NCBI RefSeq assembly: GCF_027921845.1
Contig: NZ_BSEN01000004.1
Coordinates: 55,696-119,695, forward strand
DNA length: 64,000 nt
Reading direction: 5' to 3'
DNA from: Leifsonia poae
GTDB taxonomy: Bacteria > Actinomycetota > Actinomycetes > Actinomycetales > Microbacteriaceae
In this document: positions 1 through 64,000 of the stretch, in pieces
How positions within the stretch are numbered: position 1 is the stretch's first letter
How the letters are laid out: every line of letters starts with the position of its first letter
The notes under the pieces: generated by a model
The model's database searches: none
Told to the model about the DNA's origin: nothing
The model's input: only the letters and a program-made list of their open reading frames with translations
Translations under genes and position numbers: made by a program

Positions 1-750
1 GCCCCCCTGCTCCTGGTGCAGCCGACGGGCGTGCCCTCGAACGTGCTCGCCGAGGTGAAGCGGCTCAAGCCGAAGAAGATCATCGTCGTCGGCGGCCAGG
101 GCTCGGTGAGCACGGCCGTGATGCAGAAGCTTGCGACCGTGCAGCCGAACATCGCCCGGCGCGCCGGCGTCGACAGGTATGACGCCTCTCGCACCGTCGT
201 CGCCGATGCGTGGGCAGCGACCGGGGCGAAGACGGTGTACATCGCGACCGGTGCCACCTTCCCGGACGCGTTGTCGGCGGGAGCCGCGGCAGGCGCTCGA
301 TCGGCGCCCGTGCTGCTCGTGAACGGCTCCCGGAGCTCGCTGGATGCACCGACGCTCGCGCTCCTCCGCTCGCTCGGGACCACGACCGTGCACATCGTCG
401 GCGGCAAGGCGTCGGTCTCGGCCGGCATCCAGGCGCAGCTGGCGAAGCTGATGACCGTCGGCCGCTACGACGGAGCCGACAGGTTCGCGGTCAGCGCCAA
501 CCTCAACGTCAACAGCTTCAAAGGCACCGCCCCCGCCGTTTATCTCGCGAACGGCTTCGTCTTCCCCGACGCCCTCGCCGGAGCAGCGGCCGCCGGTGCC
601 GCGAAGAGCCCGCTGTACGTGGTGAAGCCCACCTGCGTACCGAGCGCCGCCGCATCTGGAGCTCTCGGGGTGAAGCCGGCCAAGCTCGCCCTCCTGGGCG
701 GGCCCGCATCGGTGAGCAACGAGGTCTCCAAGCTCACCGTGTGCCGCTGA
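1..750 (+). CDS. Cell-wall-binding repeat (PF04122) protein, 5'-truncated
   Basis: The reading frame is open from base 1, so this is the C-terminal part (about 249 residues) of a larger protein. It consists of tandem repeats of the cell-wall-binding repeat 2 type. Each repeat has the FPDAL-S/A-GAAAGA core followed by a VGG-ASVS element (for example near positions 262-300 and 400-425). The last repeat carries a Cys in PTCVPS and another in the final TVCR, probably a disulfide staple. In the same family these repeats anchor proteins to wall polymers, so a surface location is inferred; the signal peptide would be upstream of the window. It resembles the C-terminal third of the protein at 2369-4441, including the paired cysteines. 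The next gene starts 36 bases downstream. Confidence 0.85.
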   Translation, partial: APLLLVQPTGVPSNVLAEVKRLKPKKIIVVGGQGSVSTAVMQKLATVQPNIARRAGVDRYDASRTVVADAWAATGAKTVYIATGATFPDALSAGAAAGARSAPVLLVNGSRSSLDAPTLALLRSLGTTTVHIVGGKASVSAGIQAQLAKLMTVGRYDGADRFAVSANLNVNSFKGTAPAVYLANGFVFPDALAGAAAAGAAKSPLYVVKPTCVPSAAASGALGVKPAKLALLGGPASVSNEVSKLTVCR

Positions 751-774
751 GATTTCGTGCGCGTCGGCGATTGG

Positions 775-780
775 TAGACT
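775..780 (+). promoter_or_regulatory. -10 hexamer for leaderless rmlC
   Basis: TAGACT lies 6 nt before GTG 787. This spacing puts the transcription start on the start codon and favours GTG 787 over the TTG at 784. Confidence 0.6.
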
Positions 781-786
781 CCGTTG

Positions 787-1398
787 GTGCAAATCCGTGA
801 ACTCTCCGTGCCCGACGCGTACGAAATCACCCCCAAGCAGATCGCCGACGACCGTGGCCTGTTCCTGGAGTGGTACCGGTTCGACCGGCTCGAGGAGGCG
901 GTGGGGCATTCCCTCGACCTCAAGCAGGCCAACACCTCGGTGTCGCGGCGGGGTTCCGTCCGAGGGATCCACTTCGCCGACATCCCGCCGAGCCAGGCCA
1001 AGTACGTCACGGCACCTCGCGGGGCCGTGCTGGACTTCGTCATCGACATCCGGGTGGGATCGCCGACGTTCGGCACCTGGGACTCGGTCCTCCTCGACGA
1101 CGTCGATCGTCGGGCCATCTACGTTGCCGAAGGCCTCGGCCACTGCTTCGTCGCGCTCACCGATGACGCGACCGTGAGCTACCTGGTGACGGATGTGTAC
1201 AACCCGACCAGGGAGCACGGCATCAACCCGCTCGACGCCGACATCGCGCTGCGCTTCCCGGAGGAGGCAGGCGAACTGCTGCTCTCACCCAAGGACACGG
1301 ACGCGCCGGGGCTGGCCGAGGCCGCCGAGCTGGGGCTCCTGCCGACCTGGGACGCCGCGCGGGCTTTCTACGCGTCACTCGACAACGGAGGAAACTAG
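787..1398 (+). CDS. rmlC: dTDP-4-dehydrorhamnose 3,5-epimerase
   Basis: This is the RmlC cupin of 203 residues. It epimerises dTDP-4-keto-6-deoxyglucose at C3 and C5 on the route to dTDP-L-rhamnose in the cytoplasm. Family signs are the early GLFLEWYR segment, the SVRGIHF segment carrying the catalytic His, and the VAEGLGHCF segment. The start is chosen at GTG 787 because a TAGACT -10 box lies exactly 6 nt upstream and there is no clear Shine-Dalgarno; TTG 784 is the only in-frame competitor nearby. The gene precedes rmlA by 6 bases, with a GGAGGA ribosome binding site for rmlA over its stop codon. rmlB and rmlD are not in the window, so rhamnose synthesis must be completed elsewhere. Confidence 0.93.
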   Translation: MQIRELSVPDAYEITPKQIADDRGLFLEWYRFDRLEEAVGHSLDLKQANTSVSRRGSVRGIHFADIPPSQAKYVTAPRGAVLDFVIDIRVGSPTFGTWDSVLLDDVDRRAIYVAEGLGHCFVALTDDATVSYLVTDVYNPTREHGINPLDADIALRFPEEAGELLLSPKDTDAPGLAEAAELGLLPTWDAARAFYASLDNGGN

Positions 1399-1404
1399 AC
1401 GACC

Positions 1405-2274
1405 ATGCGTGGAATCATCCTGGCCGGCGGATCCGGCACGCGGCTGTGGCCGATCACCAAGGGCATCTCGAAGCAGCTCATGCCCATCTACGACAAGCCG
1501 ATGGTCTACTACCCGCTGTCCACGCTCATGATGGCCGGCATCAACGAGATCCTGATCATCACCACGCCCGAGTACAACGAGCAGTTCAAAGCGCTCCTCG
1601 GCGACGGCTCCTCGCTGGGCATCCGGCTCGAGTACGCGGTGCAGCCGTCTCCGGACGGTCTCGCGCAGGCCTTCATCATCGGCGAGGAGTTCATCGGCGA
1701 CGAGTCGGTGGCGCTGGTGCTCGGGGACAACATCTTCCACGGCGCCGGCCTCGGCTCGTCGCTGCGCAACCACAATGACATCGACGGCGCCCTGATCTTC
1801 GCGTATCACGTGAGCAACCCGACCTCCTACGGCGTCGTCGAGTTCGACGACAGCTTCACGGCGGTCTCGATTGAGGAGAAGCCGGTCACGCCGAAGAGCA
1901 ACTACGCCGTGCCCGGACTCTACTTCTACGACAATTCGGTCGTCGCGATCGCCAAGACCATCGAGCCGAGCGCCCGTGGCGAGTTGGAGATCTCGACGGT
2001 CAACGAGCGCTACCTCGAGGCGGGCAAGCTGCAGGTGCAGGTGCTCGACCGGGGAACGGCCTGGCTGGACACCGGGACATTCGAGTCGATGATGCAGGCC
2101 TCCGAGTATGTGCGCGTGATCGAGGACCGGCAGGGGTTCAAGGTCGGCTGTATCGAGGAGATCGCCTGGCGTGCCGGGTGGATCGACGACGCCAAGCTGG
2201 CGGAGCTCGCGGGTCCGCTCGTGAAGAGCGGGTACGGCCGCTATCTCGAGGGGTTGCTCGCCGCCGAAAGCTGA
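1405..2274 (+). CDS. rmlA: Glucose-1-phosphate thymidylyltransferase
   Basis: The 289-residue protein makes dTDP-glucose from dTTP and glucose-1-phosphate, the first step of dTDP-rhamnose synthesis. The N-terminus carries the nucleotidyltransferase signature GGSGTRLWP followed by [12 protein letters not shown]. The segments [12 protein letters not shown] and the DTGTFESM motif near the C-terminus are typical of the RmlA/RffH family, and length is normal. Start ATG 1405 has a good GGAGGA Shine-Dalgarno at 1386-1391. It is almost certainly cotranscribed with rmlC. The rhamnose is likely consumed by the WbbL-like transferase at 4461-5306. Confidence 0.95.
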
Positions 2275-2299
2275 GTTTCGCTCGTTAATTGCGAATCCA

Positions 2300-2340
2300 T
2301 GCAGATGGATGCAATTTCATTGCGTGGCTGGCATCCTGCA
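2300..2340. promoter_or_regulatory. Inverted-repeat operator candidate
   Basis: Two paired arms surround an 18-nt centre: 2300-2304 with 2336-2340, and 2308-2312 with 2331-2335, with a 3-nt bulge at 2305-2307. A smaller perfect repeat (ATCCAT/ATGGAT) overlaps at 2295-2310. The element ends 15 bases before the -10 box of the next gene, so it lies in the promoter rather than in that mRNA. A regulator site is inferred. Confidence 0.4.
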
Positions 2341-2355
2341 CGCGTCGATTCTGGA

Positions 2356-2361
2356 TAGGTT
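2356..2361 (+). promoter_or_regulatory. -10 hexamer for leaderless surface-protein gene
   Basis: TAGGTT lies 7 nt before GTG 2369. It places the start at the codon just before a classic signal peptide. Confidence 0.55.
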
Positions 2362-2368
2362 GAGACCC

Positions 2369-4441
2369 GTGTTGACCCGACCCGCCCGCACGCGCCTCAT
2401 CGCCGCCTTCCTCACCGCCATCGCTCTGGCTCTCGGAACGCTGACGATCGCGGCGCCGGCCGAGCGGGCGGACGCGGCGGTCGCGTCGGCGTTCACACCC
2501 GGCTACCTGATCAGCGACGACAACTTCTACAACGGCAACGCAATCGACGTTCCCACGATCCAGACCTTCCTCAACGCGGAGGTCCCCACCTGCCGCAGCG
2601 GGTACACCTGCCTCAAGAGCTACACCCAGGCCACGGTCTCCCGCCCGGCCGACGCGATGTGCGCCGCGTACGCCGGCGCCTCGCTCGAGAGCGCTGCCAC
2701 GATCGTCTACAAGGTCGGTCGCGCCTGCGGTATCAGCCAGAAGGCCCTCATCGTGCTGCTCGAGAAGGAGCAGAGCCTCGTGACGGATTCGTGGCCGACC
2801 TCGGGCCAGTACCGGAAGGCGACCGGATACGGCTGCCCGGACACGTCGGCGTGCGATGCGAGGTACTACGGCTTCTACAACCAGGTGTACATGGCGGCCT
2901 GGCAGTTCAAGCGTTATGGGAATCCTCCCGGCACGAGCCAGGCGTTCACCCGGTATCCGGTCGGCAAGGTCAGCTCGATCCTCTACAACGTGCCGGACTC
3001 CAAGTGCGGCGCGTCGAACGTGCTGGTGAAGAACGCCGCGACGGCGGCGCTGTACTACTACACGCCCTATCAGCCGAACGCGGCGGCCCTCGCGAACCTT
3101 TACGGAACGGGCGACACGTGCTCCGCGTACGGCAACCGCAACTTCTGGCGGCTGTACAGCGACTGGTTCGGCTCGCCGACCGCGAGCACAGCGCCGATCG
3201 GCATGTACGACACCGCCACCCTCGGCGCGACGGCGTACACCCTGACCGGCTGGGCCATCGATAAATCCTCGGTGCAGAAATCGATCAACGTCCGCATCAC
3301 GCTGAACACCCCCGCCGGAACGACGACGACGACCGTGGCGGCGAACACCTCGCGACCCGATGTCGGCGCCGCGTATCCCGGAGCGGGCAACGCCCACGGG
3401 TTCGTCGTGTCCGTTCCGCGGAACAACGCCAACGGTCAGTTCATGGCCTGCGTGACGGCCATCGCTGCCCCGGGGAACCCGGCGGGTGACACGAACTTCG
3501 GCTGCAAGAACACGTTCTATTCACCAGCTGTGAAGGGCTCGCCCGTCGTCTCCCGGCTCAGTGGGGCCGACCGGTTCGCCACCTCGGTCGCGGTCTCGAC
3601 GGCGACCTACCCGCAGCCAGGAGTGCCGGTGGCGTACATCGCCTCCGGAACGAAGTTCGCCGACGCCCTGAGCGCTGGTCCCGCCGCGGCTGCCCAGGGT
3701 GGCCCGCTGCTGCTCGTCGCCCCCGGGGGCCTGCCGGCCACGATCGCGGCCGAGCTGCGCAGACTTGCGCCCAAGAAGATCGTCATCGTGGGCGGGCCGG
3801 CGGCCGTGAGCGAGACCGTCGCGGCGCAACTGAGGTCGATCCAGCCGAACGTGCAACGCATCGCGGGAGTGAACCGGTTCGAGACCTCCCAGAAGGTGGC
3901 GGCGACGGTCTTCGGCCGGGCCACGGCCGCCTACGTCGCTTCGGCGTACAACTTCCCGGATGCACTGTCGGCGACTGCCGCGGCCGGAGCGACGAAGAAG
4001 CCCATCATCCTGATCGACAGCACGGCAGCGGTGCTCGACCCGGGCACGGCAGCGTTCCTGTCGTCGTCGAAGATCCGGGCCGTGGCCATCGTGGGAGGGC
4101 CCGCCGTGATCAAGCCGACGATGGAGGCGAGCCTCAAGCTCGCCGGCTCGACGTCCGTCAGGCTGGGCGGGTCCAACCGCTACGGCACGAGCCACCTCGT
4201 GAACATGGACGCGTTCGACGCCGCGACGACGGTGTACATCGCGACCGGGCTGTCGTTCCCGGATGCGCTGGCCGGTGCGGCGGCTGCCGGCGCCACCGCG
4301 AGCCCGCTGTTCGTGGTGCCCGGTACCTGCGTGCCGCGGGGGATCGGCAACGACATCGTGACGCTCGGTGCGAAGAAGGTCGTGATGCTCGGCGGCCCGG
4401 CCGCGCTGGCCCCCTCGATCAACACGTTGCCGCCCTGCTGA
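2369..4441 (+). CDS. Secreted two-part protein: lysozyme-like N-terminal region plus three PF04122 repeats
   Basis: The 690-residue product begins with a signal peptide (basic LTRPARTR, hydrophobic core, APAERADA cleavage region near residue 40). Residues about 45-260 form a Cys- and Tyr-rich region with ISQKALIVLLEKEQSLV (Glu132 and Glu134), which resembles the catalytic-helix region of lysozyme or transglycosylase-like folds; that activity is inference. A linker domain (about 260-390) precedes three cell-wall-binding repeats (about 390-690), the last with two Cys. An upstream ATG at 2309 is in frame, but it would place 20 non-signal residues first. GTG 2369 sits 7 nt after a TAGGTT -10 box and immediately before the signal peptide, so it is preferred. 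It probably acts at the wall surface. Confidence 0.8.
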   Translation: MLTRPARTRLIAAFLTAIALALGTLTIAAPAERADAAVASAFTPGYLISDDNFYNGNAIDVPTIQTFLNAEVPTCRSGYTCLKSYTQATVSRPADAMCAAYAGASLESAATIVYKVGRACGISQKALIVLLEKEQSLVTDSWPTSGQYRKATGYGCPDTSACDARYYGFYNQVYMAAWQFKRYGNPPGTSQAFTRYPVGKVSSILYNVPDSKCGASNVLVKNAATAALYYYTPYQPNAAALANLYGTGDTCSAYGNRNFWRLYSDWFGSPTASTAPIGMYDTATLGATAYTLTGWAIDKSSVQKSINVRITLNTPAGTTTTTVAANTSRPDVGAAYPGAGNAHGFVVSVPRNNANGQFMACVTAIAAPGNPAGDTNFGCKNTFYSPAVKGSPVVSRLSGADRFATSVAVSTATYPQPGVPVAYIASGTKFADALSAGPAAAAQGGPLLLVAPGGLPATIAAELRRLAPKKIVIVGGPAAVSETVAAQLRSIQPNVQRIAGVNRFETSQKVAATVFGRATAAYVASAYNFPDALSATAAAGATKKPIILIDSTAAVLDPGTAAFLSSSKIRAVAIVGGPAVIKPTMEASLKLAGSTSVRLGGSNRYGTSHLVNMDAFDAATTVYIATGLSFPDALAGAAAAGATASPLFVVPGTCVPRGIGNDIVTLGAKKVVMLGGPAALAPSINTLPPC

Positions 4442-4460
4442 CCGCCGTCCACTGCTGACG

Positions 4461-5306
4461 TCAGCGCGAGACCCACCAGAGGCGCCCCCAGAGGCCGAGG
4501 CGGAGTGCCAGCCTGACGGGCGCGTTGTACCAGCCGGAGTACCGCCGTGACAGATAGCGGTAGGCGCTGTCGTGATGCGCCTTCTCCATCCGCTTGACGT
4601 TGCGCGAGGCGGAGTGCGCTCCGGAGTGGGTGATCACCGCGTCGGGCACGTAGACGTTCGCCCATCCGGCACGACCGAGACGATCGCCGAGATCGACGTC
4701 TTCGAAGTACATGAAGTACGACAGGTCGAAGCCGCCGATGGCGCGGTAGGCCTCCGGGCGGATGAGCAGGCACGCACCCGAGAGCCAGCCGGCGTTGCGG
4801 CGCCGGTCGTTCTCCCGCTCGGCACGGTAGGCCACGGTCCACGGATTTCCCGGCCAGATCCGGCCGAAGACGGCGTGAGCGACTCCGGTGCGGAGGCTGG
4901 GAAGCTGCCGGGCCGAGGGATAGACGTCGCCCTCCGCCGTGAGGATCTTCGGGCCGAAGGATCCGCCGCCCGGCAACTCGTCGGCGGCCTGCACCAGCAG
5001 GTCGACCGAGCCGGGTTCGAGTACGACGTCGGGGTTCGAGACGAGGATATAGTCATACGGCTGCGTCGCGGCGTCGATCGCTGCGGCCACGCCTGATCCG
5101 TACCCGACATTGTCGGGCAGCAGGAAGAAGCGCGCGCCGGACGCCTCCGTGACGGCGCGGGTCTCGTCCGCCTCGGAGGAGGCGTTCTCGGCCACGATCA
5201 CTTCACCGACGGACGAGCCGGCAGCCGGGATCGACGCGAGGAAATGGCTCACCGCCTCCGTCGAGTTGTACGTGACGGTGACGACGAGGACGGAGCGCTC
5301 GCTCAT
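4461..5306 (-). CDS. GT2 glycosyltransferase, WbbL/rhamnosyltransferase-like
   Basis: This 281-residue GT-A enzyme most resembles WbbL-type rhamnosyltransferases, which add rhamnose from dTDP-rhamnose to a lipid-linked GlcNAc. Visible motifs are the N-terminal VVTVTYNS, the NVGYGSG turn, the metal-binding SNPDVVL and the acceptor-side FMYFEDVDLGDR. It ends in basic residues without a membrane span. Start ATG overlaps the stop of the upstream bifunctional transferase by 4 bases (ATGA), so the two are translationally coupled. It converges tail-to-tail on the PF04122 gene across a 12-bp perfect palindrome at 4454-4465 that includes its stop codon. Donor specificity is inferred from family and from the nearby rmlC-rmlA. 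Confidence 0.85.
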   Translation of the reverse strand: MSERSVLVVTVTYNSTEAVSHFLASIPAAGSSVGEVIVAENASSEADETRAVTEASGARFFLLPDNVGYGSGVAAAIDAATQPYDYILVSNPDVVLEPGSVDLLVQAADELPGGGSFGPKILTAEGDVYPSARQLPSLRTGVAHAVFGRIWPGNPWTVAYRAERENDRRRNAGWLSGACLLIRPEAYRAIGGFDLSYFMYFEDVDLGDRLGRAGWANVYVPDAVITHSGAHSASRNVKRMEKAHHDSAYRYLSRRYSGWYNAPVRLALRLGLWGRLWWVSR

Positions 5307-7804
5307 TCTGCGGCGTCGCGCCTGCGCGTCTGGCGGGCGCGGTAGCGCGTCACGACCGCGCCGGGCCCGCCCTCGCGCAGGTAGTACATCGCCCGCTCGA
5401 AGTCGCGGCGCACGCCGGTGCTCGGCACCCGATCGGACTTCTTCTTCTTTTTCGACGTGCCGTCGGAGCCCTTCTTGCCCGAGACGGCCTTGTCAGCCGC
5501 GTGCGCGGGGTTCTGGCAGAACGCCACGAGTGGAGCGAGCGTGTTCGACCAGCGGAAGTCCTCGCGCACCACGGCGACGTTCTTGCGCGCTGTCGCCGTC
5601 GCCTTCTCGGTGTAGAGGAGTCGCTCCATCGCCGTCACCAACGCGCGCTGGTCGCGTTCGGGCACGGCGGCGCCCAGCGAGCGTTCGGCGACCAGGTCGC
5701 CGAAGCTGTCGCCCTCGGTGGTGACGATCGGGAGCCCGGCCCACAGGTAGTCCAGGATGCGCGTGCGGAACGAGAACGTCGTCTCGACGTGCTGGAAATG
5801 GGTCGAGACACCGAGGTCGGCGTCGAGCAGGTAGTTCTGGCGCTCCTCGAAGGGCACCCAGTTCTCGTTGAAGAACACGTGGGTGCCGAGGAGGCCGAGC
5901 TCCTCGGCCAGGCGCTTCGCCTCGCCGACGACCTCCATCTCCGGAACATCCGGATTCGGGTGCTTGACCCCCATGAAGAACAGCTTCACGTCCGGATGCT
6001 TCACAGCGAGCTCGCCGACGGCGCGGATGAGCGTCTGCGGGTCGAACCAGTTGTAGATGCCGCCGCCCCAGACGATGACCTTGTCGTCGGCGCCGATGCC
6101 GGGGACCGCTCCGCGGATCGCGTGGCGGGTCTGCACGGGGTCGTCGCTCGAGATGCCGAACGGAGCGACGGCGATGAGCGAATCGAGTTCGGAGTCGCGG
6201 GAGTAGGTGTAGGCATTCACGCGGCCGAGTCCCGCGAGCTGGCCCAGCCAGAAGTGCCGCTGACGGTCGCTGGCGCACAGGAAGAAGTCGCCGGCCTCGA
6301 GCTGGTGATTGAGGGACAGGGTCGCGTCGGCGATCTGCTTGTTCCACAGCTTGATCGTCTGCCCCCTGCCCTGTTCGAGCTGTTCGAGGTGCATCGGGTC
6401 GTAGACGTCGACGACGAGGATCTTCTTGGTCTTCTCGAGCACGGGGAAGAGCATCAGGGCGTTGCCCTGAACGATGATCACGTCGGCCCACTGTTCGTGC
6501 TCCACCATGGAGCTCGGGCGGTGATGCGAGACGGCGGCGAGCTCGAACGGAGCGTCGACCGCCTCGACACGGTTCATCGAGACGAGGCGCACGTCGTGTT
6601 CGCCCGCGAGCTCCTTGGCGATGTGCCAGGCGCGGATCGCCGGCCCTGCCATGCGGCCGCCGACCGGGTCGCCGGTGATGACCAGAATGCGTCGCCGCGC
6701 CGACGACGACAGCACGTCGAGGTTGCGCACGATCTTCTCGTAGCCCTCGAGGTAGCTCTCGATGGGGTAGGCGGGCTCGTCCACGTTCCCGAACAGCCGC
6801 CGCAGCTCGCGATCGCTGCGCACGCGGGTGCTCTGCACCTTCTCGCGCGCCTCGCTCATCTCGGGCAGCAACTCGACCAGCTGGTCGATCGCGAAGACAC
6901 CGGCCATGGTCGACTTGGAGACGGGCATCGTGGGCTCGTCGTCCCCGCCCGGCTTGCGCAGGTCGAGGCCGGTCGAGTCGAGCTTGCCGCGGGCAACGGC
7001 CCGGCGCACCGCGAGCAGAAGGGCTCCGGAGAACACGTCGCTGAGCGACTCGTCGTCGAGGTTCTTGTAGAGCGTGTAGAGGGCGTTGCGCTCGAGCAGG
7101 TACTCCTCGCGGAAGTTGCCGAACTTGTTCATCGACGCATGGTGCTTGTGGTACGCCAGCGACTTCGGCTGGAACCGGAATCGGTGGCCGAGGAGATTCA
7201 GCCGCCAGCCCAGGTCGACATCGTCGTAGAACATGAAGTAGTTGTCGTCGAACCCGCCGAGCTCTTCGAAGATCTCGGCCCGAATGAACATGGCGGCGCC
7301 GGTGCCGAACAGCACGTCCTTCTCCACGTCCCACGAGCCGCGGTCCGGCTCGCCGGCGTGCGGCTTGTAGCCCATGCCGTACCAGGTGACGGCGGCATCG
7401 AGGTAGTCGACGTTCACGCCGTCCCAGTCGAGCACCTTGCTCGCGACCGCCCCGATGTCGAGACCGGTGGAGAAGGTGCCGATCGCCTCGGCGATCCAGT
7501 CGGCGTGCGGCTTGGCGTCGTTGTTCAGGAACGCGACGAACTCGCCTGTCGAGTTCGCGACGCCCAGGTTGCAGCCGCCGGTGAAGCCGAGGTTGGCGCC
7601 CGAGTCGATGAGAGTGATCTCGTCGCCGAGCGCGGTGAGCTTCTCGAGGCTGTCGTCACCCGACCCGTTCTCGACGACCACGATCTCGAGGAGCTCGCTC
7701 GGCCAGTTGAGCTGCTGCAGGCCCCGGATGCACTCGATGGTGTCGTCCGCGCCGCGGAAGTTGACGAGGACTACGGAGACGACCCCGGTGCGACGCTTCT
7801 TCAT
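5303..7804 (-). CDS. Two-domain glycosyltransferase: GT2 plus GT4-like
   Basis: The 833-residue protein joins two transferases. Residues about 1-320 are a GT2 domain with VVLVNFRG, ANLGFTGG, the LNNDAKP metal motif and NYFMFYDDVDLGWR. Residues about 375-755 are a GT-B, group-1-like domain that starts RRRILVITGDPVGG, includes the WGGGIYNWFDP loop, and ends with the SFRTRILDYLWAGLPIVTTEGDSFG donor-binding region. A Lys-rich tail (KKKKKSDR) follows and may touch the membrane. ATG 7804 is chosen because the residues upstream are low-complexity and unrelated; a -10 box TAGACT on this strand lies at 7850-7845. It is coupled to the next gene by ATGA. Two consecutive sugar additions by one polypeptide are inferred. 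Confidence 0.85.
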   Translation of the reverse strand: MKKRRTGVVSVVLVNFRGADDTIECIRGLQQLNWPSELLEIVVVENGSGDDSLEKLTALGDEITLIDSGANLGFTGGCNLGVANSTGEFVAFLNNDAKPHADWIAEAIGTFSTGLDIGAVASKVLDWDGVNVDYLDAAVTWYGMGYKPHAGEPDRGSWDVEKDVLFGTGAAMFIRAEIFEELGGFDDNYFMFYDDVDLGWRLNLLGHRFRFQPKSLAYHKHHASMNKFGNFREEYLLERNALYTLYKNLDDESLSDVFSGALLLAVRRAVARGKLDSTGLDLRKPGGDDEPTMPVSKSTMAGVFAIDQLVELLPEMSEAREKVQSTRVRSDRELRRLFGNVDEPAYPIESYLEGYEKIVRNLDVLSSSARRRILVITGDPVGGRMAGPAIRAWHIAKELAGEHDVRLVSMNRVEAVDAPFELAAVSHHRPSSMVEHEQWADVIIVQGNALMLFPVLEKTKKILVVDVYDPMHLEQLEQGRGQTIKLWNKQIADATLSLNHQLEAGDFFLCASDRQRHFWLGQLAGLGRVNAYTYSRDSELDSLIAVAPFGISSDDPVQTRHAIRGAVPGIGADDKVIVWGGGIYNWFDPQTLIRAVGELAVKHPDVKLFFMGVKHPNPDVPEMEVVGEAKRLAEELGLLGTHVFFNENWVPFEERQNYLLDADLGVSTHFQHVETTFSFRTRILDYLWAGLPIVTTEGDSFGDLVAERSLGAAVPERDQRALVTAMERLLYTEKATATARKNVAVVREDFRWSNTLAPLVAFCQNPAHAADKAVSGKKGSDGTSKKKKKSDRVPSTGVRRDFERAMYYLREGGPGAVVTRYRARQTRRRDAAE

Positions 7805-7844
7805 GTACCTCGAATCCTTTGCGGTCCGTCGATGAACGCGGAGC

Positions 7845-7850
7845 AGTCTA
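7845..7850 (-). promoter_or_regulatory. -10 hexamer of the two-domain GT operon
   Basis: TAGACT, read on the minus strand, implies a leader of about 35 nt before ATG 7804. It lies in the 92-bp gap between divergent genes. Confidence 0.4.
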
Positions 7851-7896
7851 CAAGGTGGGACTGGCAGGCATCCGAGTATTCGATGCGCGGTATGGA

Positions 7897-9066
7897 ATGA
7901 TGAGTGATCACTCGAAAGCTCACACGAAAGCGATCCCTGTGCGACTTGCCATGACACTGATGGTCCGCGACGAGGCGGATGTCATCGGTTCGATGATCGA
8001 GCACTCCCTTGCTCAGGGCGTGGACACACTCATCGTCACCGACAACGGCTCGCTCGACGGGACCGTCGAGATCCTGGAGTCGTTCGGCGATGCCATCGAC
8101 CTGCGCCACGATCCCGTGCAGCGCAAGCAGCAGTTCTCCGTGGTCACCGGCATGGCCAGGGACGCCGCAACGCAGTACGGGGCCGACTGGGTGATCAACG
8201 CCGACGCCGACGAGTTCTGGCTCCCCACCGCGGGCGGCGCGACGCTGCGCGAGGTCTTCGAGCTGCTGCCGCGCGAGCTGGCGACGTTCCGGGTCGACGT
8301 GGTCGACATGACGGGGGCGCCCGCCCAACGAGGCACCGGACTCCAGCGCCTGGTCTACCGCGATACGCGCCCCGTGGAGCGGCTGAACGAGCTGGGCATC
8401 CACGCGCACTCGACGCCGGACGCCGTGCACGTCGGCAGCGCGGAGATCGAGGTCGCCCAGGGCAACCACTTCGTGAACCTCGAGCAGAACGGCGAGGTGC
8501 CGAACGGCCTCGGCGTCGAAGTGCTGCACTTCCCCTGGCGCTCGTGGGAGCAGTTCGAGGGCAAGGTCGCCAAGGCGGGCCAGGCCTACGCGGCGAATCC
8601 GGAACTGCAGCCGAGTCCCAATCACCACGGGATGCGGGAGTACTACCGATGGCTGGCGGGTGCCCTGCAGGCGTACTACGTCATCCGGCACCCCGACGCC
8701 GAGGAGCTTGCGGCCGGCATCCGCGACGGGGTCTTCGTCGAGGAGACCAGGATCGCTTCGACCGTGCCGTCGGCTGTCCCCGACGTCCCGCTCTCCGACG
8801 ACGCCCTGATCGCGGGCAGGCGATTCGGCCCGGTGCTGGCTGCGAGCGAGGCGCAGTCGATCGGCGAGCTCCGGGCCAAAGACGCGAGGATCGCCGAGCT
8901 CCTCCGCAACGTCGACGAGGGCAAGCAGCGCATCGACGGGCTCATCGACGAGGTGCGCGAGGCCGGTGATCGCATCGGTGCTCTGCAGCTCGAACTGAAC
9001 ATGCTCCCGACCAGGCGCATCAAGCGGGCGGCGGGTCGCGTGGTCGACCGCGTGCGCAAGCACTGA
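7897..9066 (+). CDS. GT2-family glycosyltransferase (Glyco_tranf_2_4 type)
   Basis: The 389-residue protein starts its fold with RLAMTLMVRDEADVI and carries the TDNGS loop and the metal-binding NADADEFWLP motif typical of the PF13704-like GT2 group. The C-terminal 80 residues are charged and helical (ELRAKDARIAELLRN onward), probably coiled coil. Two adjacent ATG codons at 7897 and 7900 are the likely start; the longer frame to 7819 adds no conserved residues. It is divergent from the two-domain GT and precedes the ABC exporter genes by 76 bases. Its sequence is clearly related to the N-terminal half of the protein at 11321-13012, where the metal motif has been lost. The sugar transferred is unknown. 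Confidence 0.82.
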   Translation: MMSDHSKAHTKAIPVRLAMTLMVRDEADVIGSMIEHSLAQGVDTLIVTDNGSLDGTVEILESFGDAIDLRHDPVQRKQQFSVVTGMARDAATQYGADWVINADADEFWLPTAGGATLREVFELLPRELATFRVDVVDMTGAPAQRGTGLQRLVYRDTRPVERLNELGIHAHSTPDAVHVGSAEIEVAQGNHFVNLEQNGEVPNGLGVEVLHFPWRSWEQFEGKVAKAGQAYAANPELQPSPNHHGMREYYRWLAGALQAYYVIRHPDAEELAAGIRDGVFVEETRIASTVPSAVPDVPLSDDALIAGRRFGPVLAASEAQSIGELRAKDARIAELLRNVDEGKQRIDGLIDEVREAGDRIGALQLELNMLPTRRIKRAAGRVVDRVRKH

Positions 9067-9125
9067 CGCCCGCGGCGGGGTCCGCCTCTCCCGGCCGCTC
9101 CCAGCTTCGCTCGCAGGCGTGCGGA

Positions 9126-9131
9126 TATGCT
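9126..9131 (+). promoter_or_regulatory. -10 hexamer upstream of wzm
   Basis: TATGCT ends 11 nt before ATG 9143, giving a leader of only a few nucleotides if used. This is slightly longer than the 6-7 nt leaderless spacing seen elsewhere in the window. Confidence 0.4.
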
Positions 9132-9142
9132 TACACCTGCCC

Positions 9143-10066
9143 ATGACGACTCCACTCTCTGACAGCGAGATGCGCGAAGCGCGCTTCGCGGCCCTCGCCT
9201 CGACACCGATGGTGCAGGTCGGTCCGACGGCCGGTGCCTTCGGCAAGACCTGGGCCGCCATCCGCGACGTCTTCGCCCAGCGTGAAATGCTCGGCCTGCT
9301 GGTGCGCCGCGACCTCAAGGCCCGCTACAAAGACAGCGCGCTCGGGTTCGTCTGGTCGCTCGTGCGTCCTCTCACCCAACTCGCGATCTACTACGTGGTC
9401 ATCGGGCACTTCCTGCAGGCGGCGAAGGGCACGCCCGACTTCGCGATCTACGTCTTCACCGGACTCACGGCCTTCGCGCTGTTCAGCGAGATCGTGTCGA
9501 GCGGCACCTCGTCGATCGTCGGCAACGCGGGGCTGATCAAGAAGATCTATCTACCGAGAGAGATCTTCCCGCTCGCCAGCGTCGGGTCGGCGCTGTTCAA
9601 CTTCCTGATCCAGTTCGGGATCCTCGTCATCGCGACGCTGGTGTTCGGCAAGTTCCCGATCCACCCGGGCATCGTGTACCTGGTTCCGTCCTTCCTGCTC
9701 CTGGTGATCTTCGGCACGGCGTTCGGCATCCTGCTCTCGGCGCTGAACGTGTATCTGCGCGACATCCAGTACCTCGTCGAGGTCTCGATGATGATCCTCA
9801 TGTGGGCATCGCCCATCGTGTACCCCTGGTCGACCGTGCAGCATGCGCTCGGCAACGGGGTGCTCCTCGACATCTACACCGACAACCCGATCACGCTCGC
9901 GGTGCTGGGGTTCCAGCGCGCCATGTGGGTGGCCGGCGACACGGTGCCTTCCCCCGACTGGCTGATGCCGCGCATCCTGATCGCCTGCGTCATCGGCCTC
10001 GTGATGCTGTTCGGCTTCCAGCGCGTCTTCGCGCGGCTGCAGGGCAACTTCGCCCAGGAACTGTGA
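9143..10066 (+). CDS. wzm: Polysaccharide ABC exporter, permease subunit
   Basis: This 307-residue integral membrane protein belongs to the ABC-2 permease family of Wzm/TagG, which moves lipid-linked polysaccharide or teichoic-type chains to the outer face of the membrane. A cytoplasmic N-terminus with RRDLKARYKDSALGFVWSLVRPL, the family signature, is followed by six predicted spans. The PRE-I-FPLASV segment after the third helix is also characteristic. ATG 9143 is chosen because upstream codons are not conserved. The ATPase partner starts 10 bases downstream. With Wzt it supports an ABC-dependent export route alongside the polymerases at 28-31 kb. Confidence 0.92.
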   Translation: MTTPLSDSEMREARFAALASTPMVQVGPTAGAFGKTWAAIRDVFAQREMLGLLVRRDLKARYKDSALGFVWSLVRPLTQLAIYYVVIGHFLQAAKGTPDFAIYVFTGLTAFALFSEIVSSGTSSIVGNAGLIKKIYLPREIFPLASVGSALFNFLIQFGILVIATLVFGKFPIHPGIVYLVPSFLLLVIFGTAFGILLSALNVYLRDIQYLVEVSMMILMWASPIVYPWSTVQHALGNGVLLDIYTDNPITLAVLGFQRAMWVAGDTVPSPDWLMPRILIACVIGLVMLFGFQRVFARLQGNFAQEL

Positions 10067-10076
10067 CGGAGCGGCG

Positions 10077-11315
10077 ATGACGGACACTACGCAGACCGTG
10101 CCGGAAGGCCCCGAGATCATTGTGATCGACGACGTCTCCAAGCGCTTCGTCGTACGCAAGGACAACTCGCTCAAGGAGCGACTCGTCGCCTTCGGGCGCG
10201 GGCGCCAGCACCGAGAGGACTTCTGGGCCCTCCGCGACGTCTCCGCGCGCATCACCGCAGGCACGACCGTCGGTCTGATCGGCCACAACGGCTCGGGCAA
10301 GTCGACACTGCTGAAGGTCATCGGCGGAATTCTGGAGCCGACGAGCGGCACGGTCAGCCATCGTGGGCGGATCGCCGCGCTGCTCGAACTGGGAGCAGGC
10401 TTCCACCCCGACCTCACCGGCCGCGAGAACGTGTACCTGAACGCCTCGATCCTCGGGCTGTCGCGCGCGGAGACGGATGAGCGCTTCGACGAGATCGTCG
10501 CGTTCTCCGGCATCGCCGCCTTCATCGACACCCAGGTCAAGTTCTACTCGTCGGGCATGTATGTGCGACTGGCGTTCGCCGTCGCCGTGCACACCGATCC
10601 CGACATCCTGCTCGTCGATGAGATCCTGGCGGTCGGCGATGAGGCGTTCCAGCGCAAATGCCTCGACAAGATCCGTTCGTTCCAGGAGCAGGGCCGCACC
10701 ATCCTCCTGGTCACGCACTCACTGAGCCAGGTCACCGAACTCTGCGACTGGGTGATCCTGCTCGACAAGGGCAACGTGATCTTCGAGGGAGAGCCGAACA
10801 AGGGCGTCGCCCTGCTGCGCGAGAACCTCGAAGAGCGCCGCCTCGCCGAGGGCGGCGACCAGGCCGGGATCATGGGCAGGGGCAAGATCCTCGGGGCCCG
10901 CGTGCACCGCGCCGGCGGCGACGAACACGATCCGGTCGTCCCGGGCGACGACCTGGTGGTCGAGCTCGACGTCGAGCACTACGACGGTCTCGACAACTGG
11001 ATGGCCGCGGTGCAGATCGACTCCACCACCGGTCAGGCCGTCTACGGCACGACCACCAAACGGCTCGGTCTGCACCTGGACCGGCTCACCTCGCCGCGGA
11101 CCATCCGGTTCACGATCAAGGACGTGCGCTTCGGCACGGGCAAGTACTTCGTGAACCTGTCCCTCATGGACGATGCCGGGCGGCACATCCACGACCTCCC
11201 GCAGGTCGCCTCGTTCGACGTCCCGTACTACGAATTCGCTGTCGGCGCTGTGTTCGCCGAGCCCGTCGCCGACGACCTCGGCGAGGTGGCGCTCACGGGC
11301 GAGCAGCGGAGCTGA
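10077..11315 (+). CDS. wzt: Polysaccharide ABC exporter, ATPase with C-terminal substrate-recognition domain
   Basis: The 412-residue protein has an ABC ATPase domain (about residues 10-260) with Walker A GLIGHNGSGKST, signature YSSGMYVRLAF and Walker B DILLVDEILAVGDEAF. A C-terminal beta-rich domain (about 270-405) follows. In Wzt homologues that extra domain binds the modified non-reducing end of the glycan, so this exporter may wait for a capped chain; that is inference. ATG 10077 follows wzm by 10 bases with GACGGAGCGGCG upstream. The next gene, a two-part glycosyltransferase, starts 5 bases after its stop, so the ATPase and a chain-finishing enzyme may be coexpressed. Confidence 0.92.
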   Translation: MTDTTQTVPEGPEIIVIDDVSKRFVVRKDNSLKERLVAFGRGRQHREDFWALRDVSARITAGTTVGLIGHNGSGKSTLLKVIGGILEPTSGTVSHRGRIAALLELGAGFHPDLTGRENVYLNASILGLSRAETDERFDEIVAFSGIAAFIDTQVKFYSSGMYVRLAFAVAVHTDPDILLVDEILAVGDEAFQRKCLDKIRSFQEQGRTILLVTHSLSQVTELCDWVILLDKGNVIFEGEPNKGVALLRENLEERRLAEGGDQAGIMGRGKILGARVHRAGGDEHDPVVPGDDLVVELDVEHYDGLDNWMAAVQIDSTTGQAVYGTTTKRLGLHLDRLTSPRTIRFTIKDVRFGTGKYFVNLSLMDDAGRHIHDLPQVASFDVPYYEFAVGAVFAEPVADDLGEVALTGEQRS

Positions 11316-11320
11316 CCGGC

Positions 11321-13012
11321 ATGACCCTCACGGTCGTGCTCCGTCTGACCGATGGTGACGACGACATCGTGGCGGCGTCCGTGCTCCACTATCGCAGCGA
11401 GGGTGTCGACCGCGTCATCATCGTCGACGGCAGCGCGAGCGCAGCTGTGAGCACGGCGTTCGAAGCCGTCGACCCCGACGATCGTGCGGGGGCCGTTCTC
11501 ACCCGTTCGTGGGACCCGGAGGGCGACGGCTGGAGACTGGACGCGCAGGGCGGCGAGTTCTGGGTCGCGACGACCACCGGGGTCCGCCTCGTCGACGCCT
11601 TCGAGCGCATCGAGCGTGGGATCGGTCGCATCGACGTGCCCGTCGTGCCGATGACCGGGCAGCGCGCTCTCTCCGGGCCGGGGTTCGCCCGCCTGACCTT
11701 TCGCGATCTGCGGCCGGGCGCCGCGATCGCCGGGGGCCGACCGGCGACGCGAACCGCTCTGCGCGCCGGCGACGAGTCCCCGGCAGAGGCGCCGGGGATC
11801 GAGGTTCTGCGGCTCGCCGACCGCTCGGTCGAACAAGTGCGGGCGCGTGACGGTCTCTCCGACACCGTGGGAGTCGCCCGGTATCTCGCGGAGCCGGGCA
11901 CGGACGACGTGATCGCGGCAGCCGTGACGGCCGGGTCGCTCAGGGCCGAGAATCGGCTCGCCCCGCTCGCTGCGGCCGGAATCGCCGACGTCGCGCTCAC
12001 CGCCGACGCCGAGGCCGTTGCGCTGCGCGCCGGTCTCGCCGGCGCTCTCGACCGGATCGACGTTCTCGAGCCGGTCGCGGCACAGGCGTCGGCGGCGGAG
12101 GCAGAGCTGCGTCGTCTCGCCGGACGGCGGGCGGTGCGCGTCGCCGATTCGACGGTCAGGATCGCCGGGGCGACCATCGGTCGTGCGCGTCGTGCGGCCG
12201 CCAGCGGTCGACGCACGCTCGCCGAGCGCCGTCGCGCGCGCGCGGACCAGCGCCGCGCGTCCGCGGTGCAGCGCCTCCTCACGCAGCCGCTGCGCCCTGC
12301 TGTCGTCGTCGGAGCCCCGGCAGCGGACGCCGTGCCGGTCATCATGTGCCTCTGGAACCGGCCGGCGCGTTTCGACGCCATCGTGCGCATGATCGCCGGA
12401 CAGCAGCTCGATCGCCCGTTGCGGCTGATCCTGTGGAACAACGGTCCCGCTCATCAGGCGGAATACGAGCGGCGGCTCGCGGCGCTCGCGGAATCGTTCG
12501 AGGGGACCGCCCACGCCGTCGAGCTCATCCGATCGCCGGCGAACATCGGCGGCGTCGCGCGGTTCGTCGTCGCACGTCGCCTCTGGCTGGATGGGTTGCG
12601 CGGACCGTTCATCATGCTCGACGACGACCAGCTGGTCGGTCCGGACTTCGCGGCGACGATGCTGGCCGAGTACGAGCCGCGCACGATCGCGGCATGGTGG
12701 GCGTTCGGCAACCACGGCAGCCACTGGAAGCGCTCCGAACTGGAGCCGGGGGAGCCGGCCGACTACGCCGGAACCGGTGGGGCGATCGTCGACCTCGACC
12801 TCGTGGCCGACCCGTCGTTCTTCGAACTGCCTCCGCGCTTCCTGATGCTCGAAGACCAGTGGATGACGTTCGTCGCCGTCAGCCGCGGCTGGCGCGTGCG
12901 CAAGTCGGCCGTCGCCATCGACCAGGTCATGCAGGAGGAGTCGGGCAACCAGTACCACGCGCTCCGGGCGCTCAAAGACGAGTTCTACGCTTACCTGTAT
13001 GCCGACCGGTAA
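11321..13012 (+). CDS. Two-part glycosyltransferase with decayed N-terminal GT2 domain
   Basis: The 563-residue protein starts at ATG 11321, 5 bases after wzt; the longer open frame upstream is the antisense-like shadow of wzt. Residues about 1-190 align by eye with the GT2 at 7897-9066: VVLRLTDGDDDIVAASVLHY against MTLMVRDEADVIGSMIEHS, and EFWVATTTGVRLVDAFERI against EFWLPTAGGATLREVFELL. The segment carrying the metal motif is shortened, and DAD has become AQGG. A helical Arg-rich linker (about 235-330) leads to a second GT domain (about 335-563) that has VIMCLWNRPARF, the acidic FIMLDDDQLVGPDF and LEDQWMTF, and looks intact. Substrates are unknown; a polymer-finishing role next to Wzt is a guess. 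Confidence 0.78.
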   Translation: MTLTVVLRLTDGDDDIVAASVLHYRSEGVDRVIIVDGSASAAVSTAFEAVDPDDRAGAVLTRSWDPEGDGWRLDAQGGEFWVATTTGVRLVDAFERIERGIGRIDVPVVPMTGQRALSGPGFARLTFRDLRPGAAIAGGRPATRTALRAGDESPAEAPGIEVLRLADRSVEQVRARDGLSDTVGVARYLAEPGTDDVIAAAVTAGSLRAENRLAPLAAAGIADVALTADAEAVALRAGLAGALDRIDVLEPVAAQASAAEAELRRLAGRRAVRVADSTVRIAGATIGRARRAAASGRRTLAERRRARADQRRASAVQRLLTQPLRPAVVVGAPAADAVPVIMCLWNRPARFDAIVRMIAGQQLDRPLRLILWNNGPAHQAEYERRLAALAESFEGTAHAVELIRSPANIGGVARFVVARRLWLDGLRGPFIMLDDDQLVGPDFAATMLAEYEPRTIAAWWAFGNHGSHWKRSELEPGEPADYAGTGGAIVDLDLVADPSFFELPPRFLMLEDQWMTFVAVSRGWRVRKSAVAIDQVMQEESGNQYHALRALKDEFYAYLYADR

Positions 13013-13032
13013 GCGGCGCGACAGCTGCCGCT
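13012..13032 (+). terminator. Short hairpin between GT gene and DUF2142 gene
   Basis: AGCGGC at 13012-13017 pairs with GCCGCT at 13027-13032 around a 9-nt loop, with no T-run. It may be a weak terminator or chance; its last base is the first base of the next -10 box. Confidence 0.25.
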
Positions 13033-13037
13033 AAGCT
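13032..13037 (+). promoter_or_regulatory. -10 hexamer for leaderless DUF2142 gene
   Basis: TAAGCT lies 6 nt before GTG 13044. Confidence 0.6.
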
Positions 13038-13043
13038 TCTCCA

Positions 13044-14561
13044 GTGCTCGTTTCTCCTCCCGCTCCGCGTCGCCGTCGACGGTGGACCTACATCGCACTC
13101 GTTCCGCTCCTCACCCTTCTTGCTCTCGTAGCCTGGGCCGTCTCGTCGCCGATCGGGTCGAGCCCCGACGACGATTACCACCTCCCCAGCATCTGGTGCG
13201 GGCTCGGCGACCGCCCCGGGATCTGCGAGCAGGTCCCCGGTCATCCGGATCAGCGGGCCGTGCCCGACGCGATCGCGGACTCGAAGTGCAACGTGAAGCC
13301 GGAGATCGCGGTCTGCCAGAATCGGCAGGCACCCCCGGCGGGCACGATGACGCCGACGACGCGCGGCAACTTCCAGGGCATCTACCCGCCCGTCTACTAC
13401 TCGTTCATGAGCATCTTCGTCACGCCGAACGTCGCGGCGACGGTGATCGGGCTCCGTATCCTGAACGCCGTCATCTTCGTCGGGCTGATGTCGCTGCTCT
13501 ACTGGCTGCTCGCTCCATCGCGGCGACGCACCCTGATCTGGACGTGGGCCATCGGCATCGTCCCCCTCGGGATGTTCCTGGTCGCCTCCAACAACCCGAG
13601 CGCCTGGGCGGTGATCTCCGGCGGTTCGCTCTGGCTGGCGCTCCTCGGCTACTTCGAGTCGAGCGGGCGGCGGGCGATCGGCCTGGGCATCCTGTCGGCC
13701 GTCCTCGCGGTGATGGGGGCTGGTGCGCGTGCCGACGGGGCGGTCTATACCGTGCTGGCGATCGGCGTCGCCGGGGTGCTCTCGATCGATCGCAGCCGCG
13801 CCTTCTGGCTCAAAGCGATCCTCCCCGCTGCGCTCGTGGTCCTCGCCGCCTTCTTCTATCTGACCGCCGGGCAGTCCGGCGTCTCATCGAGCGGCTTCAG
13901 CAACAAAGACGAGGTCATCACGATCCCGGCACTGCTTTGGAGCAACCTGCTCAACCTGCCGTCGATCTGGGCAGGCAATCTCGGCACCTGGGGTCTCGGG
14001 TGGCTGGACACCCCGATGCCCGCCGTGGTCTGGGTGACCGGCGTCGCCGTCTTCGGCGCCGTGACGTTCGCCGGACTGCGCTCCGCATCGGCTCGCAAGC
14101 TGATCGCGCTGGCCGCGGTCTTCCTCACGCTGTTCGCCATCCCGATGTGGTTGCTCTACGTCAGCCGTGCGCAGGTCGGCGTGCAGGTGCAGCCGCGTTA
14201 CGTGCTGCCGGTGCTGCTGATGTTCGCCGGCGTCGCGCTGCTCACCGTGCGCGGGCGCACGTTCGGGTTCGGCCGGCTGCAGGTCGCCGTCATCGCGGTC
14301 GTCGTCGCAGTGGCCAATGCGGCGGCGCTCCACGTGAACATGCGCCGCTACATCTCGGGGCTCACGGTGAACGACTGGAACCTCAACCACTACGTCGTGT
14401 GGTGGTGGAGCGTGCCGATCTCCCCGATGGTCGCCTGGCTGTTCGGCGTCGTCACCTTCGCCGCGGCGATCGCCCTCGCGCTCTGGTACATCGAGGTGCG
14501 GGGGCCCCGGTCGTCAGCGCTCGACGAGCCGGATGATCAGCCCGCGGTGACCGCCGCGTAG
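13044..14561 (+). CDS. DUF2142 integral membrane protein
   Basis: The 505-residue protein has about 11-12 hydrophobic segments after a short basic N-terminus. The first predicted extracytoplasmic loop contains SSPIGSSPDDDYHLPSIW followed by conserved Cys residues. This acidic, His-containing loop marks DUF2142, a family related to GT-C polyprenyl-phosphate-sugar-dependent transferases; transferase activity is inferred. GTG 13044 is leaderless by geometry (TAAGCT plus 6 nt). Its 3' end overlaps the convergent GT4 gene by 25 bases. A second DUF2142 gene at 17044-18624 shares the loop motif in the form SASPDEPSHIIK. Confidence 0.82.
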   Translation: MLVSPPAPRRRRRWTYIALVPLLTLLALVAWAVSSPIGSSPDDDYHLPSIWCGLGDRPGICEQVPGHPDQRAVPDAIADSKCNVKPEIAVCQNRQAPPAGTMTPTTRGNFQGIYPPVYYSFMSIFVTPNVAATVIGLRILNAVIFVGLMSLLYWLLAPSRRRTLIWTWAIGIVPLGMFLVASNNPSAWAVISGGSLWLALLGYFESSGRRAIGLGILSAVLAVMGAGARADGAVYTVLAIGVAGVLSIDRSRAFWLKAILPAALVVLAAFFYLTAGQSGVSSSGFSNKDEVITIPALLWSNLLNLPSIWAGNLGTWGLGWLDTPMPAVVWVTGVAVFGAVTFAGLRSASARKLIALAAVFLTLFAIPMWLLYVSRAQVGVQVQPRYVLPVLLMFAGVALLTVRGRTFGFGRLQVAVIAVVVAVANAAALHVNMRRYISGLTVNDWNLNHYVVWWWSVPISPMVAWLFGVVTFAAAIALALWYIEVRGPRSSALDEPDDQPAVTAA

Positions 14562-15640
14562 ATCGCTCCGAACTGGTCGGCGATGCGCCGGCGGCTGAAC
14601 CTCTCCCGGATGGGCTCGGCGAGGGTCGCCGACGGGACGTCGCTCAGTCCATCTACCGCGCGCAGGATCGCCGCTGTGTATCCGGCGACGGTGAGGTCGT
14701 CGGTGATCACGCCGTTGCTCTCGTCGATGTAATCCGTGAAGCCGCCCACCCGGCCGGCCACGACGGGCAGGCCGGCGGAGAGTGCTTCGGCGGCCGCCGT
14801 GAAGAAGTTCTCCTGCTCCGTCGGGAGGAAGAAGAGGTTCGCCTTCTCGAAGTACTCGAAGACGGCGTCGGGATCGACCATGCCGGTGAGGGTGAAGCGG
14901 TCGGCGACGCCGAGACGCCGCGACTCCGCCTCGACGTCCGCCTGCAGCGGGCCGCCGCCGACCCAGGTCATCGAGACGTCGGGCCGTTCCTTGGCCAGTT
15001 CGGCAACCACGTCGACGGCCATCAGCGGGTTCTTGCGAGGGACGAGAAAGCCGACACCGACCATCCGGATGCCGGCGGGGTCGCGCTGGATCACCGGGCG
15101 CGGGTTCTCGACGACGCAGGGCACGACATCGACGGGACGACCGCCGGAGAGTTCGCTCAGCACGGCGCCGAGCTGGCCGGTGACGGCTGTGAGGTGACGG
15201 GGGCGACGCAGGACGCGCCGCATCCAGGCGAGCCGTTCCCAGGTGCGTGAGACGCTCGCCGGGTTGGTGACCCCGTTCCAGTGCTCGGTGTGGACCCACG
15301 CGGGCCGCGAGAACGGCAGCGCGACGGCAGCGACGAGCGCCGAGGAGAACGCCATGGTGTGCAGGATGTCGGAAGCGCGCACCGCGCGCGCGATCGCGAC
15401 GAGCATCCGGGCGCTGCGCAGCGGGTGCCGCGGGCTCAGCGAGCGGCGTTGCACGCGGATGCCCCCGTAGACCTCGTTCACGTCCGGTGCCGAGCTCCCG
15501 AGCCGCACGTGGATCACGGCGACGTCCGAGTCGAGCGCGATCGCCTGGGCATGGTTCAGATTGAACGGCGCCTGCGCGGGCTGCGCCTCACTGGGGAACC
15601 ATGTGGTGACCACCGTGACACGGCGCTTCTTGTCTGACAC
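14537..15640 (-). CDS. GT4-family glycosyltransferase
   Basis: This 367-residue GT-B enzyme has the N-terminal VTVVTTWFPSEAQPAQAPF acceptor loop, a central GVGFLVPRKNPLMAVDV segment and the C-terminal PTEQENFFTAAAEALSAGLPVVAG donor-binding motif (the E-x7-E type of GT4). GTG 15640 is preferred over TTG 15655 because TATCCT (15652-15647) sits 6 nt upstream, as at other leaderless starts. The gene overlaps the convergent DUF2142 gene by 25 bases and diverges from the UDP-sugar dehydrogenase gene. It probably extends a lipid-linked glycan; substrate unknown. Confidence 0.87.
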   Translation of the reverse strand: MSDKKRRVTVVTTWFPSEAQPAQAPFNLNHAQAIALDSDVAVIHVRLGSSAPDVNEVYGGIRVQRRSLSPRHPLRSARMLVAIARAVRASDILHTMAFSSALVAAVALPFSRPAWVHTEHWNGVTNPASVSRTWERLAWMRRVLRRPRHLTAVTGQLGAVLSELSGGRPVDVVPCVVENPRPVIQRDPAGIRMVGVGFLVPRKNPLMAVDVVAELAKERPDVSMTWVGGGPLQADVEAESRRLGVADRFTLTGMVDPDAVFEYFEKANLFFLPTEQENFFTAAAEALSAGLPVVAGRVGGFTDYIDESNGVITDDLTVAGYTAAILRAVDGLSDVPSATLAEPIRERFSRRRIADQFGAIYAAVTAG

Positions 15641-15646
15641 CCGTCG

Positions 15647-15652
15647 AGGATA
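15647..15652 (-). promoter_or_regulatory. -10 hexamer for leaderless GT4 gene
   Basis: TATCCT on the minus strand is 6 nt before GTG 15640. Confidence 0.6.
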
Positions 15653-15699
15653 CAAGATCGCCCTGGGCGGCCCGGTGCGGGGCGCTCGCGCGGGCCACG

Positions 15700-15705
15700 T
15701 AGGAT
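15700..15705 (+). promoter_or_regulatory. -10 hexamer of the UDP-sugar dehydrogenase gene
   Basis: TAGGAT gives a leader of about 30 nt that carries a GGGAAGTG Shine-Dalgarno before ATG 15745. Unlike its neighbours this is a conventional leadered promoter. Confidence 0.45.
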
Positions 15706-15744
15706 TGGGGGGTTCGATTGCATCCCGTGGGAAGTGACAGATAG

Positions 15745-17034
15745 ATGAAGATTGCGGTCATCGCGCTCGGCAAGATCGGTTTGCCCCTCGCCGTACAGTT
15801 CGCCTCGAAAGGGCACGAGGTGGTCGGCGTCGACGTCAACCCCCGCACCGTCGAGCTGGTGAACGCCGCGCAGGTCCCCTTCCCCGGTGAGACCGACCTC
15901 GACGAGAAGCTGACCGCAGCAGTCTCCGCCGGTTCGCTGCGGGCGACCACCGATTACGCGGATGCCGTTCCCGGCGCCGACGCCGTCGTGATCGTCGTCC
16001 CTCTGTTCGTCGACCTCGACGCCCGACCCGACTTCGCCTGGATGGATTCCGCCACCGAATCGGTCGCCGCCCACCTCACTCCCGGCACGCTGATCTCGTA
16101 CGAGACGACCTTGCCCGTCGGCACCACGCGCGAGCGCTGGACGCCACGCCTGGAGGAGATCTCGGGACTCACCGAGGGCGTCGATTTCGACGTCGTCTTC
16201 TCGCCGGAGCGTGTGCTCTCCGGGCGCATCTTCGCCGACCTGCGCAAGTACCCCAAGCTGATCGGCGGGCTCACCGAGCGCGGCGCGGCGCGGGCGCTGG
16301 AGTTCTACGAGGCCGTGCTCGACTTCGACGAGCGGCCCGACCTGCCGCGCCCCAACGGCGTCTGGGACCTCGGGTCCGCCGAGGCGGCGGAGTTCGCCAA
16401 GCTGGCCGAGACCACGTATCGGGATGTCAACATCGGCCTGGCGAATCAGTTCGCCCGCTACGCCGAACGCACGGGCATCGACGTGTACCAGGTGATCGAC
16501 GCCTCCAACTCGCAGCCGTACAGCCACATCCACCGGCCGGGCATCGCCGTCGGCGGCCACTGCATCCCGGTGTACCCGCGGCTCTACCTGTGGAACGACC
16601 CCGAGGCGACGATCGTTCGCGCCGCGCGCGAGGCGAACGCTGCCATGCCGGCGCACGCCGTCTCGATGCTCGAGGGCGCCTACGGCGAGCTGACCGGCGC
16701 CCGGGTGGTCGTGCTCGGCGCCGCCTACCGCGGAGGGGTCAAGGAGACCGCGTTCTCCGGCGTCTTCCCCACCGTCGAGGCGCTCCGTGCGCGGGGTGCC
16801 GTCCCCGTCGTCCACGACCCCCTCTACAGCGACGATGAACTGCGGGCTCTCGGCCTCGAGCCGTACACCCTCGGCGATCCGGCGGACGCGGCCGTCATCC
16901 AGACCGACCACGCCGAGTACAAGCCGCTCGGGCCGAGCGACATCCCGGGCGTGAAGGCCCTGGTCGACGGCCGGAGGCTCAGTTCTGCCGATATGTGGCC
17001 CGGCGTCGTGTACCGGGTGGTCGGAGTCTCCTAA
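15745..17034 (+). CDS. UDP-N-acetyl-hexosamine 6-dehydrogenase (WecC/WbpA family)
   Basis: The 429-residue enzyme belongs to the UDP-glucose/GDP-mannose dehydrogenase family and oxidises the C6 of a UDP-sugar to the uronic acid with NAD. Visible are the Rossmann start MKIAVIALGKIGLPLA, the conserved SPERVLSGR segment, the AEFAKLAETTYRDVNIGLANQF helix and the catalytic Cys273 in GGHCIPVYP. The VSPERxxxG and GGHC context fits the N-acetyl-hexosamine branch better than UDP-glucose dehydrogenase. With the epimerase at 20.0 kb and the three genes at 22.3-25.0 kb it completes a Wbp-like set. Its TAA stop is also the start of the next gene's -10 box. Confidence 0.88.
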   Translation: MKIAVIALGKIGLPLAVQFASKGHEVVGVDVNPRTVELVNAAQVPFPGETDLDEKLTAAVSAGSLRATTDYADAVPGADAVVIVVPLFVDLDARPDFAWMDSATESVAAHLTPGTLISYETTLPVGTTRERWTPRLEEISGLTEGVDFDVVFSPERVLSGRIFADLRKYPKLIGGLTERGAARALEFYEAVLDFDERPDLPRPNGVWDLGSAEAAEFAKLAETTYRDVNIGLANQFARYAERTGIDVYQVIDASNSQPYSHIHRPGIAVGGHCIPVYPRLYLWNDPEATIVRAAREANAAMPAHAVSMLEGAYGELTGARVVVLGAAYRGGVKETAFSGVFPTVEALRARGAVPVVHDPLYSDDELRALGLEPYTLGDPADAAVIQTDHAEYKPLGPSDIPGVKALVDGRRLSSADMWPGVVYRVVGVS

Positions 17035-17037
17035 GCT
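17032..17037 (+). promoter_or_regulatory. -10 hexamer fused to the upstream stop codon
   Basis: TAAGCT begins with the TAA stop of the dehydrogenase gene and is 6 nt before ATG 17044. The same promoter sequence and spacing occur at 13032. Confidence 0.65.
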
Positions 17038-17043
17038 CAGGCC

Positions 17044-18624
17044 ATGCGCAGGGTGGCGAACTCGATCTGGCTGAGTGGCCTGGTCTCCTTCGCGGCCCTG
17101 TTCCTGGTGTCGGGGGCCTGGTCCATCGCCACCCCGCTCTCGGCGAGCCCAGACGAGCCGTCCCACATCATCAAGGCCGCTGCGGTCGTGCGCGGTGAAC
17201 TCGTCGGCAAGCCCCTCCCGCAGTCCGGTTACACCGAGGTGCGCGTGCCGAGCGCCGAAGGCGACGCCTGGTTGTGGACGTGCTTCGCCTTCTATCCGAA
17301 CAAGTCGGCATCGTGCCAGGGCACGCCTCCCGGTTCGAGCGCCATTGTCACGGCGAAGACGTCGGCCGGGCTCTACAACCCGGTGTACTACGCCCTGGTC
17401 GGCTGGCCGAGCCTGCTGTTCAGCGAGCCGCACGCGGTCGTCTTCTCCATGCGGCTGCTCACGGCGCTGCTCTGCTCGGCTCTGCTGGCGGTCGCGGTCG
17501 CCGCCCTCTTCGCATTCCGGCGGTCGGCCGTCGCCGGTGCAGCAGCGCTCGCGATCGCGACGCCGACGACCATGTTCCTGAGCGGCAGCGTCAATCCGAA
17601 CGCCGTCGAGATCGCAGCGGGCGCAGCCCTGCTCGCTCTGCTGCTGCTGCTCGTACGCGGACCGGAGCTGCAGCGCCGGCGCACCGTGCTCGTGCTGATC
17701 GCCGTCACCGGCGTGCTGCTGGCCAACACACGAGCGCTGTCGCCGCTGTGGATGTTGCTGATCGTGATCATCGCCCTCGTCGCGGCCGACCCGGAGCGGC
17801 TCCGGGAGCTCTTCCGCCGGCCTGCGGTGTGGGTGACGATCGGGGTGGTCGGGATCGGTGTGATCGCGTCGGTGCTGTGGACGATGCGCGTGGGAGTGCT
17901 CTCCGGATTCGGGCACTTCCCCGGTCAGGATGTCAGCCCGTCCGGCGCCTTCATCGCGATGATCCTCGACCGCTCGTTCGACCGCGGGATGATCGGGCTC
18001 TTCGGCTGGCTCGACACCCCCGCCCCGCCGTTCGTGATCGCCTTCGGTACGCTGCTCGCGATGGGCACGGCCGTCGCGGCTCTCATCGTCGCCCGCGGAA
18101 GGCTCCTGGCCGCCGTGCTCGTCGCCGTCGCCGGCTACCTCCTCGTGCCCGCCGTGACGCAAGCGCTGTCGATCCGGCAGTCCGGCTACATCTGGCAGGG
18201 GCGGTACTCCCTCATCGCGTACGCCTGCGTCCTGGTGATCAGTGCCGTCGCGATCGCCGGGCCGGCTTCGCAGCCTGGTGCGCGGCCAGGGCCGGCGCGC
18301 GCCGGTGTCATCGTGCCCCGCCACCTCCTGCTGCGCGGGGTGATCACCCTCGGCGGACTCGCTGCGCTGGCGCAGACCTTGTCGATCGCGGGTGCGCTGC
18401 GGCGCTACGCGGTGGGAGAAGCGGGCACCTGGTCGTACTTCATCCTCGCGCCCCAGTGGCAGGCTCCCGGGTCGAACATCCTGTGGATCGTGGTCGCGCT
18501 CGCAGGCAGCGGACTCTTCGTCTGGCTGTGGGCGGCACGTGTGGCGGCCGAGACGGTCAGTCCTCGAACGCCGGATACGTCGGAGTCGACGGACTCGCCT
18601 GAATATCGAGCTGAAGCGCGCTGA
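17044..18624 (+). CDS. DUF2142 integral membrane protein
   Basis: The 526-residue protein starts with a membrane span and then has ATPLSASPDEPSHIIKAAAVVRGEL, the family's first-loop motif with the acidic-Pro-His core. About ten further hydrophobic segments follow. The family resembles GT-C enzymes that use polyprenyl-phosphate-linked sugars at the outer membrane face, a role that would match the GT2/GtrA pair just downstream. ATG 17044 appears leaderless. Its 3' end overlaps the convergent GT2 gene by 68 bases (18557-18624), so the last 22 codons are also coding on the other strand. A functional relation to the paralogue at 13044 is likely but not shown. Confidence 0.82.
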   Translation: MRRVANSIWLSGLVSFAALFLVSGAWSIATPLSASPDEPSHIIKAAAVVRGELVGKPLPQSGYTEVRVPSAEGDAWLWTCFAFYPNKSASCQGTPPGSSAIVTAKTSAGLYNPVYYALVGWPSLLFSEPHAVVFSMRLLTALLCSALLAVAVAALFAFRRSAVAGAAALAIATPTTMFLSGSVNPNAVEIAAGAALLALLLLLVRGPELQRRRTVLVLIAVTGVLLANTRALSPLWMLLIVIIALVAADPERLRELFRRPAVWVTIGVVGIGVIASVLWTMRVGVLSGFGHFPGQDVSPSGAFIAMILDRSFDRGMIGLFGWLDTPAPPFVIAFGTLLAMGTAVAALIVARGRLLAAVLVAVAGYLLVPAVTQALSIRQSGYIWQGRYSLIAYACVLVISAVAIAGPASQPGARPGPARAGVIVPRHLLLRGVITLGGLAALAQTLSIAGALRRYAVGEAGTWSYFILAPQWQAPGSNILWIVVALAGSGLFVWLWAARVAAETVSPRTPDTSESTDSPEYRAEAR

Positions 18625-19516
18625 TCAGCATCTGCGCCCCGAAGATCAGGGGCAGTGCGGCCAGCATGACGGTCGCGGCGGTCGCCACCACGGACCCGGC
18701 GACCTGGAAGCACACCCAGATCGCGATCCCCAGACCGACGCCGAAGAGGATGAGGCCGAGGAAGAGCAGCAGCGCGACCGGCGAGAACGACCAGAGCACG
18801 TAGCGGTACCAGATCCGGCGCCAGAACCCTCTGGTCAGCAGGCTGAGGAGCTCGGGGACCACCCGGGACAGCCGGATGCTCGACGCCTCGATGCCGTAGA
18901 CGGCGGGGATCGGGACGTCGATGGCGGGCACCTGCAGGATGTTCAAGTGGATCAGCAGGTCGTTCTCGAAGCTGTAGCGCTTGGCCACGGCATCGAGCGG
19001 CACCCGGCGCAGCACCTCGGTGCGCACGGCCGTGTAGCCGTTCTGCGGATCGAACAGGTGCCAGTATCCGGATGCCAGCTTGGTGAGGAACGAGAGCGCG
19101 ACATTGCCGAACACCCGGTAGCCTGGCATCCCGTGGAACGACTCGGGGGCGAAGAACCGGTTGGCCTTGGCGAACCCGTAGCCCTGCTTGGTCACGGCGT
19201 CGAGCAGCTCCGGCAGGTGCTCGGGGTCCATCTGCGCGTCGCCGGCCATGACCACGTTGACATCGGAGCCGAGCTCCATCGCGGCCCGGTGGGCTGTGAT
19301 GATCGCGCCGCCGACGCCCTGATTGACCTCGTGACGGATGAGCACGACCCGCTGGTCACCGACAGCGCGCACGGCGCCGGACGTGTCGTCGGGGCTGTGG
19401 TCGTCCACGATCACGATGTGGTCGACGAACGCGGGCATCGTCTCGATCACCGTGGCGATCATCCGCTCCTCGTTGTAGGCGGGCACGACCGCGGCGATGC
19501 GGGCTCCGTTGTACAC
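18557..19516 (-). CDS. GT2 polyprenyl-phosphate sugar synthase-like protein with C-terminal membrane spans
   Basis: The 319-residue protein has a dolichyl-phosphate-mannose-synthase-like GT2 domain (about residues 1-230) with VVPAYNEE, VDDHSPD and the metal motif AGDAQMDPEHL. Two membrane spans follow near residues 235-300. Such enzymes load a sugar onto polyprenyl phosphate at the cytoplasmic face. GTG 19516 lies one base after the stop of the GtrA gene, with AAGGACC as Shine-Dalgarno, so the pair is an operon. The GtrB/GtrA arrangement suggests a sugar that is flipped and then used by a GT-C enzyme such as DUF2142. The end overlaps the convergent DUF2142 gene by 68 bases. Confidence 0.88.
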   Translation of the reverse strand: MYNGARIAAVVPAYNEERMIATVIETMPAFVDHIVIVDDHSPDDTSGAVRAVGDQRVVLIRHEVNQGVGGAIITAHRAAMELGSDVNVVMAGDAQMDPEHLPELLDAVTKQGYGFAKANRFFAPESFHGMPGYRVFGNVALSFLTKLASGYWHLFDPQNGYTAVRTEVLRRVPLDAVAKRYSFENDLLIHLNILQVPAIDVPIPAVYGIEASSIRLSRVVPELLSLLTRGFWRRIWYRYVLWSFSPVALLLFLGLILFGVGLGIAIWVCFQVAGSVVATAATVMLAALPLIFGAQMLISALQLDIQASPSTPTYPAFED

Positions 19517-19517
19517 G

Positions 19518-19970
19518 TCAGGTCCTTTCGGTGCGGGCTTCTGCCACGTCGGGATCGGACGCGAACACCCAGTATCGGTAGGCGAAGTAGTTCCACGCGG
19601 TGCTCGCGACGGTCGCGATGACCTTGCCGCCGGCCCACCCCAGCACGGTGGTGTTCACGAGCGAGACGATGAGCACCGTCGCCAGCGTGTTGAACGCGAC
19701 GAGGAGCGTGTAGCGCAGGATGGCTCGGCCGTGGGGGGCGCGCGAGTCGAACGAGAAGATCCGCTGGATCGTGTAGGTGAAGGCGAAGCTCACGAGGAAC
19801 GCGACACCCGAGGCGAGCCAGACCGGCCATCCGAACACATCGTGGAGCAGTGCAAGGAGCCCGAAGTCGACGAGGAAGCTCAGGCCGCCGGCGATCAGGT
19901 AGCGGACGACCGAGCTGCGCAGGAGGCGGCGGGTGAGCGTCGCCCTCTCGTCGGCGGCGAACGGTGGCAC
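19518..19970 (-). CDS. GtrA-family membrane protein
   Basis: The 150-residue protein has four hydrophobic spans and the GtrA (PF04138) signatures RYLIAGGLSFLVDFGLLALL near the start and WNYFAYRYWVF near the end. The family is thought to flip polyprenyl-phosphate sugars across the membrane. GTG 19970 follows TACACT by exactly 6 nt, so it is probably leaderless, back to back with the equally leaderless wecB gene. The paired GT2 begins one base downstream of the stop. Confidence 0.88.
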   Translation of the reverse strand: MPPFAADERATLTRRLLRSSVVRYLIAGGLSFLVDFGLLALLHDVFGWPVWLASGVAFLVSFAFTYTIQRIFSFDSRAPHGRAILRYTLLVAFNTLATVLIVSLVNTTVLGWAGGKVIATVASTAWNYFAYRYWVFASDPDVAEARTERT

Positions 19971-19976
19971 GCAGAA

Positions 19977-19982
19977 AGTGTA
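19977..19982 (-). promoter_or_regulatory. -10 hexamer for leaderless gtrA-like gene
   Basis: TACACT on the minus strand is 6 nt before GTG 19970. The divergent leaderless promoter of the epimerase gene lies 49 bases away. Confidence 0.55.
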
Positions 19983-20030
19983 TGACCACGAGGGTCATCG
20001 GCCGTCGCGGCGCGTGCACTGCCCAGCAAG

Positions 20031-20036
20031 TAGGCT
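20031..20036 (+). promoter_or_regulatory. -10 hexamer for leaderless epimerase gene
   Basis: TAGGCT is 6 nt before ATG 20043. Confidence 0.65.
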
Positions 20037-20042
20037 CAAAGG

Positions 20043-21107
20043 ATGCGCGTTCTGAGTGTCGTCGGTGCCCGTCCCCAATTCGTGAAGCTCGCCCCCATCG
20101 CCGCCGCGATGCGCGACCGGGCCGAGCACATCGTGGTGCACACGGGCCAGCACTACGACGAGATCATGTCCGACGTCTTCTTCCGCGACCTCGGCATCCC
20201 TGCGCCGGATGTGAATCTCGCGGTCGGCTCCGGCAAGCACGGCGAGCAGACGGGCGCGATGCTCGCCGGGCTCGAGCCGGTCTTCGAGAAGTACCGGCCC
20301 GACTGGGTGCTCGTCTACGGCGACACCAACTCCACGCTCGCCGCAGCGGTGGCCGCGGTGAAACTGCACCTTCCGCTGGCGCACCTCGAGGCCGGCCTCC
20401 GCTCGTTCAACCGTCGTATGCCGGAGGAGCACAACCGGGTGCTCACCGATCATGCTGCCGACCTCCTCCTCGCGCCGACGCAGGTGGCGATGGACCATCT
20501 CGCAACCGAGGGTCTCGCGCAGCGCAGCGTGCTGGTCGGCGACGTCATGACCGACGTGCTGTACCAGGTGCGCGATCAGGTCGAGCGCTCCGGTCTCCGG
20601 CCGGCGGGGATGGAACCCGGGCAGTACTACGTCGCCACCATCCATCGGCCCGATAACACGGACGACCCGGCGCGACTCGCCGCCATCGTCGAGGCGCTGG
20701 GCGGACTCGACCGTCCGGTGCACCTGCTGGCGCACCCGCGCCTCGTCGCTGCGGCCGAGGCCGGGGGAGTCGACCTGCAGCAGGGATCGATCGTGCTGAC
20801 CACTCCGCTGGCCTACCCGGACCTGATCGCCGCCGTGTCGTCGAGCGCCGGAGTCGTGACGGATTCCGGCGGCCTGCAGAAGGAGGCCTTCCTCCTCCGC
20901 GTGCCGTGCACGACGGTGCGGCCCGAGACCGAGTGGGTCGAGACGGTCGAGCTGGGCTGGAACGAGCTCGTGGGGTCCGACCTGCCGCGGCTGCGTGCCG
21001 CGGTTCAGCGTCCGCGGCCGGCAGCGACCGAGGCGACACCGTACGGCGACGGGCACGCCGCGGCGCGGGTCGTCGACGTACTCAGCGAGCGGATGACGCG
21101 GAGCTGA
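20043..21107 (+). CDS. wecB: UDP-N-acetylglucosamine 2-epimerase family (WecB/WbpI)
   Basis: The 354-residue GT-B-fold epimerase converts UDP-GlcNAc to UDP-ManNAc, or in the WbpI subgroup UDP-GlcNAc3NAcA to UDP-ManNAc3NAcA. Visible are VVGARPQFVKLAP, HTGQHYDEIMSD, GDTNSTLAAA, HLEAGLRSFNRRMPEEHNR, the IHRPDNTDD segment and TDSGGLQKEAF. ATG 20043 follows TAGGCT by 6 nt. Which substrate is used cannot be read from the sequence; the presence of wbpB/D/E-like genes just downstream makes the WbpI role plausible. The stop codon lies in a short tandem repeat. Confidence 0.9.
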   Translation: MRVLSVVGARPQFVKLAPIAAAMRDRAEHIVVHTGQHYDEIMSDVFFRDLGIPAPDVNLAVGSGKHGEQTGAMLAGLEPVFEKYRPDWVLVYGDTNSTLAAAVAAVKLHLPLAHLEAGLRSFNRRMPEEHNRVLTDHAADLLLAPTQVAMDHLATEGLAQRSVLVGDVMTDVLYQVRDQVERSGLRPAGMEPGQYYVATIHRPDNTDDPARLAAIVEALGGLDRPVHLLAHPRLVAAAEAGGVDLQQGSIVLTTPLAYPDLIAAVSSSAGVVTDSGGLQKEAFLLRVPCTTVRPETEWVETVELGWNELVGSDLPRLRAAVQRPRPAATEATPYGDGHAAARVVDVLSERMTRS

Positions 21108-21161
21108 TCGAGCCGCTCTGATCGAGCCGCTCTGATCGGCCCGGGCGCTGATCGGGCCCGG
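21105..21161 (+). repeat. 14-bp tandem repeats with terminator-like hairpin
   Basis: Two perfect 14-bp units (21105-21118 and 21119-21132) and two diverged ones follow the epimerase stop. The diverged copies form a hairpin: CCGGGC at 21141-21146 pairs with GCCCGG at 21156-21161. The element lies between convergent genes and may terminate both. Confidence 0.5.
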
Positions 21162-21167
21162 TCGCGT

Positions 21168-22337
21168 TCAGGCGGCGCGGACCGCCTCGAGCACTCGCCG
21201 GGCGGCGGCCGTCCCCGCTGCGGCGATCGACGCGTGCTCGCGCGCCCATGCGGCCCGCCGCTCGCGCTGAGCCGCCGAGGAGCCGTCGGCCTGCGCCTCG
21301 GCTGCTGCGATCATGGCGTCGGCGACCGAGCGCGCGTCATGCCCGCACCGCCAGCCCAGGTCGTTGTCAGCGACGAGCGACGCGCCGGCACCCTCGCCGG
21401 CGAACACCACGGGGACACCGCACGCGGCGGCGGCGTAGGTCTTGGTCGGCTTGGCGAAGTCGTACCCGGCGCCGGGGCTGATGCTGGCGAGCGCAGCGGT
21501 CGCACTGCGGATCCAGGTGGCGGTCTGCGCGGGCGGGATCACGCCGCCGAAGAGCACCACCGTCTCGAGACCGAGCCGCGCGGCGGTGCGCTTCAGCTCC
21601 GGCTCCTCCACACCCTGACCGAAGAAGCGGATCGTCGCGTCGGGGAACACCTCGCGCACGAGGGGGAGCGCCTCGACGAACACCGTGGGGCTCTGCCACT
21701 CGGACATTGCTCCGGTGTACACGAACATCGGGTGCCCGACCTCGACCGATTCGCCCAGCGGCGTGAACGTGTCGGTGTCGACACCGTTTCCGACGACGGC
21801 GATCGACGAACGAGCCGTGCCGAACGCGGCGACCTTGTCGGCCACCTCGTCCGAGACAGCGACGACGGCGGCGGCGTTGCGGAGCACGAATCCTTCGACC
21901 GCGCGCATGATTCGGATGAGCGCGCCGGGTGCGCCGAGCGCGACCAGACCGTCCGTCCACACGTCGGCCGCATAGTAGGCGTACGGCCTCCGGCGCAGCC
22001 AGGAGGTGACCGCGACGACCAGGCCGGTGGTGGGCGGCGGCTCGGAGACGACGAGGTCGGCCGACGACACCAGGAGTCGGAAGAACAGCGGGATGTCGAA
22101 GCTGAGGTACTGCACGTAGCCGCGGACGTTTCCGCCTGCGTCTCGCAGTACCGGGAGCCGGCGCACCCGCACGCCGGCGTCGCGGGCAGGACGCCCGGAG
22201 CCTCGCGGTGGGTTCGTGGTGACGACGGTGACCGCTGCCCCCTCACCCGACAGCCCGCGTGCGAGAGCGCGCAGCCGGAAAGCCGCTGCCCCGACCTCGG
22301 GCGCATAGAGGCGGGAAGCGATCAGTACCCGTCGCAT
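21168..22337 (-). CDS. GT4-family glycosyltransferase
   Basis: The 389-residue GT-B protein starts MRRVLIASRLYAPEVGAAAFRLRAL, typical of WbuB/WcaI-like GT4 enzymes. It continues with PPPTTGLVVAV, YYAADVWTDGLVALG, VVGNGVDTDTF and a C-terminal GYDFAKPTKTYAAAACGVPVVFAG donor site. ATG 22337 has a GAGG Shine-Dalgarno; the longer frame to 22580 runs antisense-like over the neighbouring gene and is not used. It is the last gene of the operon that makes a diacetamido sugar, 8 bases after the oxidoreductase, and so probably transfers that sugar or an acceptor for it (inference). Confidence 0.88.
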   Translation of the reverse strand: MRRVLIASRLYAPEVGAAAFRLRALARGLSGEGAAVTVVTTNPPRGSGRPARDAGVRVRRLPVLRDAGGNVRGYVQYLSFDIPLFFRLLVSSADLVVSEPPPTTGLVVAVTSWLRRRPYAYYAADVWTDGLVALGAPGALIRIMRAVEGFVLRNAAAVVAVSDEVADKVAAFGTARSSIAVVGNGVDTDTFTPLGESVEVGHPMFVYTGAMSEWQSPTVFVEALPLVREVFPDATIRFFGQGVEEPELKRTAARLGLETVVLFGGVIPPAQTATWIRSATAALASISPGAGYDFAKPTKTYAAAACGVPVVFAGEGAGASLVADNDLGWRCGHDARSVADAMIAAAEAQADGSSAAQRERRAAWAREHASIAAAGTAAARRVLEAVRAA

Positions 22338-22345
22338 GCGTGACC

Positions 22346-23347
22346 TCACGCCGGCAGGACGACCGTCGCCGACTGCTCGGCCGACGCGAGGACGGCCTCC
22401 GCGACGCGGACGTTCTCGAGGCCTTCGCGCATGGTGACGATGCGGGCGGGAGCGTTCTCCCGCCCGAGGATCGCATCGCGGAAGGCCTCGTGCTCGACGC
22501 GCAGCGGCTCGCGCTTGGTGAGGGCGTAGCGCAGCACGCTGCCCTCGCTCACTCCCCGGAAAGCCATGACGGACTCCCACTCGGTGCGCGCGGTGCCGTT
22601 CTCATAGAATGTGAGATCGCCGCTGATGGTGTCGGCGACGAACGACCCGAACTCGCCGGTGACGACCGTGACCCGTTCCTTCATCGGCGAGAGCCAGTTC
22701 ACGAGGTGGTTCGTGATCACGTTGTTGCGCAGCCGAGCGGTGAACGACACCATGTCCTCGAACTCGCGCCCGCTGCGCAGCGCCGTGTGCGCCGACACGG
22801 ATGCGAATCCGCTCCGCGCGAGCCACGAGGTGAGGTCGATGTCGTGGGTCGCCAGGTCTTTCACGACGCCCACATCGGCGATGCGTGCCGGGAACGGTCC
22901 CTGCCGGCGCGTGGCGATCTGGTAGACCTCGCCGAGCTCGCCGGCCTCGATGCGCTCGCGGAGGCTGAGGAGCGCAGGATTGAAGCGCTCGATGTGTCCG
23001 ACAGCACCGACCAGGCCGGCGCGCTCGAACGCCTCGACGACCCGGGTCCCCGACTCGACGTCGCCCGCGATCGGCTTCTCGACGAGTGCGTGAACGCCGG
23101 CCTCGGCAAGGCGCAGTGCGACCTCTTCGTGCAGGAAGGTCGGAACGGCGACGACCGCCCCGTCGATGCCGAGATCGATGAGCTCGTCGACCGACGCCGA
23201 GATCGCGAGATCGCCGGCGACGCCGTGGGGGTCGCCGTACGAGTCGGCGACGCCGGCGAGCGTGACGCCCTCGACCTCGCGGATCACGCGGGCGTGGTGG
23301 CGTCCCATCATCCCGAGGCCGATGAGGCCGATGCGCAGGTCGGCCAT
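22346..23347 (-). CDS. Gfo/Idh/MocA oxidoreductase, WbpB/WlbA-like
   Basis: The 333-residue NAD-dependent enzyme has RIGLIGLGMMGRHHARVI (Rossmann fold), VVAVPTFLHEEVAL, the catalytic Lys motif HALVEKPIA and a DLATHDIDLTSWL active-site helix with conserved acidic and His residues. Homologues with this context oxidise C3 of UDP-GlcNAcA before transamination. ATG 23347 shares its A with the stop of the aminotransferase (TGATG), so the genes are translationally coupled. The much longer open frame upstream is the shadow of the aminotransferase gene. Together with genes on either side it builds a 3-acetamido sugar. Confidence 0.88.
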   Translation of the reverse strand: MADLRIGLIGLGMMGRHHARVIREVEGVTLAGVADSYGDPHGVAGDLAISASVDELIDLGIDGAVVAVPTFLHEEVALRLAEAGVHALVEKPIAGDVESGTRVVEAFERAGLVGAVGHIERFNPALLSLRERIEAGELGEVYQIATRRQGPFPARIADVGVVKDLATHDIDLTSWLARSGFASVSAHTALRSGREFEDMVSFTARLRNNVITNHLVNWLSPMKERVTVVTGEFGSFVADTISGDLTFYENGTARTEWESVMAFRGVSEGSVLRYALTKREPLRVEHEAFRDAILGRENAPARIVTMREGLENVRVAEAVLASAEQSATVVLPA

Positions 23348-24444
23348 CAGGCGCCCGCTCCCGCCAGTGCGTTGACGGCCTCGACGATGCGGTCGAGATC
23401 GCCAGCGCTCAGCGACGGGTGCACCGGCAGCGACAGAACCTGCGCGGCGGCGTGCTCGGTCTCGGGCAGATCCTCCGGACGGTTGAACGAGGGGAGGCGG
23501 TGGTTCGGGATCGGGTAGTAGACGCCGCTGCCGATCGCGTACTCCTCGCGCAGGGCGGCGGCGAAACCGTCGCGATCCTCCGGCACACGGATCGTGTACT
23601 GGTGGTAGACGTGGGTCGCTCCCTCGGCGACCGCCGGCGTCTGCACGCCGCGCAGGTTCGCATCGAGGAAGGCGGCGTTCGCGCGCCGCTGCTCTGTCCA
23701 GCCGTCGATCTTGGTCAGCTGCACCCGGCCGATGGCGGCGTGCAGGTTGGTCATACGGGCGTTGAAGCCGACGAGCTCGTTCTCGTACTGGCGTTCCATG
23801 CCCTGGTTGCGCAGCAACCGCAGCCGGCGGGCGACCTCGTCGTCGGAGGTCGTGACCATACCGCCCTCGCCGGACGTCATGTTCTTGGTCGGGTAGAGGC
23901 TGAACATCGCGAACGTCCCGAACGAACCCACGGGCTTTCCGCCGAATGACGCACCGTGGGCCTGGGCGGCGTCTTCGAAGAGCGCGAGGCCGTGACGGGA
24001 TGCGATCTCGCCGAGCGCGGTCATATCGGCGGGGTGCCCGTAAAGGTGCACGGGCATGATGCCGACGGTGTTCTCGGTGATCGCGGCCTCCACGGCGGCC
24101 GGGTCGAGCGCGTAGTGCCGGGGCTCGATGTCGGCGAACACGGGGCGCGCCCCGGTCAGCGCGACGGAGTTCGCCGTGGCGGCGAACGTGAACGACGGCA
24201 CGATGACCTCGTCTCCGGGGCCGACGCCGGCGGCGAGCAGACCGAGGTGCAGTCCGGCCGTCCCCGAGTTGACCGCGACGGCGTGGCGGCCGTCGACGAG
24301 GTGCGACGAGAACTCCGTCTCGAACGCGGCGACCTCTTCGCCCTGGGCGAGCATCCCGGACGCCAGCACGGCGTCGACCGCCGCGCGCTCCTCGTCGCCG
24401 ATGATCGGTTTCGCTGCAGGGATGAAGGCGGGAGCCTCGGTCAT
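23347..24444 (-). CDS. DegT/DnrJ/EryC1/StrS aminotransferase, WbpE-like
   Basis: The 365-residue PLP enzyme puts an amino group on a keto-sugar. The PLP Lys187 is in FSLYPTKNMTSGEGGM; Asp158 in LFEDAAQAHG binds the cofactor nitrogen; VNSGTAGLHLGLLAAG and PSFTFAATANSV are further family motifs. Length is normal. It overlaps its neighbours by one base at each end (TGATG junctions), so acetyltransferase, aminotransferase and oxidoreductase form one coupled unit. In the Wbp pathway the product is UDP-GlcNAc3NA, with an amine at C3 that the acetyltransferase then acetylates. Confidence 0.9.
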   Translation of the reverse strand: MTEAPAFIPAAKPIIGDEERAAVDAVLASGMLAQGEEVAAFETEFSSHLVDGRHAVAVNSGTAGLHLGLLAAGVGPGDEVIVPSFTFAATANSVALTGARPVFADIEPRHYALDPAAVEAAITENTVGIMPVHLYGHPADMTALGEIASRHGLALFEDAAQAHGASFGGKPVGSFGTFAMFSLYPTKNMTSGEGGMVTTSDDEVARRLRLLRNQGMERQYENELVGFNARMTNLHAAIGRVQLTKIDGWTEQRRANAAFLDANLRGVQTPAVAEGATHVYHQYTIRVPEDRDGFAAALREEYAIGSGVYYPIPNHRLPSFNRPEDLPETEHAAAQVLSLPVHPSLSAGDLDRIVEAVNALAGAGA

Positions 24445-25031
24445 CAGTCAACCTCTTTCAGTACATCGTCGTGTTCGCGGTATCGCTCGCCCGTGACGGG
24501 GCACACCCAGTCGTCGCCCTCGCGTTCGAGCGGCACTCCGGCCTTGCCGACCCAGCGGATGCGCCGGGCGGGCACGCCGGCCACCAGGGCGAAGTCGGGG
24601 ACGTCGGTGGTGACGACGGCTCCGGCGGCGACGGTAGCCCACCGGCCGATGGTCACGGGGGCGATGCAGACCGCACGCGCGCCGATGGAAGCACCGTCGT
24701 GGATCGTGACGCCGACCGGCGTCCAGTCGTGCGCGCTCTTCAGCTCTCCGTCAGGGGTGACCGCACGCGGGTACGTGTCGTTGGTGAGCACGACGGCCGG
24801 CCCGATGAAGACTCCGTGGCCGAGCACGGCCGGCTCGTAGACGAGCGCGTAGTTCTGCACCTTGCAGTTGTCGCCCATCCGCACGCCCGTGCCGATGTAC
24901 GCACCGCGGCCGACGATGCAGTCGGTGCCGAGCACCGCGTTCTCGCGGACCTGGGCCAGATGCCAGATCTTGGAACCATCGCCGATCGACGCGTCCGGCG
25001 AGACGTCGGCCTGAGGTGCGACAAAGACCAA
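24444..25031 (-). CDS. Left-handed beta-helix sugar N-acetyltransferase, WbpD-like
   Basis: The 195-residue protein is a hexapeptide-repeat (LbH) acetyltransferase with VAPQADVSPDASIGDGSKIWHLAQVRENAVLG, VYEPAVLGHGVFIGP and VLTNDTYPRAV. WbpD/WlbB homologues acetylate the 3-amino group of a UDP-3-amino-uronic acid with acetyl-CoA. A C-terminal extension holds a Cys-containing WVCPVTGERYRE stretch. The start is TTG 25031 with AAGG upstream; no ATG or GTG in frame would keep the first helix turn. It is the first gene of the operon. A minus-strand TAGTTT at 25095-25090 is a candidate -10. Confidence 0.88.
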   Translation of the reverse strand: MVFVAPQADVSPDASIGDGSKIWHLAQVRENAVLGTDCIVGRGAYIGTGVRMGDNCKVQNYALVYEPAVLGHGVFIGPAVVLTNDTYPRAVTPDGELKSAHDWTPVGVTIHDGASIGARAVCIAPVTIGRWATVAAGAVVTTDVPDFALVAGVPARRIRWVGKAGVPLEREGDDWVCPVTGERYREHDDVLKEVD

Positions 25032-25160
25032 CGCCTTGTGTCCTCTCGGGAGTGAAGGGTGCCCGCATTACAGGGGCGATTGCGCATCGAAACTACCACG
25101 CGAACCTCCTGGGAAGCCCGGCGGACGGCCAGGGCCCAGGTTCGCGGCGGGTGCCCGAGC

Positions 25161-25166
25161 TAAGAT
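25161..25166 (+). promoter_or_regulatory. -10 hexamer of the GT2-DUF2304 operon
   Basis: TAAGAT would start transcription near 25173. This leaves a leader of about 50 nt that carries the AGAGGAG Shine-Dalgarno at 25210-25216. Confidence 0.45.
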
Positions 25167-25223
25167 GGGTGAGCGATTCGAGCTGAACAGCCCTGACCCG
25201 GGCGACGACAGAGGAGACCACCG

Positions 25224-25901
25224 ATTACACCCGTCGAGCACCGAACGTGGCTCGTGATCCCTCTTTACAACGAAGCGCCTGTCGTGCGCGCCGTCGTGGA
25301 AGAGGCGCGTAAGACGTTCCCCAAGGTCGTCTGCGTCGACGACGGGAGCACCGATGCCTCCGTCGTCGAGGCGCGTGCCGCCGGTGCGGTCGTCGTCCGT
25401 CATCCGGTCAATCTCGGACAGGGTGCCTCCCTGCGCACCGGGCTCGATTATGCGCTCGCCGATCCGTCCGCCGACTACTTCGTGACGTTCGACGCCGACG
25501 GTCAGCACCAGGTCGCCGACGCCGTCGCGATGGTGCACATGCTCGACGAGCAGCCGCTCGACATCGTGGTCGGCTCGCGCTTCCTCGACAAACGCACCAA
25601 GGTCGCCTTCGTCAAACGCGTCGTGCTGAAGCTGGGTGTCGTCTTCGAGCGGATGAGCAGCGGGGTCCAGCTCACCGACGCGCACAACGGCCTCCGGGCA
25701 TTCAATCGCCACGCTGCCGAGACGGTCGCCATCACGCAGAACCGCATGGCGCACGCGTCGGAGATCGTGTCGGAGATCGGTCGCAACCGACTGCGCTGGG
25801 CCGAGGCGCCGGTGCACGTGGTCTACACGGACTACTCGCGGTCGAAGGGCCAGTCCGTCTGGAACTCGGTCAACATCCTCAGCGATCTGTTCCTGAAGTA
25901 G
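25224..25901 (+). CDS. GT2 glycosyltransferase with probable ATT start
   Basis: The 225-residue protein is a small polyprenyl-phosphate-type GT2 with LVIPLYNEAPVVRAVV, VVCVDDGSTD, HPVNLGQGASLRTGLDYAL and the metal motif TFDADGQHQ. The frame is closed upstream by a TGA at 25194. Within it the only ATG/GTG/TTG before the first strand is GTG 25254, inside that strand (TWL-VIPLYNE), which would remove about ten residues. ATT 25224 has a strong AGAGGAG 7-8 nt upstream and gives a normal N-terminus, so it is annotated as the start. DUF2304 follows 8 bases later, a common GT2 partner. Confidence 0.75.
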   Translation: MTPVEHRTWLVIPLYNEAPVVRAVVEEARKTFPKVVCVDDGSTDASVVEARAAGAVVVRHPVNLGQGASLRTGLDYALADPSADYFVTFDADGQHQVADAVAMVHMLDEQPLDIVVGSRFLDKRTKVAFVKRVVLKLGVVFERMSSGVQLTDAHNGLRAFNRHAAETVAITQNRMAHASEIVSEIGRNRLRWAEAPVHVVYTDYSRSKGQSVWNSVNILSDLFLK

Positions 25902-25909
25902 GAGACACC

Positions 25910-26428
25910 GTGGACACGGGACAACTCACCATCAAGATCATCCTGATCATCGTTCTCGCAGCCTTTGCGATCTTTCTGATCCTGCCGGGCCGCGGGGTGC
26001 GCCATCTGGCGATCCGCCGGCTGGTCATGCTGCTCCTGGTGGCCGTCGTCGTGCTCGCCGTCATCTTCCCGTCGGCCGTGACGGCCGTCGCCCGCGTCGT
26101 CGGCGTCGGCAGAGGCACCGACCTGCTGCTCTACGGGCTGATCGTCGTCTTCGTCGGCAATTCGATCCTGCAGCAGCGCAGGCACCGCCATACCGAACGG
26201 GAGATCACCGAGCTCGCCCGGCAGCTCGCCATCCTCCAGGCGCCGCGAGCGGGAGACGCGTTCCCCGACGTGGCGGAGGGCGTCGCCGAGCCCGTCGTCG
26301 AGCCCGTCGTCGCGCCCATCGGTGCAGCCGGTCAGGCGTCGGTACTGCCGGCGGCCGAAACAGTCGCCCCGTCCGGTTCTGAGCAAACGCGTAGTGGCTC
26401 TTCGGATACTCAGAGACCCATCTCATAG
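25910..26428 (+). CDS. DUF2304 membrane protein
   Basis: The 172-residue protein has three predicted membrane spans (about residues 7-26, 38-56 and 70-86). A cytoplasmic helix QQRRHRHTEREITELARQLAIL follows, then a Pro/Val/Ala-rich tail. DUF2304 proteins sit beside GT2 polyprenyl-phosphate transferases and probably act as membrane partner. GTG 25910 has AGGAGA from the upstream stop region. Its TAG stop (26426-26428) is at the same time the first half of the TAGAAT -10 box of the following galE gene. Confidence 0.82.
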   Translation: MDTGQLTIKIILIIVLAAFAIFLILPGRGVRHLAIRRLVMLLLVAVVVLAVIFPSAVTAVARVVGVGRGTDLLLYGLIVVFVGNSILQQRRHRHTEREITELARQLAILQAPRAGDAFPDVAEGVAEPVVEPVVAPIGAAGQASVLPAAETVAPSGSEQTRSGSSDTQRPIS

Positions 26429-26431
26429 AAT
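26426..26431 (+). promoter_or_regulatory. -10 hexamer fused to the DUF2304 stop codon
   Basis: TAGAAT begins with the TAG stop of the DUF2304 gene and is 7 nt before ATG 26439. Confidence 0.65.
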
Positions 26432-26438
26432 CGGGCCC

Positions 26439-27416
26439 ATGCGAATCCTCGTCACCGGCGGCGCCGGCTACATCGGCGCGCACGTGGTGCGCCTGCTGCG
26501 GCGCCGCGGCGACCATGTGGTCATCGTGGACGACCTCGCGACCGGGGATGCCGGCCGGGTTCCGGATGTACGCATCGAGCAACTCGATCTCTCAGAGCCG
26601 TCGTCGGTCTCGCGCGTAGCGAGCCTGCTCGCCGATGAGAAGATCGAGGCGGTCCTGCACTTCGCAGCCCGAAAGCAGGTCTTCGAGTCTGTTCAGCGAC
26701 CCGCCTGGTATTTCCAGCAGAACGTCGCCGGACTCGCCAACCTGTTGCTTGCCATGGAAGACGCTTCCGTCACCCGGCTCGTCTTCTCGTCCTCGGCGGC
26801 CGTGTACGGCAGTGCGACGGGAAACGCCATCCCCGAAGACGCCGACGCCGTGCCGGTGAACCCGTACGGCGAGACCAAACTGGTCGGCGAGCAGCTCGTG
26901 CGCGACGCCGCGACCGCGTTCGGCCTGTCCGCGGTCAGCCTGCGCTACTTCAACGTCGCCGGTACCGGATGGCCGGAGCTGGCCGACCGTGCCGTGCTCA
27001 ACCTCGTCCCCATGGTCATCGAACGCATCGAGAACGGACTGCCGCCCCTGATCTTCGGCGACGACTACGACACGGCCGATGGGACCTGTGTGCGCGACTA
27101 CGTGCACGTGCTCGACCTCGCTGAGGCGCACCTGGCCGCCGTCGACCGCACGGCCGCCGACGAGCCTGGCCACACGGTGTTCAACGTGGGCACGGGCGAG
27201 GGCACGAGCGTGCGGGCGATGGTCGAGGCCATCCTCGCTGTGTCGGGTTCGGCGCTGCGACCGGAGACCGCTCCGCGCCGGCACGGGGACGCCGGCATCG
27301 TGGTCGCATCGCCCGCGAAGATCGAACGCGAGCTCGGCTGGCGTGCCAGCCGTGGCCTCGACGAGATCGTCACCTCGGCGTGGGACGCCCACGCCTCCCG
27401 GTCGGCTCTCGCGTGA
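26439..27416 (+). CDS. galE: UDP-glucose 4-epimerase
   Basis: The 325-residue short-chain dehydrogenase-type epimerase interconverts UDP-glucose and UDP-galactose, or their N-acetyl forms. It starts MRILVTGGAGYIGAHVVRLL (NAD site), and has FAARKQVFESVQRP, FSSSAAVYG, the catalytic PYGETKLVGEQ (Tyr-x3-Lys) and RYFNVAGTG, with a FGDDYDTADGTCVRDYVHV segment typical of GalE. ATG 26439 is leaderless by geometry. The stop overlaps the GT2 start as GTGA. A second galE lies at 34399-35361, so two activated sugars or two expression states are needed. Confidence 0.92.
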   Translation: MRILVTGGAGYIGAHVVRLLRRRGDHVVIVDDLATGDAGRVPDVRIEQLDLSEPSSVSRVASLLADEKIEAVLHFAARKQVFESVQRPAWYFQQNVAGLANLLLAMEDASVTRLVFSSSAAVYGSATGNAIPEDADAVPVNPYGETKLVGEQLVRDAATAFGLSAVSLRYFNVAGTGWPELADRAVLNLVPMVIERIENGLPPLIFGDDYDTADGTCVRDYVHVLDLAEAHLAAVDRTAADEPGHTVFNVGTGEGTSVRAMVEAILAVSGSALRPETAPRRHGDAGIVVASPAKIERELGWRASRGLDEIVTSAWDAHASRSALA

Positions 27417-28390
27417 CGCGTCTCTCGGTCGCGTTGTGCACGTACAACGGCCGCCCCTATATCGCCGAGCAGTTGCTGAGCATCCTCGATCAGCGACCCG
27501 CTGCCTCTCAGCTCGTGGTCTCCGACGACGGGTCCGATGACGGCACGGTGGCCGTCGTGCGCGAGACGATCGCCTCGCGCGACGATGTGCCGGAGCTCGT
27601 CGTGCTCGAGGGCGATGCTCCGACCGGCGTCACCGCGAATTTCGAGCGTGCCATCGCCGCGGCCGATGGCGACCTGGTGGCGCTGAGCGATCAGGATGAC
27701 CGCTGGCATCCCGGGCGGCTCCGCACGATCACCGAGCGCTTCGCCGCCGACCCGTCTCTCACCTTCCTGCACACGGACGCCGCCTTGGTCGACGAGAACG
27801 GCGTGGCCCTCGGACGCACGCTCTTCGAGTCGCTCGAAGTCTCTCCCGCGGAGTTCCGGGCCGAGCGGAGCGGCGACGCGTTCCGGGTGCTGCTGCGCCG
27901 CAACCTCGCGACCGGTGCCACGGCGGTGTTCCGTCGCGACCTGGTGGAGCGGGCGATGCCGTTCCCGCCGGAATGGGTGCACGATGAGTGGCTCGCGATC
28001 ATCGCGTCGGTGACGGGTCGTGTCGACGTGCTCGAGGAGCCCACCATCGACTACCGCCTGCACGGCTCCAACCTCATCGGCGTGGCCGAGCCGACCTTCC
28101 GGTACAAGGTGTCGCGCGTCCTGCAGAACCGCGGCGATCGCAACCTGATGCTCGCCCGCCGCTTCGCCGTGCTCGCCGACCGTCTCGCCGAACTCGGCGA
28201 CGCCGTGCCGGAGGGCGTGCTGGAGCACGCGAGGGCGAAGGCCGCGTTCGAGGCGGAGCGCGCGGCGCTGCCGGGGAACCGCCTCAAGCGGGTGCGCGCG
28301 GTGCTCGCCCTCTGGCGGCGTGGACTGTACGTGCAGTACGCCAGCCGCGGCACGGCGGATGTTCTGCGCGATCTGTTCCAGCCCGCTTAG
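27413..28390 (+). CDS. GT2 glycosyltransferase, rhamnosyltransferase-like
   Basis: The 325-residue enzyme has LSVALCTYNGRPYIAEQL, the VVSDDGSDDGTV motif, LSDQDDRWHPGRL and TFLHTDAALVDENG. This pattern matches the WfgS/RgpF-related GT2 family with QDD as metal site. The second part (WVHDEWLAIIAS, DYRLHGSNLIG) is also typical. GTG 27413 overlaps the galE stop (GTGA), so translation is coupled and the sugar made by GalE may be its donor. The stop overlaps the convergent polymerase gene by 4 bases. Donor identity is not visible. Confidence 0.87.
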   Translation: MTRLSVALCTYNGRPYIAEQLLSILDQRPAASQLVVSDDGSDDGTVAVVRETIASRDDVPELVVLEGDAPTGVTANFERAIAAADGDLVALSDQDDRWHPGRLRTITERFAADPSLTFLHTDAALVDENGVALGRTLFESLEVSPAEFRAERSGDAFRVLLRRNLATGATAVFRRDLVERAMPFPPEWVHDEWLAIIASVTGRVDVLEEPTIDYRLHGSNLIGVAEPTFRYKVSRVLQNRGDRNLMLARRFAVLADRLAELGDAVPEGVLEHARAKAAFEAERAALPGNRLKRVRAVLALWRRGLYVQYASRGTADVLRDLFQPA

Positions 28391-29682
28391 ACCTGCTGCG
28401 GCTCCCGGTGCGGCAGGTGCCGCCGCCAGCTCATCCCCTGCGAGGCCTTCACCGCGCAGATCACCAGCAGCAGCCATCCGGCCTCGACCAGGATGGAGCT
28501 CTCGAAGACGCTCGTGGTGAGCAGGGCCACGAGCACGAGCGGCGCCCAGGCGTACACGACGCTGCGCTTGTTCGAGGCGAGCAGCCAGGAGCGGCCGAAC
28601 GCGAGGGCGAGCAGGGCGACGAACAGCAGGACGCCGATGATGCCGACCTGCAGGTAGACGTCGAGGTAGGCGTTGAGGCCGTCGGTGTGCGCTGAACCGG
28701 TGGCGGCCTGGATGGCCGTGAACGGGTAGATGTCCTGCGGCCATTGGCCGACCCATCCCCAGCCGACCGTCTGGTTGACCGGGATGAGCTCCCAGATCTG
28801 GATCCACAGCCGGTACCGCACCTGGAAGTCGGCGCGGGCGTTCAGCAGGTCGATGACGCGCGTGCGGTACACGTAGGCCAGCACGAGCGCGACGATCGTC
28901 AGCGCCGCGAGCCCCCACTGGTAGTAGCGGCGGTGTTTCGCCTGCACCTGGCGCAACGCGAAGAGAGCGAGCGTCGCCAGGCCGACGACGAGCGACACCG
29001 CGGCGATCACGGGGGAGTGGGCGAGCAGGATGCTGAGCACGGCGAGCGTGATCGACACCGCGGCCAGCGGCGGCCGCACCGACCGGGTGCGCAGCTCGAC
29101 GAGGAACGTGACGAAGGCGATGAGGGCGACGATGCTCAGCTGGTTGCGGGAGCCGAACAGCCCCTGGATCGGACCGCCGCCGGCGATGTTCCCCTGGATG
29201 CCCAGGAACCGGATCGGCAGGTCGATGATCAGCCCGCTGAACACCTCGAGCGCGAGAGATGCCGTGAGCAGGAACCGCAGCACGTCGCCGACCACCCGCA
29301 CGATCTGGATCGCGTCGCGCACGAGGGCGATGTAGATCGCGAGGAAGGCGAAGCTCAGCTGATAGACCACGCCGGCGAGCGTCGCCCATTGGTAGCTGCT
29401 CCAGAAGAGACTGATCGCGCACCAGCCGACGAAGACGAGGATGGAGATCGGAAGCAGGCCGTGCCACTCGATCATGCGGCGCTGGGCGATGAACGAGAGG
29501 GCCGCGAGCACCACGAGCACGGCGATCGCGCCGATCAGGCCGGGCCAGCCGATGACGGCCCGGATCGCGTGGGTGGAGAACCCGACGCCGACGGCCACCA
29601 GCGAGAGCACGGAGTTGAACCGCGCAGAGCCGAGGAACTCGGTCACCGCGACGGGGACCAGGGGACGTCGGGTCGCGGCCAT
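28387..29682 (-). CDS. O-antigen ligase/polymerase-family membrane protein (Wzy-like), copy 2
   Basis: The 431-residue protein has about 11-12 membrane spans and the large extracytoplasmic loop near residues 265-330. In it GWGWVGQWPQDIYPF and HTDGLNAYLDVYLQVGIIG match the Wzy_C (PF04932) core. Such proteins join or polymerise lipid-linked glycans outside the membrane. It is a clear paralogue of the next gene (29692-31008). ATG 29682 is leaderless by geometry: TAGGAT at 29694-29689 begins with the paralogue's TAG stop. Gram-positive members can act on teichuronic or other wall polymers; the exact role is unknown. Confidence 0.85.
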   Translation of the reverse strand: MAATRRPLVPVAVTEFLGSARFNSVLSLVAVGVGFSTHAIRAVIGWPGLIGAIAVLVVLAALSFIAQRRMIEWHGLLPISILVFVGWCAISLFWSSYQWATLAGVVYQLSFAFLAIYIALVRDAIQIVRVVGDVLRFLLTASLALEVFSGLIIDLPIRFLGIQGNIAGGGPIQGLFGSRNQLSIVALIAFVTFLVELRTRSVRPPLAAVSITLAVLSILLAHSPVIAAVSLVVGLATLALFALRQVQAKHRRYYQWGLAALTIVALVLAYVYRTRVIDLLNARADFQVRYRLWIQIWELIPVNQTVGWGWVGQWPQDIYPFTAIQAATGSAHTDGLNAYLDVYLQVGIIGVLLFVALLALAFGRSWLLASNKRSVVYAWAPLVLVALLTTSVFESSILVEAGWLLLVICAVKASQGMSWRRHLPHREPQQV

Positions 29683-29688
29683 GCAGCA

Positions 29689-29694
29689 ATCCTA
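29689..29694 (-). promoter_or_regulatory. -10 hexamer fused to the upstream stop codon
   Basis: TAGGAT on the minus strand starts with the TAG stop of the upstream polymerase and is 6 nt before ATG 29682. Confidence 0.65.
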
Positions 29695-31008
29695 CGGTGC
29701 GGTCTGCTTCGTCTTCAGTGAGAACACGACCAGGAGCAGCCAGCCGCCCTCGATGATCAGGCGGCTCTCCGCAACGCTCTGGGCGAGGTAGGCCGCGAGT
29801 ACGAGCAGCGGCAGCAGGGTCAGCGCGGAGTACGGCTTGTCATCGACGACGCCCGTGCGCGGCCGGTCGACGGCGAGGAACCAGGAGCGCTTCAGCGTGG
29901 CGAGCACCAGCAGGATGAAGACGACGAGACCGACGATGCCCAGCTGGAGCCAGACGTCGAGCCACACGTTGTGCGCCTGCAGGTACTGGACCCCGTTGCG
30001 AACGGCGAGACCGTCGAAGGGGGCGACCCACGGCGCCCAGTAGCTCACCCAGCCCCAGCCGAACGCCGGGCGCTGCTGAGCCAGGCCGATCACCGAGTCC
30101 CAGATCGTGAGGCGCCCGGTGAGGTCTTCGCTCTTGCCGAGCAGACCCGGGATGCGCGAGGCGAACACAATGGACAGCACGACGCCGACGACCAGGAGGG
30201 CCGCCGCCGTGAGGTAGACCGGCCGTCGATGGTCGGGGCCGGCCCGTCGCGTCCAGAGGGCGAACGCGAGCACCACGACGGTGAAGAGCAGAGCGACGAT
30301 GACCGTCGACGAGCGGGTGAGCGCGAAGGTGAGAAGCCCGACGACGATCCAGGCGATGCCCACCGAGCGCCGCACCGTGCGATCGGCGAGCTGGATGCCG
30401 AACACGATGAGGGCGAGCAGCGCGATCATCGCCAGCAGGTTGCTGTTGCCCAGGATGCCCTGGATCTGGCCGCCGTGGAACAGCAGGTCCCTGCTCCAGT
30501 AGAACGCCGCCGGCTGCTTTCCCGGAGGATACGTAGCCCAGGGGGGCAGCACCGGCTGTCGGACGAACAGCGAGACGATCAGCTCGAAGACCAGCGAGAG
30601 CCCCAGGATCCAGCGGAACGCGTTGCCGAGGGCCCGCAGCAGCTGCGGCCAGTCGAGGCAGAGGGCGACGAACACGGCGGCGGTGGTGGTCGACCACTGG
30701 GCGAGCACGCCGAGGGCGCTCGCACCCGGGTAGAACGACCACGCGATCGACACCGTGAGCAGCAGCAGGAACAGGGCGAGCATCCGGGGCGTACGCCGCC
30801 AGTTGAAGGCGGGGCGCCGGCGCACGAGGAACACGATGCTGCCGACCAGCAGCAGGCCGTCGAGTGCGAAGTACGCGGGCCAGCTGATCAGGTTGCGCCA
30901 GAAATCACCAGCGAAGAGCGTGAAGATCACCAGGGTCGCGAACGCCACCGCGCCTCCGCCGCCCGTGGCGGTGCGGGTCGGCCGGCGGGTCGATGCTGCG
31001 GTGGTCAC
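29692..31008 (-). CDS. O-antigen ligase/polymerase-family membrane protein (Wzy-like), copy 1
   Basis: The 438-residue multispan protein has a Thr/Arg-rich N-terminus and about 12 hydrophobic segments. The Wzy_C-type loop contains FGWGWVSYWAPWVAPF and QAHNVWLDVWLQLGIVGL. Compared with copy 2, the same order of motifs (GWGWV, then H-N/D-G-L-N-x-YLDVYLQVGIIG, and ESRLIIEGGWLLLVVFSLK at the end) is conserved, so the pair arose by tandem duplication. GTG 31008 overlaps the stop of the GH16-like gene as GTGA, so it is coupled to it. A role in glycan polymerisation or ligation is inferred from family. Confidence 0.86.
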   Translation of the reverse strand: MTTAASTRRPTRTATGGGGAVAFATLVIFTLFAGDFWRNLISWPAYFALDGLLLVGSIVFLVRRRPAFNWRRTPRMLALFLLLLTVSIAWSFYPGASALGVLAQWSTTTAAVFVALCLDWPQLLRALGNAFRWILGLSLVFELIVSLFVRQPVLPPWATYPPGKQPAAFYWSRDLLFHGGQIQGILGNSNLLAMIALLALIVFGIQLADRTVRRSVGIAWIVVGLLTFALTRSSTVIVALLFTVVVLAFALWTRRAGPDHRRPVYLTAAALLVVGVVLSIVFASRIPGLLGKSEDLTGRLTIWDSVIGLAQQRPAFGWGWVSYWAPWVAPFDGLAVRNGVQYLQAHNVWLDVWLQLGIVGLVVFILLVLATLKRSWFLAVDRPRTGVVDDKPYSALTLLPLLVLAAYLAQSVAESRLIIEGGWLLLVVFSLKTKQTAP

Positions 31009-31784
31009 CTCGAAAGACTAATGGAGCGGGCCTGCGACGACCCTTCGACCCGGCGCACGGCGAGCTCGGCGACGGGTGTCACCGCATCCGGGTCGTCGCC
31101 GGGGGCGCGATCGGGGAAGTCGAAGACGCCGAGGATGAGCTGCAGCGGGTAGTCGGGCGCGATCGCGACGCTGCGGGTCGCGTCGCCGTCGACCGAGAAC
31201 TCCACGCCGTCGGGGCTCCAATCGGCGGCGTAGACGTGCCAGTCGTTCACGTCGACGCCCAAGTCGATCGCGTCGAAGTCCTCGCGCAGTCGCGGATCGC
31301 GGAACGGGTGCACGCCGCTCCCGACGAGTCCCGTGTCGCCGAACACCTCCACGAGGCAGATCTCGCCGCAGCGCTCCGGGCGGTCTTCGAGGCCGACCAT
31401 CCAGGCCGAGAACATGGATCGAGCTGAGATCGTGGCGCGGCACTCCACCTCGATGCGGCCGTAGAGCGGCGCGAAACCGATCACGGTCGGCTGCTCCTCG
31501 CGCACGGTCAAGCCCGCGCGGAACGGCTGCTGGCCATCGGCGCTGCCCACCGGCCCGGATCGGTTCCCGGTCTGAACCGCGGAGACCCGCAACGGCCCCT
31601 CGTGGAGGTCGGGGCACCACAACGGATGCGCCGGCGGAATGCTGAGCGAGAGCTCGCCCCCAGCGACGCGATAGGTCGCTGCCGAGGCGGCGCGCGAACT
31701 CCAGGCCGGCAGGTAGCTCGTGGTCCACACCGCCGGATCCAGGTCGTCGCCGTCGAATGTCTCGACGAAGCGCGCCATCGCCAT
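31005..31784 (-). CDS. GH16-like beta-glucanase-fold protein without signal peptide
   Basis: The 259-residue protein matches the concanavalin-type GH16 fold: FVETFDGDDLDPAVWTTSYLPAW at the start, YGRIEVECRATIS in the centre, then GEICLVEVFG, and DWHVYAADWSPDGVEFSVDG. The canonical catalytic motif is E-I-D-x-x-E; here it is Glu141-Ile-Cys143-Leu-Val-Glu146, so the assisting Asp is Cys. No signal peptide or membrane span is visible, so it stays in the cytoplasm unless another route exists. ATG 31784 is leaderless (TAGCGT at 31796-31791, containing the manA stop). It is coupled to the polymerase gene by GTGA, suggesting a glycan-linked role other than secreted hydrolysis. Confidence 0.75.
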   Translation of the reverse strand: MAMARFVETFDGDDLDPAVWTTSYLPAWSSRAASAATYRVAGGELSLSIPPAHPLWCPDLHEGPLRVSAVQTGNRSGPVGSADGQQPFRAGLTVREEQPTVIGFAPLYGRIEVECRATISARSMFSAWMVGLEDRPERCGEICLVEVFGDTGLVGSGVHPFRDPRLREDFDAIDLGVDVNDWHVYAADWSPDGVEFSVDGDATRSVAIAPDYPLQLILGVFDFPDRAPGDDPDAVTPVAELAVRRVEGSSQARSISLSR

Positions 31785-31790
31785 ACCGGG

Positions 31791-31796
31791 ACGCTA
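31791..31796 (-). promoter_or_regulatory. -10 hexamer fused to the manA stop codon
   Basis: TAGCGT on the minus strand starts with the manA TAG stop and is 6 nt before ATG 31784. Confidence 0.65.
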
Positions 31797-33014
31797 CACG
31801 TTGGGTGCGGCCACGAAAAGCGTTCCGGAGCCGCTGATCGTCAGCGCCTCTTCGTCCGGTGTCACGAAGACCGACTCGCCGCGCGCCACGGTGATGCGCC
31901 CGTGCGCGCCGTCGATCGTCACCTCGCCGGCCGTGCAGAGTGCGATCGCGGCACCCGGCAGCGCGAGACGCACCTCGTCGACGCCGTCGCCCACGACGAC
32001 GTGGTCGAGCGCGAAGTCGGGCTCCTCGGGCCGGAACACCTCGACGCCGGGTGCGGGGCGCTCCGGCTCGAGCGGGGTGGCGTCGATGGGGGAGAAGTCG
32101 AGGATGCTCACCAGTTCGGGCACATCGATGCGCTTGGGGGTCAGGCCGCCGCGCAGCACGTTGTCGCTCGCCGCCATCAGCTCGATGCCGAGGCCGCGCA
32201 GGTAGGCGTGGATGTTGCCGGCGGGCAGGTAGAGCACCTGGCCGGCCCGGAGGGTGGCGCGGTTGAGCAGGAGGGCGAGCACGATTCCGGGGTCGCCCGG
32301 GAACGCCGCTGCGAGCATCCGCACCGTGTCGGCCGCCACGGCCAGGTCGTCGCCGGCCGGGTCCGCGTCGACGGATGCGGTGGTGGTGACCACCGCGTCG
32401 ACCAGCTGTGCGACGGCCGGGTCGCCGCCGAGCAGCCATTCGGTGGCCGAGCGCAGAACGGCGGCGGGCTCGCCGGTGAGGGTCTCGGCGAACGCGGCGA
32501 TCGTGGCACGTTCGCCGTCGGCCGCGGTGTCGGCGATGCGCGCGAACAGCCGGGCGCTGCGCTCGACATCGCGGAAGCCGCAGAGGGCGTCGAACGTGTC
32601 GCTGACGGCGAAGATCAGCTCCGGCTTGTGGGAGGCGTCTTTGTAGTTGCGGTCGGGGGAGTCGAGGGGGATTCCCGCGGCGTTCTCGCGGGCGAACCCG
32701 GCCGCGGCCTGCGCGTTCGAGGGGTGCGCCTGCAGCGAGAGCGGGCCGGCGGCGGCGAGCACCTTGAGCAGATAAGGGAGGCGCTTCACGCCCTCACCCA
32801 GCGCCGAACCGGGCTCATGGGCGATCCACGAAGCGAGGTCCGCCGCGCCGCCGGTCTGCGATGGATCGAGGATCACCGAGGGCGAGCCGGCGTGCGCTCC
32901 GAGCCACAGCTCCGCCTCCGGATGACCCGACGGAGTCGTTCCGAGCAGCCCGGCGATCGCCGTGGTGGACCCCCAGGCGTAATCGCGAGGAGTATTGCCG
33001 ATGCGCACAAACAT
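31794..33014 (-). CDS. manA: Mannose-6-phosphate isomerase, class I
   Basis: The 406-residue zinc enzyme interconverts fructose-6-phosphate and mannose-6-phosphate. It shows RDYAWGSTTAIAGLLG, the substrate-loop HPEAELWLGAHAGSPS, the zinc-site segments LQAHPS and DASHKPELIFAV, and VLYLPAGNIHAYLRGLGIELMAASDNVLRGG. Length is typical of class I. ATG 33014 has GGAAGGGA upstream (33033-33026) and a minus-strand TAGTTT (33050-33045) as candidate -10. With manB (41.4 kb) it supplies mannose-1-phosphate. manA, whiB2 and manB lie close together in mycobacteria too. Confidence 0.93.
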   Translation of the reverse strand: MFVRIGNTPRDYAWGSTTAIAGLLGTTPSGHPEAELWLGAHAGSPSVILDPSQTGGAADLASWIAHEPGSALGEGVKRLPYLLKVLAAAGPLSLQAHPSNAQAAAGFARENAAGIPLDSPDRNYKDASHKPELIFAVSDTFDALCGFRDVERSARLFARIADTAADGERATIAAFAETLTGEPAAVLRSATEWLLGGDPAVAQLVDAVVTTTASVDADPAGDDLAVAADTVRMLAAAFPGDPGIVLALLLNRATLRAGQVLYLPAGNIHAYLRGLGIELMAASDNVLRGGLTPKRIDVPELVSILDFSPIDATPLEPERPAPGVEVFRPEEPDFALDHVVVGDGVDEVRLALPGAAIALCTAGEVTIDGAHGRITVARGESVFVTPDEEALTISGSGTLFVAAPNV

Positions 33015-33082
33015 CCGTGACGGTCCCTTCCGAATCGTTAGACCAAACTACCAACCGCTTTGAGCGGCCGGTGCCACCTGCC

Positions 33083-33088
33083 TAGGCT
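33083..33088 (+). promoter_or_regulatory. -10 hexamer of the acyl-CoA dehydrogenase gene
   Basis: TAGGCT gives a leader of about 46 nt; the GGAG Shine-Dalgarno lies 7 nt before ATG 33141. Confidence 0.45.
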
Positions 33089-33140
33089 GACGCTGGTCCT
33101 CTTGGACGGCATCCGCACCCCGGCACGCAATGGAGCAGAC

Positions 33141-34319
33141 ATGGCTTTCGAGACCCTCGCCAGCGACTTCTACGGCTACGAGAACCTCCTCACCGATCGC
33201 GAGAAGGCGTTCATCGCCGACCTGCGCGTCTACCTCGAGTCCGAGGTGAAGCCCGTGGTGAACGAGTACTGGGAGAAGGCCGAGTTCCCGCACCAGATCA
33301 TCGAGGGCCTGCATCGCACCGGCACCATCGGGCTCGGTTTCCCCGAGACGGCCGCCTTCGAGAACTCGGCGGTGTTCCGCGGCTGGGTCGCCCTGGAGCT
33401 CGCCCGCGTCGACGCATCGGTGAGCACCTATGTGGGCGTGCAGAACGGGCTCGCGCTGGGCGCGATCGGCGTCTGCGGGTCGGACGAGCAGCGCGCGGAG
33501 TGGCTGCCCAAGCTGGCCTCCGGTGAGGTGCTCGGCGCCTTCGGGCTGACCGAGCCGCTGTCGGGATCGGACTCGGCGCAGGGCCTGCGCACCATCGCGA
33601 CCCGCGACGGCGACAACTGGGTGCTGAACGGCTCGAAGCGCTGGATCGGCAATGCGACGTTCAGCGACATCACCGTGATCTGGGCGAAGAGTGCAGAAGA
33701 CGGTCAGGTCAAGGGCTTCATCGTGCCCACGTCGACGCCGGGCTACACCGCGACCAAGATCGAGGGCAAGCAGTCGCTCCGCATGGTGCAGAACGCCGAC
33801 ATCACGCTCGAGAACGTGGTCGTGCCCGAGTCGCTGCGCCTGCAGAACGCCAATACGTTCAAAGACACCGCGGCCGTGCTGCGCCTCACCCGCGCCGAGG
33901 TCGCCTGGGCGGCCGTCGGTGTCGCCGTCGGCGCCTACGAGGCCGCCGTGAAGTACTCCAAGGAGCGGGTGCAGTTCGGCAAGCCGATCGGCTCCCACCA
34001 GCTCATCCAGGACCTCCTCGTGAAGTCGCTCGGCAACATCACCGCGTCGATCGGACTCTGCACGCGCGTGTCGGAGATGCTGGACCGCGGCGAGCAGCGC
34101 GACGAGCACTCGGCATTGGCGAAGGCCTTCACGACGGCGCGGATGCGCGAGACCGTCGCCTGGTGCCGCGAGATCCTCGGCGGGAACGGCATCGTCATCG
34201 ACTACGACGTCGCCCGCTTCTTCGCCGATGCCGAGGCCCTGTACTCGTACGAAGGCACCCGCGAGATGAACACTCTCATCGTCGGACGCTCGATCACCGG
34301 TCTGGCCGCCTTCGTCTGA
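33141..34319 (+). CDS. Acyl-CoA dehydrogenase, glutaryl-CoA dehydrogenase-like
   Basis: The 392-residue flavoenzyme has the full acyl-CoA dehydrogenase order: an N-terminal helical domain, FGLTEPLSGSD at the FAD/substrate site, RWIGNATFSDITVIWAK, the RVQFGKPIG helix, GGNGIVIDYDVARFFADAEALYSYEGTREMNTLIVGRSITG with the catalytic-base Glu region near residue 374. The Y-x-YEGT arrangement and RW-IGNA are closest to glutaryl-CoA dehydrogenases. ATG 33141 has GGAG upstream; the longer frame to 33060 overlaps the promoter and is rejected. It stands alone between manA and galE; substrate uncertain. Confidence 0.87.
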   Translation: MAFETLASDFYGYENLLTDREKAFIADLRVYLESEVKPVVNEYWEKAEFPHQIIEGLHRTGTIGLGFPETAAFENSAVFRGWVALELARVDASVSTYVGVQNGLALGAIGVCGSDEQRAEWLPKLASGEVLGAFGLTEPLSGSDSAQGLRTIATRDGDNWVLNGSKRWIGNATFSDITVIWAKSAEDGQVKGFIVPTSTPGYTATKIEGKQSLRMVQNADITLENVVVPESLRLQNANTFKDTAAVLRLTRAEVAWAAVGVAVGAYEAAVKYSKERVQFGKPIGSHQLIQDLLVKSLGNITASIGLCTRVSEMLDRGEQRDEHSALAKAFTTARMRETVAWCREILGGNGIVIDYDVARFFADAEALYSYEGTREMNTLIVGRSITGLAAFV

Positions 34320-34351
34320 CCTCACCCACCCGACCCGTCACCTCGTCGCGA

Positions 34352-34357
34352 TAGGGT
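34352..34357 (+). promoter_or_regulatory. -10 hexamer of the second galE
   Basis: TAGGGT gives a leader of about 35 nt with the GAGGAGG Shine-Dalgarno at 34384-34390. Confidence 0.4.
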
Positions 34358-34398
34358 CGGTTGGGCCGGCAGGGTGCCGGCGCGAGGAGGTGCGTCGC

Positions 34399-35361
34399 GT
34401 GGCGTGGTTGGTGACCGGAGGGGCCGGATACATCGGTTCGCACATCGTTCGGGCGTTCCTGGCCGAGGGGATCGAGGTCGTCGTCGTCGACGACCTGTCG
34501 AGCGGCCATGAGGAGTTCGTGCCGGCGGGCGTCCCGTTCTACCGGGGGACCATCCTCGACGGCCCGCTGCTCGAGCGCGTCTTCACCGAGAACGCCGTGA
34601 GCGGCGTCGTGCACGTGGCCGGCTTCAAGTACGCCGGTGTCTCGGTGCAGCGCCCCCTGCACACGTACGAGCAGAACGTGACCGGCACCGCGGTGCTGCT
34701 GGCCGCGATGCAGGATGCCGGCGTCGAGGCGATCGTGTTCTCGTCGTCCGCGGCGGTGTACGGAACGCCGGATGTCGACCTCGTCACCGAGGAGACGCCC
34801 AAGAACCCGCAGTCGCCGTACGGCGAGTCCAAGCTGATCGGCGAATGGCTGCTGCGCGACCAGGGCGTCGCGGCCGCGCTCCGTCACACGTCGTTGCGCT
34901 ACTTCAACGTCGTCGGTTCCGGCGACCCCACCCTGCGCGACACGAGCCCCCACAACCTGTTCCCGCTGGTCTTCGACGCGCTCGTCGACGGCCGCGTCCC
35001 GCGCGTGAACGGCGACGACTATCCGACGCCCGACGGCACCTGCGTGCGCGACTACATCCACGTCGCCGACCTGGCCGTCTCGCATGTCGCTGCGGCCAAG
35101 CGCCTCGACGCCCGCGAGCGGATCGAGCCCGTCTACAACCTCGGCAGCGGAGACGGCGTCTCCGTCGGCGAGATCATGGCGACGGTGGCCGAGGTGACCG
35201 GGATCGCGTTCACCCCAGAAGTGGGGCCGCGGCGACCGGGAGATCCTGCCAGGATCGTGGCATCGGGCGAGCTCGCGGCACGCGATCTCGACTGGCGGAT
35301 GAGGCACTCACTCGATGAAATGGTCCGCAGCGCCTGGGAAGCACGGCAGGCAGCCTCCTGA
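34399..35361 (+). CDS. galE: UDP-glucose 4-epimerase (second copy)
   Basis: The 320-residue protein starts VAWLVTGGAGYIGSHIVRAFL and carries GFKYAGVSVQRPLHTYEQN, FSSSAAVYG, the catalytic Tyr-x3-Lys in PYGESKLIGEW, RYFNVVGSG and NGDDYPTPDGTCVRDYIHV. GTG 34399 is chosen because the GAGGAGG Shine-Dalgarno ends 8 nt upstream; the GTG at 34390 would sit on top of that Shine-Dalgarno. It is a single-gene unit with its own promoter. Compared with the 26439 copy, the two are alike in motifs but differ in detail, so they are probably paralogues rather than a recent duplication. Confidence 0.9.
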   Translation: MAWLVTGGAGYIGSHIVRAFLAEGIEVVVVDDLSSGHEEFVPAGVPFYRGTILDGPLLERVFTENAVSGVVHVAGFKYAGVSVQRPLHTYEQNVTGTAVLLAAMQDAGVEAIVFSSSAAVYGTPDVDLVTEETPKNPQSPYGESKLIGEWLLRDQGVAAALRHTSLRYFNVVGSGDPTLRDTSPHNLFPLVFDALVDGRVPRVNGDDYPTPDGTCVRDYIHVADLAVSHVAAAKRLDARERIEPVYNLGSGDGVSVGEIMATVAEVTGIAFTPEVGPRRPGDPARIVASGELAARDLDWRMRHSLDEMVRSAWEARQAAS

Positions 35362-35547
35362 AAGCGGGTCGCGCGGGGGTAGAACGCCCGGGCGTGTCGC
35401 GATTGTTGTGCGCCATCGGCGCGTCGTGAACTCTCGACTCCTGCTTAAGGCTTTACGATTCGCGACTTGACGTGAGCGAATGACAACGGTGTAATTATCA
35501 CAACACGTTGCCTTACGTGCATTGCAGTTAATGGGTGGGAGACCGAT
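35362..35547 (+). promoter_or_regulatory. AT-rich promoter region of whiB2
   Basis: This 186-base gap is clearly richer in A and T than its surroundings from about 35440 on. TTGACG at 35467-35472 and TAATTA at 35492-35497 make a -35/-10 pair with 19-nt spacing. A CAAC-AC-GTTG inverted repeat lies at about 35501-35510, and GGGAGA at 35537-35542 is the ribosome binding site. The leader is about 45 nt long. Confidence 0.5.
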
Positions 35548-35868
35548 ATGACAGTTCCTGAATATCGCTCTGGAGTACCCGACGACTGGTTCATCGATCC
35601 GGTCAAGCTCGGCGTTCCGGGGGTGCGGGCCAATGTCGACGACGACAATCCGCTGGCCTGGCAGTCCGACTCGCTGTGCGCTCAGACAGATCCCGAGGCG
35701 TTCTTCCCCGAGAAGGGCGGCTCCACTCGCGATGCCAAGCGCATCTGCGGTTCGTGCGAGGTCCGCTCGCAGTGCCTCGAGTACGCGCTGGCGAACGACG
35801 AGCGTTTCGGAATCTGGGGCGGTCTCTCCGAGCGCGAGCGCCGCAAACTCCGCAAGCGCGCGGGCTGA
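35548..35868 (+). CDS. whiB2: WhiB-family iron-sulfur transcription regulator, WhiB2-type
   Basis: The 106-residue regulator binds a 4Fe-4S cluster through Cys44, Cys67, Cys70 and Cys76 (C-x22-C-x2-C-x5-C). The segment LCAQTDPEAFFPEKGGST is diagnostic of the WhiB2/WhmD branch, and the GIWGGLSERERR turn precedes a basic tail that contacts DNA. WhiB2/WhmD controls septation in actinobacteria; in mycobacteria whiB2 lies in the same neighbourhood, near manB and manA. It has its own conventional promoter. Divergence of function here is not expected. ATG 35548 has a good GGGAGA. Confidence 0.93.
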   Translation: MTVPEYRSGVPDDWFIDPVKLGVPGVRANVDDDNPLAWQSDSLCAQTDPEAFFPEKGGSTRDAKRICGSCEVRSQCLEYALANDERFGIWGGLSERERRKLRKRAG

Positions 35869-35933
35869 CCGGTCGCGCGGCGCGAATATGCGCCGCGCCC
35901 GACACACTGACCGGCATACGCCCGACCCCAACT

Positions 35934-35939
35934 TAGGCT
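35934..35939 (+). promoter_or_regulatory. -10 hexamer for leaderless GT2-membrane fusion gene
   Basis: TAGGCT is 7 nt before ATG 35947. Confidence 0.6.
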
Positions 35940-35946
35940 GACTCCG

Positions 35947-38900
35947 ATGTATCCGAGAGTCACCGCCATCGTCGTCGCCCACAGTGGCGGCCACCACCTT
36001 CAGCGCACTCTCGACGCCCTCGCGGCGCAGACGAGAAAACCGGATGCCGTGATCGCCGTCGATTGCGCTGCGACCGACGACGCCCCGCGCCTGCTCGCTG
36101 AATCCGGGCCGACGCAGCTGGTCTCTGTGCAGGAGAAGCTCCCGTTCGGGGCCGCCGTCGCCACCGCCCTCCGGGTCACCGCTCCGCCGTCGTCGGACAA
36201 CGAATGGCTCTGGCTGCTCGCCCAGGACACGGCGCCGGAGCCCGGCGCTCTCGAGGCTCTGCTCGCCGCCGTCGAGGTCTCGCCGTCGGTCGCCGCCGCC
36301 GGCCCGAAGCTGGTCGACTGGGAGGACCCGGCGTTCATCCGGGAGCTCGGTGAGGCCATGACGCCGTTCGGCGCCGCCGTGCCGCTGGTCGAGAATGAGA
36401 TGGACCAGGCCCAGCACGACGGTCTCTCCGATGTGCTGGCCGTGTCGTCGGCCGGCATGATCGTGCGGCACACGCTCTGGGATCAGCTCGGCGGCTTCGA
36501 TCCCGGCCTTCCCACCGCCGACGACGGACTCGACTTCAGCACGAGGGTGCGGCTCGCCGGATTCCGCGTGACGCTGGTCGCCGCTGCGCGGGTGGCCATC
36601 GCCGGAGACGGTGTCGCCGGTCCGAACCTCTCGCGCAAGTGGCGGGTGCGCCGCCGCCTCGTCCGCGAACGGCGCGCAGCCCAGCTGCATCGCCGCATGG
36701 TCTACGCGCCGGGCGCCGCCGTGCCCTTCCACTGGCTGAGCCTCGTTCCGCTGGCGATCCTGCGATCGATCGGCCGCATCGTCCGCAAGGAGCCAGGCGC
36801 GGTCGGAGGGGAGCTGGCCGCAGCGTTCGCGGTCGCCTTCTCCGGTATGCGCATCGGCAACGCGCGCCGCGCGCTGGCCACGAGCAAGTCCGTGAGCTGG
36901 GCGGCGATCGCGCCGCTCCGCATCCCGTTCCCCGAGGTGCGACGTGCGCGCGCTCTCAAACGCGAGGCCGCGATGGTCGGCCAGCAGGGGGAGCGGCAGG
37001 AGCTCGACTTCTTCGGCACCGGTGGCGGCTGGACGGTGCTCGTGGCGCTCGTCGTCGGCATCGCGGTGTTCTTCCCGCTGCTCGGCAGCAGCACCGTCAG
37101 CGGCGGCGGTCTGTTGCCGCTGAACAGCTCTGTCGGCCAGCTGTGGGCGAATCTCGGATACGGCTGGCGCGACCTGGGTCTCGGCTTCGTCGGGGCCGCC
37201 GATCCGTTCTCCGCCGTGCTCGCCGTGCTCGGCACGCTCACGTTCTGGAACCCCTCGTTCTCACTCGTCGTGCTCTACTTCGCGGCCCTTCCACTCGCCG
37301 CCCTCGGCGCGTGGCTCGCCGCCGCACGGCTGACCAACCGCACGCTGCTGCGCGCCTTCGCCGGGCTGACCTACGCGATCGCGCCGACCCTGCTCGTCGG
37401 TCTGCAAGACGGCAGGCCCGCCGCAGTGCTCGCGCACGTGCTGCTTCCCTGGTTGTTCTTCGCCGGCCTGGTCGCGCGCCGTTCCTGGGCTGCGAGCGCG
37501 GTGACCGCCCTGCTCGCCGCCGCCACCCTCGCCTGCGCGCCCGCCCTCATCCCCGGGCTGCTGGTGGCCTGGATCGCGGCGATCGCCTTTGCCGGCCGCC
37601 GTGCGGCACGCATCGTGTTCATCCCGCTCCCGGCCGTCGTGCTCTTCGCGCCGCTCGTGTGGCAGCAGGCCGGCCGCGGCGCGTGGCTGTCGATCTTCGC
37701 CGACCCCGGCGTCGTGCAGAACTCCCGGCAGACGCCCGCCTGGCAGCTGGCGCTCGGCTTCCCGGATGGGACGCTCGGCGGCTGGCACACGCTGGCCGCT
37801 GCTCTGGACATCCCGGCCGCGGCGCCGAACATCCTGGTGCCGATCCTCCTCGCCCCGCTCGGCGTGCTGGCGATCCTCGCCCTCTTCCTCCGCGGCTCGT
37901 CGCGTGCGGTCGCGGCGCTCGTCGTCGCCCTGCTCGGCTTCCTCTCCGCCGTCGCCGCGCTGCACCTCCAGGTGGCGTCGATGGGGGCGACGGTCGTTCC
38001 GATCTGGCCGGGCACCGCGATGTCCCTGTACTGGCTCGGGCTGGTGGGCGCCGCCGTGCTCGCCCTCTCCGCGGTCGGGCGCGCGGCCGTCTACCCGGCC
38101 TGGGTCGCGCTCATCGCCGTCGCTGTCGCGGTCGTGCCGTCGGCCGTCGGCCAGTACATCCCCGACCAGTCGGCCGTGTCCGCGAGCAGCGGCAGCAGGA
38201 TGCCGGCGGTCGTGACCGCCAAGGCGGCGACGCAGCCCCGCGTCGGCACGCTCCGGATCACTCCGGAGCCGGGCGGCGGCATCGCCACCGACCTGGTGCG
38301 CGGCGCCGGAGAGACGCTCGACGAGCAGAGCACCCTGAGTTCGACGGAGCGCACACTCACCGCCCGTCAGCAGGCACTGGCGGCCCTCGGCGGCAACCTC
38401 GCGTCGGCGAGCGGCTACGACGCCACTCAGCGCATGAAGACGCTCGGTGTCGATTTCGTACTGCTCACGCCACCGGCGACCACGCTCGACCCGCAGAAGA
38501 CCGGCAGCGAGCATCCGACCGAGATCGCGAAGACCACCGGCAGCCGCGCGGCGACCGCTCTCGACGCGAATCCCATCCTGGTGCCGGTGGGCACGACGCC
38601 GAACGGTCAGCTGTGGGCGTTCGACCGCGGCACGTCCGCTGTCGCGCCGGCCGCTCAGATCCCGGCCGACGCAGGCGGGACCTGGCGGACGATCGTCCTC
38701 GTCGTGCAGGCCGTCGTGATCGCCCTCACGCTGCTGATGTCGCTGCCGACCATCCGCTCGGCCGACCGGGTCGCCGAACTCAACGCACGGCGGCCGAAGC
38801 GGCGCGCGGTGCGCGAGGACGATGTCGCCGTCGAGCCGGAGGACGAGCCGGAGGACGATGAGTCGATCGGCGACGAGAGCCTCTCCGAGTACGAGGCGGA

Positions 38901-39222
38901 GCCCGACGACGAGGCCGCGGTGGAGTCGGCCGGCGACGACGAGGTGGCGCAGGCCGCCTCGGACGGCAACCGAGCCGAGACGACGGATGAACCGGATGGC
39001 GTGGCCGCCGACGATGACCTGCGCGAGGCCGCCGAGCCGCGCGAGGTCGACGAGGTCGAGGCCGCCGAATCGCGTGAGCCCGACGACGTCGAGCCCGCCC
39101 GGGAGACCGTGCCGCCGACGCCTGCCGCCTGGACCCCCGCCGCGCCCACCACACTCGAAGACGGCCTCGACGAGACGGTCATCAGACCGCGTCGCACGCC
39201 GGAAGGAGGCACCCGTGGCTGA
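35947..39222 (+). CDS. Large GT2-membrane fusion protein with acidic tail
   Basis: The 1091-residue protein starts with a GT2 domain (about residues 1-230; MYPRVTAIVVAHSGGHHLQ, AQDTAPEPGAL, ADDGLDFSTRVRLAGF). A basic linker follows, then a membrane region of about 13 spans (about 350-750) and a small extracytoplasmic domain ending near residue 910. After a last span the tail (about 950-1080) is strongly acidic, rich in Glu/Asp/Ala (EDEPEDDESIGDES). GT2-plus-multispan proteins of this type occur beside whiB2 in actinobacteria. The metal motif of the GT2 domain is weak (QDT). It overlaps the DUF5719-type partner by 8 bases, implying a complex. Function is not established. Confidence 0.8.
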   Translation: MYPRVTAIVVAHSGGHHLQRTLDALAAQTRKPDAVIAVDCAATDDAPRLLAESGPTQLVSVQEKLPFGAAVATALRVTAPPSSDNEWLWLLAQDTAPEPGALEALLAAVEVSPSVAAAGPKLVDWEDPAFIRELGEAMTPFGAAVPLVENEMDQAQHDGLSDVLAVSSAGMIVRHTLWDQLGGFDPGLPTADDGLDFSTRVRLAGFRVTLVAAARVAIAGDGVAGPNLSRKWRVRRRLVRERRAAQLHRRMVYAPGAAVPFHWLSLVPLAILRSIGRIVRKEPGAVGGELAAAFAVAFSGMRIGNARRALATSKSVSWAAIAPLRIPFPEVRRARALKREAAMVGQQGERQELDFFGTGGGWTVLVALVVGIAVFFPLLGSSTVSGGGLLPLNSSVGQLWANLGYGWRDLGLGFVGAADPFSAVLAVLGTLTFWNPSFSLVVLYFAALPLAALGAWLAAARLTNRTLLRAFAGLTYAIAPTLLVGLQDGRPAAVLAHVLLPWLFFAGLVARRSWAASAVTALLAAATLACAPALIPGLLVAWIAAIAFAGRRAARIVFIPLPAVVLFAPLVWQQAGRGAWLSIFADPGVVQNSRQTPAWQLALGFPDGTLGGWHTLAAALDIPAAAPNILVPILLAPLGVLAILALFLRGSSRAVAALVVALLGFLSAVAALHLQVASMGATVVPIWPGTAMSLYWLGLVGAAVLALSAVGRAAVYPAWVALIAVAVAVVPSAVGQYIPDQSAVSASSGSRMPAVVTAKAATQPRVGTLRITPEPGGGIATDLVRGAGETLDEQSTLSSTERTLTARQQALAALGGNLASASGYDATQRMKTLGVDFVLLTPPATTLDPQKTGSEHPTEIAKTTGSRAATALDANPILVPVGTTPNGQLWAFDRGTSAVAPAAQIPADAGGTWRTIVLVVQAVVIALTLLMSLPTIRSADRVAELNARRPKRRAVREDDVAVEPEDEPEDDESIGDESLSEYEAEPDDEAAVESAGDDEVAQAASDGNRAETTDEPDGVAADDDLREAAEPREVDEVEAAESREPDDVEPARETVPPTPAAWTPAAPTTLEDGLDETVIRPRRTPEGGTRG

Positions 39223-40645
39223 CAAGCGCGGCATCGCCCGCATCAGCGTGAGGGCGCTCACCGGACTGATCGGCGTCGGAGTCGCGGTGGTCGCCGTCGC
39301 CGGCGCGACCCTGCTGCCGATCCCGTCGTTCTCGATCACCGCCCCGGTGGCCACCGTGACGCCCGTACCGGCCGATCAGCAGCGTGTCTGCCCGGGACCG
39401 TTGCTGGCTCTCGCGGCGGGCGCGGGGTCCGCGACGCGCCCTTCCGCGTTCGGGGCGCCGAGCACCTCGTACGGCAGCGACAGCTCCGACGTGCAGACCC
39501 GCCTGCTCAAGACCGCGACCGACACCTCGGATCCCGGTGAGGCTCCGCTGGACATCACCGTTCCGACGCCCCCGGGCTCGACGGCGCCTCCGCTCCTCGC
39601 GGGCGCCCAATGGCAGGATGCGTCCACCGACGACCTCGCCGGCCTCGCCGCGGCGTCGTGCGATGAGCCGAGCGCCGACAGCTGGCTGGTCGCCGGCTCG
39701 ACGGCACTCGGTCAGACCAGCCTCGTGCTGCTCTCCAACCCGACGTCGGTGGAAGCGACGGTGAACCTGACGATCTTCGCCGAGACCGGAGCCGTGGACG
39801 CCCCGGGCGCCGCCGGCATCGTCATTCCGCCCGGCTCCCAGACAGTCGTGCCGCTGGCCGGCCTCGCCCCGAGTGTGACCGCTCCCGTCGTGCACGTGAA
39901 GACCTCCGGCGGCCAGGTGCTCGCGTCGCTGCAGCAGAGCTACGAGCAGGGAATCGAGCCGCGCGGTGCCGAGCTCAGTGGGGCAACAGGGGCTCCGTCG
40001 CAGACGCAGGTGATCTCGGGCGTCACGATCAGGAACCTCGCCAAAGTGACCGCTGCGCAGACCGGAGAGGGCTACGGTGTCGATCTTCCGGCGGTGCGCG
40101 TCTTCGTGCCCGGCGACCAGCCGGCGGAGGTCGCGGTCGGCGCGGTCGGCGAGAGCGGTACGGCGGCCGGCAATTCGGTCTCCGTCACCGTCAAGCCGGG
40201 TGTCGTCGCCGAGATCCCCCTGCAGAACCTCAAAGACGGCAACTACACGGTCACGGTGCACTCTTCGGAGCCGGTCGTCGCCGCAGCCCGCACATCGGTG
40301 ATGGGGGCGAAAACCCGCGACTTCTCGTGGTTCGTGTCGTCGCAGCCGATGAGCGACCGGTTCCTCGTGGTCGTCCCGTCGGCGCCCGCGCCGATCATCC
40401 ACCTGGCGAATGCAGGAACCACGGACCGCGCGGTCACGCTGACGGCCGAGAGCGGCAAGAAGCTGAAGTTCACCGTTCCGGGCGAAGGGGCGGTGAACCG
40501 GCCGATCCCCGCCGGAACCTACACCGCGGACGGGGCTGATGACCTCGTCACCAGCATCAGCTTCTCGAAGGACGGCAGTGCGTCATCGTTCGCGCTGAAC
40601 CCGCCTGGGCCGCTGGCGGCGCCGCTCGACGTCTACGCGCGCTGA
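39215..40645 (+). CDS. DUF5719-type secreted or membrane-anchored protein
   Basis: The 476-residue protein has a basic start (VADKRGIARISVRALTGLIG), one hydrophobic span at about residues 10-33 and an extracytoplasmic remainder of Ig-like beta-rich sequence, without visible catalytic motifs. Residues about 170-300 contain LVLLSNPTSVEATVNLTIF, and later repeats end in VHSSEPVVAAARTSVMG. The tail ends in a short GPLAAPLDVYAR. GTG 39215 has a GGAAGGAGG Shine-Dalgarno, inside the end of the upstream gene, so both are cotranslated. The assignment to DUF5719 rests on position and general features and is moderately secure. Confidence 0.7.
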   Translation: MADKRGIARISVRALTGLIGVGVAVVAVAGATLLPIPSFSITAPVATVTPVPADQQRVCPGPLLALAAGAGSATRPSAFGAPSTSYGSDSSDVQTRLLKTATDTSDPGEAPLDITVPTPPGSTAPPLLAGAQWQDASTDDLAGLAAASCDEPSADSWLVAGSTALGQTSLVLLSNPTSVEATVNLTIFAETGAVDAPGAAGIVIPPGSQTVVPLAGLAPSVTAPVVHVKTSGGQVLASLQQSYEQGIEPRGAELSGATGAPSQTQVISGVTIRNLAKVTAAQTGEGYGVDLPAVRVFVPGDQPAEVAVGAVGESGTAAGNSVSVTVKPGVVAEIPLQNLKDGNYTVTVHSSEPVVAAARTSVMGAKTRDFSWFVSSQPMSDRFLVVVPSAPAPIIHLANAGTTDRAVTLTAESGKKLKFTVPGEGAVNRPIPAGTYTADGADDLVTSISFSKDGSASSFALNPPGPLAAPLDVYAR

Positions 40646-40654
40646 CCGCCGGGA

Positions 40655-41098
40655 TCAGAAGTGCCGGAAGCGCTCCGGTGCGAGGTCCCACGGGTCCTTG
40701 CCGAGGAGCTCCGCGACGGCCCGGAAGACGCAGCCCTCGACGTACATCCGGCGATGCAGGTCGTCGTTCCTGTGCAGCTTCGCCAGCCGCTGGATGGGCA
40801 CCCGGTACAGCACGACGCGGCGGTGGGCGTGATCGACCTGCCAGCGGTCGACGCCGTCGTCGCCCGTGATGCCGATGGGCGTGGCGGCGACCTCGAAGTG
40901 CACGTCGGAGAGCTCGTTCGGCCAGATGCCCTTGAGGTAGTCGGCGGTGGAGGCGACGGTCATGTCGAAGGCGTCGATGCGGTTGTTCAGCATCGGCAGA
41001 TGCGGTCCGGTCACCGGTCCGCGGGCACCACGGCCGTGACGGCTGCGCCAGCGCGAGGTCGCGGGCGGCTCACTGCTGGTGCGGCGGTTGCGGGGCAT
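40655..41098 (-). CDS. Metallopeptidase-family protein lacking HExxH
   Basis: The 147-residue protein has an Arg-rich N-terminal extension (to about residue 35). It then follows the MMP-like zincin family (PF06262) found next to DUF3499 and manB in actinobacteria (Rv3259-like). The RVVLYRVPIQRLAKLHRNDDLHRRMYVEGCVFRAVAELLGKDPWDL segment aligns with the normal metal-site region, but the HExxHHxG pattern is absent; it reads VFRAVAELLG. A catalytic role is therefore doubtful. ATG 41098 follows TAGGAT (41110-41105) by 6 nt, so the gene is probably leaderless and diverges from the equally leaderless DUF3499 gene. Confidence 0.75.
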   Translation of the reverse strand: MPRNRRTSSEPPATSRWRSRHGRGARGPVTGPHLPMLNNRIDAFDMTVASTADYLKGIWPNELSDVHFEVAATPIGITGDDGVDRWQVDHAHRRVVLYRVPIQRLAKLHRNDDLHRRMYVEGCVFRAVAELLGKDPWDLAPERFRHF

Positions 41099-41104
41099 GT
41101 CGTC

Positions 41105-41110
41105 ATCCTA
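41105..41110 (-). promoter_or_regulatory. -10 hexamer for leaderless metallopeptidase-like gene
   Basis: TAGGAT on the minus strand is 6 nt before ATG 41098. Confidence 0.6.
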
Positions 41111-41127
41111 CGTCGCCGGCACTCCGG

Positions 41128-41133
41128 TATTCT
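41128..41133 (+). promoter_or_regulatory. -10 hexamer for leaderless DUF3499 gene
   Basis: TATTCT is 7 nt before ATG 41141. Confidence 0.55.
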
Positions 41134-41140
41134 GAGCCCG

Positions 41141-41362
41141 ATGTTGAGCCGCCCCTGTTCCCGCGTGGCGTGCCCGCGCGATGCCGTGGCCACGCTCACC
41201 TACGTGTACGCGGATTCGATGGCCGTGCTCGGCCCGCTCAGTCTCAGCCACGAGCCGCACAGCTACGACCTGTGCGCCATCCACGCGGAGCGCATGTCCG
41301 CCCCGCAGGGCTGGCAGGTCGTGCGTCACGAAGTGTTCGGTGAAGTAGGTTATGGGGCGTGA
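41141..41362 (+). CDS. DUF3499 small protein
   Basis: The 73-residue protein begins MLSRPCSRVACPRDAVATLTYVYADSMAVLGPL and later has SYDLCAIHAERMSAPQGW; this Cys-rich, His-containing pattern defines DUF3499, a small actinobacterial family (Rv3258c in mycobacteria). The C-x4-C plus C-x2-H spacing could bind zinc; this is inference. It is leaderless by geometry and its stop overlaps the manB start (GTGA), so the two are coupled. The function is unknown, but the linkage to manB is conserved. Confidence 0.87.
   Translation: MLSRPCSRVACPRDAVATLTYVYADSMAVLGPLSLSHEPHSYDLCAIHAERMSAPQGWQVVRHEVFGEVGYGA
41346..41351 (+). promoter_or_regulatory. -10 hexamer inside DUF3499 for manB
   Basis: TAGGTT is 7 nt before GTG 41359 and lies within the last codons of the DUF3499 gene, so manB may have its own leaderless promoter besides coupling. 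Confidence 0.5.
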
Positions 41363-42798
41363 GCAACTCCTCTGAATCCGACCCGTACCGTGCCGGCCTC
41401 GATGCCGTCGTCAAGACCTACGACGTTCGAGGCCTCGTCGGATCGGATCTCACCGAGGAGGTCGTGGCCGCGATCGGCGCCGCCTTCGTCGACGAGGTCG
41501 GTGCTGCCGGGCACGAGGTCGTCGTCGGGCACGACATGCGCGACTCCTCGCCGTCGTTCGCGGCGGCGTTCGCCCGCGGTGCGCAGGCCCGCGGTGGCGA
41601 CGTGGTCTCGATCGGCCTGTGCTCCACCGACGAGTCGTACTACGCGTCGGGCGCCCTGAACGCGCCGGCCGCGATGTTCACCGCGAGCCACAACCCGGCG
41701 ACCTACAACGGCATCAAGCTCTCTCGCGCCGGCGCCCAGGGGCTCAGCCTCGACACCGGCCTCGCAGCCGTGCGCGACCGCGCCGCCGTCTACCTGCACG
41801 ACGGCATCGATGCCGTGGCCGAGACCGGATCGCTGCGCGAGCAGGATGTGCTGGCCGACTACGCGGCGTATCTCCGGTCGCTCGTCGACCTGGGCTCCAT
41901 CCGGCCGATCACCGTCGTCGTCGACGCGGGCAACGGCATGGGCGGCCTCACGGTCCCAGCGGTGCTCGGCGAGGCGGCCGGACTGCCGACGCTGCCGATC
42001 ACGATCATCCCCATGTACTTCGAGCTCGACGGCACCTTCCCCAACCACGAGGCGAACCCGCTGGAGCCGAAGAACCTCGTCGACCTGCAGCGCGCGGTCG
42101 TCGAGCACGGCGCCGATCTCGGCCTGGCCTTCGACGGCGACGCCGACCGCTGCTTCGTCATCGACGAGAACGGCGACGCCGTCACGCCGTCGGCGGTGGC
42201 CGCGATCGTCGCCCTCCGCGAGATCGCCCGGGTCCGCGCAGAAGACCCGGATGCCGACATCACGATCATCCACAACCTGATCACGTCGAACATCGTCGCT
42301 GAGACGGTCGAGGCCGCCGGCGCCACCCCGCTGCGCACCCGCGTCGGGCACTCCCTGATCAAGGCGGCGATGCGCGAATCCGGCGCCGTCTTCGGCGGCG
42401 AGCACTCAGCGCACTACTACTTCCGCGACTTCTGGAGCGCCGACAACGGGATGCTCGCCGCGATGCACCTCCTGGCCGAGTTCGGCTCTCAGGACCGGCC
42501 GCTGTCGGCGCTCTCTGCCCAGTTCACGCCGTACGCGATGTCCGGGGAGATCAACTCGACGGTCGCCGATGTCCCGGGCGCGTTCACCCGAGTGGTCGAG
42601 GCCTTCACCGGCCGCGGCGAGTTCGACGAGCTCGACGGCCTCACCGTGAATGGATTCTCCGGCGGCGACGAGGCGTTCTGGTGGTTCTCGGTGCGGCCCT
42701 CGAACACGGAGCCTCTGCTGCGCCTCAACGTCGAAGCGGCCGACCAGCAGACGATGGAGCGCATCCGCGACGAGGTGCTGGCGCTCATCCGCGCCTGA
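41359..42798 (+). CDS. manB: Phosphomannomutase/phosphoglucomutase
   Basis: The 479-residue enzyme interconverts hexose-6- and hexose-1-phosphates for GDP-mannose or UDP-sugar supply. Motifs are TYDVRGLVGSDL near the N-terminus, the phosphoserine Ser110 in FTASHNPATYNGIK, the magnesium loop FDGDADRCF, the sugar-binding GGEHSAHYYFRDFWSADNGM, and the phosphate-binding RPSNTEPLLRLNVEA. Length is normal for bacterial PMM/PGM. GTG 41359 overlaps the DUF3499 stop. In mycobacteria the same linkage exists (Rv3257c). With manA at 31.8 kb it forms the mannose branch. Confidence 0.93.
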   Translation: MSNSSESDPYRAGLDAVVKTYDVRGLVGSDLTEEVVAAIGAAFVDEVGAAGHEVVVGHDMRDSSPSFAAAFARGAQARGGDVVSIGLCSTDESYYASGALNAPAAMFTASHNPATYNGIKLSRAGAQGLSLDTGLAAVRDRAAVYLHDGIDAVAETGSLREQDVLADYAAYLRSLVDLGSIRPITVVVDAGNGMGGLTVPAVLGEAAGLPTLPITIIPMYFELDGTFPNHEANPLEPKNLVDLQRAVVEHGADLGLAFDGDADRCFVIDENGDAVTPSAVAAIVALREIARVRAEDPDADITIIHNLITSNIVAETVEAAGATPLRTRVGHSLIKAAMRESGAVFGGEHSAHYYFRDFWSADNGMLAAMHLLAEFGSQDRPLSALSAQFTPYAMSGEINSTVADVPGAFTRVVEAFTGRGEFDELDGLTVNGFSGGDEAFWWFSVRPSNTEPLLRLNVEAADQQTMERIRDEVLALIRA

Positions 42799-42872
42799 GC
42801 GGCCGGCACCGCTGATCGGTCGGCCACCGCCGTGCGGGGCGGGCAACGGCCCGCGGATGCGAGAATGGGGCA

Positions 42873-44362
<1,490 letters not shown>

Positions 44363-44363
<1 letters not shown>

Positions 44364-44914
44364 TGGCCATCGATTTCGCTGCCCGGGAGCTGCCCGGAGG
44401 CATCGTTCTGCGCCTGCGCACCGAGGACGACGCGCAGGGTCTCGCCGACGCGTTCGCGCGCAATCGCGGCCACCTGGCGCCCTGGGACCCGACCCGCACG
44501 GAGGAGTTCTACACCGCCGAGGGGCAGCACGCGCGCATCCGCGAGAAGCTCGAGCTCCGCGATCGCGGCGTCGCCCTGCCGCTCGTGCTCGTCGACGGCG
44601 ATTCGATCGCCGGAGCGATCGACCTCAGCGACATCGTGCGCGGAGCGTTCCAGAGCGCCTCGGTCGGCTACTGGCTCGATCGCGATCACACCGGTCGCGG
44701 TCTGGCCTCCAGCGCGCTCGCCGCGGTCGTCGGGACCGCACGCGACGACCTCGGGCTGCATCGCCTGCAGGCCGCAGCACTTCCGGCCAACCACGCGTCG
44801 CAGGCGGTGCTGGTGCGGTCGGGCTTCGAGCGCATCGGCGTCGCCGCTGACTACCTGCGGATCGCCGGTCGCTGGCAGGACCACGTGCTGTTCCAGCGCA
44901 TCCTGCACGACTGA
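44363..44914 (+). CDS. GNAT acetyltransferase, RimJ/RimL type
   Basis: The 183-residue protein belongs to the RimJ/RimL-like GNAT group. Its acetyl-CoA loop is in YWLDRDHTGRGLASSALAAVVG, preceded by the acceptor-side WDPTRTEEFYTA, and LHRLQAAALPANHASQAVLVRSGFERIGVAADYL is typical of the family's last strands. It follows ahcY by a one-base overlap and is probably cotranscribed. The substrate (protein N-terminus or small molecule) is unknown. A 20-bp tandem duplication starts right after its stop codon. Confidence 0.87.
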
Positions 44915-44954
44915 GCGGGTCAGAGCACGGCGTAGCGGGTCAGAGCACGGCGTA
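44915..44954 (+). repeat. Perfect 20-bp tandem duplication at a convergent gene junction
   Basis: Units 44915-44934 and 44935-44954 are identical. The second contains the last codons and stop of the cyclase-family gene; the first repeats the same end without a frame. It looks like a slippage product. Confidence 0.85.
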
Positions 44955-45860
44955 GGCGCGCACCGGGAAGGTGCCGAACCCTTCGACGGCGGGCGGCGCT
45001 GCGGTGAACCGTGCCCCCCGGGCGGGCAGCGCATCCAGACCCGTCAGGTGCTCCACGACGTGGATGCCTGCGGCGAGCAGCAGTGAGTGCGCCGGGCGCG
45101 CTCCGCCCGACTCGGTGTCGTCGATGTTGAGCGAGTCGATGCCGACCAGTGTGACACCGGCATCCACGAGCTGCTGGGCGCCCGCCTCCGTGAGGAATGG
45201 AGCGCTCGACGCGTAGGCGGGGGTGCCGAAGTACCTGTCCCATCCGGTGTGCAGCAGCACGGCGGTGCCTGCCAGCGCCCGGTCGGAGAAGACCTCGGCC
45301 GGGATGCCGCGTGAGTCCGCGTCCGCGAGATGGAAGACCTCCGCGGGCAGGTCGACCAGTGTGTCGAGAGCGAGCGACGACAGATCGCCACCGTCGGCGT
45401 ACCGATGGTACGGGCTGTCGAGGTAGGTACCGGTGTTGCCGATCATGGTGATGACGTCCATCGCGAATTCGGTGCCGGGCGCGTAGATCGCGTGCGAGGC
45501 GTCGCGGGTCAGGTGCGGGGTGATCACCGGCTCGGGCAGCCCGGGGTAGGTGACGAGTCCGGCCCGGATGCGGTGGCTCAGGTCGACGATCCGACGGCGC
45601 GTGGCGGCCCCGGGCGCTCCGGCCGCGGGCGCAGCGGCGTCGACGCCCCGGCTGCCACGGTGCTGCTCCTCGACGATCGAGAGCCCGCGCAGTGTCACGT
45701 CACCGACGAGGGCGAGGCCCAGGTGGGAGATGAAGAGCCGGCCGATCTCCGCCTCGCTCAGTTCGGCGGAGGGCAGGTCGAGCCGGAAACCGGTGGCCTC
45801 CAGACCGCCGCCGTTGACGAAGCTGACGGTGGCGTCGAAGTGTGCGCGGTATTCGGGCAT
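44940..45860 (-). CDS. Cyclase-family (kynurenine formamidase-like) protein with altered metal motif
   Basis: The 306-residue protein has an unassigned N-terminal region (about 1-70; MPEYRAHFDATVSFVNGGGL) and then a PF04199 cyclase domain (about 90-300; RIVDLSHRIRAGLVTYPGLPEP). The canonical metal-binding H-x-G-T-H-x-D-x-P-x-H reads Asn142-T-G-T-Tyr146-L-Asp148-S-P-Y-His152, so two of the His are replaced. LLHTGWDRYFG and GIDSLNIDD are also typical. ATG 45860 has AGGAGATCGC upstream; the longer frame to 46016 runs over the neighbouring gene and is not used. It is a single gene; function unknown, possibly a hydrolase. Confidence 0.78.
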   Translation of the reverse strand: MPEYRAHFDATVSFVNGGGLEATGFRLDLPSAELSEAEIGRLFISHLGLALVGDVTLRGLSIVEEQHRGSRGVDAAAPAAGAPGAATRRRIVDLSHRIRAGLVTYPGLPEPVITPHLTRDASHAIYAPGTEFAMDVITMIGNTGTYLDSPYHRYADGGDLSSLALDTLVDLPAEVFHLADADSRGIPAEVFSDRALAGTAVLLHTGWDRYFGTPAYASSAPFLTEAGAQQLVDAGVTLVGIDSLNIDDTESGGARPAHSLLLAAGIHVVEHLTGLDALPARGARFTAAPPAVEGFGTFPVRAYAVL

Positions 45861-45927
45861 GCGATCTCCTGGGGTGCGGCGGTCCGGTCGGTGGGCGGCG
45901 AGCGGGGGACGGGCGGATGCGTTCGGC

Positions 45928-46758
45928 TCAGCGGTCGGGGAAATCGTGCGGCAGCCCGTCGAGCACGGGCTCCAGCCGCTGCAGCCGGTCGTGCTCGAGG
46001 CGCAGCGCGGCGGCATCGCGTTCGCGGCGGAGCACGCTCACGGCGAGCAGGAAGGTCTCGGCGTCGACCGGGGGCAGCGGGGACACGAAGCCGGCCGCCT
46101 CGCTCGCCAGCTCGCCGCTCAGCCCGACGCGTGCGGTGGGTGTGAGCGACGGCGCCTGGCGCACGTACTGCGCGATCCGGCGGGAGAGCCGGTCGGGCAG
46201 CTTGCCGACGTCCGCGGTCTGCGCCCAGGCAGCCAGCTGGGGCGGAAGGGCCAGCGGTACGGTCGTCACGCGAGGCACCCGCTCGAGTTGGCTGTAGGTG
46301 CCGGCGAGCAGGTCGCCGAGCCGCTTCGAGCGCGGGTCGAGCAGCCCGGCGAGGGCGGCGATGCCACCGAAGGTCAGGTAGATCTCGAGCACGCCGACGA
46401 GCGCCCGGATGAACGCGTGGCGGAAGCCGATGGCCCCTCCGTCGTCGCGCACGATGCGGGCGCCGACCGCGAGCTTTCCGAGCGACCGCCCGCGGGAGGC
46501 GAGCTCGACGGTGGTGGGGAGGATGACCGTGCCGAACACGATGATCAGCACCGCCAGAACTTTGGCCAGCGCGTCGTCTACGCCCCCGCCCGTCCAGAAC
46601 ACCAGCAGGATCAGCCCGAGCATGACGAGCATGGACGTGAGCCAGTCGATGGCGGCGCCCGCGGCGCGAAGAATGTAACTGGCCGGTCTGACGTCGAGCG
46701 CGACGGCCTCACCGGTGACGAGTTCTCTCTCGCCGGGCGTCTGAAAAGGCTCGACCAT
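45928..46758 (-). CDS. RDD-family membrane protein
   Basis: The 276-residue protein has an RDD domain (PF06271) near the N-terminus. YILRAAGAAIDWLTSMLVML (RAxAxxID motif), a second span ending around residue 86 and SRGRSLGKLAVGARIV are typical. The C-terminal half (about 160-276) is soluble, with PPQLAAWAQTADVGKLPDRL and a long charged helix near the end. The family's role is undefined, possibly transport. ATG 46758 lies head-to-head with the SpoIIM gene, and both share a TTAGCCTAA palindrome. RDD, SpoIIM, DUF58 and MoxR genes often cluster in actinobacteria. Confidence 0.87.
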   Translation of the reverse strand: MVEPFQTPGERELVTGEAVALDVRPASYILRAAGAAIDWLTSMLVMLGLILLVFWTGGGVDDALAKVLAVLIIVFGTVILPTTVELASRGRSLGKLAVGARIVRDDGGAIGFRHAFIRALVGVLEIYLTFGGIAALAGLLDPRSKRLGDLLAGTYSQLERVPRVTTVPLALPPQLAAWAQTADVGKLPDRLSRRIAQYVRQAPSLTPTARVGLSGELASEAAGFVSPLPPVDAETFLLAVSVLRRERDAAALRLEHDRLQRLEPVLDGLPHDFPDR

Positions 46759-46771
46759 GGTCTCTCTGACA

Positions 46772-46780
46772 TTAGCCTAA
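46772..46780. promoter_or_regulatory. Palindromic bidirectional -10 element
   Basis: TTAGCCTAA is a perfect 4+1+4 palindrome. It supplies TAGCCT (46773-46778), 6 nt before ATG 46785 on the plus strand, and TAGGCT (46779-46774) on the minus strand for the RDD gene, whose leader would be about 8 nt. Confidence 0.55.
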
Positions 46781-46784
46781 GCAC

Positions 46785-47780
46785 ATGGACCTCGACGCAT
46801 ATACGGACGCGCATCGTGAGGACTGGGACCGGCTCGCCGTCCTGGCGAAGCGACGGCGTCTCGACGGGCGCGAGGCCGACGAACTGATCGACCTCTACCA
46901 GTCGGGTGCGACCGATCTCTCGGCGATCAAGACGCTCGCCGGCTCGACCGCCGTCGGCGACCGACTGTCCGTCTCGCTGGCGGCCGCGCGCCTGCGCTTC
47001 ACCGGGGCCGGCGCGAATCTGTTCTCGCAGATCCCGCAGTTCTTCGTCGCCCAGTTGCCGGCCGCTCTGTACCGCATCCGGTGGATCGTGCTGGCGGTCG
47101 CGGTGGCGACCATCGTGGTCGCCACCCTCTACGCCGTCTGGATCGCCGGCAACCCCGATGTGCTCGCGAACTTCGGCACGGATGCCCAGCTGCGCCAGTA
47201 CGTTGATCACACGTTCATCGACTACTACTCGAACAACCCCGCCGCCTCGTTCTCCGGACAGGTCTGGACGAACAACGCGTGGATCGCGGCGCAGTGCGTG
47301 GCCTTCGGGATCACGGGTGTCTGGGTGCCGTACGCGCTGCTCAGCAACGCCATCGGTGTCGGCACGGCGGCCGGCGTGCTCTTCGCCTTCGGCAAGGGCG
47401 ATGTGATGTTCGCGTATATCCTTCCGCACGGCCTGCTCGAGCTGACCAGCGTGTTCGTCGCCGCGGCGGCCGGCCTCCGCATCTTCTGGGCCTGGATCGC
47501 GCCCGGCGCCCGAACCAGGGCGCAGGCGCTCGCCGAAGACGGGCGCGCTCTGTTCACGGTGGCGATCGGCTGCGCGATCACCCTGTTCGTGTCGGGTCTC
47601 ATCGAGGGGTTCGTCACGCCGTCGTCCCTGCCGGTCTGGGCGAAGATCACGATCGGAGCGCTGGCGCTCGCCGCGTTCCTCGTCTACATGCTGGTGCTCG
47701 GACGCCGCGCGGTGCGAGCGGGCGAGACAGGCGACCTCAGCGAGTTCGAGGCCGGATCGCGCCGGATCGTCGCCGGCTGA
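46785..47780 (+). CDS. SpoIIM/DUF95-family membrane protein
   Basis: The 331-residue protein has a cytoplasmic N-terminus (MDLDAYTDAHREDWDRLAVLAKRRRLDGREADELIDLYQ) typical of actinobacterial stage-II-sporulation-protein-M homologues. Five to six membrane spans follow. WTNNAWIAAQCVAFGITG and LPHGLLELTSVFVAAAAGLRIFWAW are the core motifs. The organism has no sign of sporulation here, so the family name does not give the role. It is leaderless by geometry and divergent from RDD. It converges on the DUF58 gene. Confidence 0.86.
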   Translation: MDLDAYTDAHREDWDRLAVLAKRRRLDGREADELIDLYQSGATDLSAIKTLAGSTAVGDRLSVSLAAARLRFTGAGANLFSQIPQFFVAQLPAALYRIRWIVLAVAVATIVVATLYAVWIAGNPDVLANFGTDAQLRQYVDHTFIDYYSNNPAASFSGQVWTNNAWIAAQCVAFGITGVWVPYALLSNAIGVGTAAGVLFAFGKGDVMFAYILPHGLLELTSVFVAAAAGLRIFWAWIAPGARTRAQALAEDGRALFTVAIGCAITLFVSGLIEGFVTPSSLPVWAKITIGALALAAFLVYMLVLGRRAVRAGETGDLSEFEAGSRRIVAG

Positions 47781-47946
47781 GGGCGCCGCGCTCGCCGGCC
47801 TGCTGCCGACCGGTGCCGCAGCCGGAGTCGTAACTCCGGAAGTCCGGGGCGAATGCGCGCAGGCTTCCGGAGTTGTGCCGGATCGGCCGGCGTGTCGGCG
47901 CAGTGTTCCGGAGTTGTGCGCGGCCGCGCGGCCCTGATAGCCGCCG
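47781..47946. repeat. Intergenic CCGGAGT repeat cluster
   Basis: This 166-bp gap between convergent genes holds four copies of the CCGGAGT core: 47822-47828 (+), 47833-47839 (-), 47867-47873 (+) and 47908-47914 (+). The first two form a hairpin with a 4-nt loop. A longer perfect inverted pair is 47832-47842 against 47864-47874, and a perfect 14-bp direct repeat is 47865-47878 and 47906-47919. No gene is seen. Confidence 0.75.
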
Positions 47947-49278
47947 CTACAGCCGGCCGGCGGCCTTCAGCGCCAGGTAGTGGTCGCTGAGCGCGGGTGG
48001 GAGGTCCGCGGAGGAGCCGGTGACCACATCCGCGCCCAGACGCTGCACCGCCGCGGTGACGCGCGCCACGTCGAGCAGCGTGCGCTCGGCCGAAGCCGCG
48101 CGATACACCCCGTCCCGATCGCCTCGCGCCGTCGTCGCGCGCAGAGTCTCCGGATCGGTGACCGATGCCACGACCACCACGTGCTTCCTCGACAGCTGCG
48201 GCAGCACGGAGAGCAATCCACGCGACGCACCGGGAGCCTCGATGGAGGTGAGGAGGACGACCAGCGAGCGCTGGGTGGTGAGCTGCGCCACCTGCGACGG
48301 CACGGCGCTCCAGTCCATCTCGATAAGGGCGGGCTCGATGCCCGCCATCGCGTCGACCATCCGGGGGAGCAGGTCCGGGCCGGTGACACCCTGCACGCGC
48401 CCGCGCACGGTGCGGTCGTAGGCGAGCAGATCCACCCGGTCGCCGGCCCGGCTGGCGAGCGCCGCCAGCAGCAGGGACGCCTCGAAGGCGGTGTCGATGC
48501 GGGGCTCGTCGTCGATGCGCGCGGCAGAGGTGCGGGCGGTGTCGATCACGATCACGACGTGCCGGTCGCGCTCCGGGCGCCAGGTGCGCACCATGACGCG
48601 TGCACCGTGCCCGGCTGTGGGATCGTGTCGTCGCGCCGTCGCACGCCAGTCGATCGAGCGCACGTCGTCGCCGCGCACGTATTCGCGCAGCGAATCGAAC
48701 TCCGTGCCCTGCCCGCGGAGCATCACGCTGGTCATGCCGTCGAGCTCCCGCAGCCGCGCGAGGCGGGACGGCAGGTGCTTGCGGGAGCTGAACGGCGGCA
48801 GCACGCGGATGCGGCCGGGCGCGCTGAGTGTCGCCTGCCTGGCTGTCAGGTGCAACGGTCCCCAGCTGCGCACCGTGACCTGCGCGACTCGGCGTTCGCC
48901 CCGACGCCACGGCGTGAGTGTTGTGGCCACCCGGCGGCGCTCCCGCGGAGGGATCACGATGGGCGTGCGCGACCGGGCGATGCCCGCCGACGGCTCCCAC
49001 GCATCCCGCACCTGGCCGCGGATCGTGCGCGACCCGGTGTTCGTCAGCAGCAGCTCGATCGGCGCCTCGGCGCCGAGCCGAACCCTCGCCGGCGTCCGCC
49101 GCTCCACCGCGACGCGGCGAGGAGAGGCGGCCGCGAGCAGATCGATGACGCCGAGCACCACGCACACCGCGATCCACGCTCCCAGAACGGCGTACGCGGT
49201 CGCCTCGTGCGCGCCGAGCAGCACCACCGGGACGACCCCGAGGGCGAGCAGGGCGACGAAACGCCCGGATACGGTCAC
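47947..49278 (-). CDS. DUF58 domain protein
   Basis: The 443-residue protein has two N-terminal spans (about residues 5-45) and a beta-rich region. It then carries the DUF58 signature SLREYVRGDDVRSIDWRATARR, followed by a von Willebrand A-like domain (HVVIVIDTARTSAARIDDEPRID) and a C-terminal alpha/beta stretch. Family members pair with MoxR ATPases as chaperone-like partners in protein or complex maturation. GTG 49278 has AGGACC upstream and lies 11 bases after the moxR stop, so it belongs to the same operon. The frame extends further to 49458, but that part overlaps moxR and lacks conserved residues. Confidence 0.88.
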   Translation of the reverse strand: MTVSGRFVALLALGVVPVVLLGAHEATAYAVLGAWIAVCVVLGVIDLLAAASPRRVAVERRTPARVRLGAEAPIELLLTNTGSRTIRGQVRDAWEPSAGIARSRTPIVIPPRERRRVATTLTPWRRGERRVAQVTVRSWGPLHLTARQATLSAPGRIRVLPPFSSRKHLPSRLARLRELDGMTSVMLRGQGTEFDSLREYVRGDDVRSIDWRATARRHDPTAGHGARVMVRTWRPERDRHVVIVIDTARTSAARIDDEPRIDTAFEASLLLAALASRAGDRVDLLAYDRTVRGRVQGVTGPDLLPRMVDAMAGIEPALIEMDWSAVPSQVAQLTTQRSLVVLLTSIEAPGASRGLLSVLPQLSRKHVVVVASVTDPETLRATTARGDRDGVYRAASAERTLLDVARVTAAVQRLGADVVTGSSADLPPALSDHYLALKAAGRL

Positions 49279-49289
49279 GGTCGCGGGTC

Positions 49290-50321
49290 CTAGATCGGTA
49301 CCTGGACCTGCTGCACGATCGAGCGCAGGATGGCGTCGACGCCGACGCCCTCCAGCTCGGCCTCCGGTCGCAGCTGCACGCGGTGTCGCCAGACCGGCAG
49401 CAGCATGGCCTGCACGTGGTCGGGGGTGATGGAGTCGTAGCCGGAGAGCCACGCCCACGCCTTGGCGGCGGCCAGCAGGGCTGTCGTCCCGCGGGGACTG
49501 ACGCCGAGCTTGACCGACGGGCTCTGACGCGTCGCGCGGGCGAGGTCGACGATGTAGGCGAGTACATCGGCGGTCGCTCCGACAGAGCCGGCGGCGGCGC
49601 GCGCGGCGGCCAGCTCGCCGGCGGTGAGCACCGGGGTGACGCCGGCGGCGGCCAGGTCACGCGGGTTGAACCCGGCGGCGTGGCGACGGAGCACCTCGAT
49701 CTCGGTCTCGCGCTCGGGGATGTCCAGGGTGAGTTTCAGCAGGAAGCGGTCGAGCTGCGCCTCGGGCAGCGAGTAGGTGCCCTCGTACTCGATCGGGTTC
49801 TGGGTGGCCGCCACGATGAACGGGTCGGGGAGTACGCGGCTCACGCCGTCGACGCTCACCTGCCGCTCCTCCATCGCCTCCAGCAGGGCCGACTGCGTCT
49901 TCGGGGGCGTGCGGTTGATCTCGTCGGCGAGCAGGATGTTCGTGAAGACCGGGCCCTCGCGGAATTCGAAGCCGCCCGTGCTGCCGTCGTAGACGAGCGA
50001 ACCGGTCACGTCACCGGGCATCAGGTCGGGGGTGAACTGGATGCGCTTGGTGTCCAGGCTGAGCGCATGGCTGAGCGAGCGCACGAGGAGGGTCTTGGCG
50101 ACGCCGGGCACGCCCTCGAGCAGCACGTGACCGCGCGCGAGCAGCGCGATGATCAGTCCCGTGACCGCGCCGCCCTGGCCGACGACGGCCTTGCCGACCT
50201 CGGCCCTGACCTGGCTGAGCGCGTGGCGCAGGGCCGCGTGATCGCGGGAGGGGGCCTGCACGGAGGGCCCGGTTGCCGGGCTGTCGGGGCTGGCGAGATG
50301 TCCGGTGGTGACGTCGGTCAT
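49290..50321 (-). CDS. MoxR-family AAA+ ATPase
   Basis: The 343-residue protein has Walker [15 protein letters not shown], Walker [27 protein letters not shown], the sensor-1 region [26 protein letters not shown] and sensor 2 ([19 protein letters not shown]). MoxR proteins remodel partner proteins, often with DUF58 or vWA proteins in the same operon. ATG 50321 overlaps the stop of the DUF4350 gene (ATGA); the longer frame upstream overlaps that gene and is not used. It is coupled with the membrane-bound neighbours. Confidence 0.93.
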
Positions 50322-51583
50322 GCATCCATTCTTCCGGTCGGCCCCGGCTGTGCGGGGGTGACGGCTGCTGCGGTGGCTCGTTCGAGCTCCGCGAGTGAGT
50401 CGGACAGGGCGATCAGGTCGGCGTCCGTCCGCGGGACGTCGTCGATCAGGATCGCACGCACGGTGCCGCGGTCGCGGCGGATGAGCGCGGCCACCGCATC
50501 CGCGATCTCGCCCGCGCCCGTCGCCTGCGGCAGCCCGGCGATCGATGCCAGACGGCCGAGCGTCCCGATGCGCAGGGCGTCGACGGCGCGCAGCCGCGCC
50601 GACGACCGCTGGTAGAGGCGCGCGCGGCCCTCCCGCGTCTCGCCGGCGCGCACGACGACGGGCAGATCCTCGACGACGAGCGGACCGAAGCGGCGGCCCC
50701 GCCAGAACGCGGCGGCGATGAAGACGAGCACCAGCAGGATCACGACAGGCGTCACCCAGCCGGGCGTGAGTGCGGAGATGTCCGGGGGACCGGTGACGGC
50801 GCGGTCGGCGATCCCCGGCTGGTACCAGACGAGCGTGCGGTGGGCGCCGAGCAGGTTGAGGGCGAGCGCGGCGTTCCCGGATCGGCCGACCGTGTCGTTC
50901 ATGAGCACGGCGGCGGAGCCGAGTAGCGCGACTGATCGGCCGTCGACCGTCGTGGTCACGAGGGAGTACCGGTCGCCGCTGCCGAAGCATCCGGTGGCCC
51001 CGCCGTCGACGATGCGGAAGGTGCCGCCCGCGCTCACCGAGCTCTCGTTGCCGGATGGCCGCGGATCGATGCTCTCGGCGCGAACCGCGGCCGGAACGGA
51101 GCACTCGGCGTCGACCGGACCGGATCCCGCGACGCCGCCCGCCGCACGCACGCCGGGAGCGAGCCGCTGCAGCGCCCGGTAGTCGGGCTCGACGACCACG
51201 ATGGCCGAGGCGATGGAGGTCAGCGCGTCGTAGCCGCTGTCGTCGAGGTTGGCGTCGGGATCGAAGACGAGCACCGTGGTGTCGTCGGTCGCCCCGTCGC
51301 GCACCTCCGCCAGGGTTCCGGCCGGCCGGACGTCGACGCCCTGCTGACGGAGCACCTCCGCGACCGCCTTGCCACCGACGAGCCCGGCGTTCGACGGGTC
51401 GAGCGGCACGCCGGCCGAACGGTCCGCGCCGGTGAGCAGGATGCCCAGCAGTGCGACCAGCACCGCGATCGCGCCGAGCACGATCCACGGGATGCTGCGG
51501 CGGCCCACCTGCCGCACCGACGGCGACAGCGCGTCCGCTTCGGTCGGCGGGGGAGCGTCCTGGCGCTCGAGGAGGTCGCTCAT
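50318..51583 (-). CDS. DUF4350-domain membrane protein
   Basis: The 421-residue protein has one N-terminal span (about 32-50), an extracytoplasmic DUF4350-like domain (about 55-265) with GADRSAGVPLDPSNAGLVGGKAVAEVLRQQGVDV at its start, and a second span near residues 275-295. A cytoplasmic helical region follows. DUF4350 proteins are typical of MoxR-DUF58-DUF4129 operons. ATG 51583 overlaps the DUF4129 stop (ATGA), and its stop overlaps moxR. The function of the complex is unknown; a role in cell-envelope protein maturation is only a guess. Confidence 0.85.
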   Translation of the reverse strand: MSDLLERQDAPPPTEADALSPSVRQVGRRSIPWIVLGAIAVLVALLGILLTGADRSAGVPLDPSNAGLVGGKAVAEVLRQQGVDVRPAGTLAEVRDGATDDTTVLVFDPDANLDDSGYDALTSIASAIVVVEPDYRALQRLAPGVRAAGGVAGSGPVDAECSVPAAVRAESIDPRPSGNESSVSAGGTFRIVDGGATGCFGSGDRYSLVTTTVDGRSVALLGSAAVLMNDTVGRSGNAALALNLLGAHRTLVWYQPGIADRAVTGPPDISALTPGWVTPVVILLVLVFIAAAFWRGRRFGPLVVEDLPVVVRAGETREGRARLYQRSSARLRAVDALRIGTLGRLASIAGLPQATGAGEIADAVAALIRRDRGTVRAILIDDVPRTDADLIALSDSLAELERATAAAVTPAQPGPTGRMDA

Positions 51584-52251
51584 GCGCCCACCGGCTCGAC
51601 CGGAGTGAAGGCGGGCCGGATCCGCTGCAGCGCGTCGTCGAGCGCGACGAGCTGCTGATACTGCCCCTCGGTTCCGGCACGGCCGAGGTAGCGCACGTCG
51701 TCGAAGGAGCGCGCAGCGGTGACGAGCCGCTCGCGTTCGGCGGGCACAGCGGCTGCGGCTCGCAGCGCGAACTCGGTCGCCGTCGTTCCGGGGGTGACCG
51801 TGACGATGGTGCGCTCGTCGAGCCCCTGCGCGACGGCGCGGAAGAGCTCCTCGATCGCCAGCACCCAGTCCGCCGCGCGGGCCGCCGCCGCCGCGGAGGC
51901 GCGGAGCTCCGCGGCCGACCGCAGATCGTCGTCGCCGAACACCGAGCGTCGGCCCTCGGCGCCCCTGCGGTTCAGGCGCGGCACGCCGAAGATCACGAAG
52001 GCGGTGACGATGAGAGCGACGATCAGCACGATCACGACGGTCAGGAGCACGGGGCCGAACGCCCCGCCCGACCCCTGGAACAGCGAACCGAGCCAGTCCT
52101 GCACCGCTTTCGAGGCGATGTCGAACCAGGTGGGTTTCGCCGCCTGGTATTCGGGTTTGGCGAGCTCGCCGTCGATCCAGGACTTTGCCTCGGGAGAGCT
52201 CGGATCGACCGGCACGTCGGCTCTGACGAGCAGCAGCAGCACTCCGCTCAT
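51580..52251 (-). CDS. DUF4129-domain membrane protein
   Basis: The 223-residue protein starts MSGVLLLLVRADVPVD, continues through SPEAKSWIDGELAKPEYQAAKPTWFDIASKAVQDWL, and has a membrane span at about 75-97. The C-terminal DUF4129 region (about 110-223) includes DWVLAIEELFRAVAQGLDERTIVTVTPGTTATEFA and FDDVRYLGRAGTEGQYQQLVALDDAL. ATG 52251 is preferred to the longer frame because it forms ATGA with the upstream stop. It is coupled to the DUF4350 protein and is part of the MoxR operon. Confidence 0.84.
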   Translation of the reverse strand: MSGVLLLLVRADVPVDPSSPEAKSWIDGELAKPEYQAAKPTWFDIASKAVQDWLGSLFQGSGGAFGPVLLTVVIVLIVALIVTAFVIFGVPRLNRRGAEGRRSVFGDDDLRSAAELRASAAAAARAADWVLAIEELFRAVAQGLDERTIVTVTPGTTATEFALRAAAAVPAERERLVTAARSFDDVRYLGRAGTEGQYQQLVALDDALQRIRPAFTPVEPVGA

Positions 52252-53561
52252 GCGGCGGGCGGCGGAGGCGGCGGGGGATACCACCCGGACGGCGGCTGCT
52301 GCCCGTAGGGCTGCTGTGCGAAGGGCTCCTGCGGCCGCGCCGGTGCGAGATACGGGTCGGGCACGTCGGTCCGGCCCGTCTGCCTGGCCTCGACGAAGCG
52401 GACCAGCTCGAGGTCGAGACCCTCTTTGCGCATCCGGAGATCGATGTAGAGGAGCGCGACGGCTGAGGTCTTCACCACGGACATGATCGCACCGACGATC
52501 GAGGTGACGATGCTGGCGAGCACGTTGACGCTCAGCTGGCTCACGATCACCTGCGACACCTCGTTCGCCTGCGGATCGCTCATCGACGTCGGGGCGGCGA
52601 TGCCGCCGATGATGCCGCCGATCAGTCCGAACGGGAAGGAGATGATCTGCGCCACCATGTAGGCGATCAGCGTGATCAGCGCGACGACGCCGAACGTCTT
52701 CCAGAAGTATCCGCGGGTCAGCGACCAGGAGCGGGCCACGGCGGCGCGCAGGCTCAGCCGCTCGAGCACGAGGGCGCTCGGCACCATGACGAGCTTCGTG
52801 TTCACCCAGATGGCGAGCGCGGCGATGCCGAGGCCGCCGATGAACAGCACCAGGATGCCGCCGACGATGCCGGCGGGGCCGCCGAGGGAGAACAGGACGA
52901 CCGCGACCACGATGAGGAGCCCGACGACGACGCCCCAGCCGATCGCCAGCAGGAACGTCCAGCCGATCAGCGCCCCGATCCGGCCCTTCACCAGCTGCCA
53001 GAGTGCGCGGAAGGTGAGCTTCTCGCCGACGGTGCCACGGGCGACCTCACCGACGACGACGCCCTGGAGCAGGGCCTCGGAGACCGCCGAGACCACCAGC
53101 GACAGGAGGCCGAGCACGATGGAGCCGCCGATCGCGCCCGCCGTGAGGGTGCTCTGGTCGGCCTGGTCGGCGTTGTTCAGCCGGCCGAGGAGCAGCGCGG
53201 CGCCGCCGAAGATGAGCAGGCTCGCCACGATGGCCGGGATGCCCTGGATCAGCAAGGCAGCACCGACGGTGATCTTGGGGTTGCGCCGCAATGTCTGGAA
53301 CGGTGCGCCGATCAGGGTGCCGAAGCTGAGGGGGCGCAGCGGGATGAGACCGGGCTTGGGCGGAGGCGTCCAACTCGGCGGGGCATAACCGTAGGGGTTC
53401 TGCTGACCGTACGCGGGGAACTGCTGCCCGAAGCCGGGCGATTGCTGCCCGTAGACGGGAGGCGCAGGAGGCGGGACCGGCGGCGCGGCGCTGTGCTGCT
53501 GGTCGGATCCGGAGGCGCTCGGACGCGTGCCAGGCGCCTGCCAGTTCTGCTCGTCGGTCAC
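52248..53561 (-). CDS. Multi-span membrane protein, glycerophosphodiester-phosphodiesterase-membrane-domain-like
   Basis: The 437-residue protein has a Pro/Gln/Tyr-rich N-terminal region (about 1-70). It contains imperfect Tyr-Gly-Gln-Gln repeats and is probably disordered. Six to seven membrane spans follow, and a Pro-rich tail (YPPPPPPPAA) ends it. The spans resemble the GPDPase_memb (PF10110) family: FGTLIGAPFQTLRRNPKITVGAALLIQGIP, and the RSWSLTRGYFWKTFGVVAL turn. GTG 53561 has AGGAGC upstream; the longer frame to 54017 runs antisense-like over mtrA and is not used. It is the first gene of the MoxR operon and diverges from mtrA by 187 bases. Confidence 0.82.
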   Translation of the reverse strand: MTDEQNWQAPGTRPSASGSDQQHSAAPPVPPPAPPVYGQQSPGFGQQFPAYGQQNPYGYAPPSWTPPPKPGLIPLRPLSFGTLIGAPFQTLRRNPKITVGAALLIQGIPAIVASLLIFGGAALLLGRLNNADQADQSTLTAGAIGGSIVLGLLSLVVSAVSEALLQGVVVGEVARGTVGEKLTFRALWQLVKGRIGALIGWTFLLAIGWGVVVGLLIVVAVVLFSLGGPAGIVGGILVLFIGGLGIAALAIWVNTKLVMVPSALVLERLSLRAAVARSWSLTRGYFWKTFGVVALITLIAYMVAQIISFPFGLIGGIIGGIAAPTSMSDPQANEVSQVIVSQLSVNVLASIVTSIVGAIMSVVKTSAVALLYIDLRMRKEGLDLELVRFVEARQTGRTDVPDPYLAPARPQEPFAQQPYGQQPPSGWYPPPPPPPAA

Positions 53562-53748
53562 GCCGTGCTCCTCTGCTCCCCGTGCGCGGTGCGTCGTCTC
53601 CCATGCTGGCACATCCGGGGCTCGCGCACTGCCCCACCCACAGGGCACGCAAGGCTCGTATTCACGGGCTCCGCAGGTGTCTCCACTACTCTTGTGGCGA
53701 GACTTGTGCGGCGTGCGCCGCGAGACGGACGTTGTGGGAAACGGGGAA
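53562..53748. promoter_or_regulatory. Divergent promoter region of the MoxR operon and mtrA
   Basis: On the plus strand TACTCT at 53687-53692 is a candidate -10 for mtrA with a leader of about 50 nt. On the minus strand AGGAGC precedes GTG 53561, but no clear -10 box was found. No other gene is present. Confidence 0.45.
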
Positions 53749-54432
53749 ATGAACAGTCGCATCCTGGTGGTCGACGACGACACCGCCCTCGCCGAGATGA
53801 TCGGCATCGTTCTTCGCACCGAGGGATTCGATCCCGTGTTCTGCGAAGACGGGGCGCAGGCCGTCGACATCTTCCGTTCGTCGAAGCCCGATCTGGTGCT
53901 CCTCGACCTGATGCTGCCCGGTCTCGACGGCATCGAGGTGTGCGCCCGCATCCGCGCGGAGTCGGGCACGCCCGTCATCATGCTGACCGCCAAGTCCGAC
54001 ACCGCCGACGTAGTCAAGGGGCTCGAGTCGGGCGCCGACGACTACATGGTCAAGCCGTTCAATCCCAAAGAGCTCGTCGCGCGCATCCGCACCCGCCTCC
54101 GGCCGGCGAGCAGTGCGCCCACCGCCGAGCAGCTCCGCATCGGCGACCTCACGGTCGACGTCGCCGGTCACGAGGTCAAGCGCGGCGAGAGCCGCATCAA
54201 CCTCACGCCGCTCGAGTTCGATCTGCTGCTGGCCCTCGCCTCGAAGCCCCAGCAGGTCTTCACCCGCGAGATGCTCCTCGAGCAGGTCTGGGGCTATCAC
54301 TACAAGGCCGACACCCGACTGGTCAACGTGCACGTGCAGCGTCTGCGCGCCAAGGTCGAGCAGGACCCGGACAACCCCAAGATCGTGATGACCGTGCGCG
54401 GGGTCGGTTACCGCGCCGGCGCCGTCAGCTAG
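53749..54432 (+). CDS. mtrA: Response regulator MtrA
   Basis: The 227-residue OmpR-family regulator has a receiver domain (VVDDDTALAEMIGIVL; phospho-acceptor Asp53 in LLDLMLPG; YMVKPF) and a winged-helix DNA-binding domain (about 135-222) ending VMTVRGVGYRAGAVS. It is the partner of the MtrB kinase just downstream and controls cell-wall and division genes in actinobacteria. ATG 53749 is inside the conserved MNSRILVVDDD start; the longer frame to 53527 is not coding. mtrA, mtrB and lpqB are a conserved actinobacterial operon. Confidence 0.95.
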   Translation: MNSRILVVDDDTALAEMIGIVLRTEGFDPVFCEDGAQAVDIFRSSKPDLVLLDLMLPGLDGIEVCARIRAESGTPVIMLTAKSDTADVVKGLESGADDYMVKPFNPKELVARIRTRLRPASSAPTAEQLRIGDLTVDVAGHEVKRGESRINLTPLEFDLLLALASKPQQVFTREMLLEQVWGYHYKADTRLVNVHVQRLRAKVEQDPDNPKIVMTVRGVGYRAGAVS

Positions 54433-54451
54433 GACAGAGGCCGCGAGAGCG

Positions 54452-56122
54452 ATGCGGTACCGGTGGTTGGACGCACAGTGGTGGCGGCAGGTGCCGTCGC
54501 ACCTGGCGCGACTCTGGCGCACCTCGCTCCAGGTGCGCACCGTCGCGATCACCCTGCTGCTGACCGGCGTCGCCATCCTGGTCACCGGCGTCTACATGTC
54601 GCTGAGCATCAGCAACGACCTCTACCAGTCTCGGCTCGACCAGGCGCTGCGCGACTCCAGCCGCGCGACGACGGCCGGGCAGTCCGCGCTCAACGCCGCC
54701 GACGTCTCGCCGGGCGACTCCGGCAAGAACCTGCTGAGCAGCGCGCTCACCGCCGTTCTCGGCTCGACGTCGAGCCGCCTGATCGCCGCCTATCGCGTGC
54801 CGGGTCAGGACACGACCACGATCGCTCCGCCCGACCGGGGGAGCCCCAGTCTCAACGCGGTGATCACCGATCAGCTGCGCAAGCAGGTGCAGAACGGCGG
54901 GACGAAGCAGTACTACCAGTCGGTCGCGCTGCCGGCGGGGAACGGCTCGACGGATCCGGGGATCGTGGTGGGGACCCAGCTCACGCTGCCCGCCTACGGG
55001 CATTACGAGCTGTACATCGGGTACAACCTCAGCGACGCGGAGAGCACCCTTGTCTTCGTGCAGGGCACCCTGCTGCTCGCCGGCCTCGCGCTCGTGCTGC
55101 TGATCGGCGCGATCACGTACGTGATCGTCCGCTTCGTGGTGCAGCCCATCCGGGTAGCCGCCGAGACCAGCGAACGTCTCGCCTCCGGCGACCTCGCCGT
55201 GCGCATCCCTGAGCGCGGTGAAGACGTCTTCGCCTCGCTGGCCCGCTCGTTCAACGGCATGGCCGACAGCCTGCAGAGCCAGATCAACCAGCTCGCTGCG
55301 CTGTCGCAGCTCCAGCAGCGCTTCGTCTCCGATGTGTCCCACGAGCTCCGCACGCCGCTCACGACCATCCGGCTGGCCGGCGACGTCATCTACGACCAGC
55401 GCGAGTCCTTCCCGCCGGCGACGGAACGCACCGCCGAGCTGCTCCACACGCAGATCGAGCGGTTCGACCGCCTCCTCTCGGACCTCCTCGAGATCAGCAG
55501 GTATGACGCCGGCTCCGTGGTGCTCGACCCCGAGCCGACGAACCTCGTGCGGCTCGCCGACGACACCGTCGACGAGATGCGCACCCTCGCCGAGCAGAAC
55601 GGGACGGAGCTGCGGCTCGAGGCGCCGGGCGGGTACTTCGACGTCGGGATGGATCCGCGGCGCATCCGGCGGATCGTGCGCAACCTGCTGGGCAACGCGA
55701 TCGAGCACGGGGAGGGGCGTCCGGTGGTCGTCACGGTCGACAGCAACGAGAGCGCCGTCGCCCTCTCGGTGCGCGATTACGGCCTCGGCATGAGCCAGGC
55801 CGACGTCAACCACGTCTTCGATCGCTTCTGGCGCGCCGACCCGTCGCGCAAGCGCACGATCGGGGGCACCGGACTCGGTCTCGCGATCTCGCTCGAGGAC
55901 GCGACGCTGCACTCCGGCTGGCTGCAGGTCTGGTCGTCGCCGGGGGCGGGCTCGTGCTTCCGGCTGACGCTCCCGCGCGTGCCCGGGCGTGAGATCACGT
56001 CGTCCCCCCTGCCGTTGCCGCCGCTCGACGCCGGCACCGCGCCCCATCCCGCGGCCGGTGCGGGTGCCCTGGACAACGGTGCCGAGGGGGCCCTCGAGGC
56101 CGGGACGGAGGCGCACGCATGA
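54452..56122 (+). CDS. mtrB: Sensor histidine kinase MtrB
   Basis: The 556-residue kinase has a first span (about 31-53), an extracytoplasmic sensor domain (about 54-205), a second span (about 207-230) and a HAMP domain with [14 protein letters not shown]. The dimerisation domain carries His297 in [16 protein letters not shown]. The ATPase domain has [30 protein letters not shown] and [13 protein letters not shown]. It phosphorylates MtrA in response to envelope or osmotic signals. The stop overlaps lpqB by 4 bases (ATGA). The C-terminal tail after residue 505 is Pro/Ala-rich and not conserved. Confidence 0.95.
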
Positions 56123-57837
56123 GCGTTCGAACCGCGCCGCGCAAGAGAGGGCGCATCCGGACTGTCGTCGTCGCCGCCGTCGCGATGGCCCTGCTCGGTG
56201 TGCTGGCCGCTTGTGCGAGCATCCCGGACTCCGGCGCCGTGCGCCAGGGCGGCCCGATCGCTCAGGTGAACGATCCGCTCGACCTCGACTTCAATCCGTC
56301 GCCGCCCGCCCCGGGAGCGACCCCCGAGCGCATCGTGCAGGGATTCATCGATGCGGCGTCGAGCCCGAAGAACGGCTTCTCGATCGCCCGTCAGTACCTG
56401 ACCAAATCGATGTCGGCGACGTGGAACCCCGACGAGTCGGTGACCGTCGACGACGGCCGCAACCGCAGCTACGACCACGAGGGGAACCAGTGGACCGTCG
56501 ATGTGAGTCCGGTGGCCAACGTCGACAGCGTGGGGGCCTACCATCCGGTCAGCAGCACGGCGCCGGTCAGTCTGCGCTACGAACTCCAGCGTGAAGACGA
56601 CGAGTGGCGGATCGCCGTCGCGCCGAACGGTGTCGTCATCGACGACCCGACCTTCCACGCGGTCTACGCGCAGCAGACGCTCTACTTCTACAGCCCCGAC
56701 TTCGCCTACCTGGTGCCGGATGCGCGCTGGTTCCCCGCCCGCGTCGCCAGCGCCGCCACCCGCGTCACGTCCGCCGTGCTCGACGGGCCGTCGAAGTGGC
56801 TCTCGCGGGCGGTGACGAACGCATTCCCCGACGGCACCAAGCTCGCCTTCCCGTCCGTCACGACGGAGGGCGGGGTCGCGAAGGTCGATCTGAGCTCTCA
56901 GGCCGGGCAGGCGGACACCCTCGGCCTGGAGCGCATGCAGCTGCAGCTGGAATCGAGTCTCGGGACCCTCGCGCAGTCGGTGCAGCTCTCGATCGAGGGC
57001 AACGTGCAGCAGATCCCGCCGATCAGCGAGAGCAACCGGCCGACGCAGGATCCCCCGGTCGACTCCCACCCCATCGTCGCGCGCGCCGGGGAGTTCGGCC
57101 TGCTCAACGGGTCGACCGTCACCCCGATCAGCGGGCTGAGCGACAAGATCGTCGCACTGCAGCCGTCGTCCGTCGCGCTCACGGCGTCGCGTGACGCCGC
57201 GGCCGTCCTCTCGCACGGCGCTGCATACCTGGTGCGCCGAACGTCGGATGCGCTGCGAGTGGACACCAGACCCGGCCTCATCGCGCCGTCGATCGACGGC
57301 GGCGGATGGGTGTGGACCGTGCCCGGGAATGCGCCGGGGGCGGTGCAGGCGACGGGTTCCGACGGCGCGCACCACGCGGTGAAGACCGCCTGGCCGGCGG
57401 CGTCTCAGATCCTGTCGCTGGCCATTTCACGCGACGGTGCGCGTCTGGTCGCGCTGCTGAAGTCGGGGTCGTCCTACTCGCTGGTGGCGGCCGGGATCAC
57501 CCGGGGCGAAGGCGGGGTCCCGACGACGCTCAGCGAGCCGCTCGAGCTCGCGCTCGGCACCGGCACGCCGCGATCGGTGACGTGGATCGGCGAGCTCGAT
57601 GTCGCGGTGCTGAGCACCACCACCGGCAGTGGGACGTCGATCGCCGAGCAGACCATCGGCGGTCAGCTCGTGACGACGTCGGGGCCGGCCGGCGGCGTGA
57701 CGATCGTCGGAGCCGGAGGGCTCTCCCGGTATCTGGTGCTCACGACGACCCAGTCGTTGCAGGCGCCGACAGGCACCGGATGGCAGGCCCAGACCGACAA
57801 GGTCAGCGCCGTGGCGGTGCAGCTGGGGCAGCCCTAG
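56119..57837 (+). CDS. lpqB: Lipoprotein LpqB
   Basis: The 572-residue lipoprotein has a signal peptide with lipobox ending LAAC (Cys32). A GerMN-type domain (about 60-290) follows, including [27 protein letters not shown] and VLDGPSKWL, and then a beta-propeller domain (about 300-570). LpqB interacts with the extracytoplasmic domain of MtrB and modulates its activity in mycobacteria. ATG 56119 is coupled to mtrB by ATGA. All three genes are probably one transcript. Confidence 0.94.
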
Positions 57838-57943
57838 GCGGCTCCACGGGGCAGGCGACTCCACAGGGGGCGCTCGGCCGGCGCTGTCCACGGATCCGGT
57901 CGGAGGCGCACTGCGCAGAGCGCGGTGACGGGATGCTCGTCGC

Positions 57944-58672
57944 ATGACCGTTGCCGAGCGACTCCTTCGGCACCTCCGTGCGCTGCTCCCCGTTCTGCTC
58001 CCTCCGCTGCGGGAGGCCCTGCTCGACGCCCTCTCCGTCGTCTCGCCGGTGACCTGCAGCGGGTGCGGCGCTCCGGACCGGTCCCTCTGCCGCGCGTGCC
58101 GCCGCGCCCTCGACCCGCGGCCGGAGCGGGTGGGCGACGTCGACGCGCCCGCACCGGTCTGGACCGCACTGGGATACGCGGGAGCGGTGCGTTCGGTGGT
58201 GCTCGCGTACAAGGACCACGGCAGAACGGACGCCGGCCCGACGCTTGCGCGCGCTCTCCGGGCATCCGTGCTGGCCGCGCTCGCCGATGCCGGGGTGGAG
58301 CGACGGGAAGGCCTCGTGGTTCTGGTGACGATCCCGTCGACGCGGGCGGCCTTTCGGCGGCGCGGATATCACCCGACGGAACTGCTGCTGCGCCGCGCGC
58401 GGCTGCCGACCGCCCAGCGGCTCAGGCTCGTGCGGAAGAGCGCCGACCAGGCCGGATTGTCGGTCGCCGACCGTGCGCGGAACAGGTCGGGATCGTTCTC
58501 CGCCCCGCGCCGCTTGGCGGGTTCGGACTGCATCGTGGTCGACGACATTGTGACGTCCGGCGCGACGGTGCGCGAGGCAGCACGCGCCGTCGAGGCCGCC
58601 GGAGGAGTGGTCGTCGGTATCGCCGTGGTGGCCCACACGGCGCTTCGGAGACGGCGTCGGGGCCTTCGGTAG
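57944..58672 (+). CDS. ComF-family phosphoribosyltransferase-like protein
   Basis: The 242-residue protein has an N-terminal zinc-ribbon-like CSGCGAPDRSLCRAC and a ComF/GntX-type phosphoribosyltransferase domain ending in the PRPP-binding VVDDIVTSGATVREAARA. In Gram-positive bacteria this family takes part in DNA uptake or repair. ATG 57944 is 6 nt after GATGCT, a possible but weak leaderless -10. In mycobacteria a homologue (Rv3242c) is also between lpqB and the hpf-like gene. Its function here is not shown. Confidence 0.87.
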   Translation: MTVAERLLRHLRALLPVLLPPLREALLDALSVVSPVTCSGCGAPDRSLCRACRRALDPRPERVGDVDAPAPVWTALGYAGAVRSVVLAYKDHGRTDAGPTLARALRASVLAALADAGVERREGLVVLVTIPSTRAAFRRRGYHPTELLLRRARLPTAQRLRLVRKSADQAGLSVADRARNRSGSFSAPRRLAGSDCIVVDDIVTSGATVREAARAVEAAGGVVVGIAVVAHTALRRRRRGLR

Positions 58673-58735
58673 AGCCTCAGCGATTGCACAGCGAACCGAT
58701 CGGCTCTACCTGTTCACATTCGAGCGGGACGGCAC

Positions 58736-58741
58736 TACGGT
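58736..58741 (+). promoter_or_regulatory. -10 hexamer of hpf
   Basis: TACGGT with TTCACA at about 58712-58717 forms a plausible promoter; the leader is about 60 nt. Confidence 0.4.
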
Positions 58742-58810
58742 GGTCGAAAAGGCGTGGATGACCCGCCCTTCGTGATCGGGCGAGTGACACGTCAGATCAG
58801 GGAGGTCGCA

Positions 58811-59515
58811 ATGGACATCAACATCATCGGACGAAACCTGGACATCACTGATCGCTTCCGTGAATACGCCACCGAGAAGGCGGCGAAGGTCTCACATCTC
58901 GCAGAACGGGCCATCTCGTTCGAGATCAAGGTGAGCCGGCACAACGAGAAGTCTGGCGGGCAGAACGGCGACGACCGGGTGGAACTGACCCTGGTCGGAC
59001 CGAAGGCCGTCGTGCGGTCGGAGGCGACGGGAACGGACAAGTACGCGGCGTTCGACATCGCTCTCGGGAAACTCCTCGAGCGGGTGCGCCGTGCGAAGGA
59101 CCGCCGCAAGGTGCATCGCGGGCAGCATCGCCCGACGTCGCTCCGCGAGGCCAGCACCGACGGCTTCAGCACCGTCGGCATCTCTGCTGCGCCGGTCGCC
59201 GTTCTCGATCAGGTTCGCACGGGGAGCATCCCCGTCGTGTCCGATGAGGCCGAGGCGGCCGTCGAGGCAGAGGACGAATACTGCCCGGTCGTGATCCGGC
59301 AGAAAGTGTTCGCCTCCGTGCCGATGACCGTCGACGACGCTCTCTACTACATGGAGCTCGTCGGCCACGACTTCTACCTCTTCATCGACCAGGAATCCGC
59401 GCGCCCGAGCGTCGTGTACCGCCGCAAAGGCTGGGACTACGGTGTGATCGCGCTCGATGAGGAGGCCGAGGAACTGCAGGAGGTGGCGACGGCCAGCCGC
59501 AAGCTCGGCAGCTGA
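58811..59515 (+). CDS. hpf: Ribosome hibernation promoting factor, long form
   Basis: The 234-residue protein has an N-terminal RaiA/YfiA domain (about 1-105; MDINIIGRNLDITDRFREYA, VELTLVG, YAAFDIALGKLLERVRRAKDR). After a flexible linker comes a C-terminal dimerisation domain (about 175-225) with IRQKVFASVPMTVDDALYYMELVGHDFYLFIDQE. Long HPF joins two ribosomes into inactive 100S dimers in stationary phase. ATG 58811 has a strong GGAGG 6 nt upstream. A strong terminator follows the gene. Neighbourhood between comF and secA is conserved. Confidence 0.95.
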   Translation: MDINIIGRNLDITDRFREYATEKAAKVSHLAERAISFEIKVSRHNEKSGGQNGDDRVELTLVGPKAVVRSEATGTDKYAAFDIALGKLLERVRRAKDRRKVHRGQHRPTSLREASTDGFSTVGISAAPVAVLDQVRTGSIPVVSDEAEAAVEAEDEYCPVVIRQKVFASVPMTVDDALYYMELVGHDFYLFIDQESARPSVVYRRKGWDYGVIALDEEAEELQEVATASRKLGS

Positions 59516-59533
59516 TCGGCTGCCTGCCCGACG

Positions 59534-59572
59534 CGCCGATGGGCGCCGCCCAGGCGGCGGTGCCCATCGGCG
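59534..59572 (+). terminator. Strong hairpin after hpf
   Basis: A 17-bp stem with one G-T pair (59534-59550 with 59556-59572) surrounds a 5-nt loop and is followed by TCCGTTCTC. The stem is long enough to act as an intrinsic terminator even with a weak T-run. Confidence 0.8.
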
Positions 59573-59604
59573 TCCGTTCTCAGGAAAGCACCTGGCCAAC
59601 CCAC

Positions 59605-59610
59605 TAGCAT
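59605..59610 (+). promoter_or_regulatory. -10 hexamer of secA
   Basis: TAGCAT gives a leader of about 59 nt before GTG 59676, with GGAG at 59664-59667 as ribosome binding site. Confidence 0.45.
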
Positions 59611-59675
59611 TGTGAGAGTTTCGTTCCCGGTCGAGCAGCGTCCGGACCGGCAAGACAGACAAGTGGAGTGCATAG

Positions 59676-62480
<2,805 letters not shown>

Positions 62481-62495
62481 AGAACGTCCACGTAG

Positions 62496-62535
62496 ACGGG
62501 GTCGTCATCGGTTCAGCAACCGGTGGCGGCCCCGT
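62496..62535 (+). terminator. Strong terminator after secA
   Basis: An 18-bp stem (62496-62513 with 62518-62535, a few G-T pairs) with a CAGC tetraloop is followed by TCTTTCGTTCC. It separates secA from the pyruvate formate-lyase gene. Confidence 0.85.
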
Positions 62536-62595
62536 TCTTTCGTTCCTCCCCTGCACGGAACCCGGCCGCCGCCGGGTGTGACGCGCCCGCCGCTG

Positions 62596-62627
62596 CCTAG
62601 CGTTGAGGCTAGGACGAGTGGCTCGTC
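62596..62627. promoter_or_regulatory. Two adjoining inverted repeats upstream of pflB
   Basis: CCTAGC at 62596-62601 pairs with GCTAGG at 62608-62613 (6-nt spacer). GACGAG at 62613-62618 pairs with CTCGTC at 62622-62627 (3-nt spacer). They lie about 100 bases before the start of the pyruvate formate-lyase gene, with no other gene in the 247-bp gap. An operator for oxygen or redox control is inferred; no known consensus was recognised. Confidence 0.35.
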
Positions 62628-62727
62628 GTCCAGCGAGACGGCGGGCGTCGCTCGCCCCGCAGCGTCGCATCGTGGGGTGAATCCGTCCCCGCGGGAACGC
62701 ACGATCCCACGAGGAGGGCGAAGAACC

Positions 62728-64000
62728 ATGAGCATCGTCGAGCACACCGGAACGCGTGCCGGAACAGACGCGGGGAGTGACGAGACGGGCGTCGCGGCGG
62801 CCTGGGAGGGCTTCGTCGCAGGGCCGTGGCGCGTCTCCATCGACGTGCGCGACTTCATCCAGCGCAACTATCAGCCCTACGACGGTGACCACCACTTCCT
62901 CGAAGGGGCGACGGCGCGCACACGGGGCATCTGGGGCAGGCTCTCCGAGCTGTTCCCCGAGGAGCGCGAGCGCGGGGTGTACGACGTCGACCCCCACACT
63001 CCGTCGACGATCACCTCGCACCTCCCCGGTTACATCGACCAGGAGAACGAGCTGATCGTCGGCCTTCAGACCGACGCGCCGCTCAAGCGCGCGATCATGC
63101 CCAACGGCGGCTGGCGCATGGTCGAGGGCGCGCTCAAGACATACGGCTACGAGGTCGACCAGGAGGTCGCCTCGATCTTCACGCGCTACCGCAAGACCCA
63201 CAACGACGGCGTCTTCGACGTGTACCCGTCGTCGGTGCGGCGTGCGCGCAGCAGCCATCTGATCACCGGACTGCCGGATGCCTACGGCCGGGGCCGCATC
63301 ATCGGCGACTATCGCCGCGTCGCCCTGTACGGGGTCGATGCCCTCATCGCGGACAAGAAGCGGGAGCGCGCCGAGCTCGACGAGGAGTTCACCACCGAGA
63401 CCGTGATCAGGCGCCGGGAGGAGAACGCCGAGCAGATCCGCGCTCTGAAGGAGCTGACGGTGATGGCGGCGGACTACGGCTTCGACATCTCCCGCCCGGC
63501 CGAGACGGCGCACCAGGCCGTGCAGTGGCTGTACTTCGCGTACCTCGGTGCGGTCAAAGAGCAGAACGGCGCGGCGATGTCGTTCGGGCGTAACGCGGGA
63601 TTCCTCGATGTCTACATCGAGCGCGACCTGGCCCGCGGTCTGCTCACCGAGAACCGGGCGCAGGAGCTCATCGACGATCTCGTCATCAAGCTGCGGATCG
63701 TGCGCTTCCTGCGGACGCCGGAATACGACGCCCTCTTCAGCGGCGACCCCACCTGGGTCACGGAGTCGATCGGCGGCACCGGCGACGACGGTCGCACCCT
63801 GGTCACCAAGACGGCCTTCCGGATGCTGCAGACGCTCTACAACCTCGGCCCGGCGCCGGAGCCGAACCTCACCGTGTTCTGGTCGGCAGCGCTCCCGGAG
63901 GGGTTCAAGCGGTTCTGCGCACAGGTCTCCATCGATACCAGCGCCATCCAGTACGAGTCGGATGCGCTCATCCGGTCGGCGTGCGGAGACGATGCCGCGA
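62728..64000 (+). CDS. pflB: Pyruvate formate-lyase (formate C-acetyltransferase), 3'-truncated
   Basis: About 424 codons are visible of a protein of about 750 residues expected. The enzyme splits pyruvate and CoA into acetyl-CoA and formate under anaerobic conditions by a glycyl radical. The start [42 protein letters not shown] is the classical PFL N-terminus. [62 protein letters not shown] and [10 protein letters not shown] are all typical. The active-site Cys pair would lie just beyond the window. ATG 62728 has GAGGAGGG 9 nt upstream. A pflA activase is expected next. Confidence 0.93.

Follow-up and report, generated by a model that had tools for sequence, protein, structure and literature searches.

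Leaderless genes in actinobacteria carry, according to the available text of one report, a TANNNT hexamer about 12 bp upstream (PMC3160421). The accessible parts of three further accounts relate such hexamers to other signals: in mycobacteria a -10 hexamer excludes a Shine-Dalgarno sequence and vice versa (PMC4633059), in M. tuberculosis there is no conserved -35 element and fresh copies of TANNNT often yield new starts (PMC3898074), and the leaderless promoters of S. lividans have a -35 consensus (PMC8079986). The window analysed here is a stretch of 64,000 nucleotides from Leifsonia poae (contig NZ_BSEN01000004.1), in which an earlier note had described four junctions where one gene's stop codon supplies the first three bases of the -10 box that serves the following gene. 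All four hexamers, with their stops and starts, were found where the note placed them. We suggest that these are very probably ordinary actinobacterial leaderless promoters, with the -10 box so close to the preceding gene that the TAG or TAA in the box serves as that gene's stop.

Four junctions of the window

On the plus strand, the TAA of TAAGCT (17032..17037) is the stop of a UDP-glucose/GDP-mannose dehydrogenase-like gene (15745-17034) and the first half of a putative -10 box, which a 6-nt spacer separates from the ATG at 17044 of a DUF2142 gene. TAGAAT (26426..26431) is placed in the same way at the end of a DUF2304 gene (25910-26428), with a 7-nt spacer before the ATG at 26439 of an NAD-dependent epimerase gene. 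On the minus strand, TAGGAT (29689..29694) provides the TAG stop of a Wzy_C ligase-like gene (29692-31008) and lies 6 nt ahead of the ATG at 29682 of gene 28387-29682, and TAGCGT (31791..31796) provides that of a mannose-6-phosphate isomerase gene (31794-33014), 6 nt ahead of the ATG at 31784 of a GH16-like gene (31005-31784). The four genes that these in-frame stops close all have a coding score, and each matches a Pfam family (UDP-glucose/GDP-mannose dehydrogenase, DUF2304, Wzy_C ligase and mannose-6-phosphate isomerase, respectively). TGA is indeed the usual stop, as had been claimed, both in the window (37 of 53 called genes) and in the sample of its own genome (786 of 1133). Fused junctions make up 4 of the 36 same-strand junctions in the window, which was chosen for having them, compared with 4 of 693 in the remaining own-genome sample.

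Two related boxes in the window are unfused. TAGTCT (31015..31020, minus strand) belongs to the Wzy_C gene (start 31008) and lies within the 3' end of the GH16-like gene, in a different frame; in genomes G004 and G007 it is found between the isomerase gene and the Wzy_C gene. TAGACT (775..780, plus strand) belongs to a dTDP-4-dehydrorhamnose 3,5-epimerase gene (787-1398).

Junction counts and promoter signals

Same-strand junctions, 1442 in all, were called in the window, a further 1.2 Mb of its own genome and three relatives (0.4 Mb each), and in this sample the association of TAG or TAA (TAR) with a short, fixed gap holds well beyond the four original cases. The start lies 9-10 nt past the stop at 26 TAR junctions and at 4 TGA junctions, which corresponds to 26/130 and 4/153 of the junctions with a gap of 0-30 nt (Fisher p=2.5e-6). 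Position 6 of the hexamer is T in 18 of these 26, compared with 42 of 390 at other TAR gaps. Neighbouring gaps and the sample-wide background rate of T predict 1.0 such junction, against the 18 observed, 14 of them outside the window. The type of stop and the gap of 9-10 nt would both be fixed by the overlap of stop and -10 box.

In their position, their lack of Shine-Dalgarno sequences and their genus-wide conservation at comparable loci, the four hexamers resemble genuine -10 boxes of leaderless genes. TANNNT is found 12-13 nt ahead of 120 of 776 called ATG starts, with 0-9 cases at every other distance from 5 to 29, and ahead of 291 of 2208 starts when all four genomes are taken; TARNNTN6ATG occurs 218 times in the genome and the reversed pattern 65 times. 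Shine-Dalgarno words precede none of the 18 fused starts, compared with 529 of 1287 other same-strand starts; among leaderless-like starts the counts are 7 of 136 for those next to a gene on the opposite strand and 10 of 137 for same-strand ones outside the fused set. We looked for TTGACA at -35 spacing and saw no enrichment at either the leaderless-like or the fused boxes: the mean best match is 2.39 for the 18 fused starts, 2.65 for 274 other leaderless-like starts and 2.68 for 1921 other starts. The hexamer and its spacing would therefore be the sole promoter signal.

At a leaderless TANNNT promoter, transcription would begin at the first base of the ATG or GTG, 6-7 nt downstream. RNA polymerase would thus read the hexamer in the DNA, while a ribosome translating the upstream mRNA would meet the first half of the hexamer as a stop codon. 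We infer this transcription start, the sigma factor and the evolutionary routes that follow. GC-rich coding sequence contains few TA dinucleotides, and a TAR stop would offer an easy -10 site beside a gene; this argument is weakened because TANNNT in codon phase 2 (0.00052 per position) is little rarer than in phase 0 (0.00062; phase 1, 0.00017). By the second route, the box would catch an upstream frame whose original stop codon had been lost.

Conservation within the genus

All 28 genus genomes carry a TAGNNT box ahead of the 29682 gene. In 22 of them the preceding gene stops on this box, always with TAG; in the other 6 that gene stops sooner. An additional gene separates the Wzy_C-like gene from the 28387 homologue in two genomes (G020 and G025). 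As read from the 28 genomes, the promoter at this locus is conserved and the overlap optional. The TAGACT box of the 787 gene is identical in 28 of 28 genomes, fused with the upstream stop in 9 and unfused in 19, and in 15 genomes it is kept where no upstream same-strand gene was found. At both loci the spacer and upstream context vary and the box is kept. For the locus comparison, one start (L296) was set 3 nt upstream of the match, since the match began at residue 2.

The 26426 junction is fused too in G021, the sole relative seen (TAGACT), and by eye the C-termini share stretches. For the 17032 junction, no fusion at the called start was found in the homologous loci examined, where homologues of the downstream gene are 31-45% identical. 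An alternative GTG in G021 (L079) would create a fusion of the 17032 type and was left uncounted. The 31796 junction is unfused in the 24 genus relatives examined, in all of which the isomerase gene ends with TGA. At 17032 and 31796 the box is either not conserved or without an orthologous neighbour in the relatives examined, so that for these two it is the general statistics that argue for a promoter. A glutamine amidotransferase gene, matched in 25 of 28 genomes, ends with TAG on the box in G004 and G007, at 292 and 291 codons, and with TGA at 280-286 codons in the 23 others; in G004 and G007 it looks as if the frame had been extended into the box.

Alternative explanations and known systems

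The gap of 9-10 nt might instead reflect translational coupling, with re-initiation after the upstream stop and no promoter. The distance is short, and the available text of PMC4633059 describes re-initiation where junctions are close. Coupling should suit TGA equally, yet the spacing depends on the identity of the stop (TAR 26, TGA 4); the T at position 6 in 18 of 26 junctions also speaks against it, as does the 787 box kept in 15 of 28 genomes with no detected upstream same-strand gene, and we regard it as highly improbable. Nor is the stop at all likely to overlap a weak Shine-Dalgarno sequence (TAGG...), as TAGGAG may elsewhere. Such a reading would draw on the 10 of 18 fused hexamers that start with TAGG, and on 51 of 60 non-actinobacterial loci (G+C 55% or more), called by ORF length only, where TAGGAG stops account for 2 of 8 TAR junctions at gap 9-10. 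However, the other 8 fused hexamers do not start with TAGG, GGAG or GAGG precedes none of the 18 starts, TAGG also starts 40 of 136 leaderless-like boxes beside opposite-strand genes, and the T at position 6 is foreign to any Shine-Dalgarno sequence. Any single junction could be a coincidence of base composition, the motif being short and the window having been chosen for its four cases; for the set as a whole, the 14 cases outside the window, compared with about 1 expected in the whole sample, and the conservation among orthologues leave this explanation with almost no likelihood.

A further proposal, the strong form of the note's reading, would add to a leaderless promoter with a shared stop: selection would favour fusion for its own sake, as a means of compaction that equips operon genes with promoters of their own and needs zero spacer DNA. 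Fused TARNNT boxes outnumber those read through in other frames by 18 to 8, above the frame-neutral 1:2 (p=2e-4), and the ratio is 17:6 with each homologous family counted once and 13:4 without the families present in the window. We rejected 18:8 as proof of selection, since TARNNV words, taken as a control at this position, give a similar 8:4, albeit in only 12 cases (Fisher p=1). The ratios become 21:8 and 11:4, again small numbers, once every in-frame start is admitted. With two such similar ratios, we have no evidence that fusion itself is selected, and the box persists unfused in 19 of 28 genomes at the 787 locus and 6 of 28 at the 29694 locus; we consider the proposal unlikely. The earlier suggestion that TAG or TAA at these junctions reflects selection thus stands in part: TAG/TAA accompanies the promoter, because TGA cannot fit TANNNT, whereas no excess of fusion was seen over the small control, and at conserved loci the stop lies on or off the box.

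The overlap of stop and leaderless promoter is, in this GC-rich bacterium, real, partly conserved and space-saving, and the underlying kind of promoter is well known. It provides a concrete reason for TAG or TAA at some junctions in TGA-preferring genomes, marks likely internal promoters within apparent operons from the DNA alone and aids the placement of starts. The two conserved loci, each with fused and unfused forms among 28 genomes, amount to a natural experiment on the sharing of bases between a promoter and the end of a frame. Tentatively, and with the odds rather against it, stop/-10 sharing may be a heritable junction type of GC-rich actinobacteria, in which the next gene's promoter dictates how and where the previous gene ends, imposes TAG/TAA in place of TGA, lengthens proteins into the neighbour's promoter and could couple termination of one gene to transcription of the next, for example through encounters between a polymerase that melts the box and ribosomes that halt at the corresponding stop in the transcript.

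The junctions resemble actinobacterial leaderless genes, as far as the available text describes these (PMC3160421, PMC3898074, PMC4633059, PMC8079986), in the hexamer, the 6-7 nt to ATG or GTG and the lack of a Shine-Dalgarno sequence; they differ in that the first three bases of the hexamer are an upstream stop codon and, from the S. lividans promoters as there described (PMC8079986), in that no -35 consensus was seen at the boxes. Like the coupled RTGA junctions of mycobacterial leaderless small ORFs, in the accessible part of that account, they combine a stop with part of a signal for the gene that follows, but there TGA overlaps the start codon and here TAG/TAA overlaps a putative promoter (PMC4633059). 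In the literature searched, mostly non-subscription and in part available, we found no account in which a stop codon contributes to the -10 box of the following gene. Stop codons that overlap a Shine-Dalgarno sequence exist, and the non-actinobacterial loci hold possible TAGGAG examples. There too the stop has a second role, in the expression of the following gene; that overlap acts in translation, whereas the one described here would act in transcription.

Stop codons shared with probable -10 boxes

The earlier note placed overlaps between an upstream stop codon and the -10 hexamer of the next gene at four junctions, 17032 and 26426 on the plus strand and 29694 and 31796 on the minus strand, and these positions agree with the sequence: all four upstream genes end in TAA or TAG (TAR), the sixth base from the T of the stop is T, and ATG follows the hexamer after 6 or 7 nt. 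The genes around them, by Pfam match, resemble a surface-sugar cluster (UDP-glucose/GDP-mannose dehydrogenase, DUF2142, DUF2304, NAD-dependent epimerase, Wzy_C ligase, GH16-like protein and mannose-6-phosphate isomerase); the 28387 gene following junction 29694 gave no Pfam match, and the epimerase has its best named relatives in Mycetocola and Salinibacterium. G+C in the window is 67-73% (4-kb blocks), and the genome comprises 4.07 Mb in 15 contigs.

This genome has many leaderless-like starts. Genes were called with a purpose-written dicodon gene finder that ignores sequence upstream of the start, which gave 1133 own-genome calls from the window and 60 further 20-kb stretches. Of these, 120 of 776 ATG and 39 of 317 GTG starts have TANNNT 12 or 13 nt upstream; every other distance from 5 to 29 nt has 0-9 cases. 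Genome-wide there are 218 copies of TARNNTN6ATG, compared with 65 of the reversed pattern.

The overlap itself is far above chance. To the same sample (1.26 Mb) we added 0.4 Mb from each of three relatives, G004 and G013 within the genus and G033 within the family, giving 1442 same-strand junctions with 416 TAR and 1026 TGA stops. A gap of 9 or 10 nt follows 26 TAR stops (130 with gaps of 0-30) versus four TGA stops (153 with gaps of 0-30), and T occupies position 6 in 18 of those 26 as against 42 of the remaining 390 TAR cases. Thus 18 junctions are fused, the stop forming the first half of TANNNT (14 outside the window), where neighbouring gaps predict 1.0; the comparison proposed earlier, with chance and with TGA, comes out clearly for TAG/TAA-NNNT. 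GGAG or GAGG precedes none of the 18 fused starts versus 529 of 1287 other same-strand starts. Among actinobacteria, 20 loci from named records hold four TAR junctions with these gaps, three in Salinibacterium relatives and one in Mobilicoccus, and every one is fused. Other bacteria and archaea, represented by 51 loci below 55% G+C (nine higher-G+C loci excluded) with simpler gene calling, have eight such junctions, none of them fused.

The 15-kb surface-sugar cluster (17000-32000) holds four of the eight fused junctions in the Leifsonia poae sample. The window has 4 of 36 same-strand junctions fused versus 4 of 693 elsewhere in that sample; frequent shuffling of the cluster's genes is a possible cause.

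Conservation and origin at individual loci

At junction 29694, a homologue of the 28387 gene and a Wzy_C-like match are present in each of the 28 genus genomes; their positions make them neighbours in 26 and put them some 1.3 kb apart in the other two, G020 and G025. The box before the homologue is TAGGAT (21), TAGTCT (6) or TAGGCT (1), with T1, A2, G3 and T6 invariant and a spacer of 6 or 7. The upstream stop coincides with the box in 22 genomes, every time as TAG; in the other six, G020 and G025 included, it falls 20-76 nt short of the start (TGA in four, TAA in one, TAG in one).

The dTDP-4-dehydrorhamnose 3,5-epimerase gene (787) has TAGACT in 28 of 28 genus genomes; upstream, the preceding gene is fused in nine, reads through the box in another frame in two, ends earlier in two and was not found by our script in 15. 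Several genus members (loci L272, L275, L281, L286 and others) carry inverted copies, GAGTCTAC ... GTAGACTC, upstream of this homologue, resembling two -10 boxes facing outward. Junction 26426 is fused in G021, the sole relative compared, with TAGACT, and stretches of the C-terminus are common to both by eye. For junction 17032, no homologous locus is fused at the called start. In G021, taking a GTG 6 nt past the called start would make the DUF2142 homologue a fused case too, with TAGCGT immediately upstream of it (locus L079, about 1424) and a spacer of 7.

At junction 31796 the isomerase gene ends in TGA in all 24 genus relatives examined and in none is a GH16-like gene the next called gene. 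GH16 matches occur in 13 of 27 relatives, outside the isomerase/Wzy_C region. The GH16-like gene (31005-31784, minus strand) therefore seems a recent arrival between isomerase and Wzy_C in this lineage, its box placed on the isomerase's stop. In G004 and G007 a Wzy_C gene with an intergenic TAGTCT box comes after the isomerase; here the 3' end of the GH16-like gene covers that box (31015-31020, minus strand), which persists although this gene reads through it in another frame. Only G004 and G007 have a fused class-II glutamine amidotransferase gene; their copies exceed by 5-12 codons those of the 23 other genomes with a match, all of which end in TGA. Together these cases suggest two routes by which fusion may have come about, placement of a box on a stop and extension of a reading frame into a box.

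Selection for fusion

An in-frame TAR within the box would necessarily end the upstream gene, and the other frames would give read-through. The earlier note took the use of TAG or TAA as a sign of selection. The ratio of fused to read-through is 18:8 against 1:2 expected with equal frames (p=2e-4), 17:6 counting each homologous family once and 13:4 without families occurring in the window. However, control TARNNV words (no T at position 6) in the same place give 8:4, although in only 12 cases. TA per position is 0.0206 in codon phase 0, 0.0021 in phase 1 and 0.0023 in phase 2 of these genes, and this roughly tenfold scarcity could mean that TAR is excluded from coding sequence in the frames that would read through it; against that argument, TANNNT itself is almost as common in phase 2 (0.00052) as in phase 0 (0.00062), with 0.00017 in phase 1. 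Given the control and the TA scarcity, selection for fusion is not needed to account for the excess, and the small control leaves the strong form of the claim without support.

Proposed mechanism and known promoters

As a type of junction, the sharing of a stop with a -10 box is real; some loci conserve it, and it is built from a known promoter. We propose, reading every step from sequence, that RNA polymerase carrying the housekeeping sigma factor would bind the hexamer and begin the transcript at the start codon's first base, and that a ribosome completing the upstream gene would halt on the hexamer's first three bases. TGA is excluded as the shared stop because the box needs A2. We found no -35 signal at the boxes. 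TANNNT has been published as the signal of leaderless genes in Actinobacteria (PMC3160421), Streptomyces lividans among them (PMC8079986), and in Corynebacterium glutamicum about 97% of mapped starts have TAnnnT before them (PMC3890552). Mycobacterium tuberculosis is likewise reported to have no -35 signal, with new TANNNT copies often creating new starts (PMC3898074).
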